Positions 1 to 48,746 of a stretch of DNA of 48,746 nt are shown here, in pieces. Origin of the DNA: an uncultured Anaerolineae bacterium (GTDB taxonomy: Bacteria > Chloroflexota > Anaerolineae > JACIWP01). Location of the stretch: positions 1 to 48,746 of the forward strand of contig CALIBQ010000033.1 in NCBI GenBank assembly GCA_938049385.1. Direction: 5' to 3'. Made by a program: the position numbers and the translations under genes. The stretch's first letter is position 1. Each line of letters opens with the position of its first letter. The notes under the pieces were generated by a model that saw only the letters and a list, made by a program, of their open reading frames with translations, made no database searches and was not told the DNA's origin.

Positions 1-48
1 CAGGTACAATTCTGTGAACGGTGCGCGCATATGAACAATCCTCGTTAC

Positions 49-132
49 GCCTGGCAGTTGAAACTGCGGCTGTGCCTGCAAAGTCGGCCTGCGCAGGCTT
101 CGCAGTTGTTGCCGTGGCTTCATCCGCCAGGC
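49..132. repeat. Dispersed long imperfect inverted repeat, copy 1
   Basis: The arms begin GCCTGGC (49-55) and end GCCAGGC (126-132). Each arm, read inward, carries the same spaced pattern: GGC, then TGAA, then CGGC, then CTGC, then AAG. The centre is GCCTGCGCAGGC. The same element, with a longer centre, is found at 25402-25509. Between the two copies the flanks GGCAGTTGAAACTGCGGC and CTTCGCAGTTGTTGCC are identical. It is non-coding, lies past the 3' end of the S1 gene and has no transposase beside it. Similar intergenic palindromes of the form gtTGAAaC...GCTTCAgCCGC are, to my memory, common in Chloroflexota and cyanobacterial genomes. Function is unknown. Confidence 0.8.
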
Positions 133-151
133 TGCGCCCTCAGAAAGTGGG

Positions 152-195
152 GAAAACAAGGCGCACAGGCTGGCTGTCCTGCCGGCCTGTGCGCC
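152..195 (-). terminator. Rho-independent terminator of the S1-domain gene
   Basis: GGCGCACAGGC (160-170) and GCCTGTGCGCC (185-195) form a perfect 11-bp stem. On the minus strand the stem is followed by TTGTTTTCC (159-151), a U-rich tail. It lies 33 bases past the S1 stop codon, in the right orientation to end that transcript. Confidence 0.8.
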
Positions 196-227
196 GACCA
201 GGGAGGTGACCGATTGGTAGTTGTGTC

Positions 228-992
228 TCAGGAACCCTGGCGGTGCAGTTCCAGCGTGCGGGAGAGAAGCTCCTCGTATTCGGTGTCGCCGGCCTCTGCC
301 TGTTCTTTCCGTTTGCGGGCTTTGCGCTCCTTCTGCTGCTGGCGCTCCAGCGCCTCCCGCAGGGCCAGCTCCATCAGGGTGGGGACATGTTCCTCTTCCT
401 GCTGTGCCGGGGTGCGTTCCGCGGCCGCGGGCTCCGGGGCCGGCTCGGGTTCGGCCGGCTCCTCGGGCTTCATGGTCAGGTCAATGCGCCGGCGGCGCTT
501 GTCTACCGCCAAGATGCGAGCTTCAATAGTATCCCCTGGTTTGACGACCTGGCTTGGGTTCTTGACGTACTCGGTGCCCATTTCCTTCACGTGAAGCATG
601 GCCTCGCGTTCTGCCCCGATATCCACAAAGGCGCCGTAGGGCGCCAGGCGAGTGACCGTGCCTTTGACGACCATGCCGGCGCTCAGGTCGCGGATTTTCT
701 TGCGGTTGGGGTCCACCAAGGTGAGGCTGATGCGGTTCTTCTTGAGGTTGATCTCTTTGATCCAGGCCACGACCTGCTGACCTTCCTGCACCACGTCGGA
801 GACCTTCTCCACCGAGCCGAGGCTCAGTTCGGTGATATGAATCATGCCGTCGCGGCCGATACCGATATCCACAAAGGCGCCAAATTCGGTGATCTTGGTG
901 ACAATACCTTCCACGCGCTGGCCGCGAGAGAGTTGTTCAGCCAGGGCGCCAGGTTTTTGCAAAGGTGGCGTGCCAGCCCGACGTCCTTCCAC
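228..992 (-). CDS. S1 RNA-binding domain protein (two S1 domains)
   Basis: A 254-residue protein with two S1/OB-fold repeats, about residues 22-93 and 103-175. Both carry the S1 signature (TKITEFGAFVDIG; TRLAPYGAFVDIG). A Pro/Glu/Ala linker (about 176-205) follows, then a highly charged tail likely to be helical. S1 repeats bind single-stranded RNA; proteins of this layout resemble short ribosomal-protein-S1 or YugI-like factors, but the exact role is open. The start is GTG at 992, chosen because AAGGAG sits 7 bases upstream and the S1 fold begins soon after. It is a single-gene unit with its own promoter (1054-1081), a hairpin in the leader (1007-1036) and a terminator (152-195). It is too short to be a full RpsA. 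Confidence 0.88.
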   Translation of the reverse strand: MEGRRAGTPPLQKPGALAEQLSRGQRVEGIVTKITEFGAFVDIGIGRDGMIHITELSLGSVEKVSDVVQEGQQVVAWIKEINLKKNRISLTLVDPNRKKIRDLSAGMVVKGTVTRLAPYGAFVDIGAEREAMLHVKEMGTEYVKNPSQVVKPGDTIEARILAVDKRRRRIDLTMKPEEPAEPEPAPEPAAAERTPAQQEEEHVPTLMELALREALERQQQKERKARKRKEQAEAGDTEYEELLSRTLELHRQGS

Positions 993-1053
993 GGTTCCGC
1001 TCCTTCACACCCCTTGTTCTCCCCGGAACAAGGTGTTCATTACACGCGTTGCT

Positions 1054-1081
1054 ATTATAGCGAAGTCGGCAGGTTTGTCAA
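1054..1081 (-). promoter_or_regulatory. Sigma70-type promoter of the S1 gene
   Basis: On the minus strand TTGACA (1081-1076) and TATAAT (1059-1054) are separated by 16 bases; both hexamers match the consensus. Transcription would start near 1047. The leader contains a hairpin: 1026-1036 pairs with 1007-1019, with a two-base bulge, just before the ribosome binding site. Confidence 0.8.
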
Positions 1082-1115
1082 TGAATAGGGCACCAGAAAT
1101 CCCCGCCGGCAGTTC

Positions 1116-1871
1116 TCAGCGGTTGCGCCGGCGTATGCCGTGCTCCCACAGCACACAGAGGGCAAAGCGGGGCAGGGCCAGCATGCGCCGCCAGCGCCGC
1201 GGCTCCTGGATCAGGCGGTAGAGCCATTCCAGGCCGGCGCGTTGCATCCAGGCCGGCGCACGGCGCGCCCGGCCGGCCAGGAAGTCGAAGGTTCCACCCA
1301 CTCCCATCGCGACCGGCACCCCCAGCCGGGCCAGATTGCGGGCGATCCAGAGGTCCTGCTGGGGTGCGCCGTAGGCGACAAATAGGAAGTGCGGGGAGGC
1401 GGCCCGGATCATCCCGACGATATGGTCCTCTTCCGCCGGCGCCGGCGAGCCGGCATAGGTGCCGGCGATGCACAGTCCGGGGTTGGCCTGCCGAAGCACC
1501 TCCGCGGCCTGCTCGGCGACACCGGGGGCGGCCCCCAGGAGGAACAAGCTCCATCCCCGGCGGGCGGCCAGCCTGGCAACCGCCTGCACGGTATCTACCC
1601 CAGTGACCCGCTGGCGCAGGGGATACCCCATCAGCCGGCAGGCCCACACCACACCGATGCCGTCCGGCAGGGCCAGGTGCGCGGCATTCAGCACCCGGTG
1701 AAATTCCGCGTTGCAGCGGGCGGCCATGATGAATTCAGGGTTGACGGTGACCACGTGATGCGGCCGGCCGTCCTCCACGAATGCTTCCATCCGCTGGAGC
1801 GTCTCTTCCGGGGTCACCAGATGGACCGGTATTCCCAGCAGGCGGACGGCGGGTAGGGATGCAGGCGTCAT
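1116..1871 (-). CDS. WecG/TagA/CpsF-family glycosyltransferase
   Basis: GT26-type enzyme, about 251 residues, which in known members adds N-acetylmannosamine(uronate) or a related sugar to a lipid-linked carrier during cell-wall or exopolysaccharide synthesis. Seen here: LPDGIGVVWACRLMG, the GAAPGVAE region, the FVAYGAPQQDLWI motif and the family C-terminus GVGGTFDFLAGRARRAP followed by the WLYRLIQEPRRW stretch. The ATG at 1871 overlaps the stop of the upstream GT9 gene (ATGA), which fixes the start against a longer upstream option at 1946. Last gene of the seven-gene minus operon. Acceptor and donor cannot be read from sequence. Confidence 0.92.
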   Translation of the reverse strand: MTPASLPAVRLLGIPVHLVTPEETLQRMEAFVEDGRPHHVVTVNPEFIMAARCNAEFHRVLNAAHLALPDGIGVVWACRLMGYPLRQRVTGVDTVQAVARLAARRGWSLFLLGAAPGVAEQAAEVLRQANPGLCIAGTYAGSPAPAEEDHIVGMIRAASPHFLFVAYGAPQQDLWIARNLARLGVPVAMGVGGTFDFLAGRARRAPAWMQRAGLEWLYRLIQEPRRWRRMLALPRFALCVLWEHGIRRRNR

Positions 1872-3019
1872 GCTTCCTCCGGGCGGGGCGCAAGGATTGC
1901 TTCCACAGCTCGCAGGACATCCTCCACCTGGATGGCGTGCATGCACTCCATGGTAGAACAGCCCTCACGCCGGCCGATGGCATATCCCACATAGGCGCAC
2001 GGCTGGCAGGGGAGGCCGGCCTGCAGGACGATGGCGCGGCTTCTGCCGGCGGTCCAGGGACCCCAGGCGTCGGCATTGGTGGGGCCGAAGAGCGCGATGA
2101 CCGGGGCGCCGGCGGCTACGGCCAGGTGCATCACCCCGGAATCGGCCCCCACGAAAAGCGCGGCGCGGCGGAGCACGGCGGAAAGTTGGGGCAGGGAGGT
2201 CTGGCCGGCCAGGTTGAGCGCGGTGTCAGGGCACTGGCGGGCCAGCTCTTCGACGTTGTCGCCGGCGGTTCCGACCAGCACAAGGCCCAGATCGTGCCGG
2301 CGCATCAGCTCGCGCGCTAGCTGGGCGAAGCGCTCCACCGGCCAGCGCCGGGCCAGGCTGTATCCGCCGGAGCCGGGATGGATGACGGCGAAAGGCCGGC
2401 GGCCGACCGCCGTCATCCAGCGCACCAGGACCTGTTCCGCCCATTCCTCTGCTTCGGGGGCGATAGGGGCGGACAGGGAGAGGTCATCGGTGCGGGCGCC
2501 CAGGGCCCCGACGACCTGGAGCCAGTACTGCACCTCGTGCAGGGCGCCAAAGCCGGCATCATGCGCGCGATGGGTGAGGAACCAGCCGTGCCCGTTGTCC
2601 AGGCCGGCGCGCATCCGAGCACCAGCGGCGAAGGCCAGCGCGGCATATTTCAGCCGGCCGAACGGCAGGGTGAGATGGTGTAGGATGACCACTGCGTCGT
2701 AGCGGCGCCGACGGAGCGTCGCGGCGAGTCGGACTGCGGTGCGCAGGGATGCCGGCCGGAGCGCATCTGCCGGCCGGTCGAACTGAAACTTGTCGAAGCG
2801 GATGATATCATCCACCAATCTTGTGCCGGTCAGCGCCGGCGCAGAGTGCGGGGTTACCAGGATGTCCAGCCGTGCCTGGGGGTAGGTCTGCCGCAGGGCG
2901 CGTAGGGCCGGCGTACTGGTGATCACATCGCCGATATCGGCCAGCTTGACGACCAGGATGGACCGGAGATGGAGAACGGGCGGTTGGGAAAGTGCATCAT
3001 GGCGCGTCGGGGAGGTCAT
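1868..3019 (-). CDS. Glycosyltransferase family 9 (heptosyltransferase-like)
   Basis: A 383-residue GT-B enzyme of the ADP-heptose:LPS heptosyltransferase family. The N-terminus has the family pattern LVVKLADIGDVITSTPALRAL (residues 22-42), and the C-terminal half has GADSGVMHLAVAAGAP followed by ALFGPTNADAWGPW, the nucleotide-sugar binding region. The start ATG at 3019 overlaps the stop of the GT4 gene upstream (ATGA), and the gene itself overlaps WecG/TagA by the same 4 bases, so the three glycosyltransferases are probably translated in a coupled way. Most Chloroflexota lack classical LPS, so the product is more likely another cell-surface glycan; that is inference. Confidence 0.9.
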   Translation of the reverse strand: MTSPTRHDALSQPPVLHLRSILVVKLADIGDVITSTPALRALRQTYPQARLDILVTPHSAPALTGTRLVDDIIRFDKFQFDRPADALRPASLRTAVRLAATLRRRRYDAVVILHHLTLPFGRLKYAALAFAAGARMRAGLDNGHGWFLTHRAHDAGFGALHEVQYWLQVVGALGARTDDLSLSAPIAPEAEEWAEQVLVRWMTAVGRRPFAVIHPGSGGYSLARRWPVERFAQLARELMRRHDLGLVLVGTAGDNVEELARQCPDTALNLAGQTSLPQLSAVLRRAALFVGADSGVMHLAVAAGAPVIALFGPTNADAWGPWTAGRSRAIVLQAGLPCQPCAYVGYAIGRREGCSTMECMHAIQVEDVLRAVEAILAPRPEEA

Positions 3020-4152
3020 GCCGGCTCTGCTCCCAGCTCTTCAAACAGTTCCAGTAACTCACGCGCAGTATTCTGCCAGGAAAAGCGCTGGACCTGGCGG
3101 TAGCCGGCTTCCACCATGCGCCGACGCAGTTCCTCGTCCTGGAAGACCCGCAGGAGGCTGCTGGCAATATCCTCCACATCCAGCGGGTCCACCAGCAGGG
3201 CGGCATCGCCGGCCACTTCCGGCAGGGAGGATGTATTCGAGCAAACTACCGGCGTGCCGCAGGCCATGGCTTCCAGCACCGGGAAGCCGAACCCTTCATA
3301 GAGCGAGGGGAAGGCGAAAACCAGTGCGCCGCTGAGCAGGGCCGGCAGTTCCTCGTCGGGCACGTAGCCCACAAGGTGCACGAGGTTTTCCAGGCCGCTG
3401 TGCTGGACCGCTCTGACGATATCCTGCGTCATCCAGCCCATTTTGCCGCCCAGCACCAGGTGCGGCGGTTCGGAGCCGGCCGGCCAGCGCCGGCGCAGGC
3501 TGACATATGCCTCGATGAGGCGCACCAGGTTTTTGCGCGGCTGAATGGTGCCGACGTAAAGGATGTACTGCTCGGGGATCCCCAGCCGTTCCTGTGCGGA
3601 GCGGATGCGCGCCGGGTCCTCGACCCGCTGGATCCAGCTTGTATGCCCGGGGTAGATGACGTGGATTTTGTAGGCCGGCGTTCCGTAGAACCGCTCCAAA
3701 TCGGCGCGCGTGGCCTGGGAATCCACGACGACGCGCCGCGCCTGTCGGGCGTTCCAGCGGGTGCCCAGTTCCAGGTACAGTCGGGCGGCCGGCGGATGGG
3801 CCTCGGGGAAGCAGCGGTAGCCCAGGTCATGGATCGTGGCCACACTGCGGCGCGGATGAATGATGGGTAGGACGTGCGCCGGCATGAACAGGATGTCCGG
3901 CGGGTGGGTGGCCATCTCCCATGAAAGCCGGATATGGGTCCAGAGGCGGGGGAACGGGATGACGCGCACCTCAGCGGAGCCGGTCCAGGAGTGGAGGGAA
4001 GGGGAGGGCAGTTCCCGGAAATAGAGCCGCCAGCGGTGCGGGCTGTCCACTGCCAGCAAGGCGCGCACGACTTCTAAGGAGTAGCGCTCGGTGCCAGTGC
4101 GTTGAACGACTGCAGCGCGGCTGGCGTCAATCCCGATTAACATAATCTGCAC
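3016..4152 (-). CDS. Glycosyltransferase family 4
   Basis: A 378-residue GT-B retaining glycosyltransferase. Seen: an N-terminal GIDASRA segment, the central [18 protein letters not shown] motif that opens the C-terminal Rossmann domain, and the donor-site EX7E motif in [20 protein letters not shown]. It likely transfers a sugar from a nucleotide donor during surface polysaccharide synthesis. The gap to rpiB upstream is 15 bases, and its stop overlaps the GT9 start. The ATG at 4152 precedes the conserved GIDASR segment by only six residues, which supports this start. Substrate unknown. Confidence 0.92.
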
Positions 4153-4167
4153 TCCGACGGATGAGGC

Positions 4168-4626
4168 TCAGCGCCGGCTGGCTTCCATCTGGCGGATTTT
4201 CTCCACGCGTCGGGCGTGTCGACCGCCCTCGAACTCGGTGCGCAACCAGACGTCCACGATGTCCAGCGCCAGCCCGGGACCAAGGACACGCCCGCCGAGA
4301 CAGAGAATGTTGGCGTTGTTGTGGAGCCGGCTCATGCGCGCGGAATACGTATCGCCGCAGACGGCAGCGCGCACGCCCACGATCTTGTTGGCGGCGATGC
4401 TCATGCCGATGCCGGTGCCGCAGATGAGAATGCCCAGGTCATATTCGCCGGCGGCAACTGCTCGCGCTACCTGATAGGCATAATCGGGGTAGTCTACTGA
4501 CTCTAGCCCGTGCGTGCCGAAGTCCTGCACCACATAGCCGGACTGCCGTAAATGCTCCACGATCACACCCTTCAGCTCGTAACCGCCGTGGTCGGCGCCC
4601 ACTGCGATCTTGCGTGTGTCAGCCAT
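4168..4626 (-). CDS. rpiB: Ribose-5-phosphate isomerase B
   Basis: A 152-residue RpiB/LacAB-family isomerase interconverting ribose-5-phosphate and ribulose-5-phosphate in the pentose phosphate pathway. Seen: the ADHGGYELK loop (residues 11-19), the catalytic Cys69 in [14 protein letters not shown], and H102 in [13 protein letters not shown], all canonical. Length is normal for the family. It sits 26 bases after the HAD/TsaC gene and 15 before the GT4 gene, inside the operon. RpiB-type rather than LacA/B is preferred because there is no galactose-6-phosphate operon context. Allose-6-phosphate isomerase activity cannot be excluded. Confidence 0.95.
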
Positions 4627-4652
4627 GTGTGTTCCTCACAATATGATGTACG

Positions 4653-6134
4653 TCAAGGGACCACGAGGTCAGGAATCAGCCGGCGGATTTCGGCCGCGGC
4701 CAATGTGCCGGCGCGCAGTAACTGCGGCGGCGATGCAGTGAAATCCACGATGGTGGATGGTATCGGGCCAGGAGTTGGGCCGCCGTCCAGGATGAGGTCC
4801 ACCCGCCGGCCCAGCTGTTCGAACACTTCCTGCGCCGTGCTGGGGCTTTTCATCCCGCTGATATTGGCGGAGGTGGTGGCCAGCGGCGCGCCCAGCCGGC
4901 GGATCAGCTCCAGCGGCACCGGGTGATTCGGCATGCGCACAGCGATGCCTGGCCCGGGGGTGATAATGGGCGGTACGTTGGGAGCGGCGGGCAAAATGAG
5001 CGTCAGTCCGCCGGGCCAGAAGGCTTCCATCAGCCGGCGCGCCGCGTCGGGTACTTGGCTGACGAAGCGGTGCAAATCGGCTTCATCCGCGATCAGGATG
5101 GGGATGAACTTGTCTGGTGCGCGCCGCTTGACGATGTACAGCTCCGCCACGGCGTCAGGGAGGCGTGCGTCGGCGGCCAGCCCGTAGACGGTGTCGGTGG
5201 GAAAAGCTACCACGCCCCCGTCGCGCAGAATCTCCACCGCGCGGGCGATGCAGTCGGGATCGCCAGCCGGGCAGAGCGGGCTTTCCATAGGCGGAACACT
5301 GCAACGACGTTGACCAGCGAGGTTGGGAAGGGGAGGCTCCTGTAGCACCAGTTGGCGGATGGCCCAGGCGGCACCGGCCCGCTCCACCGAGGGAGCAATG
5401 ACGTCGGCGGCTTGCTTGGCAGAGGGGCTGGCATTATCCACGGCGATGCCCAGGCCGGCCCAGGCGATCATATCGGCATCGTTATCATTGTCGCCCATCG
5501 CCACCGTCTCGTGGCGCAGTACGCCTAGGTGGCGCGCCAAACGGGCCAAGGCGCGCGCTTTATTGGCGCCCAGGGGCACCGCTTCCAGGAAGTGGCGGTG
5601 AGAGCGGGTCAGGCGCAGTCTGCCGGCGAAGCGCTGTTGGAGCGCGGGAGCCATGTCTGCCAACTGCGCCGGCTCTCCCACCAGCATGATTTTGGTGGGC
5701 GAGTGCTGGAGGAACGCCAGCAAATCGCCGACGATCTGGACTCGCACAGCGTCAATTTGCTCATACAGCTCTGCCTCGCGGGTATACGCTTCCGCGAAGG
5801 GTTGGTCCTCCAGGAAGACGTTGGCGTGAACGCCGGCCTCTTTGACCACTGCCAGCAGTTCGCGCGCCCATTCCAGCGGGATGCAGGCCTGGTAGATGGC
5901 CTCGCCCGAGACCGGGTCCCGGATTTCGGCACCCTGGTAGAGGATGACCGGGGCATTGACCCCCAGCCGACGGATGAAGGGCTGGGCGCCGGCGAAGGTG
6001 CGGCCGGTGGCGATGGTGAAGTACAGGCCGGCGGCCACGACCTCCTGTACCGCCGCCACGACTTCATCGGGGATGACCAGATCGTCCCCCATCAACGTCC
6101 CATCCAGGTCTGCGACAATCAGGCGGTAAGGCAT
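4653..6134 (-). CDS. Fused Cof-type HAD phosphatase / threonylcarbamoyl-AMP synthase (TsaC/Sua5-YrdC)
   Basis: One 493-residue frame holds two complete enzymes. Residues 1 to about 265 are a HAD-IIB (Cof-like) phosphatase: motif I ADLDGTL (8-14), a large cap domain and the metal motif AMGDNDNDADMI. Residues 283-493 are a YrdC-type domain with PTDTVYGLAADA, KRRAPDKFIPIL, TSANISG and PSTIVDF, which makes L-threonylcarbamoyl-adenylate for t6A in ANN-decoding tRNAs. The start is ATG at 6134 with AGGAAAGAG upstream; an upstream extension to 6311 overlaps prmC and looks non-coding. An internal ATG (M283, 5288) could yield the second enzyme alone. It lies 11 bases after prmC. The HAD substrate is unknown. 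A sequencing error joining two genes is unlikely because the linker is long and open. Confidence 0.88.
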   Translation of the reverse strand: MPYRLIVADLDGTLMGDDLVIPDEVVAAVQEVVAAGLYFTIATGRTFAGAQPFIRRLGVNAPVILYQGAEIRDPVSGEAIYQACIPLEWARELLAVVKEAGVHANVFLEDQPFAEAYTREAELYEQIDAVRVQIVGDLLAFLQHSPTKIMLVGEPAQLADMAPALQQRFAGRLRLTRSHRHFLEAVPLGANKARALARLARHLGVLRHETVAMGDNDNDADMIAWAGLGIAVDNASPSAKQAADVIAPSVERAGAAWAIRQLVLQEPPLPNLAGQRRCSVPPMESPLCPAGDPDCIARAVEILRDGGVVAFPTDTVYGLAADARLPDAVAELYIVKRRAPDKFIPILIADEADLHRFVSQVPDAARRLMEAFWPGGLTLILPAAPNVPPIITPGPGIAVRMPNHPVPLELIRRLGAPLATTSANISGMKSPSTAQEVFEQLGRRVDLILDGGPTPGPIPSTIVDFTASPPQLLRAGTLAAAEIRRLIPDLVVP

Positions 6135-6145
6135 AGTTCTCTTTC

Positions 6146-7039
6146 CTATTCTGGTCGTTCCACGATGAGGATGCGGTCGCGGCCGGCCAGGTCCTGTTCC
6201 ACACGCGCCCGGCAGTCCGGCAAAAGCTGGCTGGCGGCCGCAAGGGCCGGCGCTCCCTGTTCCGCGCCGATCTCCGCCATCAGCGCGCCGCCTGGAGTGA
6301 GACGGGTGCACGCCTGGGCAAGGAGCCGGCGGAGCGGTTCCAGCCCGTCGCTCCCCCCGTCCAGGGCGCGGCGGGGCTCGTACTGGCTGACCTCGGGCAT
6401 CAACGTGGGAAGTTCGGCGCTGGAGATGTAAGGCAGGTTGGCCAGGATGAGGTCGAAAGGGCCGGCGAAGGGCAGGAGCAGGTCGCCGGCCACGAAGTAG
6501 ACGCGCTGGTGGAGGCCCAGCCGGCGGGCGTTCGCGCGCGCGACCTCCAGGGCCGGTTCCGAATCATCCACCCCGATTACCCGCAGGTCAGGGACGGCGT
6601 ATGCCAAGGCGAGGGCGATGGCGCCGTTGCCAGTGCCCACATCCACCACGCGCAGGGAGGCAAGTACGTCCCGCCGGCCGGCGGAGCGCTGGTTCAGCCA
6701 CTGGATGGCGCGTTCTACCAGCTCCTCGGTTTCCGGGCGGGGGATGAGCACGGCCGGCGTGACCAGCAGGTCCAGCCCGAAAAAGGGCTGAGAGCCTAGG
6801 ATATAGGCCAGGGGTTCGCGGCGCTGGCGCCGGCCCACCAGTTGTTCCGCCAGTGCTCGTTCCGATGGGGTCATGATGTGTTCCGGATGTGCCAAGACCC
6901 AGCTCCGGTCACGCTGGAGCGCATGAGCGAGAAGAAGCTCGGCGTCCAGCGCCGGCGAGTCCGCGCCGGCGCCGGCGAGCCTCTCCCGCGCCCATTTCAG
7001 CCATTCCGCGATGCTCGGAGAATCTCCCGAACCGCTCAA
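6146..7039 (-). CDS. prmC: Release factor glutamine methyltransferase PrmC/HemK
   Basis: A 297-residue SAM-dependent methyltransferase that modifies the glutamine of the GGQ motif in release factors. Seen: an N-terminal helical domain, RPETEELVE (101-109), the SAM motif [13 protein letters not shown] (131-143) and the catalytic loop NLPY (201-204), where most members have NPPY. The proposed start is TTG at 7039, overlapping the prfA stop (TTGA), so translation is probably coupled to prfA. Enzyme and substrate protein are adjacent, the usual prfA-prmC arrangement. The NLPY variant also occurs in other PrmC proteins as far as I recall. Confidence 0.93.
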
Positions 7040-8118
7040 CTCACTTTGGCCATTTCCATCTGCGCCAGGCGCGTGGCCTGGTCGTCGGCAATCAACGCCT
7101 CGATGAACTCGTCCAGTTCGCCGTCCAGCACGTCTTCCAGCCGGTAAGTCGTCAGACCGATGCGGTGGTCGGTCACCCGGTTCTGCGGGAAGTTGTAGGT
7201 GCGGATTTTCTCGCTCCGCTCGCCCGTCCCCACCTGCTCGCGGCGTGCTTCCGCGATGGCCTGACGCTGTTTTTCCATTTCTATATTATACAGGCGGGCG
7301 CGCAGGACGGAGAGGGCGCGCATTTTGTTCTGGAGCTGGGAGCGTTCGTCCTGACAGCTTACTACGATGCCGGTGGGAATATGGGTGATGCGGACGGCGG
7401 AATCGGTGGTGTTGACCGATTGGCCGCCGTGCCCCTGGGAGCGGAAGACCTCGATGCGCAGGTCATCCGGGTTAATGTCCACCTCCACTTCGTCCACTTC
7501 CGGCAGGACCGCAACGGTAGCGGTGGATGTATGGATGCGGCCGCTGGCCTCCGTGATCGGGACGCGCTGGACGCGGTGCACACCGCTCTCGTACTTCAGG
7601 CGGGAATATGCGCCGCTGCCCTTGATCAGGAAGATGATTTCTTTGTAGCCGCCGATACCCGTCTCGTTGCGGGAGATGACCTCCACCTTCCAGCCCTGTT
7701 TTTCGGCGTAGCGGGAGTACATGCGGAACAGGTCGGCGGCGAAGAGGCCGGCCTCGTCCCCGCCGGCGCCGGCGCGAATCTCCACGATGACGTTTTTCTC
7801 GTCGCGCGGGTCTTTAGGCAGTAACAGCCGCTTCAACTGCTTGTCCAGCTCGCGCTCGCGCTCTTCCAGCGCCTCCAGCTCATCGCGGGCCAGCGACTCC
7901 AGCTCCGGGTCGTCCGCCTCGCGCAGGAGCTGGCGGGTCTTCTCTATTTCTTCCAGCAGGGCCTTATAGGCGCGGAATGTCTCGACGATTTCCTCCAGCT
8001 CGGCGCGTTCCTGCGCGTAGGCGATAAGCTTATCTGGGTCAGAGGCGACCGCCGGGTCGGCCATCAGCCGGCCCAGCTCCTCATATCGTTCTTCAATTTT
8101 GCTCAGTTTCTCCAGCAT
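7036..8118 (-). CDS. prfA: Peptide chain release factor 1
   Basis: A 360-residue class I release factor that reads UAA and UAG and triggers peptidyl-tRNA hydrolysis. Seen: a long N-terminal coiled-coil, the [14 protein letters not shown] segment, the RF1 recognition tripeptide PIT (187-189, PxT type; RF2 would have SPF) and the hydrolysis motif GGQ (231-233) in [10 protein letters not shown]. The ATG at 8118 has GGAGAG 7 bases upstream, but that site lies in an arm that can pair with the leader (see the leader entry). First gene of a seven-gene operon; its stop overlaps prmC. Confidence 0.96.
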
Positions 8119-8285
8119 TGGTTTTCTCTCCGATAGTCCTTCAGATAGTGTGATCGCTCATGTTGCAATCGGTGATCACTGGGCTAGAGAAAACCGATGC
8201 CGGCGTATATCGAGCTTCTCATGATATATCAAGCCTCTGTACTACAGCAGATGCGCCGCAGTCATCTCTGCGGCGCTTTCATGAC
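8119..8285 (-). promoter_or_regulatory. Structured 5' leader of prfA with a sequestered ribosome binding site
   Basis: The prfA transcript would carry a leader of about 165 bases. GGTTTTCTCT (8195-8186 on the minus strand) is perfectly complementary to AGAGAAAACC (8129-8120), which overlaps the Shine-Dalgarno GGAGAG just before the ATG. Upstream in the leader lie a 9-bp hairpin, GCGCCGCAG/CTGCGGCGC (8276-8268 with 8261-8253), and overlapping short palindromes around GATATATC. The layout suits a translational switch. I do not recognise a known riboswitch class, and no ligand can be inferred. Confidence 0.5.
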
Positions 8286-8291
8286 GAATAT

Positions 8292-8321
8292 AATATACTA
8301 TGAGCAGCGCGCCGGCGTCAA
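8292..8321 (-). promoter_or_regulatory. Promoter of the prfA operon
   Basis: On the minus strand TTGACG (8321-8316) and TATATT (8297-8292) are 18 bases apart. A second TATATT overlaps at 8292-8287. The -35 hexamer is one base from that of the divergent promoter at 8323-8350, the two forming the near-palindrome CGTCAAATTGACG. Confidence 0.6.
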
Positions 8322-8322
8322 A

Positions 8323-8350
8323 TTGACGCTCGCAATCCTGCCGATATAAT
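8323..8350 (+). promoter_or_regulatory. Promoter of the MBL hydrolase gene
   Basis: TTGACG (8323-8328) and TATAAT (8345-8350) are 16 bases apart. The expected start of transcription near 8357 leaves a very short leader before the start codons at 8379 or 8385. Confidence 0.7.
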
Positions 8351-8378
8351 ACGGGCTATCTTGCAGACTCGTGGAGGG

Positions 8379-9041
8379 ATGAGCGTGCTGATCGAAGTGG
8401 TGGACGTGACCGCAGTCCCTGGCCTGCATACCAACTGCTACCTGGTGGCGGATGAGGAGACGCGGCAAGCGGTGGTGATTGACCCAGGTGGCAGTCCGGA
8501 GGCCGTTGTGGCGCGCATTCAGGCCCTGCGGCTGGTGGTGAGGTGGATATTGAACACGCACGGGCATTTCGATCATATCGCCGGCAACGGCGGCGTGCAG
8601 TCCGCCGTCGGCGCGGACATCGCGGCCCATCGCGCCTCCGAACCGCTGTACCGCGCCCGGGGTGGAGCGGGATTTTTCGGCATCTTCCTGCCGGCGCCGG
8701 CCATGCCCACCCATTGGCTGGAAGACGGCGATGAGATACACTTTGGAAATGAGGTGCTGACCGTTCTGCACACGCCCGGCCATACCCCTGGCTGTGTCAC
8801 GTTCTGGAGCCAGAGGCACAGCGTCGCCTTTGACGGTGACCTGCTGTTCCGCGCCGGCGTGGGGCGCACCGACCTGCCGGGCGGGGATTTCGAGCAGTTG
8901 CTGGAGAGTATCCGCAGCCGCATCCTCACCCTGCCGGATGAGACGGTGATTTATCCGGGTCACGGCCCGGAGACGACGGTGGGCGAGGAGCGCCGGCACA
9001 ACCCGTTCTTGCAGGACAGCACGCGCAATTGGTGGGTGTGA
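8379..9041 (+). CDS. MBL-fold metallo-hydrolase (glyoxalase II-like)
   Basis: About 220 residues with the metallo-beta-lactamase metal motif THGHFDHIAG, the later HTPGHTPGC histidine, the FDGDLLF aspartate and YPGHGPETTVGEE near the C-terminus, together a complete two-metal site. The closest functional type is hydroxyacylglutathione-hydrolase-like thioesterase, common in bacteria without glutathione; the physiological substrate is unknown. Start choice is uncertain: GGAGGG (8373-8378) directly abuts the ATG at 8379, but is well spaced (6 bases) for a GTG at 8385. First gene of the plus-strand group leading to mutY and recJ. Confidence 0.9.
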   Translation: MSVLIEVVDVTAVPGLHTNCYLVADEETRQAVVIDPGGSPEAVVARIQALRLVVRWILNTHGHFDHIAGNGGVQSAVGADIAAHRASEPLYRARGGAGFFGIFLPAPAMPTHWLEDGDEIHFGNEVLTVLHTPGHTPGCVTFWSQRHSVAFDGDLLFRAGVGRTDLPGGDFEQLLESIRSRILTLPDETVIYPGHGPETTVGEERRHNPFLQDSTRNWWV

Positions 9042-9094
9042 TGGGGGCGTACCCCATCCTCAGCCTTCTCCTCGCAGGCAGGCGAGGAAGTAGG

Positions 9095-9123
9095 TTGGCC
9101 GACAGTGTAGGGCATGGTATAAT
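9095..9123 (+). promoter_or_regulatory. Possible promoter of mutY
   Basis: A perfect TATAAT (9118-9123) lies 17 bases after TTGGCC (9095-9100), a poor -35. It falls in the 117-base gap between the MBL gene and mutY, which argues for a separate transcript start. Confidence 0.45.
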
Positions 9124-9158
9124 CTCTATGGATATCCTGAACCCGGGCGAGAATCTCC

Positions 9159-10289
9159 ATGACACAGCAGTCCTATACGGCAGACATAGAGCGGCTGTTG
9201 GCCTGGTTCGCGGAGAACGGCCGCCGGCTTCCCTGGCGCACAGCCGGCCGGCGCGATCCCTACCAGGTCTGGATCGCTGAAGTAATGCTCCAGCAGACCC
9301 GTGTGCCCACAGTCATCCCCTATTTCCAGCGCTTTATCCGCTTGTTCCCGGATGTTTCGGCGCTGGCGCAGGCCGAACTGGATGCCGTGCTGAAGGCGTG
9401 GGAGGGCCTGGGCTATTATGCGCGGGCGCGCCACGCGCATGCCGCGGCGCGGCGGATGATGGAGCGGCACGCCGGCCAGGTGCCGGCGGAACGCGGTGCT
9501 CTCCTGGCACTGCCGGGCATCGGCGAGTATATCGCCCATGCTGTCCTCAGCCTGGCCTTTGGGCAGGACTACTTGGCGGTGGACGCCAACGTACGGCGGG
9601 TGCTTGCCCGCTGGATGGGATTAGATCAGCCGCTGAGGGAACGCGGCGCGGAGTCTGCCCTGCGGGCGTTCGGGGAGCGCATCCTGCCCGCCGGCCGTGC
9701 CGGCGCTTTCAACGAGGCGCTGATGGACCTTTCCGCGCTGATATGCGTGTCGAAATCGCCGACGTGCGGCATCTGCCCCATTCGGGAGAGCTGTCAAGCA
9801 CATTTGCAGGGTCGGCAGGAAGTGATTCCCATGCGTTCACCCCGCCGGCGGGTTCCCCATTACGACGTGAGCGCGGCGGTCATCTGGCAGGATGGCAAGG
9901 TACTGCTGGCGCAGAGGCTTGAGGAGGGCATGTTGGGGGGCTTGTGGGAGTTTCCGGGCGGCACGCGCGAGGCCGGCGAGAGCCTGGAAGAGTGCCTGCG
10001 GCGCGAGATCCAGGAAGAGCTGGGTATGGAGATAGCGGTAGGAGAGCACCTTATCAGCGTGCCGCACGCTTACACCCATAAGCGCATCACCCTGCACGCC
10101 TTTCACTGCCGGCCGGTGCGCGGCATCCCCCAGAAACTGGAAGTGAAGGATTGGCGGTGGGTGGCGCCGGCGGAGGTCATGCAGTACCCCTTGTCTGTGG
10201 TGGACCAACGTGTTGCCCAGGCCCTGCTGAGCTGGCTGAAGGAGAACGGACCGGATGTCGGGTCTTCCTCTGCGCGGCCTGCTGATTGA
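9159..10289 (+). CDS. mutY: A/G-specific adenine glycosylase with C-terminal Nudix domain
   Basis: A 376-residue DNA repair enzyme that removes adenine mispaired with 8-oxoguanine. Seen: catalytic Glu41 in AEVMLQQTRV, the helix-hairpin-helix LLALPGIGEYIA (115-126), the catalytic Asp142 in AVDANVRRVLAR, and an iron-sulfur loop C196-x6-C203-x2-C206-x5-C212. The C-terminal domain carries a full Nudix box (about 268-290, GGTREAGESLEE then RREIQEELG); MutY C-terminal domains are MutT-like folds that read 8-oxoG but usually lack an intact Nudix box, so this one might retain hydrolase activity. The ribosome binding site is weak. Its 3' end overlaps the HAD-IIA gene by 35 bases. Confidence 0.93.
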   Translation: MTQQSYTADIERLLAWFAENGRRLPWRTAGRRDPYQVWIAEVMLQQTRVPTVIPYFQRFIRLFPDVSALAQAELDAVLKAWEGLGYYARARHAHAAARRMMERHAGQVPAERGALLALPGIGEYIAHAVLSLAFGQDYLAVDANVRRVLARWMGLDQPLRERGAESALRAFGERILPAGRAGAFNEALMDLSALICVSKSPTCGICPIRESCQAHLQGRQEVIPMRSPRRRVPHYDVSAAVIWQDGKVLLAQRLEEGMLGGLWEFPGGTREAGESLEECLRREIQEELGMEIAVGEHLISVPHAYTHKRITLHAFHCRPVRGIPQKLEVKDWRWVAPAEVMQYPLSVVDQRVAQALLSWLKENGPDVGSSSARPAD

Positions 10290-11055
10290 TATTGACGGTG
10301 TCCTGCGGATCGGCGATCGGCCTATCCCAGGGGCCGGCGAGGCTATGGATGCACTGCGCCGGCGCGGCGTGCCTTTTCGACTGCTGACCAACGTCACTCG
10401 CAAGAGCCGGGCCGTGGAGGCGGAGAGACTGCGCCGGCTGGGCATCCATGTTGCTCCGGATGAGATATACACGGCGTCGTCCGTAACTGCCGCTTATCTG
10501 CGCCGGCTGGGCGCGCCGGCATGCTGGCTCCTGCTGGAAGGGAGCGGCGTGGAGGAGTTCGCCGGCATCCCCCTGACCGACGAATCCCCGCAGTACGTGG
10601 TGCTGGGGGACCTGGGGGATGATTTTCCCGTCATGCTACTGCACCGCGCCTTCCGGGCGCTGTTGAACGGCGCCCGTCTGATCGCTGTTCAACGCAACCC
10701 ATCCTGGACAGCGGAAGATGGACTGCCGCGCCTGGATGTGGGGGCCTGGTGCGCGGCGCTGGAGTATGCCAGCGGCCAGCAGGCGCTGGTGATGGGCAAG
10801 CCGGCGCTGACGGCGTACCAACTGCCGGCGGAGGAGATGGGCATCCCCTGCCCGCAGTTGGCAATGGTTTCTGATGACCCGGACGTGGACCTAGCCGGGG
10901 CCAGGCAGGCCGGCCTGCGCACCATCTTCGTGCGTACCACCTCGCTCCCGCGCCGGCGGATGCCATCTGCTGGCGAGTTCGACTATGTGGTGGACTCTAT
11001 CGCGGGACTGCCGGCGCTGTGGGACAGCATCGGCTGGCCGGCAGGGCCGCGCTGA
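10255..11055 (+). CDS. HAD-IIA family phosphatase (NagD/HDHD2-like)
   Basis: A 266-residue HAD hydrolase. Motif I is IDIDGVL (residues 11-17), motif II LLTNVT, the motif III lysine lies in VMGKPALTAY, and motif IV is SDDPDVDLAGARQAGL, giving the class IIA cap arrangement. Members dephosphorylate small molecules or nucleotides; the substrate is not readable here. ATG at 10255 has AAGGAG about 8 bases upstream and lies within the last codons of mutY, suggesting coupled translation. The stop at 11055 is 20 bases before the recJ start. Confidence 0.88.
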   Translation: MSGLPLRGLLIDIDGVLRIGDRPIPGAGEAMDALRRRGVPFRLLTNVTRKSRAVEAERLRRLGIHVAPDEIYTASSVTAAYLRRLGAPACWLLLEGSGVEEFAGIPLTDESPQYVVLGDLGDDFPVMLLHRAFRALLNGARLIAVQRNPSWTAEDGLPRLDVGAWCAALEYASGQQALVMGKPALTAYQLPAEEMGIPCPQLAMVSDDPDVDLAGARQAGLRTIFVRTTSLPRRRMPSAGEFDYVVDSIAGLPALWDSIGWPAGPR

Positions 11056-11075
11056 ACCCTCGTTCGAGGCAGGGT

Positions 11076-12827
11076 ATGGAAGGCGATTCGGCGTTCAGCA
11101 CGACGCAGTGGCCGGTGCGCAAGCGGTGGCAGGTCGCTCCGCCGGCGCCCATGGATTTCCTCCGGCGGCTGGATTTCCTGCCGCCGCTCATCGTCCAGTT
11201 GCTGTACAACCGCGGCCTGACCACAGTTGAGGATGTGGAGGACTTTCTGTCCTGCCGTGTGCGCCAGGACAATCCCTTTCAGCTCGCCGGCATGAATGAG
11301 GCGGTAGCGCGCATCCGTCAAGCCATCAAGCGGCGCGAACCTATCGCGATATATGGGGATTTCGACGCGGACGGCGTCACGGCTACGGTCGTGCTGGTGG
11401 AGACGCTCAGTGCCCTGGGCGCGAGGGTCCAGCCTTATATCCCACACCGCGTGGACGAAGGCTACGGCTTGAACTGTGAGGCCCTGCGTTCCTTGGCAGA
11501 GGCCGGCATTCGCCTGGTCATTACCGTGGACTGCGGCATTCGCTCCGTGGATGAGGTGGCCTACGGCCGGCGCCTGGGACTGGATATCATCGTCACGGAT
11601 CATCACCATGTAGGCCCAGTTCTGCCGCCGGCGCTGGCCTGCATCAATCCCCGCCGCGAGGATTCGCCGTACAGGTTTCGCGAGCTGGCCGGCGTTGGGG
11701 TGGCTTATAAGCTGGCGCAGGCATTACTGCGGGTGGAGCGGCAGTGTCCGGTGGGTGGTGCGCCGCCACAGTTGGCCGAGGGGGACCTGCTGGACCTGGT
11801 GGCATTGGGGACGGTGGCGGACCTGGTGCCGCTGGTGGGGGAGAACCGCTTGCTGATCGCGGAGGGTCTGCGCCGGCTCAATCAGCCGGCGCGCGTGGGT
11901 TTGCAAGCACTGGTGGGGGAGGCCGGCCTGTCTCCTGGTCGGGTGGATTCCACTGCTGTATCATGGATTTTGGCGCCGAGGCTGAACGCGGCCGGCCGAC
12001 TGGACTCCGCCATGCTGAGCTACAACCTGCTTTCCGCACAGGAGCCGGTGGAAGCTGCGCGATTGGCGCGGCAGTTGGGCCAGCTCAACCGCCAACGCCA
12101 ACAGCTCACCGATTGGGCTTTGCAGTTGGCGCTGACGGAACTGATGCAGAGGGAAGCGCTGGGCGAACTGCTTTTCTTCGCCCATCCCGAACTGCCCCAG
12201 GGCATTGTGGGGCTGGTCGCCGGCCGGCTGGCGGAGACCTACTATCGGCCGGCGATTGTGGTGGAGCTGGGGCAGGATGTGAGTCATGGTTCAGCCCGCA
12301 GTATCCCGGAATTTCACATCACCCAGGCGTTGGACCGATGCAGTGAGAAAGGACTGCTGGTGCGGCACGGCGGGCATGCCGCGGCCGCCGGCTTTACCGT
12401 GGAGACCGCGCGCGTCGCGGATCTGGCGCGCGAGCTGGAGGAGATCGCCGGCCGGCACCTGCAGGGGCAGGAGCTAATACCCACCCTGTTGATTGATGCG
12501 GTGGTGGACCTGCAGGCGCTGGATTGGGCGGCATTGGAGATGATGCGTCAGCTTGAGCCATTCGGCTACGGCAATCAGCCGCCACTGCTGGCCAGCCGGC
12601 GGGTGCAGGTGCTCTCGGCGCGGCCCGTTGGTGCGGACAACCGTCACCTGAAGCTTCAACTGTCCGACGGCATGCGGCAGTGGGATGCCATCGCCTTCGG
12701 CATGGGATCGGCGGCCGAGGTCCTGCCGGCATGGGTGGATATTGCCTTCCATCTGGAAGAGAACGAGTGGAACGGGCAGGTGCGCCTGCAGTTGAACGTG
12801 CAGGACCTGCGGCCGGCGGATGAGTGA
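11076..12827 (+). CDS. recJ: Single-stranded-DNA-specific exonuclease RecJ
   Basis: A DHH/DHHA1 phosphoesterase of about 583 residues, a 5'-3' ssDNA exonuclease acting in mismatch, base-excision and recombination repair. Seen: the first metal motif YGDFDADGVTAT, the second aspartate in VITVDCGI, the DHH motif itself VTDHHHV, the GVGVAYKLAQALL helix, and the DHHA1 glycine-rich RHGGHAAAAGFTV. The C-terminal OB-like domain ends VQDLRPADE. The start at 11076 (GAGG upstream) is preferred to an extension at 11019 overlapping the HAD gene. The gene is convergent with the Mo hydroxylase, with 2 bases between the stop codons. Confidence 0.95.
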   Translation: MEGDSAFSTTQWPVRKRWQVAPPAPMDFLRRLDFLPPLIVQLLYNRGLTTVEDVEDFLSCRVRQDNPFQLAGMNEAVARIRQAIKRREPIAIYGDFDADGVTATVVLVETLSALGARVQPYIPHRVDEGYGLNCEALRSLAEAGIRLVITVDCGIRSVDEVAYGRRLGLDIIVTDHHHVGPVLPPALACINPRREDSPYRFRELAGVGVAYKLAQALLRVERQCPVGGAPPQLAEGDLLDLVALGTVADLVPLVGENRLLIAEGLRRLNQPARVGLQALVGEAGLSPGRVDSTAVSWILAPRLNAAGRLDSAMLSYNLLSAQEPVEAARLARQLGQLNRQRQQLTDWALQLALTELMQREALGELLFFAHPELPQGIVGLVAGRLAETYYRPAIVVELGQDVSHGSARSIPEFHITQALDRCSEKGLLVRHGGHAAAAGFTVETARVADLARELEEIAGRHLQGQELIPTLLIDAVVDLQALDWAALEMMRQLEPFGYGNQPPLLASRRVQVLSARPVGADNRHLKLQLSDGMRQWDAIAFGMGSAAEVLPAWVDIAFHLEENEWNGQVRLQLNVQDLRPADE

Positions 12828-12842
12828 GCTTATCCGCCGGCC
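12811..12842. terminator. Hairpin spanning the two convergent stop codons (recJ / Mo hydroxylase)
   Basis: GGCCGGCGGAT (12811-12821) and ATCCGCCGGCC (12832-12842) form a perfect 11-bp stem, extended by G-T and A-T pairs, and the loop contains both stop regions. No U-tract follows on either strand, so it may act as a bidirectional transcript-end structure rather than a classical intrinsic terminator. Confidence 0.5.
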
Positions 12843-15613
12843 CTGTTATTGAGGGCCTTGCGAATGCGGTTTGGCGTTGCCGGCAAATCGGTGATGCGGA
12901 TGCCCAAGGCGTCGCGAACAGCGTTGATCACCGCCGGCGTCGTTGCCAATGGAGGAAGCTCTCCCAGACCCTTTGCGCCGTGCGGTCCAATGGGATGGGG
13001 ATGTTCGAGCACCACCGGAATCACTTCTGGCGCTTTGTCGGCGGAAGGGATTCCACATTGGTGGAGAGTGCGGGTAACCGGGACGCCCTTTTCAACCGCG
13101 AACTCCTCACTCAGCGCATAACCAATTCCCATCATCACACCACCCTCAATCTGTGCCTCTACGGACGCCCGATTGAGGGTTTTGCCCACTTCGTGCACCG
13201 CGATAATGGTTCGGACGTGTATTTCGCCGGATTCTGCATCTGCCTCCACGACCGCGACATGGGTTCCATAACTGTAGCCGTAGTATGTTGGCCGAGAGAC
13301 GAAATCTGGTTGTCCCAGCCGGCTCTCGGCCGGCAGAGGCAGGGTGCTTGGTGGGGTATATTCCCGTTCCACTACGAAGCGCTCGCCCAGCGCGCTGATG
13401 GGGATTTGTTTGCCCGTACGTTCGTCTCGTAAGTAGCCCCCAGAAAAACGGATGTTCTCAGGAGTGGTTTCCAACACTTCTGCGGCATGTCCAAACAATG
13501 CGTCTTTCAGCTCTTGACAGGCCATTACTAAGGCATTGCCGGAGAGGAAAGTTTGTCGAGAGCCAGTACTTGGGCCGGTGGGTGGGGTCAGCGCTGTATC
13601 CGCGGAAACGACCTCTATCTGCTGAATATCGATGCCGAGTTCACTTGCCGCAAGTCTGGCCAGCGTAGCCTTGGCTGCTTGGCCGAATTCATGTTGGCTC
13701 ATGTAAATGCGTAGACGCCCACAAGCTTCTAGTTCCAATCGCACCCCGGCGCTTTCCGGAGCGGCCAGTCCGTATCCAAAGTTCTTTACGCATGAGGCTA
13801 CACCAATCCCGATCCGCCGATTTCCCCGGGGCTTTGGGATAGAAAATTGAGACAGGCATGCCTCTGCGGCGTCAAGTGTTTCAACAACTCCCACCATCCA
13901 GGGTTCCAGCACCTGGTCTGTGATGGTAACCATGCCGGCCCGTAAAGCATTGCGCCGTCGAATGGTAAACGGATCGATGTGGAGCTGGCGGGTAAGCTCG
14001 TCTATACAGCTTTCCATGGCGAATGTCACCTGGTTGACGCCGAAGCCACGCATGGCTCCGCAGGGGACATTGTTCGTGTACCATGCCCAGCCTTCCAAAT
14101 CGAAGTTCGGTATGAAGTAGGACCCACAAGCCAGGCTCATCATCGTGTCCAGCACCTCTCCGCCGGCGGAAGCATACGCTCCAGTATCGATGGTAATTTT
14201 CGCCTGGACGGCCAGAATACGTCCCTCTGTATCCATGCCAACCCGATAGTGCATGATAGCTGGATGGCGTTTGACATGGGCGCGCAGGGATTCCTCTCTG
14301 CGCAAGGTGATTTTCACTGGCCGGCCTGTGAGCAGTGCTCCGAGCGCAAGATATTGATGGAGAAGAAGGTCCTGCTTGCCCCCGAATGCTCCGCCAGTGG
14401 GGAGATTGATGACGCGCACTTTATCCTCGGGCAAGGCAAGAATGCGTGCCAGTCGTCGGCGTTGGTTGAAAACGGCCTGCGAACCGATTTGTATGATGAT
14501 GCCGCCATCCTGGGCGGGAATTGCCAGGCCGGCCTCGGGCTCCAGAAACCCGTGCTCGATGCGAGGCGTTGTAAAGGTGTATTCCACCACTGCGGCGCAC
14601 TTGGTAAAAGCGCTTTCTACATCACCCCGCCGCATGCGGACATGGCGCAGAAGGTTGCCGTCAGGGTGAATCTTTGGTGCGTGAAGGCTGGCCGCTTCGT
14701 CTGGAGTGAACACCGCCGGCAGAGGTTCATACTCCACGTGGATCAGTTCCGCACATCGGCGTGCTGTCTCAGGGGTCTCTGCCAGCACCGCGGCGATAGG
14801 TTCCCCGAAATAGCGCACCCGGTCTTTGGGGATAGCCGGCTGATCGTCAACCAGCAGGCCGGCCTGGTTATCCCCGGGAATGTCGTCGGCCGTGATGATA
14901 CGGCAATATCCTGGGATATGCCTGGCCGCAGAGTCATCAATACGGATGATCTTCGCATGGGGATGCTTGCTCCAGACGACAGCTCCGTACAGCATGCCTT
15001 CCAGTCGGATGTCATCAGCGAAGCGTGCGGCACCGGTGACAAGGGCAACGGCATCCCGGCGCAGTAGAGGTTCCTGACTGGGATTGCTGGCCAAAAATTC
15101 ATGGATCGGAACGGGGGACATGCCAGAGGCCATCGACTCGCCGGCGCGCTGGATCGCACGGATGATGCGCACATAACCGGTACAGCGGCAGAGGTTACGG
15201 TTGCGGGTCAGCGCATCTTTGATTTCCTCGTTGGTGGGATTGGGCTTCTGGTCCAGCAGGGCTTTTGCTGTCATCAGCATTCCAGGGGTGCAGAACCCGC
15301 ACTGCACTGCCCCGTTTTCAATGAAAGCAATTTGCAGAGGGTGCAAATACCCTGCCGGCGCCAGGCCTTCTACAGTCTCGACAGAGGCATTCTGCAGGCG
15401 TGGAGAGCCCATCTTAACCAGGCAGGAACGAGTGGGCTGACCGTTCAGGAGCACCGTGCAGGCACCGCAGTGACCGGTTTCACATCCCTTTTTCACGCTG
15501 GTCAGCCCCGCTTCAGAGCGCAGGAAATCAAGCAAGGTCATCTGTGGCGGGGCGAAGGTCTGAATAGGCCGGCCGTTAATGGAAAGCAAGATTGGGATGC
15601 TCGCGGCATTCAT
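12830..15613 (-). CDS. Fused [2Fe-2S]/molybdopterin hydroxylase (xanthine dehydrogenase family)
   Basis: A 927-residue molybdenum hydroxylase. The N-terminal domain holds two [2Fe-2S] clusters: C44, C49, C52, C64 and then C105, C108, C142, C144 (QCGFCTPG; LCRCTGY). From about residue 178 the Mo-binding domains follow, with GGAFGGKQ, GAMRGFGVNQ and the catalytic glutamate E885 in GAKGLGELP. There is no FAD domain and no separate FAD gene nearby, so electrons must leave by another carrier. Layout resembles the single-chain aldehyde oxidoreductase Mop and the XdhD/YgfN type found next to ssnA. The amidohydrolase start-stop gap is 3 bases. The substrate is probably a purine or another N-heterocycle (inference from context); an aldehyde is the main alternative. 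Confidence 0.9.
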   Translation of the reverse strand: MNAASIPILLSINGRPIQTFAPPQMTLLDFLRSEAGLTSVKKGCETGHCGACTVLLNGQPTRSCLVKMGSPRLQNASVETVEGLAPAGYLHPLQIAFIENGAVQCGFCTPGMLMTAKALLDQKPNPTNEEIKDALTRNRNLCRCTGYVRIIRAIQRAGESMASGMSPVPIHEFLASNPSQEPLLRRDAVALVTGAARFADDIRLEGMLYGAVVWSKHPHAKIIRIDDSAARHIPGYCRIITADDIPGDNQAGLLVDDQPAIPKDRVRYFGEPIAAVLAETPETARRCAELIHVEYEPLPAVFTPDEAASLHAPKIHPDGNLLRHVRMRRGDVESAFTKCAAVVEYTFTTPRIEHGFLEPEAGLAIPAQDGGIIIQIGSQAVFNQRRRLARILALPEDKVRVINLPTGGAFGGKQDLLLHQYLALGALLTGRPVKITLRREESLRAHVKRHPAIMHYRVGMDTEGRILAVQAKITIDTGAYASAGGEVLDTMMSLACGSYFIPNFDLEGWAWYTNNVPCGAMRGFGVNQVTFAMESCIDELTRQLHIDPFTIRRRNALRAGMVTITDQVLEPWMVGVVETLDAAEACLSQFSIPKPRGNRRIGIGVASCVKNFGYGLAAPESAGVRLELEACGRLRIYMSQHEFGQAAKATLARLAASELGIDIQQIEVVSADTALTPPTGPSTGSRQTFLSGNALVMACQELKDALFGHAAEVLETTPENIRFSGGYLRDERTGKQIPISALGERFVVEREYTPPSTLPLPAESRLGQPDFVSRPTYYGYSYGTHVAVVEADAESGEIHVRTIIAVHEVGKTLNRASVEAQIEGGVMMGIGYALSEEFAVEKGVPVTRTLHQCGIPSADKAPEVIPVVLEHPHPIGPHGAKGLGELPPLATTPAVINAVRDALGIRITDLPATPNRIRKALNNRAGG

Positions 15614-15616
15614 GGC

Positions 15617-17020
15617 TTATTGACGAAATCGTGGCAGGATAGAAGCCTGTACCGGGCTGTTCACCTGAATGCCGGCGCGGGCGAACATGGCCTCGGCGGC
15701 GCGCTGGCAGTCTTCCACTAGCCGGCGCTCGTCAATCTCAGTCAACCGGCCCTCCTTCATGAGGATTTTCCCGCCGATGATGACGGTGTCCACGTCGTTG
15801 CCGTTGGCGTTGTAGACCAGCGCGGACTGCGGCACATGCACCGGCGCAATGTGGGGACGCATAGCATTCACTAGGATGATGTCTGCCAAGGCACCGGGGG
15901 CGAGCCGGCCGATCTTCCCATCCAGGAACATGGACCTGGCGCCGCCGGCATATGCCATCTCCAGCACATCCTCGGGGAAGAGAGCCATAGCGTCCAGCGT
16001 GCGCAGTTTCTGCAGGCAGGCGGTGAACTTGAGCACTTCCAGCATGTCTTGGGAGTTGTTGGAGCCAGGGCCATCGGTGGCCAGGGCGGTGGGAATGCCG
16101 CGCCGGCGCCATTCGGTGACGGCTGGATTGCCGGAGGCCAGGTACATGTTGCTGACCGGGCAGTGAACGATGAGGGCGCCGGCATTGGCGATGAGGTCCA
16201 TCTCCTCCTCGTCCAGCCAGACGCCGTGCACCAACTGCCATCGGTCGTTGAGCACGCCGATGTGGTGTAGCCAGCGCGCCGGCGTCATGCCGGTCTCATC
16301 AATGGACATCTGCACCTCTTCGCGCGTCTCGCTGAGGTGAATATGGACCCCGATGTTCCATTCATGGGCCAGGCGGTCAATGGTCTGCAAAGTATCCTGC
16401 CGGCAGCCCCATGGGATGAGCGGACCGAACTCGAAGCGCACCAACGACTCCGGGCCGCTGTTCCATTTTTTGACCAGCCGCTCTGTCTCCCGCAGGACCT
16501 GTTCGGGCGTCTCCTGGAAGGAAGGATGATACGGGTCGCGGTCGGCAAAGCCGCGCGCCAGGAAGGCCCGCACCCCGGTACGCGCTGCCGCTTCAGCGAT
16601 CGCGTCCGCGTTGTGCGGAGAGGTCTGGACATAGTCCTGGTCCAGAACAGACGTGGCGCCGCATTTCAGGTTCTCGACGAAGCCCAGCAGTGCGGCCAGG
16701 TAAAAGTTCTCTTCCGTCATCACTAGAGCGCCAGGCCAGATGGCGGCCTCCAGCCATTCGAGGAGGGGTTTATCGTCCGCCAGACCGCGCAGGAAGGTCT
16801 GGAAAAGGTGCGTGTGAGCGTTGACCAGGCCGGGTGCCACGATTTTGCCGGCGGCGTTGATGATTTCATCCGCGCCGGCGCGCAGTCCCTCGGGGGCGGG
16901 GCCGGCGCCAACTGCTTCGATGCGCTCCCCTCGGATAAACACGTAGCCCGGGCGGTGTACCGTGCGGTATTCTCCATCACAGGGGAGAACCATGCCACCT
17001 TCGATGAGTAGGGTTGTCAT
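15617..17020 (-). CDS. Amidohydrolase, SsnA / guanine-deaminase / TrzN-AtzB family
   Basis: A 467-residue metal-dependent deaminase of the ATZ/TRZ type. Seen: NAHTHLFQTFLRG (metal ligands H69 and H71), VHIHLSETREE, the metal histidine in LVHGVWL and the aspartate in ATDGPGSNNSQDM, plus the small beta domain at both ends. Such enzymes hydrolyse exocyclic amino or other leaving groups on purines, pyrimidines, s-triazines or S-adenosylhomocysteine. With a Mo hydroxylase immediately downstream and a nucleoside-type importer upstream, a guanine or 8-oxoguanine deaminase role is favoured but not proven. The ATG at 17020 has a GGAGGT 12 bases upstream; a longer frame to 17089 would overlap the regulator gene. 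Confidence 0.88.
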   Translation of the reverse strand: MTTLLIEGGMVLPCDGEYRTVHRPGYVFIRGERIEAVGAGPAPEGLRAGADEIINAAGKIVAPGLVNAHTHLFQTFLRGLADDKPLLEWLEAAIWPGALVMTEENFYLAALLGFVENLKCGATSVLDQDYVQTSPHNADAIAEAAARTGVRAFLARGFADRDPYHPSFQETPEQVLRETERLVKKWNSGPESLVRFEFGPLIPWGCRQDTLQTIDRLAHEWNIGVHIHLSETREEVQMSIDETGMTPARWLHHIGVLNDRWQLVHGVWLDEEEMDLIANAGALIVHCPVSNMYLASGNPAVTEWRRRGIPTALATDGPGSNNSQDMLEVLKFTACLQKLRTLDAMALFPEDVLEMAYAGGARSMFLDGKIGRLAPGALADIILVNAMRPHIAPVHVPQSALVYNANGNDVDTVIIGGKILMKEGRLTEIDERRLVEDCQRAAEAMFARAGIQVNSPVQASILPRFRQ

Positions 17021-17061
17021 AATCGGTTGCGTACCTCCATGGGGTGTGATATTGGTGTCGT

Positions 17062-17601
17062 TTACAGCGCCGGCGGGGTGATACAGCAAATGACCAACAG
17101 CTCTTTGTCCCCGATGCAGGCGAATTCCCGCAGAAGATTGCCGTTGTAATAGATGGCATCCCCCTCATTCAGCGTGTAGATGTTGCCATCCACGTTGATC
17201 TCCATACAGCCCTGCAGGACATACATCCATTGTTCGTTGGGCTTGGCGAGCGGTGGTGTGATGCGCCGGCCGCCTGGCTCTACGTGGATGAGCACTGCCA
17301 TCATTTGAGAGGTAAGCTCCGGTGTGAGGAGCTCGTAGCCGATGCGCGAATCGGGGAAGGAGAGACGCCGGCGCTCTCCTGCCCGCACCACCGGCTGGGG
17401 GAGCGCGGAGTTCAGGAAGTAGAACATCGGCACTTCCAGCGCCGTTGCGATGGCTTGAAGGGTATCCAGTGAGGGCGATATCTGGCCATTCTCCAGCCGG
17501 CTGAGGAAGCCGGCGGAGACGCCGGCGCGTTTCCCCAGCTCACGCAGGGTCATGCCCAATTCTTTTCTCCGTCTCCGAATGCGTTCTCCGACAATGACCA
17601 T
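17062..17601 (-). CDS. XRE-family regulator with C-terminal cupin
   Basis: A 179-residue transcription factor. Residues 8-60 form an XRE/Cro-type helix-turn-helix (MTLRELGKRAGVSAGFLSRL), and residues about 105-175 form a cupin beta-barrel that probably binds a small effector (the PNEQWMYVLQGCMEI and NEGDAIYYNG motifs). This architecture (MltR/PuuR/SinR-cupin type) commonly controls adjacent amine or nucleobase catabolism genes. It lies within the cluster, 17 bases after the flavoprotein and 41 before the amidohydrolase, so it probably autoregulates. A candidate target is the palindrome with flanking direct repeats upstream of the cluster promoter (25346-25390). Confidence 0.9.
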   Translation of the reverse strand: MVIVGERIRRRRKELGMTLRELGKRAGVSAGFLSRLENGQISPSLDTLQAIATALEVPMFYFLNSALPQPVVRAGERRRLSFPDSRIGYELLTPELTSQMMAVLIHVEPGGRRITPPLAKPNEQWMYVLQGCMEINVDGNIYTLNEGDAIYYNGNLLREFACIGDKELLVICCITPPAL

Positions 17602-17618
17602 CGTTGGTCCTTTCCCAG

Positions 17619-18221
17619 TTATTCACTTTCGGCGCTCAATCCCAGCGCCAGCCGTCTGCCGAGTTCGTACGCTTTCTGCAGGGTCTCCGGGCTTTTGAGA
17701 ATGTCGCCGGGAAGGTCAAAGCCGGGTGCACACAGCTCCGCCCAGCGTTCGCCCTGGAGGGAAGACATTACGTGCTTGAAGATGATACGGGCGCCGACGA
17801 ACATTTCGTCCTTGTTCTGTCCCGAGACTGCCAGGAGCACTCCTTTGCGGGTGGGTGAGCCGGCCGGCCCGGGCGGCATAGGCTTCTTCAGGATGAAGTG
17901 CAGTGCCCAGAAGCACTGCAGGCGGTCGATAAAGGTCTTAAGCTGTGCGCTGACAGAGCCGAAATAAATGGGTGTTGCTAGGACAATGGCGTCGCTGGCC
18001 AGCACCATATCGTAAGCGGTCTGGAACTCGTCCTTGACCACACATCTCCCATCGTTTTCTCGACAGCGCTCACAGCCGGTGCAGGGCGCGATCTTCATGC
18101 GGTGGGGTTTGATGATTTCCACCTCCGCGCCGGCACTGCGCGCTCCATCCAGAAAGGAGTTCAACAAGGCTGTGCTGTTCCCTTTGGGGCGTGGGCTTCC
18201 GATGACGGCGAGAATTTTCAT
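17619..18221 (-). CDS. Iron-sulfur flavoprotein (Isf-like, NADPH-dependent FMN reductase fold)
   Basis: A 200-residue flavodoxin-fold protein. Seen: the FMN phosphate loop GSPRPKGNSTAL (8-19), a compact cysteine motif C47-x2-C50-x2-C53-x6-C60 that matches the [4Fe-4S] motif of archaeal and bacterial Isf proteins, and LATPIYFGSVSAQLKTFIDR, the second flavin loop. It probably moves electrons between ferredoxin-like carriers and FMN. In this cluster it is a candidate electron acceptor for the Mo hydroxylase, which lacks its own FAD subunit, or a partner of the AOR. The ATG at 18221 has GGAGGA upstream; the longer frame to 18260 lacks such a site. Confidence 0.85.
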   Translation of the reverse strand: MKILAVIGSPRPKGNSTALLNSFLDGARSAGAEVEIIKPHRMKIAPCTGCERCRENDGRCVVKDEFQTAYDMVLASDAIVLATPIYFGSVSAQLKTFIDRLQCFWALHFILKKPMPPGPAGSPTRKGVLLAVSGQNKDEMFVGARIIFKHVMSSLQGERWAELCAPGFDLPGDILKSPETLQKAYELGRRLALGLSAESE

Positions 18222-18283
18222 AGCGAGTATAATCCTCCATGTTAGCAATTGCAAAATCATATTGTGAACTTGTCAAGCAGATA

Positions 18284-19903
18284 TTAATCTCCATCCGCGT
18301 TAAGCTGTTCCAGCGAGATATCGCACGGGGGTGGTGGCTCGCAAACGATTTCTTGGCGCGGCGTTGGTTTCCAGGTCCCGATGTCGCTTTTGGGAGACTT
18401 GCCGGCCATCATCAATCCTATATCTTCAATCAAATCTTTATTGGGAGGAACCTCGCCCATGATCTGGCCTTCATAGATTACTAGAATGCGGTCGCTGAGC
18501 GCAAGAAGCTCCTCAAGTTCCGTCGAGATAAGCAGGACAGCAACACCAGCATCCCTTTGGGCGAGGATTTGCTGCAGGATATATTCGGTTGCGCCTACGT
18601 CGATACCGCGTGTGGGCTGGTTGACCAGCAAAAAGCGCGGCCGACGAGCCAGTTCGCGCGCTACCACGACTTTCTGTTGATTCCCACCCGATAAGTGGGA
18701 TAAATGATCTTCCACGTGGCGAAGACGGACATCAAACTGGCGGGACAAGTCCCATGCATAGTTGAGAATGGTGCGCTTCTGCAGAAACTTTCGCACTGCA
18801 AAGGGAGGCCTATTATAATCATGTACAATGTAGTTCTCTGCTATGGAAAATGGGAGAATCACTCCCATACGGTGGCGATCTTCGGGAATATGGGCCATAC
18901 CAAGCCGGCTTCGCGCTTCCGGAGACAAATGGGTAACGTCCCTTCCGCATAATTGGATAGATCCGTTGGTGATTTTTGCCAGGCCGGCAATGGCCAGAGC
19001 GAGTTCCGTCTGACCGTTCCCAGAAACGCCGGCAATACCTACAATTTCGTTGGCACAGACATCGAAGCTGACTCCTCTGACTGCCGGCAGTCCTCGTTCA
19101 TCAGCCACGTGGAGGTTTCGTACCTGGAGCACTGCCTCACCTGGGGTACAACGGGTGCGTGGAAGCTCCATTAGTACAGGCCGGCCAACCATCATCTTGG
19201 CAAGCTCGCGCGGGTTGGTGTCAGCGGTATTGACAGTAGCAACCACCTTCCCCTGACGCAAAACCGTCACCCTATCGCTGACTGCCATAACCTCTTCCAG
19301 TTTGTGGGTAATAAAGATGATGGTCAGGCCTTTATTGACAAGCTGACGAAGGAATGTGAGTAATTGGTATGTTTCCTGTGGAGTGAGTACCGCTGTAGGC
19401 TCGTCCAGGATCAAGAGATCTGCTCCATGAAACAAAGCCTTCAGGATTTCAACGCGCTGTTGTTCACCAACGGATAATTCTCCACAAATGGCATAGGGGT
19501 CCACATCGAGCCCGAATTCCTCGCTCATAGTGCGAATTTTCTGCGCCACGGCATCCAAGTCGTGTAAAATTCGATAAAAGGGGTATTGTCCCAGAATCAG
19601 GTTTTCCACTACGGTAAGTGTAGGGACAAGCATGAAGTGTTGGTGTACCATACCAATACGATGGCGGATTGCATCACGCGGTGAGCGAATGGTGATAGGG
19701 CGGCCTTTATAGTAAATCCGGCCGGCATCCGGCTGGTACAATCCATAGAGGATGTTCATCAACACTGTTTTGCCGGCGCCGTTCTCGCCAAGCAGGCAGT
19801 GCACCTCCCCTTCGTAGACCTCCAGAGTAATATGATCGTTGGCGATAACACCAGGAAAGGTTTTAACGATGTTCTCCATACGCAGAATAACTTGGGGTGA
19901 CAT
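18284..19903 (-). CDS. ABC importer, double ATPase subunit (BMP/nucleoside type)
   Basis: A 539-residue fusion of two ABC ATPase domains, as in YufO/NupA/RbsA-type proteins. The first half has Walker A GENGAGKT (39-46), signature LSVGEQQRV and Walker B LLILDEPTAVL. The second half has the degenerate Walker A GVSGNGQTELA, signature LSGGNQQKV and Walker B LLVNQPTRGID (QP instead of EP), the usual asymmetry of this family. It energises the two permeases encoded just upstream, from which it is separated by 10 bases. ATG at 19903 follows GAGGGAA. The substrate is set by the binding protein; members of this importer group mostly take nucleosides. Confidence 0.94.
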   Translation of the reverse strand: MSPQVILRMENIVKTFPGVIANDHITLEVYEGEVHCLLGENGAGKTVLMNILYGLYQPDAGRIYYKGRPITIRSPRDAIRHRIGMVHQHFMLVPTLTVVENLILGQYPFYRILHDLDAVAQKIRTMSEEFGLDVDPYAICGELSVGEQQRVEILKALFHGADLLILDEPTAVLTPQETYQLLTFLRQLVNKGLTIIFITHKLEEVMAVSDRVTVLRQGKVVATVNTADTNPRELAKMMVGRPVLMELPRTRCTPGEAVLQVRNLHVADERGLPAVRGVSFDVCANEIVGIAGVSGNGQTELALAIAGLAKITNGSIQLCGRDVTHLSPEARSRLGMAHIPEDRHRMGVILPFSIAENYIVHDYNRPPFAVRKFLQKRTILNYAWDLSRQFDVRLRHVEDHLSHLSGGNQQKVVVARELARRPRFLLVNQPTRGIDVGATEYILQQILAQRDAGVAVLLISTELEELLALSDRILVIYEGQIMGEVPPNKDLIEDIGLMMAGKSPKSDIGTWKPTPRQEIVCEPPPPCDISLEQLNADGD

Positions 19904-19913
19904 GTCATTTCCC

Positions 19914-20849
19914 TCATGCAGACTTTTGATACGGTGTTCCAAGTGCTTTGGGCGAGATGGCGCGACCGCGCATGAGAATCAGAGTCAGTAAGGTCATCGC
20001 ATAAGGCAGAGCCTGCAGTAATTGGTAAGGTATGGTGATATTTGCTATGGCCTGCAATCGGAGTTGTAATGCGTAAAACAGGCCGAAGAGCAGGGATGCC
20101 CAGAAAGCACCTGCCGGCGACCAGCGACCAAAGACCACCACGGCCAGCGCAATGAAACCGCGGCCTGTGGTAATGCCCTCAACGAATTGGTTGGTATGGG
20201 CCAGGGTGAGATATGCTCCTCCCAGTGCTGTGAGGGTGGTGCCAATAAGCACGCCGGCGTATCGGATTATTGTCACACTGAGGCCAGCGGTATCTGCGGC
20301 GCTGGGATGTTCGCCTACCGATCGAACGGCCAAGCCAAAAGCGGTCTTATAGAGTACGAAGCCGGCAAGGAGTACCAGTGCAACGGTAGAATACACCAGG
20401 ATATTATGCTGAAAAAGGATCGGGCCAAGAAAAGGGATTTGACCCAGGACCGGGATGTTGATCGGACCGAAGGCTTTGATTCCCTGGGCTTTGTTTATGA
20501 ACCAAGCACGATACAGAAATCCTGTCAAGCCCAAACCAATAAGATTAAAGGCTGCTCCGACGACGATCTGGTTCGCCTTGATGGTTACAGTGAAGAACGC
20601 GAAAAGCAGTCCAAAAAGGAGCCCGCAAGCTATGGCACTTAGGATTCCGAGAGCCAAATCGTTGGTGAAAAACGTTGCGGCAAAGCCGGCAAACGCTCCC
20701 AACAACATGAACCCTTCCAAGCCGATGTTTAACACGCCCGATCGTTCGGTGAAAACCTCGCCGACCGATGCATAGATCATGGGTGTAGCGAGCCGCCAGG
20801 TGGCGGAAAGGATCGTTTGGATAAAGAGCGCTAGCCCGGCAATATCCAT
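19914..20849 (-). CDS. ABC importer permease 2 (BMP/nucleoside type)
   Basis: A membrane protein of about 311 residues with eight to ten hydrophobic helices, of the branched-chain/ribose-like permease superfamily (YufQ/NupC-type). Typical stretches seen: MIYASVGEVFTERSGVLNIG followed by LEGFMLLGA, and near the end ALAVVVFGRWSPAGAFWASL. It pairs with the larger permease encoded upstream to form the transmembrane channel. The ATG at 20849 follows a GGGGGT site and lies 4 bases past the upstream stop; longer versions to 20951 overlap the upstream gene and are not supported. Confidence 0.93.
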   Translation of the reverse strand: MDIAGLALFIQTILSATWRLATPMIYASVGEVFTERSGVLNIGLEGFMLLGAFAGFAATFFTNDLALGILSAIACGLLFGLLFAFFTVTIKANQIVVGAAFNLIGLGLTGFLYRAWFINKAQGIKAFGPINIPVLGQIPFLGPILFQHNILVYSTVALVLLAGFVLYKTAFGLAVRSVGEHPSAADTAGLSVTIIRYAGVLIGTTLTALGGAYLTLAHTNQFVEGITTGRGFIALAVVVFGRWSPAGAFWASLLFGLFYALQLRLQAIANITIPYQLLQALPYAMTLLTLILMRGRAISPKALGTPYQKSA

Positions 20850-20853
20850 GGTT

Positions 20854-22005
20854 TTACCCCCGCTCCTTTTCTGCGCGCAGTGCTCGGTACGAATGCGTTC
20901 GATACAAACCGAAAGCCACCACACAGAGGATGACCAATCCTTGGATAACAAATACCAGCACAGAGGGGACTTTGGCGGAAATCTGCATCACCTCGGCGCC
21001 AGAGCGCAAGGCCCCGAACAGGATGCCGGATGCGATAACACCCAAGGGGTGGTTGTTTGCAAGGAGTGCTACAGCAATGCCCTCGAATCCGTAACCGGGA
21101 GAGATCTGCTGGTATAGGCGGAAAGAGATTCCCGCTATCTCGATAGCGCCAGCCAGGCCTGCCGTTCCGCCGCTGATGGCCATAGCAAGGAGGATGTTGC
21201 GTTCCACATGAATGCCGGCGTAGCGCGCCGCCTCAGGGTTAATGCCTACAGCGCGGATGGCATAGCCGATGCTGGTCTTGAAAATCACTAAATACAGGAG
21301 GAACGCCATAAGTAGTGCGATGATGAAACCGATATGTAGCCGGGTGGGTGGCAGAAAGCGAGGCAGTACAGCCGCCTCCACGATGCGGGCGGTCTGTGGA
21401 TATTTGCCGCCGGCCGGATCAATCATGGGGCCAGTGACCAAGTAGCTAGTGCCAACGATCGCTATGTAATTTAGCATGATGGTGGTAACGATTTCGCTGG
21501 CGTTGAAACGCACGCGCAGGTATCCAGCTAGCATGCCCCACAGTGTCCCGAACGCCATGCCCACGAGCAGGACCAGGGGAACCATAAGGGCAGGCGGTAG
21601 GGAGGTAACCAGTATCCCCATGAGCGTAGCGCCTACAGCGCCGGCGTAAAACTGACCTTCTGCGCCAATGTTCCAAATACTGCAGCGAAAGGCGACTGCA
21701 AGACCACTACCGATCAAAATAAGCGGAGTCGCTTTGATCAGTACCTCGCTAAACGTGCGCAGGTCTCCAAAGGCACCGTTCCACATCACGGAATAAGCGC
21801 GCGCAGGGCTGTAGCCGGATGCCAGAAGGAGTATTGCACTAATAGCAAGGGCCAGAGCGATAGCGGCAATCGGGGACAGGATCGCTATCAATCGCGGTAT
21901 CCAACGTTGGAAAAGGGCAGTTGTAGATCGCGCTGCTGGCTGAACGGCAGATCTTTCCTGGACGTTCAGGGCTGTTGGAGAAAGGGGCGAATCGTTCATT
22001 TCCAC
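20854..22005 (-). CDS. ABC importer permease 1 (BMP/nucleoside type)
   Basis: A 383-residue permease (YufP/NupB-type) with a longer N-terminus than its partner. Seen: about ten hydrophobic segments, LIGSGLAVAFRCSIWNIGAE followed by GQFYAGA, FNASEIVTTIMLNYIA, and GYGFEGIAVALLANNHPLG near the end. The GTG at 22005 has GAGGTG 7 bases upstream; an ATG two codons later (21999) is the alternative. Upstream, between it and the binding-protein gene, lies a strong hairpin (22068-22103), which may lower expression of the membrane parts relative to the binding protein. Confidence 0.93.
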   Translation of the reverse strand: MEMNDSPLSPTALNVQERSAVQPAARSTTALFQRWIPRLIAILSPIAAIALALAISAILLLASGYSPARAYSVMWNGAFGDLRTFSEVLIKATPLILIGSGLAVAFRCSIWNIGAEGQFYAGAVGATLMGILVTSLPPALMVPLVLLVGMAFGTLWGMLAGYLRVRFNASEIVTTIMLNYIAIVGTSYLVTGPMIDPAGGKYPQTARIVEAAVLPRFLPPTRLHIGFIIALLMAFLLYLVIFKTSIGYAIRAVGINPEAARYAGIHVERNILLAMAISGGTAGLAGAIEIAGISFRLYQQISPGYGFEGIAVALLANNHPLGVIASGILFGALRSGAEVMQISAKVPSVLVFVIQGLVILCVVAFGLYRTHSYRALRAEKERG

Positions 22006-22067
22006 TTTGGCCCACCTCTTAACTTTGTCAAACTATCCCTGCAGATTACTGCCATGCAGTGGAGGTG

Positions 22068-22103
22068 TGGGGCTGTCGGGTCCTTTCGAACCCGACAGCC
22101 CCA
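22068..22103. other. Intercistronic hairpin after the BMP binding-protein gene
   Basis: GGGGCTGTCGGGT (22069-22081) pairs perfectly with ACCCGACAGCCCC (22090-22102), plus an outer T-A pair, with an 8-base loop. It starts 8 bases past the binding-protein stop. No U-tract follows, so it is more likely a 3' mRNA stabiliser or partial terminator than a full stop. Confidence 0.7.
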
Positions 22104-22110
22104 ACTCCCA

Positions 22111-23124
22111 TTACTGGACCGGGGCGAGGGTGTTGATTTCGCCCGCGGCGATCTTGGCGGTCACCTCTTCCACGAGCTTGCGCACGTCTTCGGGGACAGG
22201 TCGAGCGGCCTTGTCGTTAAACGTGAGCCACATGACATCCTTGTCTTTCAGACCAAATTCCACATTGCTGGTGGGCTTGAATGTCCCTTCTTTAATGGCC
22301 TTCGCCATGTTGATGATGCCCTGGCCATAGTCAGCAATGTAATTGCCAACGACATTTTGTGGGGCTTTGTCTGTGAAGTCGCCAAAGGCACCAAATGTGG
22401 CGATATGAGGGCCGGTCTCAGCAACAGCCTGATAGACGCCCAACCCGGCGACATCAGCGTTTGGGATGACGAAATCAGCGCCTTGGGCAATCATGCTCAG
22501 CGCCGCTTCTTTGGCAGCAGCCGCATCGGTGAAGTTCCCGATGTACGTTACGCTGACGGGAAAGTTGGGGTCCACACTGCGAGCACCGTTAATGAAGCCA
22601 GTGAAGGCTTCAGAAATGGGAGGAATCTCCATACCTCCCACCAGGCCGGCGCCCTTGCCCATCTTGGCGGCGATAACGCCCATCAAGTAGAAAGGTTGAC
22701 TGGAGTCGGTGTTAAGGCCGATGACGTTGCCGGCGAAAATGCGGCTACTGGAGATGAAGAAGAAGGTGTTAGGATAGTCTTTGGCGACTGCCAGTGCCGG
22801 GTCCTGGAACTCAAAGCCGTGGCCGAGGATCATCTGATAGCCCTGGCTGGCGAAATCGCGGAAGGCCTTCTCGAAGGAGGCCGGGGATTGCTCCAGTTCG
22901 ACATAACTCATCTCTGCCCCGAGTTCCTTTTCGATGCGCTTAAATGCATCGTAGGCAATCTGATTCCATCCCTGATCATTGGCGCTCCCCGGCAGGAGCA
23001 GGCCCACCTTGAATGGTTTTTCCTGGGGCGCAGGAGTTGGTGTAACTGGCTGGCCGGCGCACGCCACCAGCATCGCGGTGAGCAACAGGACAGTGAAGAC
23101 ATAGAGCAAAACACGCTGTTTCAT
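22111..23124 (-). CDS. BMP-family substrate-binding lipoprotein
   Basis: A 338-residue extracytoplasmic binding protein of the basic membrane protein (Bmp/PnrA/YufN) family. It has a lipoprotein signal peptide with lipobox LVAC (lipidated Cys22) and a short TPTPAPQ linker. The mature protein opens with KVGLLLPGSANDQGWNQIAY, the family's ligand-site pattern, and has GHGFEFQDPA and NADVAGLGVYQAV later. Characterised members bind purine nucleosides; others bind autoinducer-2 or related compounds. The ATG at 23124 has two good ribosome binding sites (GGAGGGGAGG). It lies 124 bases after the AOR gene. Confidence 0.93.
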   Translation of the reverse strand: MKQRVLLYVFTVLLLTAMLVACAGQPVTPTPAPQEKPFKVGLLLPGSANDQGWNQIAYDAFKRIEKELGAEMSYVELEQSPASFEKAFRDFASQGYQMILGHGFEFQDPALAVAKDYPNTFFFISSSRIFAGNVIGLNTDSSQPFYLMGVIAAKMGKGAGLVGGMEIPPISEAFTGFINGARSVDPNFPVSVTYIGNFTDAAAAKEAALSMIAQGADFVIPNADVAGLGVYQAVAETGPHIATFGAFGDFTDKAPQNVVGNYIADYGQGIINMAKAIKEGTFKPTSNVEFGLKDKDVMWLTFNDKAARPVPEDVRKLVEEVTAKIAAGEINTLAPVQ

Positions 23125-23248
23125 AGGACCTCCCCTCCAGTTGAGTTGAAAAGAAGTCGTGTGGAAACCGTTATTTGATCTTCGCGCATTGTGCGTTACC
23201 TTATCCAGCTCATGTACATCCCCCCTTTCTTTAACAATTAGCGGATTG

Positions 23249-25195
23249 TCAATGGTGTTGCAGGCTTGCTCTCCATCTCCGCCCTTGTTCTTTTTCCGAT
23301 GCCGGTTCATCTGCGGGAAACTGGGCTTTCTCCAAGCCCAACCGACGCAGTGTTTCAGATTGGGGGACTCCTCGTTCATCCCAGCCGCGCAAGAGATAAT
23401 AGCGGTCAAGCATCATATCAAGATGCACTACGTCTGGCTCGATAATAGGCTCATCTGATGGCCGCATTTCTCCGGTCGTCGGGTCTGGCTCATAGGCATA
23501 TACCGCAATAGGCTCTTCGAAAAAGCGTGGCGGAAGAGTATCATGTCTACGGTCCAATCCATGACGGACATTGTACATGCGTTCAATGTTCACGATGCGT
23601 TCCCCGATGGTCAGCAGTTCGTCCGCGCTGACATCGATGTCCAACGCCTGAAGCCCCTCCGCCAGATGGGCCGGCATGACGATGTAGTTCTGTACCGTGC
23701 TGAACTTACAAATGCCCAATGAGTCAGTGATAGCACAAAAGTGCTCCCCGTAAATACCGCTGTCCGGCTTGTAAGTTTCATCAGAGAAGTTCATCAGCTT
23801 GGGCAGGATCTCTTCGGGGAAGAGCTGGCGGGCGACATCCCATGCCCCGATGGCGTCAATCACGGAAAAAGCGTACAGATGGTCTGCGCCGCGATTTGAT
23901 GTGGCCAGGCCCAGCGCCATCGCCTTGTTGGTGCGAGGTTCTTGGCGGGGTAGCTCTAGTCCCTTGACGTGCATGGCAAAGTTTTCAGCTACGCCGCCGA
24001 TTTGCTGGGCCGCGCGCTGGGTGCCTTCTGCCAGTAGGTTGCCCAGACCCTGCCTACGGGCAATGTATTCGAGCAGTCCTATAACGCTGTGTGCATCCCC
24101 CCATTCCAGGGAAAAGGTTGGGTCGTTCAATAAGCCCCATTGATGGCACTCCATCGCAAAGGCAATGGTGACGCCGGCGGAGATGGTGTCCATCCCTAAT
24201 TCATTGCATAGATAATTGGCTCGGATGATCACTTCAGGATCGGAAACGCCGCACATGGGACCAAGGGCGTTGGCGCTCTCAAATTCTGGACCTTCCAGGC
24301 TAATCGTAGCTCCTTCTACGGCCAATTCCACTCTGCGGGCACAGCGGATGGGACAACCGGCGCAACCAGTGCGTTTGACCCAGTACCTGCTGAACGCTTT
24401 TGTATCAATGCGGTGCACATATGGAACCTGGTTAAGCTGATGATTATTCGCCGGCAGGTCGCCTACGCTTTGTTTTGCCTGCATGAGGAACAGGGTGGAT
24501 TCCTCCATGAGGGTTTGCAGTCTGGGGTGGTGGATCAGATACTGAGAGACACGTTTGGCGACATCGCGGAAAGCAGGGGGTGTTTCCACGGAGCGGTGGT
24601 GGGCGATAACGTGTATGGCTTTGAGGTTTTTACTACCCATTACCGCACCAGGTCCACCGCGTGCCGCCGCCCTTCCCTCATCGTTGATGATCGAGGCAAA
24701 ACGCACCATGTTTTCGCCGGCAGGTCCGATGGATGCTACCCTGCCCCCCAGTTTAGCCCGCAGGTGCTGATCCACTGCGGATGTGGTCATCCCCCATAGT
24801 TCATGGGCCGGCTGGATCGTGATTTCGTCATTTGTGATGCGAAGAATAGAGGGTTCTGGCGCTCGGCCGGTAATGATCAACGCGTCGTATCCAGTGCGGC
24901 GGAGCTCAGCACCGAAATGGCCGCCGGCGTTCGCATATCCGTACGCTCCGGTAGCCGGCGATTTGAAGGTAATTGTATATCGTGCTGATGATGGCCAAGA
25001 GGTGGCATTGAACGGCCCGGTAGTGAATATTAATACATTGCGGGGGTCGAATGGTTCAATGGAAGGGCCGGTCAACTCATACAACCAGGCGACACCTAGC
25101 CCTCGCCCCCCCAACCATTGCTGGAGTAGGGCAGGGGAGGTTTCGGCGATGCTGATGTCGCCCGAGGTAAGGTTCACGAACGCAGAGCGAGCCAT
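23249..25195 (-). CDS. Aldehyde:ferredoxin oxidoreductase family protein (AOR 1)
   Basis: A 648-residue tungsten-pterin enzyme. The N-terminal domain has the cofactor-binding segments GGRGLGVAWLYE and NAGGHFGAELRRTGYDALI. The iron-sulfur cluster ligands are complete: C278-x2-C281-x3-C285 (CAGCPIRC) and the distal C496 in DSLGICKF. Known AORs oxidise aldehydes to acids with ferredoxin as acceptor, or reduce acids. It is the first gene of the cluster with importer, amidohydrolase and Mo hydroxylase, read from a consensus promoter; the ATG at 25195 follows GGAGGAG. Its substrate is unknown. A role on an aldehyde or carboxylate produced in the same pathway is inferred from position only. Confidence 0.93.
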   Translation of the reverse strand: MARSAFVNLTSGDISIAETSPALLQQWLGGRGLGVAWLYELTGPSIEPFDPRNVLIFTTGPFNATSWPSSARYTITFKSPATGAYGYANAGGHFGAELRRTGYDALIITGRAPEPSILRITNDEITIQPAHELWGMTTSAVDQHLRAKLGGRVASIGPAGENMVRFASIINDEGRAAARGGPGAVMGSKNLKAIHVIAHHRSVETPPAFRDVAKRVSQYLIHHPRLQTLMEESTLFLMQAKQSVGDLPANNHQLNQVPYVHRIDTKAFSRYWVKRTGCAGCPIRCARRVELAVEGATISLEGPEFESANALGPMCGVSDPEVIIRANYLCNELGMDTISAGVTIAFAMECHQWGLLNDPTFSLEWGDAHSVIGLLEYIARRQGLGNLLAEGTQRAAQQIGGVAENFAMHVKGLELPRQEPRTNKAMALGLATSNRGADHLYAFSVIDAIGAWDVARQLFPEEILPKLMNFSDETYKPDSGIYGEHFCAITDSLGICKFSTVQNYIVMPAHLAEGLQALDIDVSADELLTIGERIVNIERMYNVRHGLDRRHDTLPPRFFEEPIAVYAYEPDPTTGEMRPSDEPIIEPDVVHLDMMLDRYYLLRGWDERGVPQSETLRRLGLEKAQFPADEPASEKEQGRRWRASLQHH

Positions 25196-25310
25196 GTTGC
25201 TCCTCCAAGTAAGACAGCCAGCGCACGGAGGTGGGTAGGGCGTCAATGCAATGAGGAATCCGGCGCAATAACAATGTTGAAGCGCCAGGATTTGTTACCT
25301 TTCACGAAAC

Positions 25311-25339
25311 ATTATACCATGAAGTTTGTTATTTGTCAA
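25311..25339 (-). promoter_or_regulatory. Consensus sigma70-type promoter of the AOR/importer/Mo-hydroxylase cluster
   Basis: On the minus strand a perfect TTGACA (25339-25334) and a perfect TATAAT (25316-25311) are spaced by exactly 17 bases. The expected start near 25304 gives a leader of about 110 bases before the AOR ATG. A promoter this strong normally requires repression in a catabolic cluster. Confidence 0.88.
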
Positions 25340-25345
25340 CAGCCT

Positions 25346-25390
25346 ATTTGCGGGTTTGGAAAGGTCACGATTGTGATCCGATTTGCGGGT
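25346..25390. promoter_or_regulatory. Operator-like site: palindrome flanked by direct repeats
   Basis: The 10-mer ATTTGCGGGT occurs exactly at 25346-25355 and 25381-25390. Between them lies GGTCAC-GATT-GTGATCC (25363-25379), a near-palindrome centred about 67 bases upstream of the predicted AOR transcript start. Spacing fits an activator or looping repressor site. The XRE-cupin protein of the cluster is the obvious candidate to bind; no binding data are implied. Confidence 0.4.
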
Positions 25391-25401
25391 ATTGGCTCAT
25401 C

Positions 25402-25509
25402 GCCCGGCAGTTGAAACTGCGGCTGTGCCTGCGAAGTCAGCTTATATCGACTTCGCGAAGCTTGTCTGCGCAGACTTCGCAGTTGTTGCCGTGGCTTCAG
25501 CCGCTAGGC
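25402..25509. repeat. Dispersed long imperfect inverted repeat, copy 2
   Basis: Same element as 49-132. Ends are GCCCGGC (25402-25408) and GCTAGGC (25503-25509). The core GGCAGTTGAAACTGCGGC and CTTCGCAGTTGTTGCC are identical to copy 1. The centre is 24 bases longer and holds a tandem variant of the inner hairpin, GCGAAGTC/GACTTCGC followed by GAAGCTTGTCTGCGCAGACTTC. It lies in the intergenic space between the AOR promoter region and the LysE-type gene. Confidence 0.8.
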
Positions 25510-25573
25510 GTTATCCGCTGGGCAATTTCTTTATCCACTTGTGGATTTTCTCAACACCCCTTGGCCCAGCAAC

Positions 25574-25601
25574 TTGACATCGGGGCATCGTAATATACAC
25601 T
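25574..25601 (+). promoter_or_regulatory. Possible promoter of the LysE-type gene
   Basis: TTGACA (25574-25579) is followed after 16 bases by TACACT (25596-25601), a weak -10. Other -10-like hexamers overlap but are less well spaced. With the repeat copy, this accounts for most of the 25247-25628 gap. Confidence 0.4.
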
Positions 25602-25628
25602 CCTGTCAGAGCTTCAGGGGGCAGGGGC

Positions 25629-26249
25629 GTGGAACTCCATTTCTGGCTGCGCGGTTTCTTGCTGGGCTTTTCCATTGCCGCGCCAGTAGGCCCCATTGGC
25701 CTGCTGTGCATCCGGCGCACGCTCGTCGGAGGATTCTGGGAGGGACTCCTGACCGGGCTGGGCGCGGCGACGGCGGATGCGTTCTACGGCAGTATAGCCG
25801 GCTTCAGCCTGGCATTCCTTTCCTCGTTCTTGCTCTCCATCAGTCCCTGGCTCCGCATCCTGGGCGGCGCGTTTCTCTGCTACCTGGGCATCCGAGGTAT
25901 CTTCACAACAAGGAAGGTCAAGCAGGAGGGGCAGGTGCCTGGTCGCGGCCTGGCCGGCGCGTACGGCTCCGCCTTGTTCCTCACCCTTACCAATCCGATC
26001 ACCATCCTGGCCTTCACCGCCATGTTCGCCGGCCTGGGACTGCCGCAGGCGGGGACCAGCTACCGCGCCGCCGGTTCTCTCGTCGCTGGGGTATTCTGCG
26101 GCTCCATGAGCTGGTGGCTCATCCTGGCGGCACTGGTCAGCCGCCTGCGCTGGCGCATGACGCCGGCGCTGATGGTCTGGGTCAACCGCCTGTCCGGTTT
26201 GGTACTCCTGGGATTCGGAATATGGGCGTTGTGGAGCCAGTTGGGATAG
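25629..26249 (+). CDS. LysE/RhtB-family amino-acid exporter
   Basis: A 206-residue membrane protein with six hydrophobic segments. The N-terminus has the family signature FSIAAPVGPIGLLCIRRTL, followed by GLGAATADAFYG and the FLTLTNPITILAFTAMF segment, both characteristic of LysE translocators, which export amino acids or related small molecules. The start is GTG at 25629 after a GGGGGCAGGGG site. It is divergent from the AOR cluster and followed by a frameshifted small transporter. The exported compound cannot be told from sequence. Confidence 0.9.
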   Translation: MELHFWLRGFLLGFSIAAPVGPIGLLCIRRTLVGGFWEGLLTGLGAATADAFYGSIAGFSLAFLSSFLLSISPWLRILGGAFLCYLGIRGIFTTRKVKQEGQVPGRGLAGAYGSALFLTLTNPITILAFTAMFAGLGLPQAGTSYRAAGSLVAGVFCGSMSWWLILAALVSRLRWRMTPALMVWVNRLSGLVLLGFGIWALWSQLG

Positions 26250-26332
26250 CAACCGGCGCGCATACTAAGACTTTCGTTGGGGTTATATTTTATCAGGATT
26301 GCTTTATCTGCGGAGACAACCAGGAGGAGGTA

Positions 26333-26712
26333 ATGAAGCGCATTGCTTCGTCGTCCGCCAGCCGGCTGTTATCTCACTCACTGGCGGTGCCTGTGGTTCT
26401 GACCGCCGGCAACGTGCTCTTCAATGTCATCGCCAATTCTGCCTTTAAGCTCTCATCCCAGGGCCGCACCTGGCGCGAGTTCCTGCTGTGGCAGGTAGTG
26501 GGCAACCTCTCGGGTTCATTGCGGTGCTGATCTTCACCCTTCTCCTGCGCTACCTTCCTCTGCATATCGCGTTCCCCCTCGTCCAGGGCCTGGCTATTAT
26601 CGGCATCCAGGTCATTGCGGCGTCATGGCTGTTTCATGAGGGCATCTCGCCGGCGTACTGGCTGGGCACGGCGCTCATCGTCGCCGGCATCCTCATCCTC
26701 GGCTCAAGATGA
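26333..26712 (+). pseudogene. Frameshifted small DMT/SMR-type transporter (single EamA-like unit)
   Basis: An ATG at 26333 with a strong GGAGGAGG site opens a frame that reads through LTAGNVLFNVIANSAFKLSS and LWQVVGNL, then loses phase at about 26509-26512. The other half continues in the next frame as GFIAVLIFTLLLRYLPLHIA and ASWLFHEGISPAYWLGTAL to 26712. Joined, the parts give about 125 residues with four membrane helices, typical of a small drug/metabolite transporter. The net shift is equivalent to one base lost or two gained. It is either a recent pseudogene or an assembly/sequencing error. Confidence 0.75.
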
Positions 26713-26756
26713 CGTGGAATGCAGAAGCTCCGGGGACATGCCGGCCCGAATGCGGG

Positions 26757-27998
26757 TCAGGACGGCGTAGGCGCGCATACCACACCGCGGTCTATGCCTT
26801 CCGGCTGGCTCAAAATGTGGCGGTACACGAATACAGCGGTCCAGATCATGATGACGCCAGCCAGTACCCCTACTGTCCACGGGCCGGCCCCTTGGATGAG
26901 CAGTCCTCCCAGCCCAGGCGCGATGATCTGGGCCAGGGATTGGAACGAAGCACCCAGCCCCAGAATGCCTCCCGTCTCGTTGCGCGCCACCACTTTCGTA
27001 AGCTGGCTGGTGATAATCGTGTTCAGGACCCCTGAAGCCAGCGCCAGAGGAGCCAGCACCAACAAGAGCCAGACCAGGCTTGGTGAGAAACTCCACAGCA
27101 CAAGCATCACACCCAGCACCACACTGCCCAGGAAAATCAGTTGGCGTTCCCGCAGCCTCGCCACGATGAATCCGATGGCGGCGCCCTGCACCAAGACCAC
27201 CAGAAGCCCCACATAGGTAAGCACGAAGCTGGTGGTCTGCGCGTCCAGCCGCAGTTTGGCCAAGGCAAACAGGGCGAAATTCGACTGGAACAGGGTGAAA
27301 GCCACAGCATACATTAACTGCACATGCAGGAGGGGGCCGGCGCAGGGCCGGCGCAAAGCTGTCAGCATGGCACCCAATGTGATAGGAGGGCGCTCCTGCT
27401 CGCGTATCTCTGCCCGGCGCGCTTCCGAAAGGGATTCCGGGAGCCATAAGGAAACCGCAATGAGGTTCAACAGGGAGAGGCCGGCGGCGACAAATGCCGG
27501 CACGGCATACCCCCATCTACTGAGAAACCCTCCCATCGCCGGCCCAATGATGAAACCCAGCCCAAACACCGCGCCGATCAACCCCAGCCCACGAGCACGG
27601 TTTTTCTCATCCGTGATGTCGGTAATATATGCCCGGGCGAGGGCGATATTGCCTCCGAACAGCCCATCGGCCACTCGGCTGATGAACAGCATAGGCACCG
27701 AACGGGCGAAGCCAAGGAGCAAAAAGCTGATGAAGGTGCCGGCGATGCAAAAGATGAGCAAGGGCCGCCGGCCGTAGCGGTCCGACAAACGGCCAATGAA
27801 CGGCGTGGCGATGAACTGTGCCACTGCGTTGGAGGTGCTGAGGAATCCCACCACCGCGTACGTGGCGCCGAAGGTCGTGACATAGTACGGCAGGAGCGGC
27901 AGAATGAGGCTGTAGCCAAGCAGGTCAATGAATACATATGCCAGTATCAACAGCAACGGCTTGGAGGGCCGACGTGAAGCAGGCGGATTTACCATCAT
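26757..27998 (-). CDS. MFS exporter (TetA-like, 12 TM)
   Basis: A 413-residue major facilitator protein. Motif A is GRLSDRYGRRP (69-79) between the second and third helices. The N-terminus ILAYVFIDLLGYSLILPLLP and RVADGLFGGNIALARAYITD match the tetracycline/multidrug H+ antiporter group (DHA1). Twelve hydrophobic helices can be counted. The ATG at 27998 overlaps the Rieske gene stop (ATGA), so it is co-translated with it, which suggests export of a product or substrate of the oxygenase. Its drug or metabolite specificity is unknown. Confidence 0.9.
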   Translation of the reverse strand: MMVNPPASRRPSKPLLLILAYVFIDLLGYSLILPLLPYYVTTFGATYAVVGFLSTSNAVAQFIATPFIGRLSDRYGRRPLLIFCIAGTFISFLLLGFARSVPMLFISRVADGLFGGNIALARAYITDITDEKNRARGLGLIGAVFGLGFIIGPAMGGFLSRWGYAVPAFVAAGLSLLNLIAVSLWLPESLSEARRAEIREQERPPITLGAMLTALRRPCAGPLLHVQLMYAVAFTLFQSNFALFALAKLRLDAQTTSFVLTYVGLLVVLVQGAAIGFIVARLRERQLIFLGSVVLGVMLVLWSFSPSLVWLLLVLAPLALASGVLNTIITSQLTKVVARNETGGILGLGASFQSLAQIIAPGLGGLLIQGAGPWTVGVLAGVIMIWTAVFVYRHILSQPEGIDRGVVCAPTPS

Positions 27999-28981
27999 GC
28001 GCGCATACTCCTTTGCTGATCGATCAGCTCCTGCCGCCGGCGGCGATACTCCACCACCGGCCGGTCCCCCTGGATCAACTGCTCACCGCCCCGCAGAGCA
28101 CTGACCTTCGGCTCCTGCGTTTCCACCACGCGGCGGTCCTGGTGTGCCACGAAGCGGTTGAAGGGCATGGCCAACCAGTTCACCAGTTCCCGGAGCACCG
28201 GTATCCGCATGAAGCGCTGGTAGAAGCGCAGATAGAGGATGGTATGCTCTTCATCCACTGGGACGAACGCCGCCACCACCCGCACATCTTCCGAGATGTG
28301 ATTCTGCCACAGGTTGGGGAAGATGAACTCCAGATAGACCTGTCCCTCGCGAATCTCCAGCTCCTCGGGCTTGCGGGGAGGGATCCCATCATCCACCCGG
28401 CTGGAGACATAGACGTAAAACATATCATCGGCGATCCAGCGGATCACCGGACCATCCACAATTGTCCGGCATCCACGTCCAATGGTATTGTGATGCACAA
28501 AGGGCAGATGGATGGGATCGAGCTGATTCTCGATGACGCGGGAATAGTGGGCGTTCCACGGGTCGCGCACCTGGCCGTAGGTGAATGAGTCATCAAGGTC
28601 ATCAAAGAAGCGCGGTGGCTGCAGGTCGTCCGAGTGATTTTCTCCCCACCACATCCAGATGAATCCATGGGCTTCATATGTGGGGTAGGTATGCAGTCGA
28701 AACCGTTCCGGCGCCGGCGTGTTCCTGCCCAAGGCCGGCAGTACCACTGCGCGACCATCCGCCGCATACTCAAAACCGTGGAACGGGCACTGGATATGAT
28801 CTCCCAGCACCTTGCCCCTGCCCAGCGCCGCGCCGCGATGTGCGCATTTGTCACGCGCACAATGCACCTTGCCGGCACTGTCCCGCCAGAAAACCAGCTT
28901 TTCCCCGAGCCGGGTCACTCCTATGGGCCTGTCCTTTACCTGAGACGAATCCAGCACCACATACCATTGATTGGGAATCAT
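27995..28981 (-). CDS. Rieske non-heme iron oxygenase, alpha-subunit type
   Basis: A 328-residue ring-hydroxylating-oxygenase-like protein. The Rieske [2Fe-2S] site is complete: C46-x-H48 (CAHRG) and C65-x2-H68 (CPFHG). The catalytic domain has ENQLDPIHLPFVHH, giving the mononuclear iron ligands D155, H158 and H163 or H164 in the usual order. Relatives include oxygenases of aromatic compounds, sterols and chlorophyll derivatives (PaO-type). No reductase or ferredoxin gene is adjacent. It needs O2, which suggests the host meets oxygen at least at times. GGAGAG precedes the ATG. The operon partners are a TIGR01777 epimerase upstream and an MFS exporter downstream. Confidence 0.92.
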   Translation of the reverse strand: MIPNQWYVVLDSSQVKDRPIGVTRLGEKLVFWRDSAGKVHCARDKCAHRGAALGRGKVLGDHIQCPFHGFEYAADGRAVVLPALGRNTPAPERFRLHTYPTYEAHGFIWMWWGENHSDDLQPPRFFDDLDDSFTYGQVRDPWNAHYSRVIENQLDPIHLPFVHHNTIGRGCRTIVDGPVIRWIADDMFYVYVSSRVDDGIPPRKPEELEIREGQVYLEFIFPNLWQNHISEDVRVVAAFVPVDEEHTILYLRFYQRFMRIPVLRELVNWLAMPFNRFVAHQDRRVVETQEPKVSALRGGEQLIQGDRPVVEYRRRRQELIDQQRSMRA

Positions 28982-29002
28982 GTGCGCCTCTCCTGCTCGA
29001 AG

Positions 29003-29935
29003 CTATACCCTGCGCTTCAGCAGGTCCTGCAGAGCCATCCTTATCTCCGGATAGCGGAAGACAAAGCCTGCCTGCTCCAGACGCCTGGGAATCGTCCGCT
29101 GGCCGTCCAGCAGGACGGTGGACATCTCTCCCAATAAGGCTTTCATGAGGAAGGCCGGCACAGGAAATATGGTGGGCCGGCCCAGTACTGCGCCCAGGGC
29201 GCGCATCATTTCCACATTGCGAACGGGCTGGGGCGCACATAGATGAAACGGGCCGGAAAGCTCCGCATGCTCCAGGAGGAAGCGGATAGCCCGCACCTCA
29301 TCCACAATATGAATCCAAGGCAACCACTGCCGGCCGCTCCCAATGCGGCGCACCAAACCCCATTTCACCGATAAGATCAGCCTCGGCAAGGCACCGCCCC
29401 GGGTGCTCAGCACCACCCCGGTGCGGATGATGGCTCTGCGCACGCCCATCGTTTCAACGCCGGCGGTAGACGCTTCCCATTCCTTGGCCACGTTCGCCAG
29501 AAAATCATTCCCCGGCGCATGGTCTTCCGTGATGACTTCGTCACCCTGCGGGCCGTAATAACCCGAGGCCGATGCCTGGATCAGCACCGCCGGCTTATAT
29601 GAGGCGCTGGCGATGGCCTGGGTCAGCATTCTTCCGATCCCGACTCGGCTGTCGAGAATCTTTTGCTTTTTCTGTGGTGACCATCGCTCTGGGAGAAGGC
29701 CGGCGCCGGCCAGGTTCTCGCCGGCCAAGTTGACCACCCCATCCACACCGTGCAGAGCCGCATCCCAGCCGCTCTGCTCCGCCTCCTGCCACGAGAGAAT
29801 GTCCACTGAGGGTGGAATGCCCGCCGGCCGCTGGGTGGAACGCGAAAGAATCGCGACGCTGTGACCGGCATCCAGCAACTCTCCTACCAGAGCGCGACCG
29901 ATCAATCCTGTACCGCCGGCAATCATCACGCGCAT
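29003..29935 (-). CDS. TIGR01777/YfcH-family NAD-dependent epimerase-like protein
   Basis: About 310 residues. An extended short-chain dehydrogenase fold with the nucleotide loop GGTGLIGRALV (residues 6-16), GVDGVVNLAGENLAG, SASGYYGPQGDEVITE and the C-terminal DUF1731 segment VPAFLMKALLGEMSTVLLDG. The family is widespread; its biochemical role is poorly known (cell-division inhibitor SulA-like annotation is historical). The ATG at 29935 with GGAGGAGAG is preferred over the longer frame to 30022. The Rieske gene follows after 21 bases. Transcription is probably from the promoter at 30082-30111, with a leader of about 140 bases. Confidence 0.88.
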   Translation of the reverse strand: MRVMIAGGTGLIGRALVGELLDAGHSVAILSRSTQRPAGIPPSVDILSWQEAEQSGWDAALHGVDGVVNLAGENLAGAGLLPERWSPQKKQKILDSRVGIGRMLTQAIASASYKPAVLIQASASGYYGPQGDEVITEDHAPGNDFLANVAKEWEASTAGVETMGVRRAIIRTGVVLSTRGGALPRLILSVKWGLVRRIGSGRQWLPWIHIVDEVRAIRFLLEHAELSGPFHLCAPQPVRNVEMMRALGAVLGRPTIFPVPAFLMKALLGEMSTVLLDGQRTIPRRLEQAGFVFRYPEIRMALQDLLKRRV

Positions 29936-30081
29936 CGCTCTCCTCCTTTGTACTGGGCATCGTTCCAGGAATGCTTTCACGAACAAGCAACGTCTATTCT
30001 TGCTTCTTCTATCAGCGAACAACGATTCACCCAGGCATCGCGAACCAGTGCATAATTCCGTCCATTTGATTTGACAGCTTT

Positions 30082-30111
30082 ACTATACAGCATCCCCGTG
30101 TGGTTGTCCAA
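30082..30111 (-). promoter_or_regulatory. Promoter of the epimerase/Rieske/MFS operon
   Basis: On the minus strand TTGGAC (30111-30106) and TATAGT (30087-30082) are 18 bases apart. Together with the divergent promoter at 30161-30189 it occupies the 284-base gap; I see no other structure there. Confidence 0.5.
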
Positions 30112-30160
30112 ATCTACCTCCCCGACTTGCACGCTCCGCCGGCGCAAGTACTTCCCCTGT

Positions 30161-30189
30161 TTGCCTAAGCCTCCCCTCCCGGGTATACT
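30161..30189 (+). promoter_or_regulatory. Promoter of the orphan gene at 30220
   Basis: TTGCCT (30161-30166) and TATACT (30184-30189) are 17 bases apart, with transcription expected to start near 30196, just upstream of AAGGAG (30203-30208). Confidence 0.55.
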
Positions 30190-30219
30190 GGGACAAACCC
30201 ATAAGGAGCACCCGGTACC

Positions 30220-30852
30220 ATGCGAGCTGTCATCAAGCTCCTGGATCACATCATCCGCCGGCTTACCGGGGTGATCGAATACTCCCATGATCCCGAATGC
30301 ATCTTTCGGGTGCAGTTCGCGCCGGCCCCGCACCCTATCTTCTTATCCGACGGAACCCATGTCCCTGCCGGCGCGCCGATCCTGTTTCTGCACCTCTGGA
30401 ACGAACATATTCTCCCCATGCCGCCGGCCGGCCCGGACCTGGCCTGGGCACTGCAAACTGAACGCCAACTGCGCCGGTCTCTGCGCTGGCTGGCGGAGTG
30501 GATGGCGCAGACCCCGGCTTGTGAGGCGGTGCAGGCCATCGGCGGCATTACGGTCCTCATCTCCCCTGCCGGCCAGGACGGGAGCGAACACCTGCTCCGC
30601 CGGCTGGGGTTCGAAATCTTCCCCTGGCATCACCCGCTGGGGCGCTTCGCGGAGTTCTGGGAGAATTTGTACACCTGGGCCCTGATGTGGACGTTCAACC
30701 CCGCCAGCCTGCGCGGCCGGCGACTGCTGGAGCTAGAACGGAAGGAGTTCTGGGCCTCGCGCCAGGATTTCCTGGCGCGGCACGGGCGCCCGGCCCAGGC
30801 CGAGCCGAGCACCCGCGAGACGGCCGCTCCTGCTGATCGTACTGCGCATTAA
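30220..30852 (+). CDS. Uncharacterised protein, possibly YkoP-like
   Basis: A 210-residue soluble protein I do not recognise with confidence. It begins with LLDHIIRRLTGVIEYSHDPE, then CIFRVQF, a turn LSDGTHVPAGAPILFLHLWN ending in an EHI segment, then a helical region. The opening layout (helical start, 'IEYS/FRV' strand, 'LH-W-N' strand) recalls YkoP-like proteins encoded beside polysaccharide deacetylases, but that is a weak resemblance. AAGGAG lies 11 bases before the ATG. It has its own promoter and is tail-to-tail with the racemase-like gene, overlapping it by 4 bases at the stop codons. No signal peptide or membrane segment is evident. Confidence 0.7.
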   Translation: MRAVIKLLDHIIRRLTGVIEYSHDPECIFRVQFAPAPHPIFLSDGTHVPAGAPILFLHLWNEHILPMPPAGPDLAWALQTERQLRRSLRWLAEWMAQTPACEAVQAIGGITVLISPAGQDGSEHLLRRLGFEIFPWHHPLGRFAEFWENLYTWALMWTFNPASLRGRRLLELERKEFWASRQDFLARHGRPAQAEPSTRETAAPADRTAH

Positions 30853-31523
30853 CCCAGTGCTTCGAACACCGAGCGGACAAATTCCATTCCCAACTTGGGG
30901 CTGGTGAGCAGGGGGACGCGCCGACTCTCCGCCGGCATATCCTCCAGCACCCGCGCCATGGAGGCCTGCGCGAGCAGTACAACATCGTTCCGCGCCATCA
31001 TCTGTTCCAGACAGGCTCTCACCAGGCGGTCGTGTGTCTCCACATCACCCGCGAAGAGCGCGCTGTATGCGCCCTCACACAGCATGTAGTCCACCTTGAC
31101 CTCGCCGGCCCCCAGCTCCTGGGCGCGCCGGCGGACAAGATCGCCGATCGGCTTCAGCGCCGTCGGCGCTGTGGCGACAACCCCGATGCGCCGGCCGATC
31201 TTCAGCGCCTGGTCCACCATCGCCTGGTCAATCTTGATGACTGGCACCCGCACCACCTGCTGGGCCACATCTACACAGGGGGAGATCGAGTTGCAGGTCA
31301 CCAGGATGACATCCGCGCCGGCGCTCTCCGCCCAGACAGCATGCTCGCACAGCCGGTGGTTCAGCGCCGGCGTCGGACCACCCTCATCCAGCACTACCTT
31401 CAGCATCCCCTCATCCAGCAAATGAAAGCGCTTCACGCCGGGGAGCAGTTCCCTTGCCAGCCCATCGAACAGTGGAATCACCCCTGCGACGGTGTGCACC
31501 ATGGCCAGCATTCGTTCTTTCAT
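30849..31523 (-). CDS. Asp/Glu/hydantoin racemase superfamily protein
   Basis: A 224-residue protein with the racemase fold. The first catalytic-type cysteine is present (C77 in VTCNSISPC), but the second, normally in a GC or ECT context, is replaced in VVLLAQASMARV. Proteins with this AQASM variant are frequent in the superfamily but their chemistry is not established; a one-cysteine isomerase, decarboxylase or lyase is possible. Last gene of the ten-gene importer/methyltransferase operon, 12 bases after the TIM-barrel gene. Its stop codon overlaps that of the convergent orphan gene. Confidence 0.85.
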   Translation of the reverse strand: MKERMLAMVHTVAGVIPLFDGLARELLPGVKRFHLLDEGMLKVVLDEGGPTPALNHRLCEHAVWAESAGADVILVTCNSISPCVDVAQQVVRVPVIKIDQAMVDQALKIGRRIGVVATAPTALKPIGDLVRRRAQELGAGEVKVDYMLCEGAYSALFAGDVETHDRLVRACLEQMMARNDVVLLAQASMARVLEDMPAESRRVPLLTSPKLGMEFVRSVFEALG

Positions 31524-31535
31524 GTTGTGCGTTCC

Positions 31536-32366
31536 TTACCCAGTGTCGGTGTACCGCCGCATCAGCCGGCGCACAGCTCGCGCAGCCTGCACGCCGGCGG
31601 TGTCCGGGTCCGGCAGTGCCAGAAGCTCTGCCGACAGATACCCCTGATACCCTGCCTCGGACAGGGCGCGCAGGAACCGCCCGAAGGGGAAATGCCCCTT
31701 CCCCGGCGGCCGGCGGTTGCTGTCCCCCAGATGGATATGCCATAAGCGCGGCGCGACAGTATATACTGCCCGGCGCAGGCTTGCTTCCTCAATATTCATA
31801 TGGAACGTGTCCAGCAAAAGACCGAATGCAGGATGCTCCACCTCCCGCACCAGGGCCATGCCCTGCGCCGCGGTGTTCACAAAATCGGCCTCATAGCGGT
31901 TCAGCGGCTCCAGGGCGACGCGCAGGCCCTTTCCGCCGGCATACTCCGCACACGCTCGCAGTCGTTCGACCAGTCTCTCCCGCGCTCCCTCGCCGGCCTC
32001 TTTCAGCCGGCCGCGGAACGAACCGATGGTCACCAGCGGCGCGCCCACGGCGGATGCGAAGTCCGCCAATGCGCAGAAGCGCGCGAACGCCCGCTGCTCT
32101 ACCGCCGCATCCGCTGAGACCAGCGTCAGGCGGTCCACGAGAAACTGGGCGCCCGTGCCGATGGCCGCCGCTTCCAGGCCGGCATCCCGGATGGCGCCGA
32201 CGATGGCGCTGGCGTCCAGCTCCGCTGGCTCCCGCACCATCAGCTCCACCCCGTGATAGCCGCAGGCGGCGGCCTTCTGCAGGCGCTCCGCAAATGGGCC
32301 GGCGAACAGCGCCACCGGCACCGGTTGGGCAACCTCCGGGGTGGTCATGGTTACTGCGAGCTTCAT
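31536..32366 (-). CDS. Sugar phosphate isomerase/epimerase (AP endonuclease 2-type TIM barrel)
   Basis: A 276-residue xylose-isomerase-like TIM barrel. Metal-binding motifs are seen at the expected strands: VALEPLNRYEADFVN (Glu), GLLLDTFHMNIEEASL (Asp and His), and WHIHLGDSNRRPPGKGHFPF (His, Asp), followed by a final YLSAELLALP glutamate. This pattern fits D-tagatose 3-epimerase, hydroxypyruvate isomerase or inosose-type enzymes. It suggests that the imported compound, or its demethylated product, is a sugar or polyol derivative. Gaps to neighbours are 12-13 bases. The start at 32366 is the only sensible ATG before the first strand. Confidence 0.9.
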   Translation of the reverse strand: MKLAVTMTTPEVAQPVPVALFAGPFAERLQKAAACGYHGVELMVREPAELDASAIVGAIRDAGLEAAAIGTGAQFLVDRLTLVSADAAVEQRAFARFCALADFASAVGAPLVTIGSFRGRLKEAGEGARERLVERLRACAEYAGGKGLRVALEPLNRYEADFVNTAAQGMALVREVEHPAFGLLLDTFHMNIEEASLRRAVYTVAPRLWHIHLGDSNRRPPGKGHFPFGRFLRALSEAGYQGYLSAELLALPDPDTAGVQAARAVRRLMRRYTDTG

Positions 32367-32379
32367 GGGTTTCCCTGCC

Positions 32380-33735
32380 TCACAAGAGCTGTTTCTCCAG
32401 CGCCGCGATAGACTCGTGCAGGATATCCACGATTTCGTCCACCTGCTCCCTGGTGATAATCAGCGGCGGGGCCAGCAGGATGGCATCGCCGGCGTACCCA
32501 TCCACGTTGCCTCCGCAGGGATAGGTGATCAGGCCGCGCTGGAACGCCTCTTCCTCCAGCTTACGCGCCATCCCCATCTGCGGTGGGAACGGCTCTTTCG
32601 TCGCTTTGTCGCGCACCATCTCGAACCCCACCATCAGCCCCAGCCCGCGCACGTCGCCGATGATGGCGTGCTGGCGCAGGGTATCCAGCCGCTCCAGCAT
32701 GTATTTGCCGATCTCCGCGCAACGTTCGACCAGTCCGTGCTTCTGGAGGTAGCGGATGACGGCGATGACTCCGACGCAGGAGACGGCGTTGGCGTTCAGG
32801 GTGTGGCCGGCCTTAAAGGGGGAATTGTGGTCAATCAGCGGCTGCCAGACCTCATTGCGGGCGATGATTGCCGAAAGAGGCGTATAGCCGCTGGTAATGC
32901 CCTTGGCAGTGGCGATAATATCGGGGGTCACGTCGTCCCAGTGCTCGATGCCCCACATTTTCCCCGTGCGCCCCAGGCCAGTCATGACTTCATCGGCGAT
33001 GAAGAGCACGTTGTACCTATCGCAAATCTCGCGAATGAGCTGGAAATAGCCCGGGGGCGCCGGCACTGCTCCCAACGCCGCTCCCACCACCGGCTCCGCA
33101 ATGAAGGCGGCGATATACTCCGGCCCCACCTGACGAATGATGGACTCCAGGGAGCGAGCGCATTTCAGCCGGCAGGCTGGATAGCTCAGCTCGAAGTAAC
33201 AGCGGTAGCAGTACGCCGGCGGGATATGGGGCATGTCCACGAACATGGGCTGAAAGATGGAACGCCGCTGGGTGATGCCGGAAAAGCCGGCGACAGCGAT
33301 GTTGTTGCCGTGGAACGCCTGCCAGCGCCCCACAACCAGGTACTTGCTGGGGACGCCCTTCTCCACCCAGTACTGCCGCGCCAGGCGCACCGCATCATCC
33401 ACCGCGTCGGTCCCCGTGCAGGTAACCCACACCTTGGCGTTATCCCGCATCGCGCCCGGCGCCAGCTTCACCAGCAGTTCCGACAGCTCGCGGAACGGCT
33501 GATTGCTGAAGGCGTGGGCCGGGTAAAAGCTGAAAGCTTTCGCCTGCTCGTACATGGCGTCTACAACTTCCATCACGCCGTGGCCGATGGTCACCACCAC
33601 CGAGGAGCCGCCGGTGGCGTCAATATAGCGCCGGCCCTCCGTGTCATACAGGTAAATGCCCTCTGTGCGGGCAATCACCCGATACTCCCTGTCCCAACTG
33701 CGGTGTACTGCGTACGGATGCGGCTGTACGCCCAT
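32380..33735 (-). CDS. Class III PLP-dependent aminotransferase
   Basis: A 451-residue omega-amino-acid/ketone aminotransferase. Seen: YDTEGRRYIDATGGSSVVV near the start, the TGTDAVDDAVRLAR glycine-rich PLP-phosphate region, FIADEVMTGLGRTG (Asp binding the PLP nitrogen) and the Schiff-base lysine K278 in ATAKGITSGYTPLSA. An unusual cysteine-rich insert CYRCYFELSYPACRLKCARS (about residues 177-196) might bind a metal; it is found in some taurine- or beta-alanine-type relatives as far as I recall. AAGGAGGG precedes the ATG. Such enzymes transfer amino groups from non-alpha amines, so the operon's substrate may contain a primary amine after demethylation. Confidence 0.92.
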   Translation of the reverse strand: MGVQPHPYAVHRSWDREYRVIARTEGIYLYDTEGRRYIDATGGSSVVVTIGHGVMEVVDAMYEQAKAFSFYPAHAFSNQPFRELSELLVKLAPGAMRDNAKVWVTCTGTDAVDDAVRLARQYWVEKGVPSKYLVVGRWQAFHGNNIAVAGFSGITQRRSIFQPMFVDMPHIPPAYCYRCYFELSYPACRLKCARSLESIIRQVGPEYIAAFIAEPVVGAALGAVPAPPGYFQLIREICDRYNVLFIADEVMTGLGRTGKMWGIEHWDDVTPDIIATAKGITSGYTPLSAIIARNEVWQPLIDHNSPFKAGHTLNANAVSCVGVIAVIRYLQKHGLVERCAEIGKYMLERLDTLRQHAIIGDVRGLGLMVGFEMVRDKATKEPFPPQMGMARKLEEEAFQRGLITYPCGGNVDGYAGDAILLAPPLIITREQVDEIVDILHESIAALEKQLL

Positions 33736-33761
33736 GCCGTAACCCTCCTTGCAAGATTGTG

Positions 33762-34772
33762 CTATTGTTCTCCCAGCACCCTTCCGTCAGGGGTGATCGC
33801 CGTTACGCGCCGCACTCCTTCATATGCTACCAGCAGTACTTCCGTCTCCAGCGCTTCGCCGGCCGTCAGCGCCGGCGCGCGGCCGGCGGCATACGCTTCG
33901 GACAGCGCCGACGGCCAGCCCGTGGACGGTTCCACCACGATCGCCTCCAGCCCCCGCCAGCCGCCGTACGTCAGGAACAACCAGCAGGTGCGGAACAGTT
34001 CCTTGGAAAAGCGAATGCCCACCCCGACGCCGGCCTCGCCATCCGTCACGGCCACCCAGCCGTCCAGCAGTTGCTCGACATAATGCTGGTCGCAGACGCC
34101 GGCCGTGATCGGGAGAGCGCATGACACATCCACTGGCCGGCCGTCCTTCCCTCGGGCCAGCGGCCAGGTATACGTCAGGCACTCTGGATCGAACCGTTCC
34201 GTGTTCCAAGGGTCAATGACCATAGTATCCGCCGGCAGGTCAATGCGCACCCCTTCCCGCGTGCGCAGGGCCGCATGCAGGTTCCACATGAAATGGAACG
34301 GCAGGGGGCCGATATTGGTCAGCCGATAGCGGATGCGGAAGACACTTCCTCCCTCCGCCAGGGCGATCCATTTATCGAAGCGTGCCGGCGTCAGTGGGGA
34401 GTAACACCACATATGCACCGACACACGCGCCGGCCCCTCCTCCCGCACTTCCCATTCCCAGCGCTGGGTCCACAGCTCGCCGTGGTCATGCAGGGGCATA
34501 TCGCGCCACACTTCCTGGCGCACGTTGGGGAAGACATCGTCCCATCCGCCGGCCCAGGTATCGTCATACGGGGTGCCGGGTGGGTAGACGGCCGGCGGGA
34601 CGCGCGGGTTCTGCCAGAAGAGCTCCGCATCCCGCGGCTTATAGACCAGAGAATACATCTTGCCGCCGGCGTCCGGCAGTACCTCCAGCCGCACCGTTTC
34701 GTTCTCGATGAGCAGAGCGGGCAGTCCGAAATGCGACCAGCTTGTATCCACGCGTGCCGGCATCCCTTTCAC
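33762..34772 (-). CDS. Galactose-mutarotase-like protein (DUF5107/DUF4432-like)
   Basis: About 333-336 residues with the aldose-1-epimerase beta-sandwich look: LEVLPDAGGKMYSLVYKPRD near the start, AGGWDDVFPNV, then MWNLHAALRTREGVRIDLP (His candidate) and a final VVEPSTGWPSALSEAY. It probably binds or interconverts a carbohydrate anomer. Start is ambiguous: a GTG at 34772 overlaps the UroD-like stop (GTGA), while the ATG at 34763 has GAGGGG 8 bases upstream. Its presence, with a sugar-type importer and a TIM-barrel isomerase, is the best hint that the substrate has a sugar moiety. Exact family assignment is uncertain. Confidence 0.78.
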   Translation of the reverse strand: MKGMPARVDTSWSHFGLPALLIENETVRLEVLPDAGGKMYSLVYKPRDAELFWQNPRVPPAVYPPGTPYDDTWAGGWDDVFPNVRQEVWRDMPLHDHGELWTQRWEWEVREEGPARVSVHMWCYSPLTPARFDKWIALAEGGSVFRIRYRLTNIGPLPFHFMWNLHAALRTREGVRIDLPADTMVIDPWNTERFDPECLTYTWPLARGKDGRPVDVSCALPITAGVCDQHYVEQLLDGWVAVTDGEAGVGVGIRFSKELFRTCWLFLTYGGWRGLEAIVVEPSTGWPSALSEAYAAGRAPALTAGEALETEVLLVAYEGVRRVTAITPDGRVLGEQ

Positions 34773-35965
34773 CCCTCGCGCCAGTGGATCTGCGAGGCGT
34801 ATTCCTCGCCGATCTTGCGCATGGCCCAGTAAAACTCGGTCAGCGCCTCGTCGCTCCAGCTTTCCCCATCAATGATGCAGACCGGGACAGCGATGGTGCC
34901 GGGGAGCATTTTGTCCATCATCTCGCGGAAGCCGGCCAGCATTTCCTCCGCGCTCTCGCCGTTGTCGAACATGGCGAAGACCAGCCCCCGGCCGGCGAAC
35001 TCCTTTCCCAGGCGCTCAAAATCCCTGCGGGTATAGCGGAACGAGCAGTTCAGCCCGCGGATGGGGGGCGTATGCTCCAGGATTTCCCCGCCGGGCGGAT
35101 GCGGCCCGCAGTTATGGAGGAGGCCGCCGCCGTAGCGGGCGAAGAAGCGGCTGTTGTAGGGCCGGCCGAACTCCTTCCACATCGCCGGGCTGAGGTGCAC
35201 CATGACGTCGTCGCTGACGAAGCCCTTGTAGGGCAGGGGAGCCCAGGTCGGGTCAAAATCCGTGGTCGTCATGTTCTCCATGCCGCCGCAGGCGGCGATG
35301 ATGGCATCGTAGCAGGCGATCATGGTGCTGGTGATATGCTCCAGCAGGTGGTGCACCGCCGGCGGGTTATCGTACAATGCCGTGTAAAACACATGGCTGT
35401 CCACGATGTCCTTGCAGGTGTTCAGCGGCCCACCCAGGTCGATGCCCGAGAGGGGAATCCGCCCGCCTGTCACAGAGCGGAAGAGATGGATGCGGCGCAG
35501 GCACTCCGGCATTAGGCCGCGGGTGATGGGGTTCCAGCGCGGCAGGGCATACACCTGGTCAATCTGTGTGATGATCGGCGCCGTAACGCCCGGCATCTGA
35601 TTGGGGTCATCGCTCCAGAAGACCTCACAGCCGTAGACAGTAGCGATGGTCATATAGCCGACATCGGGGCGAAGCCAGGGGATGTAATCGTCGGGCAGGG
35701 CGCGCAGACAGCGCTCCACCGCCACCAGGTTGGCCTCGAGCTGATACTCACTGCTTTCCAGAAGCTGGCGCATCGTCAAGCCGCGGGGATTGCACGTCAG
35801 CCAGATAATGATGGGGATGTGATCCACCCGCCGGTAGTCCCACAGGCGCTCCCGTTCGGCCTTGCGGCGCGCGATCTCTCTGTCGTCCCACTGGAGCCGG
35901 CCCAACAGGTTGGCAAAGTCAGCGGCCGGCTCCGTGACTCCCCGTTCCACGAACTGTTCCCTCAT
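34769..35965 (-). CDS. Uroporphyrinogen-decarboxylase-fold protein, likely corrinoid:acceptor methyltransferase
   Basis: A 398-residue URO-D superfamily protein. It lacks neighbours for haem synthesis and instead sits between an MttB-family and mutarotase-like gene, next to a corrinoid protein. In methylotrophic systems URO-D-fold proteins (MtaA, MtbA, CmuA C-terminal) move methyl groups between corrinoid protein and a thiol or folate. A possible zinc-site piece is H284-x-C286 (LLHNCGPH), reminiscent of the HxC of MtaA/MtbA; the more distal Cys is not obvious. Its ATG overlaps the MttB-family stop (ATGA). Many Chloroflexota paralogues of this group are uncharacterised, so the acceptor is unknown. 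Confidence 0.82.
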   Translation of the reverse strand: MREQFVERGVTEPAADFANLLGRLQWDDREIARRKAERERLWDYRRVDHIPIIIWLTCNPRGLTMRQLLESSEYQLEANLVAVERCLRALPDDYIPWLRPDVGYMTIATVYGCEVFWSDDPNQMPGVTAPIITQIDQVYALPRWNPITRGLMPECLRRIHLFRSVTGGRIPLSGIDLGGPLNTCKDIVDSHVFYTALYDNPPAVHHLLEHITSTMIACYDAIIAACGGMENMTTTDFDPTWAPLPYKGFVSDDVMVHLSPAMWKEFGRPYNSRFFARYGGGLLHNCGPHPPGGEILEHTPPIRGLNCSFRYTRRDFERLGKEFAGRGLVFAMFDNGESAEEMLAGFREMMDKMLPGTIAVPVCIIDGESWSDEALTEFYWAMRKIGEEYASQIHWREG

Positions 35966-37455
35966 TTGCGGCTTTCCTCGCGCCGGCGGATGATCTCTTT
36001 GGCCTTGCGCACACCTTCCTGGCAGATGGCTTCAATTTCTGCCGCCTGTTCTGGGGTAACGGGCAGAGGCTCCTGCTCGGCCTGTGCCAGGATTTTGCGT
36101 GCCAGCTCATTGGCGTATTGGCGCATGCTCTTGGCGCCGGCGGCCTCCCATTTGTCCCACGGATCGCGGTTGGTCAGCGTGGGAATCCAGCGGTCCTGGC
36201 GGTAGAACTCGCGCGTCTCGCGCTTGGTGAGGAAGTGCTTGCCCAGCGGCCCGCCCTCCTTGCGCAGGAGGTCCACCGAAAGGGTAAAGTCATTGACCTC
36301 GAAGCCGCGCGCAATGCGGAAGCAGGCGCCGATAATCTCCTCGTCAATCAGGCACTGCTCATAAGAGGCCAGGAGCATTTGCTCCATCATGCCGTAGGCC
36401 AGGTGGATGAAGTTGGTGCCGCTGAGCATATTGGTCAGCACCTGCAGGGCGCGCTCATAGCCGGCCTGGGCGTCGGGGAGCTTGGCGTCAATGCCCGTAC
36501 CACCCTGGAAAGGTAGGCCAAAGTGATGGGCGAGCTGGGCGGTAGCGGCGTGGAGGAGGGTGGTCTCGGGGGCGCCGCCGGAATAGACGCCGGTGCGCAT
36601 GTCAATGATGCCGGACGCGATGGCGAAGATGCAGGGGGTGCCCGGATTGACGAGCTGGGCCAGCACCACGCCGGCCAGCACGTTGGCGGCTTGCTCCACC
36701 AGCGTGCCGGCGATGGGGGCCGGCGTCGTGGCCCCGCACAGCGCATCCACCTCGATGTACAGCGGGATATTCCAGCGCGCCGACTCCATGATGACCTCGG
36801 AGTTCTGCGGCTCATGCTTGAGGGGGCTGATCATGCAGACCACTTCGGTGAAGGTCGGCTTGCGCTTCACCTCCTCGGTGCTCCCTTGGAACACCGCCGC
36901 CATGCGTACCTGGTCGCGCACCGATTCGGCGGTCTGGGCCTGAGAGTAGAAATTGCGCCAGGTGTTGCTGTAGCAGGTGGCGAAGTTGACCAGCTCGTAG
37001 CCAACCTCATCCACATCGGAGGGGATGACGATCTGGTGCATGATGTCCAGGTTGGGCATGTGGTCCAACAGGCGCGTTATCAGCCGCAGGTCTTCCCGCA
37101 CCGCCAGCCGGTGGTTGCCGTCCAGGTCCAGCACGTAGGGGGCGCAGGAGCCGCTCATGGTGTAGACGCGCTCCAAATCCACCTTGACATCGTAGTCCTC
37201 GGTCTTGCCGTACAGTGTGAAGAAGCTGGGGGCGGTCTGCAGAGCCTTGCGGAGCAGTCCCTCGCTGATTTTGACCACGTGGTTGTCCCAATCCACGGTC
37301 GCGCCGTGGTGGTCGGCGAACAGCTCGAGCGCCGGCCGATAATCCATCTTCACGCCCATCTCGGAAAGGGTCTCGATGACCGCGAAATACAAGGCGTTCA
37401 GGTCGCTATCGTCCAAGAATTTCAGGCGCTGACAGCGCAATCCTCGCCGTGGCAT
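35962..37455 (-). CDS. MttB-superfamily corrinoid methyltransferase (non-pyrrolysine)
   Basis: A 497-residue protein of the trimethylamine methyltransferase (MttB) family, a TIM barrel that transfers a methyl group from its substrate to Co(I) corrinoid. The frame is continuous, with no amber codon, so it belongs to the non-pyrrolysine branch (MtgB, MtpB, MtcB, MtyB and others act on glycine betaine, proline betaine, carnitine, gamma-butyrobetaine). Seen: SGSCAPYVLDLDGNHRLAV, CGATTPAPIAGTLVEQAANV and the GGTGIDAKLPDAQAGYERAL segment. AGGAGGTCTTCC precedes the ATG. It overlaps the UroD-like gene and lies 17 bases after the corrinoid gene. Substrate unknown. Confidence 0.92.
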   Translation of the reverse strand: MPRRGLRCQRLKFLDDSDLNALYFAVIETLSEMGVKMDYRPALELFADHHGATVDWDNHVVKISEGLLRKALQTAPSFFTLYGKTEDYDVKVDLERVYTMSGSCAPYVLDLDGNHRLAVREDLRLITRLLDHMPNLDIMHQIVIPSDVDEVGYELVNFATCYSNTWRNFYSQAQTAESVRDQVRMAAVFQGSTEEVKRKPTFTEVVCMISPLKHEPQNSEVIMESARWNIPLYIEVDALCGATTPAPIAGTLVEQAANVLAGVVLAQLVNPGTPCIFAIASGIIDMRTGVYSGGAPETTLLHAATAQLAHHFGLPFQGGTGIDAKLPDAQAGYERALQVLTNMLSGTNFIHLAYGMMEQMLLASYEQCLIDEEIIGACFRIARGFEVNDFTLSVDLLRKEGGPLGKHFLTKRETREFYRQDRWIPTLTNRDPWDKWEAAGAKSMRQYANELARKILAQAEQEPLPVTPEQAAEIEAICQEGVRKAKEIIRRREESRK

Positions 37456-37472
37456 GGAAGACCTCCTGTGGT

Positions 37473-38141
37473 TTATGCTTTCTGCTGGCCGGCCTTTTGG
37501 GCCACCAGGTTTTTGGCGACCTTGACCGCGCCGGCCGCGTCATCGGCATAGCCATCCGCCCCGATTTTCTCGGCGAAGGCCTGCGTCACCGGCGCGCCTC
37601 CCACCATGATGATGAGCTGGTCGCGCAGGCCGGCCTCTTTGGCCGACTCAATGACCCTCTGCATATAGGGCATGGTGGTGGGGAGCAGTGCTGACATTCC
37701 CAAAATGGTCGCATGGACTTCCCGCACCTTATCTAGGAATTGGGAGGCGCTGACGTCCACCCCCAGGTCGTACACATCGAAGCCGTTGGCGCTGAGCATG
37801 GTGGCGACGATAGACTTGCCGATGTCGTGCAGGTCGCCGGCCACGGTACCGATAACCACTGTGCCCAGCACCTCGCGACGCGCGCCCTCGCCGCGCAGTG
37901 CCGGCTGGATGATTTTCAGCGCCGCCTGCATGGCTTCCGCGCCCATCATCAGCTCCGGCAGGAAGTAGTCGCCGATCTCGTACAAGCGCCCGACTTCCTG
38001 GATGGCCGGCACCATGCACTCGTCGATAATTTGCAGGGGCGGCATGCCTTGGTCCAGCAGTTGCCTGGCCAGTGCCTCTGCATCCTCTGCGTAGCCTTCG
38101 ATGATGGCCTTATACAGCTCCTCACACTTGCGGCTGTCCAT
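37473..38141 (-). CDS. Corrinoid (cobalamin-binding) methyl carrier protein
   Basis: A 222-residue MtbC/MttC/MtgC-type protein. An N-terminal four-helix domain (residues about 1-85) is followed by a B12-binding Rossmann domain with the canonical D103-x-H105-x2-G108 (GDLHDIGKSIV), in which His105 is the lower cobalt ligand, then LGMSALLPTTMPYMQRVIE and VGGAPVTQAFAEKIGADGYA. It shuttles the methyl group from the MttB-family protein to the UroD-like protein. GGAGGAGATGTC precedes the ATG. Position directly after the importer permeases ties methyl transfer to uptake. Confidence 0.95.
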   Translation of the reverse strand: MDSRKCEELYKAIIEGYAEDAEALARQLLDQGMPPLQIIDECMVPAIQEVGRLYEIGDYFLPELMMGAEAMQAALKIIQPALRGEGARREVLGTVVIGTVAGDLHDIGKSIVATMLSANGFDVYDLGVDVSASQFLDKVREVHATILGMSALLPTTMPYMQRVIESAKEAGLRDQLIIMVGGAPVTQAFAEKIGADGYADDAAGAVKVAKNLVAQKAGQQKA

Positions 38142-38176
38142 GACATCTCCTCCGAATGCGGATTACGAGAAAGCGA

Positions 38177-39058
38177 TCATTTGACCGCGCCGGCAGTCAG
38201 GCCGCGGATAAAGCTCTTCTGGCTGGCCAGGTAGAGCGCCACAATCGGCACCGTGGCCACCACCAGGCCGGCCATGGTCACGGGGATGTTCAGGTTGTAG
38301 CGGGACTTGAAGACGGTCAGGCCGACCATCAGGGTTTTCAGCGCATTGTCCTGCAGGAAGACCAGCGCGATGAGCAGTTCGTTCCACACCCACATGGCGT
38401 TGACGACAATCAGGGTGAAGAACGCCGGCCCGGACAGCGGGAGCATGATGCGCCAGAAGATGCCCAGGTTGGAACAGCCGTCCATATAGGCGGCATCCAC
38501 AATATCCTGCGGGACGGTCTTGAAGAAGTTGGTGAGCAGGTAGGTGCTGAAGGGCATCATTAGCCCCACGTAAATGAGGATGGCGCTGGCATAGGTATTC
38601 ACCAGCCTCAGCTCGACCATGAGCAGGAACAGCGGCACCAGCATCACCACCGGCGGGACGATCATGAGGGAGATATTGAGGTTGCCCAGGAGCCGCCGGC
38701 CGATGAAATCCATGCGCGCCAGGGCGTAGGCTGTCAGGCCGGCGCACAAGGACACCAGCAGGACAGAGATGACCGTCAGGATGGTGCTGTTCAGGAACCA
38801 CTGGCCGAAGGCTTTGCCGGCGAAGGCCGCCACATAGTTGTCAAAGGCGATACGCGCCGGCAGTCCCCAACGGTCGGCGATATATTCCTTCTGCGTCTTG
38901 AACGAGGTGACCAGCATGAAGTAGATGGGGAACAGCGCCACCAGCGCGCTGGCGATCATCACCAGCTCGCAGAAGGCCAGCCAGGCCCACCGCTTGACCT
39001 TCAGGCGAATGCTTTCGCCGGCTGTGACCCTTTCCCCTACCTGAGATTTCACCGCCAT
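38177..39058 (-). CDS. Sugar-type ABC importer permease (MalG/CUT1)
   Basis: A 293-residue permease with six membrane helices. The ATPase-docking EAA loop reads DAAYMDGCSNLGIFWRIMLP. The early LVTSFKTQKEYIADRWGLP segment is typical of MalG/LacG/AraQ proteins. It forms a heterodimer with the neighbouring MalF-type subunit, 2 bases upstream. No ATPase gene is in the operon; CUT1 systems of this type often share a MsmX/UgpC-like ATPase encoded elsewhere. The corrinoid gene follows after 35 bases. Confidence 0.94.
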   Translation of the reverse strand: MAVKSQVGERVTAGESIRLKVKRWAWLAFCELVMIASALVALFPIYFMLVTSFKTQKEYIADRWGLPARIAFDNYVAAFAGKAFGQWFLNSTILTVISVLLVSLCAGLTAYALARMDFIGRRLLGNLNISLMIVPPVVMLVPLFLLMVELRLVNTYASAILIYVGLMMPFSTYLLTNFFKTVPQDIVDAAYMDGCSNLGIFWRIMLPLSGPAFFTLIVVNAMWVWNELLIALVFLQDNALKTLMVGLTVFKSRYNLNIPVTMAGLVVATVPIVALYLASQKSFIRGLTAGAVK

Positions 39059-39060
39059 CG

Positions 39061-39927
39061 CTACGCGTACGCTCCTTCCTCACCCAGGATGCGGTTCTGC
39101 AGGAGGATGAAGACAATCGTGATAATGACCAGCAGTACGGAGGTGGCCGAGGCGATATGCATCATGCGGTAGCGGAAGCCCATCAGGTAGATGTACAGCT
39201 CCGTTACCATGGTGGCATTGCCCGGCCCGCCGTTGGTCATCACGTAGATATAGTTGAACACCCAGCTCAACATGGTGAAGACGCTGATCACGGTGAAGAA
39301 CTCGATCACCGATTTGAGCTGGGGGATGGTGATATACCACTGGAGCTGGAGCCAGTTGGCGCCGTCCAGACGTGCCGCCTCGAACAGCTCCTCCTGCACC
39401 GACATCAGGCGCGCCAGGAAGAGCACCACGCCGAAGCCCACCTCTTTCCAGATAATCACCACCATGACCACCCAAAGGGCGTACTCCGATTTCCCCAACC
39501 AGTCCTTGGCCAGCGCCCCCAATCCTATGCTCTGGAGGATGGTATTGACCACGCCGCGATACTGGAACATGTACCCGAAGATGACGCCCACCACGGTGAT
39601 GGAAAGCAGGTAGGGCAGGAAGAGTGTGGTGCGGTAGAACTGCCAGCCGCGGATTTGTTCGAAGAGCAGGATGGCCAGGAACAGCGCCAGGCCTACCATG
39701 ATGGGGACGCTGAGCAGCAGCTTGGCGTTATTGGCGATGGCCATGCGGAACACGTCGTCGGAAAACAGGTAGCGGAAGTTGCTCAGGCCCACGAAGACCA
39801 TTTCGCTGCCGCGCGGGGCCAGCAGGCTGTCGCGAAAGAGGCGCACCACCGGGTAGAAGAAAACCAGCAGGAGGATGAGGGTGCCGGGTGCGATAAAGAG
39901 ATACGGCTCATACCACTTGTATTTCAT
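39061..39927 (-). CDS. Sugar-type ABC importer permease (MalF/UgpA/CUT1)
   Basis: A 288-residue permease with six predicted helices. The EAA loop is EAARLDGANWLQLQWYITIP. The N-terminus YLFIAPGTLILLLVFFYPVV and the loop YIYVMTNGGPGNATMVTELY are standard for the MalF-like partner. It is preceded by a strong hairpin (39963-39996) after the binding-protein gene. Substrate specificity is set by the binding protein. The start at 39927 is the only ATG before the first helix. Confidence 0.94.
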   Translation of the reverse strand: MKYKWYEPYLFIAPGTLILLLVFFYPVVRLFRDSLLAPRGSEMVFVGLSNFRYLFSDDVFRMAIANNAKLLLSVPIMVGLALFLAILLFEQIRGWQFYRTTLFLPYLLSITVVGVIFGYMFQYRGVVNTILQSIGLGALAKDWLGKSEYALWVVMVVIIWKEVGFGVVLFLARLMSVQEELFEAARLDGANWLQLQWYITIPQLKSVIEFFTVISVFTMLSWVFNYIYVMTNGGPGNATMVTELYIYLMGFRYRMMHIASATSVLLVIITIVFILLQNRILGEEGAYA

Positions 39928-39962
39928 GCTGTCTCACCGTCTCCATCAGACTTGGGATAGCC

Positions 39963-39996
39963 GGCTGGCGGCCCGCCGGCGTAAGGGCCGCCAGCC
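39963..39996. other. Intercistronic hairpin after the CUT1 binding-protein gene
   Basis: GGCTGGCGGCCC (39963-39974) and GGGCCGCCAGCC (39985-39996) form a perfect 12-bp stem with a 10-base loop. It sits 10 bases past the binding-protein stop and 35 before the permease. No U-tract follows. The layout is the same as at the BMP importer (22068-22103). Confidence 0.72.
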
Positions 39997-40006
39997 GCAT
40001 CCTATC

Positions 40007-41407
40007 CTATTTGCCCAACCACTTCTTGAAATGCTCCACAGCGTCGGGGTTCTGACTGCGCCACTTTTGGATGACTTCCTCGGAGAGCTGGGCCGCCTGC
40101 TCGGCGTCAATCTCGCCGGCCAGCAGACGCTGGACCCCGACAAAGTTCGCCTGCTCGTCCAGCATGGAGGGGGCGAAGTTCTCCAGGTTTGGATTGGGCT
40201 TCTCCACGATCCACCCGAATATCTTGCGCATGATGGGTGAGGTGATCTGATTCGGGTCAAAGCGGTCGTCCGCCGGGAAGACGCCGGTGTGCTTGTACCA
40301 GGCGTTGAGGCGGTCGGGGGTGTGCATGAAGAGCAGGAAGTCCGCCGCCTCCTGCTTATGCGGCGACCAGGAGGTGATGCCCAAGCCCTGTGCGGTCACC
40401 ACGTAACCGCCGGCGAGCTTGCCCTTGCCCCAGACCGGTATCTTGGCGACGCCAAAGTTCTCCTCGCCGATGAGGTCCATCCAGCCCTTGTAGAACGTGT
40501 CGTTGCCAAAGATCATGGCCGCCTGGCCCTGCACCCACAGGTCCTGGCCCTGCTGGTAATCCAGCGAGGTGATGTCCGGGTTCCAGTAGCCCTTGTCGCG
40601 CAGTTCTTGGAGACGCTTCCACCAGTCGGCAAACTTAGGGTCGGTGAATTTGTACTCGCCGATGGAGGCGGCTTTCAGCTCATCGGCACTGTCCAGGGCC
40701 TGATGCTCGAGCAGTTGCCAGAGCCAGCCGCCGAACCAGCCGTCCTTGACCCCGCCGGCCAGCGGCGTGATGCCGGCGTCCTTCAGCTTCTGACATACTG
40801 TCAGGAACTCGTCCCAGGTGGTGAAGGGATTTTCGGTATCGATGCCGACTTTGGCAAGCAGTGCTTTGTTATAGGCGATGGAGTTGCCGGAGAGGTACCA
40901 AGCCATGCCCCACAGCTTGCCGTCATACATGCGCTCCTCGTTGGAGATGAGATGGTTGATCTCATCCTGCGGCCAGTAATCGGAGAGGGGGACGAGGGAG
41001 CCGGCCCAGGCATCCTCCAGCGTCCAGACGCCGCCCCAGAAGTACTGGATGTCGGGGCCCTGCTTGGCATCTGCGGCGGCCTTGAAGGCGGGGATCAAGC
41101 CGTCGGTGGTCTGGAGCACATGTTGAATCTTGATGTTGGGGTGGAGCTTTTCGTATTCGGCAATGGTCTCTTCCAGCCAGGTCTGGGCGCCGGGGGCTTC
41201 CTGTTCGCCCCACCACCAGATGGTCAGGGTAATCTGTTCCTCTTTGGCCGGCGCAGGGGTGGAGGTTGGTACGGGTGCGGCGGTGGCCGGCGCTTCTGTG
41301 GGCGGAGGTGCTTGCGTGGGTTGCGGAGCGCACGCCGGCAGTGATGCCAGAACCGCCAGCAGGGCGATCACTGCCCAAACTGCCAACGATTTGCGGAAAG
41401 ATTTCAT
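40007..41407 (-). CDS. Family 1 extracellular solute-binding lipoprotein (CUT1)
   Basis: A protein of about 466 residues with a lipoprotein signal peptide (lipobox LPAC, followed by APQPTQAPPPTEAPA, a Pro/Thr/Ala linker as in many Chloroflexota). The mature part opens with ITLTIWWWGEQEAPGAQTWL and has WYLSGNSIAYNKALLAKVGI, the usual MalE-like hinge pattern, and QDLWVQGQAAMIFGNDTF. It likely binds an oligosaccharide, glycoside or polyol outside the membrane. ATG at 41407 has AGGAGG 7 bases upstream; a GTG one codon earlier is the alternative. First gene of the ten-gene operon, with a leader of about 300 bases. Confidence 0.93.
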   Translation of the reverse strand: MKSFRKSLAVWAVIALLAVLASLPACAPQPTQAPPPTEAPATAAPVPTSTPAPAKEEQITLTIWWWGEQEAPGAQTWLEETIAEYEKLHPNIKIQHVLQTTDGLIPAFKAAADAKQGPDIQYFWGGVWTLEDAWAGSLVPLSDYWPQDEINHLISNEERMYDGKLWGMAWYLSGNSIAYNKALLAKVGIDTENPFTTWDEFLTVCQKLKDAGITPLAGGVKDGWFGGWLWQLLEHQALDSADELKAASIGEYKFTDPKFADWWKRLQELRDKGYWNPDITSLDYQQGQDLWVQGQAAMIFGNDTFYKGWMDLIGEENFGVAKIPVWGKGKLAGGYVVTAQGLGITSWSPHKQEAADFLLFMHTPDRLNAWYKHTGVFPADDRFDPNQITSPIMRKIFGWIVEKPNPNLENFAPSMLDEQANFVGVQRLLAGEIDAEQAAQLSEEVIQKWRSQNPDAVEHFKKWLGK

Positions 41408-41715
41408 CACCTGCCTCCTTCTTCCTTGCCTTTGCGGTCATGAGTAACCACCTTTCAGACGCACAACCTTGTTCTGCGTTCATCACCTCCTTTCCGCGCC
41501 GCAATATAAGCATGGCACATGTCTTGATCCTTGTATTGAATCAACGGTACATCATTTGGGAACAGGCCACCATGCACTGCAGTGTTGTCGGACTCGTTTC
41601 AGCGGCCAGATTGGATGACTGCCTATCCGCACGTGCTGTGATGAGGGGTCTGTATTTTATTTCACGAATCAAAAAAAAGAAACCCCATAAATTCGAAGCG
41701 TCTGGCTATACTACC

Positions 41716-41744
41716 AATATAGCACAAAAATTGGGCCATGTCAA
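41716..41744 (-). promoter_or_regulatory. Promoter of the importer/methyltransferase operon
   Basis: On the minus strand a perfect TTGACA (41744-41739) and TATATT (41721-41716) are 17 bases apart. The leader runs about 300 bases to the binding-protein ATG and includes an unrelated upstream frame opened by AAAGGAGGTGATG (see findings). Confidence 0.78.
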
Positions 41745-41775
41745 TAGGACTTTTTTGAATTTTGACAAAAAGTTA
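41745..41775. promoter_or_regulatory. Candidate ROK operator between the divergent promoters
   Basis: The 31 AT-rich bases between the two -35 boxes contain the inverted repeat CTTTTTTG (41750-41757) and CAAAAAG (41766-41772). A repressor here would block both promoters. ROK regulators are known to bind AT-rich inverted repeats; the assignment is inference. Confidence 0.35.
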
Positions 41776-41804
41776 TTGACTTTTCGAACGACTTCGTGTA
41801 TAAT
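41776..41804 (+). promoter_or_regulatory. Promoter of the ROK regulator gene
   Basis: TTGACT (41776-41781) and a perfect TATAAT (41799-41804) are 17 bases apart. Transcription would begin near 41811, shortly before the start codons. Confidence 0.8.
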
Positions 41805-41838
41805 GAGATAAGGCTTTATTGGATGAAGGATGGATGTC

Positions 41839-43131
41839 ATGCCCATTTGCGAGGAACCACAAGCGCTCCGCCTGCTGGAGATCGCCCGTACCATCTGGCA
41901 TGACGCCGGCGAGGTCACGAAGAAGTCGCTGGCCGAACGCTTGGGCATGAGCGTTTCCTCCATCAGCCGGCTGACCGATGAGCTGGAACGCATGGGGGTG
42001 ATCGTCGCAGTCGGGACGCATCCCTCCAGCGGCGGCCGCCGGCCGGCAGTGCTGGGCATCAACGCCTCTCTGGGCTACACCATCGGACTGGATATCGGCG
42101 GCGCCAATACCCGCGGCATCGCGGCAGACCTTAATCACCAGCTCAGCTCCACTATCCGGATGCCCACTGCGCAGGCGCTGGAAAGCTCCGATAACCTGCT
42201 CAACCTGGAGCGCATGGTGCGCCGCGTCATCAATGCGGGGGCACTGGACCCACATCTTCTGCACGCCATCGGCGTCGCCATCTCCGGCGTCATCGACACC
42301 AACGCCGGCATCTGCCGCTTTTGCCCCAACATCCGCGGCTTTATTGACCTGCCGGTAAGGCATTATCTTCAGGACCGCTTCGGCGTACCCGTAATCGTGG
42401 ACGACAGCGTGCGCGCTGCCGCGGTCGCAGAATACAAGTTCGGGCTGGCCAAGGACATGCCCAACTTCCTGCGAGTCGCCGTCGGCATCGGTATCGGAGC
42501 CGCCATCATGCTGGATGGGCAGATTTACCGCGGGGTGGATGGCACCGCCGGCGAACTCGGGCATATCCAAGTGCGGGAGGACGGTGAGCGCTGTAACTGC
42601 GGCAACCGCGGCTGTCTGGAGGTGCTGGCCTCCGGGCCGGCCATCGTGCGGCGTGCCCAGCAGTCCATGGCAGAGGGCATCCAGACCTCTCTTGAGACGC
42701 TGGTCAAGCGGGGCCAGAAGCTTACTGTCGAGGCCATTGCGCAGGCCGCCCGCCAGGGCGATAAGATGGCCTTTTACATCATGAACCGCACCGGCGAGTA
42801 TCTCGGCATCGCGATTGCCACTGCCTTGAACCTGTTGGGCGTGCAGGATGTCATCATCGGAGGCGGGGTGTCCCAGGCCGGCCCTATCCTGCTCGACGCC
42901 ATCGAGCGCACTATCCGCTTCCGCGTCATGCCGGCCCTGGCCCCTAAAGTGCGCGTCCATGCCACCGCCTTGGACGACCTAGCCGCGGCGCGCGGTGCCG
43001 CCTGGCTCGCTGCCGAACAGCTCTTCCTGCCCCAGGCGCTTGCCCAGGGCCATTCCATCCTCGATATCGCCGGCCGCATCCAGCCGGCGCGCAACACCCA
43101 CCATCTTCCCCAGCCAATACAAGGAGCGTGA
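41839..43131 (+). CDS. ROK-family transcriptional regulator (NagC/XylR type)
   Basis: About 430 residues. An N-terminal winged helix-turn-helix (TKKSLAERLGMSVSSISRL) is followed by a ROK sugar-kinase-like domain: IGLDIGGANTRGIAADL (ATP/phosphate-1-like), GVAISGVIDT, GTAGELGHIQV and the zinc motif C252-x-C254-x4-C259 (CNCGNRGCLE). The DIGGANTRG segment departs from the kinase consensus DxGGT, in keeping with a regulator that binds a sugar without phosphorylating it. ATG at 41839 is preferred (AAGG 9 bases upstream); 41830 is possible. Divergent from the importer operon, which it probably represses until a sugar-like inducer is present. Confidence 0.92.
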   Translation: MPICEEPQALRLLEIARTIWHDAGEVTKKSLAERLGMSVSSISRLTDELERMGVIVAVGTHPSSGGRRPAVLGINASLGYTIGLDIGGANTRGIAADLNHQLSSTIRMPTAQALESSDNLLNLERMVRRVINAGALDPHLLHAIGVAISGVIDTNAGICRFCPNIRGFIDLPVRHYLQDRFGVPVIVDDSVRAAAVAEYKFGLAKDMPNFLRVAVGIGIGAAIMLDGQIYRGVDGTAGELGHIQVREDGERCNCGNRGCLEVLASGPAIVRRAQQSMAEGIQTSLETLVKRGQKLTVEAIAQAARQGDKMAFYIMNRTGEYLGIAIATALNLLGVQDVIIGGGVSQAGPILLDAIERTIRFRVMPALAPKVRVHATALDDLAAARGAAWLAAEQLFLPQALAQGHSILDIAGRIQPARNTHHLPQPIQGA

Positions 43132-43133
43132 GA

Positions 43134-44258
43134 ATGCCCCTGCCCGATTGGCTCTTCCCGATCCTTGACTCGGCAGTCCGTCGTGGCGCCGACGCTCTGC
43201 TCATCACCAGCCCGGTGCACCTGTTTTACCTGGCCGGCATCCATCTTCCTGGCTCCCGTCCTGCCGCACTGCTCCTCGACTCTTCCCGCGCTGAATTCGT
43301 CGGATGCGAGGATGACGCGCTGAGCGCGCGCCAGGCCGCCCCCTGGCTGACCCATTTCTCCGAATTCCCATATCATCCCCGTCAGGGCGCCGGCGCTCTC
43401 CTCGAAGGATTCGAACGGGCGATGGCCGACGCTCTCCAGCGTTGGTCGGCCATCTCATGCTGGGGAGTCGAGGCCGGGCACCTGCCCCAGGCCGCCGGCA
43501 GGGTGCTGGGCCCTGCCCTTACTGTGGATGTTACTGAGATCATCTTACGCGCGCGTCTGCGCAAGCGGCCGGACGAGATCGCGCGCGTCGCCGCCGCGGT
43601 TTCCTGTAACGACACCGCCTTCCAGGCGGTGGCCGGCGCTATCCGAGCGGGTATCTCCGAGCTGGAACTGCTGGGGCAGGCCTTCGCCGGCATGTGCCGT
43701 GCCGCTGAGGAAGCTCCTTTCCTGAACCTGGCGGTCAGCGATGCGGTCAGCGGCCCCCGCACCTGGGAGATCGGCGGACCGGCCACGGCACGCCGGCTCC
43801 AACCAGGGGAACTTTTCCTGCTGGACATCTCCACGCGCTATCAGGGCTATTTCGCCGATACCACGCGCTGTTTCATTCTGGGTGAGCCGGGCGCGGAACT
43901 GGCGAAGATGCACCGCACGCTGGAGGAAGCCGTGCAGGCCGGCCAGGAAGCCATCCGCCCGGGCCTGCGCGCCGGCGAGCTGGACGCCATCGTGCGCGGT
44001 ATCGTGCTGGGCGCCGGCTATCCGCCTGAACACTTCCCTCACCATGTCGGGCACGGTATCGGCCTTGCGCCGCAGGAAGACCCCTGGATCGTGCCCGATA
44101 ATGACCAGATGCTTGAGGAAGGTATGGTCTTCACCCTGGAGCCGGGCATTTACATCCCTGGAGTGGGCGGCATGCGCCTTGAGGACAATTTCGTAGTTAC
44201 GGCCAATGGCTGTCAGGCGCTCTCGAGCTACCCGCGCCGGCTGACTGTTTTGACATAA
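43134..44258 (+). CDS. M24-family metallopeptidase / creatinase-like ('pita-bread' fold)
   Basis: A 374-residue protein with the creatinase N-terminal domain and a pita-bread C-terminal domain. All five metal ligands of a Xaa-Pro peptidase are present: D231 (LLDIST), D242 (FADTTR), H307 (HHVGHGIGL), E336 (TLEPGIY) and E350 (MRLEDNF). A metal-dependent peptidase is therefore more likely than creatinase, which lacks the metals. ATG at 43134 has AAGGAG 7 bases upstream and lies 2 bases past the ROK stop. Co-transcribed with the ferredoxin and AOR 2 genes. It might cleave an N-methylated or proline-like amide substrate (inference). Confidence 0.9.
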   Translation: MPLPDWLFPILDSAVRRGADALLITSPVHLFYLAGIHLPGSRPAALLLDSSRAEFVGCEDDALSARQAAPWLTHFSEFPYHPRQGAGALLEGFERAMADALQRWSAISCWGVEAGHLPQAAGRVLGPALTVDVTEIILRARLRKRPDEIARVAAAVSCNDTAFQAVAGAIRAGISELELLGQAFAGMCRAAEEAPFLNLAVSDAVSGPRTWEIGGPATARRLQPGELFLLDISTRYQGYFADTTRCFILGEPGAELAKMHRTLEEAVQAGQEAIRPGLRAGELDAIVRGIVLGAGYPPEHFPHHVGHGIGLAPQEDPWIVPDNDQMLEEGMVFTLEPGIYIPGVGGMRLEDNFVVTANGCQALSSYPRRLTVLT

Positions 44259-44275
44259 CGTGTTGAGGTTGGCTC

Positions 44276-44728
44276 ATGAAAGGACGCATCCTGCTCTTCG
44301 ATGCCGCGAGCTGTACCGGCTGTCTTTCCTGTGTTACCGCCTGCAGTATGCATCATGTGGACGCGGTATCGCCGGCCTCGGCGCGCATCCATATCGAGTT
44401 TGATCCCTTTGTGAACCGCTGGCCGGCGGTCTACTGCCGGCAGTGCACCGCCGCCCCCTGTGCCAAAGCCTGTCCTGTAGAAGCAATCCGTCTGGACGAA
44501 CGCGGGGAATACTGGTACGTGGACTACGAGCGCTGTATCGGCTGTATGCTCTGCATTGATGCTTGTCCCTTGGGCGCGATGTTCTATGACCCACATCATG
44601 ACCAGGTCATCAAGTGCGATACCTGTGGGGGCGAGCCGGCATGTGTCAAGGTCTGTGCGACGCAGGCGCTGGTTTGGGGGGATGCGTCCGACCGCTCGCT
44701 GTACCGCAAGCAGAAAGGCCGGCGCTGA
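44276..44728 (+). CDS. Four-cluster [4Fe-4S] ferredoxin subunit (AOR partner)
   Basis: A 150-residue electron-transfer protein of the HycB/DmsB/CooF type. Sixteen cysteines form four CxxCxxCxxxC-like sets: C13, C16, C19 and C23 first (CTGCLSCVTAC), then CRQCTAAPCAKAC, CIGCMLCIDAC and CDTCGGEPACVKVC. No signal peptide, so it acts in the cytoplasm. It is encoded 25 bases before AOR 2, as with other AOR-type enzymes that work with a polyferredoxin subunit (for example BamC with BamB, or AorA with AorB). It likely carries electrons to or from AOR 2. Confidence 0.93.
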   Translation: MKGRILLFDAASCTGCLSCVTACSMHHVDAVSPASARIHIEFDPFVNRWPAVYCRQCTAAPCAKACPVEAIRLDERGEYWYVDYERCIGCMLCIDACPLGAMFYDPHHDQVIKCDTCGGEPACVKVCATQALVWGDASDRSLYRKQKGRR

Positions 44729-44753
44729 GACTATTCGTGCAAGGAATTCGCTT

Positions 44754-46751
44754 ATGGCCGCTACTACAACCACTTCTACATCCTTTGGCTGGACCGGTCG
44801 GATACTGCGCGTCGACCTTTCCACGGGGGAAATCTGGACACAACCCAGCATGGAGTACAACCTGCGCTACATCGGTGGGCGCGGCGTGGGCGCGCGGCTG
44901 GCGTGGGAGGAGATCTCCCCGGGCGTGGGAGCGTTTGACCCGCGCAATCCGCTGATGATCTTCGCCGGCCCCCTGACCGGCACGTCGGCGCCCTTCTCCG
45001 GCCGCACCATCATCATGGGCGTCAGCCCGCAGTCCTATCCCATCGAGTGGTTCAGCCGCAGTAACGTCGGTGGGCATTTCGGCCCTGAGCTGAAATGGGC
45101 CGGCTATGACGGCATCGCCATCACCGGCCAGGCGGAACGGCCCCGCTATCTCTTCATCGAAAATGGGCGCGTCGAACTGCGCGACGCCGGCGAGCTGTGG
45201 GGGCTGGACACCTACGAGGCCCAGCGCCGGCTGATGGCTGCCCACGGCAAAAGCGTCCGCATCCTTTCCATCGGGCCGGCCGGCGAGCGCCTCAGCCGCA
45301 TCGCTATCATCAACACCGAGACCGAATCGGCCGCCGGCCAGGGCGGTTTCGGCGCCGTCATGGGCCACAAGCGGCTGAAGGCCATCGTGGTGCGGGGCAC
45401 CGGGCAGGTACACATCGCTCGGCCGGCACTGTTCCGCCAGCGCTGTCAGGCCATCGCTGAGGAAGCTCATGCGCCGCTGGGATGGCCGGGGCCGGCGCGT
45501 CTGGACCCCGAAAAGGTGGTCAAATACGGCGAGCGCTTCCACGTTTGCACGCAGGGGTGCACCGTGCGCTGTTCCGAATGCCGCTGGTACGACCGCGTAC
45601 CGGGTGTTGTGCGCAAGGGCAGGATATACAGCGGCCAGTTCCACTGCGCCTCAGCGCTTTTCCCCGGCGTGCCTGGCACGTTCTACGACTGGAAGCTCGG
45701 CTTCGAGGCCGGCTTTGAGCTGAGCACCATCTGCAACGAGTACGGCCTGAACCAGTGGGATATCCTGTTCGGCATCGTGCCCTGGCTGAGGGACTGCCGG
45801 CGCGCCGGCCTGCTGAACGACCTGGATGGCATCCCCATTGACCCCGACGACCCGCATTTCTGGGCGGAACTGCTCCGCAGAATCGCCCTGCGAGAGGGCA
45901 TTGGCGACGCGCTGGCGGAGGGCGGCCGGCGTGCCCCGGACATCCTCGGCTTCGGCAGGGAATTCGCCGATGAATATTACGCCGCCTGGGGATATGCCGG
46001 CCATTGGGACGGGCACGGCAACCGCATCAACGAGATATTTTTCCCCTTCTGGCTGGTGCCGGCACTGCAGTGGGCGATGGATACCCGCGATCCCCTCTCC
46101 AGCGGACACGGCTACGCGCAGAACATCATGACCTGGTCGAAACATCTTTCCCCGCAGGCCGGCCTGGACTGGGAGACCATCGCTGACGTCGCAGCGCGCG
46201 TTTACGGCTCCCGCCGCGCCGCGCATATCCGCTCCGGCTATGAGGACAAGGCCTTTCCTGCCTTCTGGCACGGTCAGCGCAGTGTCATCAAGGATTCCCT
46301 GCTGGTGGACGACCAAATTTTCCCGCGCATCTACAGCGAGAAGACGCCGGACCACTTTGCCCGCGCCCTGGATATGGACGGCCCCGCGTTCGAGTATCAC
46401 ATGTTCACCGCCGCCACTGGGCTGAACATCTCCGAGGCGGAATTTGAACGAATGGCTGAGCGCGTGTTTAATATAGAGCGAGCGGTGCTGGTGCGGAATA
46501 ACGGCCGCGATCGCGCCATGGACGAGTCGGTCATCCCCTATTTTGCGAAGGTCGAATGGTGGACCAACCCGGAGCTGGGAGAGCGTCAGGCGCTGGACGT
46601 GGAGCGGTTCCGCCGGCTGATGGATGAATACTACACCCTGCGCGGTTGGGACCCGCGCACCGGCTGGCCCACCCGCCGGCGCCTGGAGGAATTGGGACTG
46701 CGCGATATCGCGGATGAGCTGGAGCGCATCGGCCGGCTGGGGCCGGCATAA
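44754..46751 (+). CDS. Aldehyde:ferredoxin oxidoreductase family protein (AOR 2) with altered cluster ligands
   Basis: A 665-residue AOR homologue. The tungstopterin domain is clear: TGRILRVDLSTGEIW, GGRGVGARLAWEE and NVGGHFGPELKWAGYDGIAI. The iron-sulfur ligands differ from AOR 1: four cysteines cluster at C265-x3-C269-x3-C273-x2-C276, and the distal cysteine of the usual DSLGxC motif is replaced by Asp519 (DSLLVD). The four local cysteines may hold the cluster themselves. ATG at 44754 (AAGGAATT upstream) is preferred to a frame from 44556 that overlaps the ferredoxin gene. Substrate unknown; co-encoded with its ferredoxin and a GYD protein. Confidence 0.9.
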   Translation: MAATTTTSTSFGWTGRILRVDLSTGEIWTQPSMEYNLRYIGGRGVGARLAWEEISPGVGAFDPRNPLMIFAGPLTGTSAPFSGRTIIMGVSPQSYPIEWFSRSNVGGHFGPELKWAGYDGIAITGQAERPRYLFIENGRVELRDAGELWGLDTYEAQRRLMAAHGKSVRILSIGPAGERLSRIAIINTETESAAGQGGFGAVMGHKRLKAIVVRGTGQVHIARPALFRQRCQAIAEEAHAPLGWPGPARLDPEKVVKYGERFHVCTQGCTVRCSECRWYDRVPGVVRKGRIYSGQFHCASALFPGVPGTFYDWKLGFEAGFELSTICNEYGLNQWDILFGIVPWLRDCRRAGLLNDLDGIPIDPDDPHFWAELLRRIALREGIGDALAEGGRRAPDILGFGREFADEYYAAWGYAGHWDGHGNRINEIFFPFWLVPALQWAMDTRDPLSSGHGYAQNIMTWSKHLSPQAGLDWETIADVAARVYGSRRAAHIRSGYEDKAFPAFWHGQRSVIKDSLLVDDQIFPRIYSEKTPDHFARALDMDGPAFEYHMFTAATGLNISEAEFERMAERVFNIERAVLVRNNGRDRAMDESVIPYFAKVEWWTNPELGERQALDVERFRRLMDEYYTLRGWDPRTGWPTRRRLEELGLRDIADELERIGRLGPA

Positions 46752-46823
46752 CTATACCGGCCTGTTCTGCCGCTGTCTTTTTTCGACAATGGGGTCGAGG
46801 CTCAGCGAAGGAGGAGGTGGGAT

Positions 46824-47117
46824 ATGGCAACCTTTGTCCTGCTGACCAAGGTTTCGCGCCGGGGCATCACCCAGATGCGCAATCTAGCAGAAATGGACCG
46901 CGAGTTCGAGCAGAAGCTTCGCACTACCTGCCCAGAGGTGCGGCGCATCGCCAGCTATGCGTTGCTGGGCCCCTACGATTTCCTGCATATCTTCGAGGCC
47001 CCGGACGAGAAGACCGCCGCTAAGGTGGCACTGCTGGCCAACTGCTTTGGTGTGGAGTCTACCCAGACCTTGACGGCCATCCCCTTTGACGAGTTTGCGG
47101 CGCTGATGCACGAGTAG
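46824..47117 (+). CDS. GYD-domain protein
   Basis: A 97-residue protein of the GYD family, a small ferredoxin-like alpha-beta fold. Seen: FVLLTKVSRRGITQMRN at the start and LLGPYDFLHIFEAPDEKTAA then GVESTQTLTAIPFDEF, the family's core. GYD proteins often follow AOR- or dehydrogenase-type genes, but their role is unknown; an oligomeric small-molecule sensor or regulator, as in Lrp/AsnC ligand domains, is a guess. Strong GGAGGAGGTGG upstream. It is separated from AOR 2 by 72 bases containing the short palindrome GGCCGG/CCGGCC (46741-46762). Confidence 0.88.
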   Translation: MATFVLLTKVSRRGITQMRNLAEMDREFEQKLRTTCPEVRRIASYALLGPYDFLHIFEAPDEKTAAKVALLANCFGVESTQTLTAIPFDEFAALMHE

Positions 47118-47124
47118 CGTGGGC

Positions 47125-47154
47125 GCCGGCCGGCATCTACTCATGCCGGCCGGC
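47125..47154 (+). terminator. Strong hairpin after the GYD gene
   Basis: GCCGGCCGGCAT (47125-47136) and ATGCCGGCCGGC (47143-47154) make a perfect 12-bp stem with loop CTACTC, starting 8 bases past the GYD stop. No U-run follows, but position and strength suggest it ends or protects the ROK-to-GYD transcript. Confidence 0.55.
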
Positions 47155-47247
47155 AGGCCATTCCCTAGCCCAGGTTGGCCGGCTTTGCAAAACGGAGCCG
47201 CGTTCCAATTGCCGGACAAGCTTGCCGCCGCTCCTTAAGGCGCCGGC

Positions 47248-47276
47248 TTGACATCCCTCTTGCGCATCGCTATACT
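47248..47276 (+). promoter_or_regulatory. Promoter of the surface-protein gene
   Basis: A perfect TTGACA (47248-47253) and TATACT (47271-47276) are spaced by 17 bases, 41 bases before the ATG at 47317. Confidence 0.8.
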
Positions 47277-47316
47277 TACGCTAGTATCCTGGAACCCGGT
47301 ACCGGAGAACTGCGGC

Positions 47317-48746
47317 ATGTCCCGCATACTACCACTGCTGGCCGGCATCTTCATCCTGCCCCTGCTTTGGCTTGCCGGCCGGCCCTTCTCTTCCGCATCG
47401 CCGCCCCTGTTCCAACCTGCCGCCGGCCCATCCATCACCATCTGCCTGCGCCAGGATGTCAGCGGCTATCGCGGTACCGATGATGCCGACATTTACCGGT
47501 ATAATGATTCCCTGAACACCGGAAGCGACGCTTCCCTGCGCCTTGCTTCCGACGGTTCTCGTCGTTCCCTCATCCAATTTCAAATGCCTTACCTGCCGAT
47601 GGATATCACTGTCACACAGGCCACCCTGCGGGTGTACGTTACCTATGCCTCTGCGCCGGCCTACCCCATGCAGGTGCGGCTGTACCGCGTCAATAAAATG
47701 TGGATGGAATCCGACGTCACATGGCGAGAAGCAGTCATGGCCCAGCCCTGGGAACTGCCGGGGTGTGACCACGTCCCGCTGGACCGCGCCGGCACCCCCT
47801 CGGCCCAGGCGCAAGCAGATTCCGCCAACCAATGGCTGACTTTCGATTTAACATCCGATGTGATCGCATGGCTGAATAACCCTACCGCCAATCATGGGGT
47901 GATCCTTATCGGCGCCGGCGAGCACACCGTCCAGTACAACCTCGCCTCCGGCGAGTATCCTCAGCTCAGTTCCCGCCCAGAGCTGTGCATCACCTACCTG
48001 GAAGCAACACCCACGCCAACCATCACGCCCACCGGCACGCCCACCCATACGCCCACGCCGACGCGCACCTTCACGCCGACGCCTACGGTTACCCCCACAC
48101 CCACCCGCAACGCCGGCGATATCTACGGCATGGTCTGGCACGACATCAACGGCAACCGCCTGCGCGATCATGACGAACCGCCCCTTCCCAACGCGCAGAT
48201 CATCCTGCGCACGCCGGCCGGCGCTCTGATGTTGCTCCAGACCACCGGCGGCGACGGTCTGTACCGCATGGAAAATATTGTCCCGGGCATGTACTGGCTC
48301 CAAGAGATTGACCCGCCCGGCTATGTCTCCACCACACCCAATGACTGGATGGTGTCGGTGTTCGCCAACACGGCTATAGAGATCAACTTTGGTGACCGTC
48401 TTGCGCCTACCCCCACCCCGACCTGCACCACGACGCCCACCTCGACGCCAACGGCCACCCTGGTTCCTTGCCGCGATGCGTATGAGCCGGACGACACGCC
48501 GGCACAGGCTCGCGCTATCTCCACGCTTGCCACGCCCCAGCATCATAATATTCACGCGCCAGGGGATATTGATTACATAAAATTCACGGCCTTTGCCGGC
48601 AGTACCTATTACTTGACCACGTTGGTTTCATACGGTATCCTTCTCTCCATGACATTCATGTGGAGGGAAGGAATCATGCCCAGGCCCAAGGTGTACGCAG
48701 TCGAGCTGACCGGGGAACAACGATCACGTCTGCTTGAGCTGGTCAG
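47317..48746 (+). CDS. Secreted surface protein (DNRLRE-like + SdrD B-like + truncated PPC-like domain), open at window end
   Basis: An open frame of at least 476 codons from ATG at 47317 (CGGAGAA upstream). A signal peptide (ILPLLAGIFILPLLWLAG) is followed by a DNRLRE-type domain (about 55-230, e.g. LIQFQMPYLPMDITVTQATL), a Thr/Pro linker of TPTPT units (about 229-265), an SdrD B-like domain opening GMVWHDINGNRLRDHDEPPL, a second Thr/Pro linker and the start of a pre-peptidase C-terminal-like domain (DAYEPDDTPAQARAI, then GDIDYIKFTAFAGSTYYLTT). After about 48616 the expected domain sequence stops and the frame continues into a transposase start, so the gene is probably broken by an insertion there. 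Not a peptidase; likely cell-surface adhesion or structural. Confidence 0.8.
   Translation, partial: MSRILPLLAGIFILPLLWLAGRPFSSASPPLFQPAAGPSITICLRQDVSGYRGTDDADIYRYNDSLNTGSDASLRLASDGSRRSLIQFQMPYLPMDITVTQATLRVYVTYASAPAYPMQVRLYRVNKMWMESDVTWREAVMAQPWELPGCDHVPLDRAGTPSAQAQADSANQWLTFDLTSDVIAWLNNPTANHGVILIGAGEHTVQYNLASGEYPQLSSRPELCITYLEATPTPTITPTGTPTHTPTPTRTFTPTPTVTPTPTRNAGDIYGMVWHDINGNRLRDHDEPPLPNAQIILRTPAGALMLLQTTGGDGLYRMENIVPGMYWLQEIDPPGYVSTTPNDWMVSVFANTAIEINFGDRLAPTPTPTCTTTPTSTPTATLVPCRDAYEPDDTPAQARAISTLATPQHHNIHAPGDIDYIKFTAFAGSTYYLTTLVSYGILLSMTFMWREGIMPRPKVYAVELTGEQRSRLLELV
48676..48746 (+). mobile_element. 5' end of an IS630-like transposase gene (partial)
   Basis: ATG at 48676 is preceded by GGAGGGAAGGA and starts a frame reading MPRPKVYAVELTGEQRSRLL, running off the window. 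This opening matches the N-terminal pattern of IS630-family helix-turn-helix/transposase proteins (PRPK, then L-T-EQR--L). It lies in the same frame as the interrupted surface-protein gene. The left end of the element should lie between about 48610 and 48650, but I cannot define the inverted repeat or the duplicated TA without the other end. Confidence 0.5.

Follow-up and report, generated by a model that had tools for sequence, protein, structure and literature searches.

Which compound does an operon act upon when it joins a sugar-type importer to a corrinoid methyl-transfer system? The operon in question was found in DNA of an uncultured Anaerolineae bacterium (Chloroflexota; JACIWP01), of which we analysed 48,746 nt, positions 1 to 48,746 of the forward strand of contig CALIBQ010000033.1 in assembly GCA_938049385.1, referred to below as the window. 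A minus-strand run of ten genes (30849-41410) encodes CUT1 importer parts, a corrinoid protein, an MttB homologue, a UroD-like protein and four downstream enzymes, and a divergent plus-strand set (41830-47117) follows the order ROK-M24-four-cluster ferredoxin-AOR-GYD (Table 1). Judging from the gene sequences, the best reading of the ten-gene operon is that it imports a methylated carbohydrate-like compound, a putative substrate, and couples this uptake to corrinoid demethylation; we give this reading about an even chance of being right.

Organization and conservation of the locus

All genes listed in the initial annotation were found at their positions, with family matches well above chance. 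The intergenic gaps across the ten-gene run range from -4 to 79 bases. Four-base overlaps are present at mttB/uroD, with an ATG start, and at uroD/mutarotase-like and ROK/M24, with GTG starts. Two strong divergent promoter-like sites lie between the ten-gene operon and the ROK set; the inverted repeats found there are AT-rich and imperfect, and we do not claim a ROK operator. An Rfam scan of the window gave no match, and therefore no cobalamin riboswitch was found. For the AOR gene, a start at the head of the longer frame was replaced by one near 44754.

Table 1. Genes and promoter-like sites of the divergent locus, in window coordinates
Feature	Position	Strand	Evidence
Asp/Glu/hydantoin racemase-like protein	30849..31523	-	PF01177 (Asp_Glu_race) E 2.4e-22
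Ketose-3-epimerase-type TIM barrel, IolO-like	31536..32366	-	AP_endonuc_2 3e-44; TM0416/IolO E 1e-42
Class III aminotransferase	32380..33735	-	Aminotran_3 E 1.4e-90; omega-transaminases in PDB
DUF4432/aldose-1-epimerase-like (mutarotase-like) protein	33762..34772	-	family profile
Divergent UroD-family protein, putative corrinoid methyltransferase MTI or MTII	34769..35965	-	URO-D E 5e-11
MttB-superfamily methyltransferase, non-pyrrolysine	35962..37455	-	PF06253 319 bits
Methyltransferase cognate corrinoid protein	37473..38141	-	B12-binding E 1.5e-26; B12-binding_2 2.5e-21
CUT1 permease 2	38177..39058	-	BPD_transp_1; best NCBIfam GlcU/UgpE
CUT1 permease 1	39061..39927	-	BPD_transp_1; best NCBIfam UgpA/GlcT
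CUT1-type extracellular solute-binding lipoprotein	40007..41410	-	SBP_bac_1 E 4e-31; closest solved relative 7eho
Promoter-like site, ten-gene operon (TTGACA-17-TATATT, TG-extended)	41716..41744	-	consensus scan, 11/12
Promoter-like site, ROK operon (TTGACT-17-TATAAT)	41776..41804	+	consensus scan, 11/12
ROK-family regulator (NagC/Mlc type)	41830..43131	+	ROK E 1.2e-64 and wHTH; best NCBIfam NagC
M24 (creatinase/Xaa-Pro dipeptidase-like) enzyme	43128..44258	+	Peptidase_M24 E 2e-46
Four-cluster ferredoxin	44276..44728	+	Fer4 families; 16 Cys in four clusters
Aldehyde ferredoxin oxidoreductase (AOR), YdhV-like	44754..46751	+	AFOR_N E 3e-71; PDB AOR/FOR E about 1e-58
GYD-domain protein	46824..47117	+	PF08734 E 3e-20

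A sister species, 84% identical in DNA, keeps nine operon genes in the same order and frame; its UroD-like protein is intact and 91% identical, and the dN/dS values of the seven operon genes for which they were computed fall between 0.04 and 0.19 (0.06 for CUT1 permease 2), indicating purifying selection. The search for 14-gene synteny across Chloroflexota, proposed earlier as a check, found the exact set in only two species of one genus; a contig scan of genomes with the window MttB returned the sister species only, and searches of the phylum with MttB and UroD gave no orthologs of the cassette. This narrow distribution, together with the 21 MttB homologues in the source genome, would suit the view that sugar uptake and corrinoid methyl transfer are unrelated functions that merely adjoin by chance. 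The single run of closely spaced genes with overlapping reading frames, the order and frames maintained under the above constraint, and the independent and repeated rise of sugar/corrinoid coupling elsewhere (see below) all speak against it, and we regard chance neighbourhood as very improbable.

The importer and the downstream enzymes

The solute-binding protein, an SBP_bac_1 member accompanied by two BPD_transp_1 permeases as in CUT1 importers, has as its closest solved relative the chitin-oligosaccharide-binding protein NagB2 (7eho, E 4e-26); a structure model of it built from a single sequence was too poor to use (pLDDT 46). No MalK-type importer ATPase gene was found within the ten-gene operon; a MalK gene is present in a second CUT1 cassette of the same genome, C1. 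CUT1 importers of the UgpB type illustrate that this class is not strictly sugar-specific; this point and the absent ATPase gene count against the carbohydrate reading.

The mutarotase-like protein alone has no Pfam match above cut-off, but the profile of its family matches aldose 1-epimerase 3ty1 (E 3e-11), 20 of the 23 family members match DUF4432, and members often adjoin CUT1 importers. The IolO-like epimerase scores 227 bits with the NCBIfam IolO model, under the equivalog cut-off of 300. Besides the importer, three sugar-side genes (those for the mutarotase-like protein, the IolO-like epimerase and the ROK regulator) count for the carbohydrate reading. The aminotransferase, the racemase-like protein and the M24 enzyme point to amino-acid-like chemistry, which counts against it.

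The methyl-transfer proteins

The corrinoid protein has the make-up of its family, a B12-binding_2 cap and a B12-binding domain in which the previously reported D-x-H-x2-G motif reads GDLHDIG; its TIGR02370 score, 212.6 bits, is just under the cut-off of 215.3. The MttB homologue matches PF06253 (MTTB) over residues 9-467, nearly its full length, with 319 bits against a cut-off of 25. Its 497-aa frame is without a stop codon and therefore without UAG, and a gap or Gly occupies the Pyl column of the alignment, in agreement with its description as non-pyrrolysine.

The window MttB is related to MtgB (2qne; E 5e-72, 31% identity), and in a tree whose reference set comprised sequences other than MtpB, MtcB, MtyB and MthB it forms an isolated branch outside the glycine-betaine MtgB group, a sister position to that group not being rejected (p-AU 0.47). 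Thus the MtgB part of the phylogenetic check suggested in the initial annotation came out in favour of its claim. Docking led to the proposal of Y94, N199, R309, H345 and F/Y353 as betaine-pocket residues of MtgB (PMC6855144). The window MttB has S, C, Q, L and M at these positions, keeping none of the five; plasmid MttBs that fall in the MtgB group and are linked to betaine importers mostly keep N, R and H, and one paralogue in the source genome (C38) retains Y, N, R, H and Y.

These observations bear on whether the operon might instead serve a quaternary-amine amino acid or a betaine, with a CUT1 importer recruited to that ligand and with the aminotransferase, racemase and M24 enzyme degrading the demethylated amino acid. 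All substrates of the MttB superfamily named in the portion of PMC12155760 that we drew upon are quaternary amines, with no sugar among them. A Leisingera MttB with a betaine-family importer adjoins racemase and aminotransferase genes, and M24 genes adjoin MttB on three alphaproteobacterial plasmids (Sinorhizobium, Shinella and Parasedimentitalea). Yet the proposed pocket residues are missing here; the CUT1 importer, the IolO-like epimerase, the mutarotase-like protein and the ROK regulator are all of sugar type; and an adjacent CUT1 set accompanies MttB in none of 14 plasmid contexts, where importers are of betaine, polyamine or peptide type, or absent. We therefore consider a betaine-like substrate possible but unlikely. 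The proposal of a non-betaine, sugar-importer-coupled system stands well with the position of MttB outside the MtgB clade, the absent pocket residues, and independent sugar-linked cassettes in the same genome and the phylum; the methylated amino-sugar, polyol or glycosylated methylamine named in the initial annotation are candidate substrates.

The UroD-like protein is very divergent: it scores 38.6 bits with TIGR01463 (MtaA/CmuA), under the cut-off of 235.4, and E 0.05 against MtaA in the PDB. Its H284-N-C286 aligns with the H-x-C zinc-type motif of the family, and the distal Cys363, in a region of uncertain alignment, is a candidate for the last Cys of that motif. A structure model from two sequences (pLDDT 37) was too poor to use. 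Of the label "UroD-like methyl acceptor" given before, the UroD family holds; the acceptor role is an assignment, and the protein may be MTI or MTII. One could imagine that an O-methyl sugar is demethylated by UroD as the methyltransferase on the substrate side, while MttB serves another substrate or another methyl group. The UroD family includes methyltransferases with such a role, among them CdmB, which the homologue set in PMC13222342 places in the family, and UroD-corrinoid pairs without MttB occur in three sugar-linked operons (L152, L186 and L191). However, the window protein has the MtaA-type H-x-C where L152 and L191 have H-x-D, and is only 17-20% identical to the latter two; UroD-led O-demethylation appears to us rather improbable.

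Sugar-linked corrinoid cassettes elsewhere

Returning to the proposed methylated carbohydrate-like substrate of the operon, we note that related couplings are found beyond this locus. The C1 cassette combines its CUT1 importer with MttB, MtmB, a corrinoid protein, a pterin methyltransferase, an FGGY kinase and an aldolase, and its core is kept in another Chloroflexota genome, G021. The latter also carries UroD-glycosidase-ADH-corrinoid-lyxose isomerase-FGGY, and three other genomes carry CUT1-CUT1-corrinoid-UroD (G186), corrinoid-FGGY-TIM-UroD (G017) and PTS-LacD-MttB-corrinoid-MtmB-ferredoxin-AOR (G013). At locus L204 AOR and a four-cluster ferredoxin recur beside MtmB/corrinoid/MttB. Against the carbohydrate reading, a strong CUT1 permease pair stands alongside in only one of 80 sampled corrinoid loci of the phylum.

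What is new here is that sugar-importer/corrinoid coupling recurs with different gene sets. Because the phylum holds other operons of a similar sugar-plus-demethylase kind that were put together separately, B12-dependent demethylation in Chloroflexota probably extends past betaines to sugar-like compounds, as putative substrates suggested by gene content. We more tentatively suggest, at somewhat less than even confidence, that corrinoid demethylases for methylated carbohydrates have been built repeatedly in Chloroflexota by bringing CUT1 or PTS importers, a corrinoid protein, MttB, MtmB or UroD, and sugar kinases, epimerases or aldolases into one operon. Our literature searches found no report of corrinoid sugar demethylation. 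If true, methylated carbohydrates would form a substrate class that the literature drawn upon does not report for enzymes of the MttB superfamily; sugar importers and sugar enzymes around MttB members make this class concrete and testable, and bacteria of anaerobic sediments would gain methylated carbohydrates from plants, algae or microbes as further methyl donors.

A possible pathway

We propose the following scenario. The CUT1-type importer, whose genes are present, would take up a small methylated, carbohydrate-like compound, and the MttB homologue, as its family suggests, would transfer a methyl group from it onto the corrinoid protein's Co(I). From there the methyl group may pass to a folate-type acceptor via the UroD-like protein or a pterin-type methyltransferase; alternatively, the UroD-like protein might be a second substrate-side methyltransferase. 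The source genome encodes pterin methyltransferases and RACo-type activases outside the operon, and the activases would hold the corrinoid reduced. The demethylated product would then be remodelled by the mutarotase-like protein, the IolO-like epimerase, the class III aminotransferase and the racemase-like protein. The AOR, which has both AFOR_N and AFOR_C and an adjacent polyferredoxin, might with this partner oxidise an aldehyde product, and both arms are probably under the control of the ROK protein, with a sugar-like compound as its inducer.

Comparison with known systems

The MtgB/MtgC glycine betaine system of Desulfitobacterium hafniense likewise pairs a non-pyrrolysine MttB-family protein with a cognate corrinoid protein; in contrast, the window system has no betaine importer, and UroD takes the place of the pterin-type methyltransferase in the operon. 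MtpB, MtcB, MtyB and MthB of Eubacterium limosum are also MttB-superfamily members acting with a corrinoid protein, on one substrate each; as far as the excerpts of PMC8604678 and PMC12155760 describe them, the CUT1/epimerase/mutarotase/ROK setting is not among their reported features, and it is by these descriptions that we set them apart. MtaA and CmuA share the UroD family and the H-x-C motif with the far more divergent protein of the window, and the 5-keto-L-gluconate epimerase IolO (Thermotoga TM0416) shares the TIM-barrel ketose-3-epimerase family with the window protein that falls below the IolO cut-off. Lastly, NgcEFG, NagB2 and other CUT1 importers consist, as here, of a binding protein with two permeases; unlike them, the window set, without an ATPase gene in its operon, shares that operon with corrinoid methyltransferase genes.

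Results

Family searches bore out every gene named in the initial annotation of an import-coupled corrinoid demethylation system. The ten minus-strand genes form a single run with intergenic gaps of -4 to 79 bases, and the opposite arm is headed by a ROK-family regulator, which may control the system. In the sister species RSWS7 (JAPWUQ01), nine of the ten operon genes lie on one contig at 84% DNA identity, the contig stopping inside permease 1; the operon boundary is likewise a YkoP gene, and the UroD-like protein, 91% identical, is unbroken. RSWS7 also carries the greater part of the AOR/GYD arm, on a different contig (90% DNA identity). Window-RSWS7 dN/dS was 0.04 in mttB; the genes for permease 2, the aminotransferase and the corrinoid protein gave 0.06-0.08, and those for the racemase, the epimerase and the mutarotase-like protein 0.13-0.19.

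Features of the window, of its own genome and of other Chloroflexota genomes (L, locus; C, contig; G, genome)
Feature	Location	Content
Rieske/VanA-type oxygenase	window, 27995-28981	adjoins MFS transporter; close to the ten-gene operon, outside it
YkoP gene	window, 30220-30852	convergent to the ten-gene run, marking its end
Ten-gene operon	window, 41410 down to 30849 (-)	
Inter-arm region	window, 41411-41829	two back-to-back promoter-like sites, 11/12 matches each, one per arm
CBM96 + SdrD_B ORF	window, 47248-48744	cut by the repeat
Repeat	window, 48598-48746	
MttB paralogue (L009)	own genome C38, 8811-10316	pocket residues Y, N, R, H, Y, the complete set of the MtgB type
L018	own genome C1, 19000-38900	GntR; CUT1 binding protein, two permeases, MalK; pterin methyltransferase; corrinoid; MtmB homologue; MttB; FGGY kinase; LacD-type aldolase; GlcD-like; CCG; amidohydrolase
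MtmB homologue of L018	10889-12280	
L156	own genome C4, 6526-13402	MtmB homologue without in-frame stop, corrinoid, BMP/PnrA-type (nucleoside-type) importer; one run
Formylmethanofuran:tetrahydromethanopterin formyltransferase homologue (L103)	G021 C38, 11030-11911	inside MttB-FGGY operon of a Chloroflexota genome
L152	G186	CUT1-CUT1-corrinoid-UroD
L186	G017	UroD-TIM-FGGY-corrinoid-pterin; single tight run
L191	G021 C15, 2086-10740	UroD, GH38/57-type glycosidase, alcohol dehydrogenase, LarA-like, corrinoid, D-lyxose-isomerase-like, FGGY kinase; one run
L204	G013 C518	GntR, PTS sorbose/mannose-type EIIC/EIID, aldolase, alcohol dehydrogenase, MttB, OCD, corrinoid, MtmB, four-cluster ferredoxin, AOR

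The initial annotation had tied its claim of a new substrate class to synteny beyond this genome. By that yardstick, synteny of the exact cassette proved nearly confined to the present lineage: the window MttB has no ortholog in the genus's third genome or among 400 sampled Chloroflexota genomes (best other match 37%), and in Chloroflexota the window UroD likewise finds nothing better than about 32%. The genomes compared are drafts. The window is contig C33 of a 3.37-Mb Chloroflexota metagenome-assembled genome (85 contigs, 98% complete) encoding 21 MttB homologues, few of which adjoin a corrinoid gene, two RACo-type activases and four PF00809 genes, two of them matching the L018 pterin-type methyltransferase at 31% and 52% identity. 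About 95 bases of the repeat at the window's end turn up at roughly 28 of this genome's contig ends, and a putative frame there resembles, by eye, an IS630-type transposase start. Rieske/VanA-type oxygenases, one of which is encoded near the operon, are an oxygen-dependent demethylase-like family.

The closest solved relative of the window MttB is the glycine betaine methyltransferase MtgB (E 5e-72), although at 31% identity it is no nearer to MtgB than to pyrrolysine MttB (33%). In 117-row and 52-row trees, which took in no MtpB, MtcB, MtyB or MthB reference sequences, it and its RSWS7 ortholog form a long branch of their own that lies outside the starred MtgB group; a sister position to that group is not rejected (p-AU 0.47). 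For MtgB, docking suggested five glycine-betaine-binding residues (Y94, N199, R309, H345, F/Y353; PMC6855144), whose counterparts in the window protein are S, C, Q, L and M; the N, R and H are kept by the majority of MtgB-group MttBs, among them those from plasmid betaine-importer contexts. Because the L009 paralogue keeps the whole set, it is probably the glycine betaine methyltransferase of this organism. Among 14 plasmid contexts of MttB, the importer is betaine-type in seven, polyamine-type in one and peptide-type in one, and an adjacent CUT1 set in none; window-like links there are M24 enzymes adjoining MttB, and a racemase and aminotransferase near it.

On the sugar side, besides the ROK regulator, the window binding protein is closest to the chitin-oligosaccharide-binding NagB2 and other CUT1 proteins, and the TIM barrel to IolO/TM0416 and tagatose 3-epimerases. 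The mutarotase-like family is present in 58 of 400 Chloroflexota genomes, often adjoining CUT1 permeases.

Discussion

The main new result is the recurrence of sugar-linked corrinoid cassettes, a minority among 80 corrinoid loci sampled across Chloroflexota (genes were picked automatically, and some may be missed). The own genome holds a second, L018, with a xylulokinase-like FGGY kinase; its GntR, MttB, amidohydrolase, CCG, GlcD and FGGY genes have counterparts, 50-72% identical, in L103 of G021, a genome from another class of the phylum, where an FTR gene and genes for an aldo/keto reductase and a zinc alcohol dehydrogenase accompany them. MtqB, a non-pyrrolysine MtmB homologue, acts on quaternary amines (PMC13044021). 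The arrangement of L156 recurs in L198 and L149, hence in three genomes. The L152 permeases, only ~31-33% identical to either own-genome CUT1 set, represent a separate lineage, and L191 looks like an O-methyl-sugar demethylation locus without MttB. Since importers, kinases and methyltransferases differ among these loci, we suggest that they were assembled repeatedly rather than inherited as one block.

One reading uses every gene of the operon: the substrate would be imported, its methyl group moved to the corrinoid and then passed on to a folate-type acceptor, and the leftover skeleton converted. The observations establish the gene complement, the layout of the operon, its conservation and the recurrence; the ligand, the direction of each transfer, the part played by the UroD and ROK control are inferred. 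Known MttB-family chemistry leans towards quaternary nitrogen, so the MttB substrate is somewhat likelier to be a sugar-like compound that is N-methylated or bears a trimethylammonium group than an O-methyl sugar; for the UroD, O-methyl sugars are plausible, considering the UroD-corrinoid cassettes inside sugar-linked operons. The window UroD may act on the substrate side or on the acceptor side: members of its family serve as either first or second methyltransferases, CdmB being a first (PMC13222342). The window UroD keeps H284-x-C286, as do most aligned relatives, whereas the UroDs of L152 and L191 have H-x-D.
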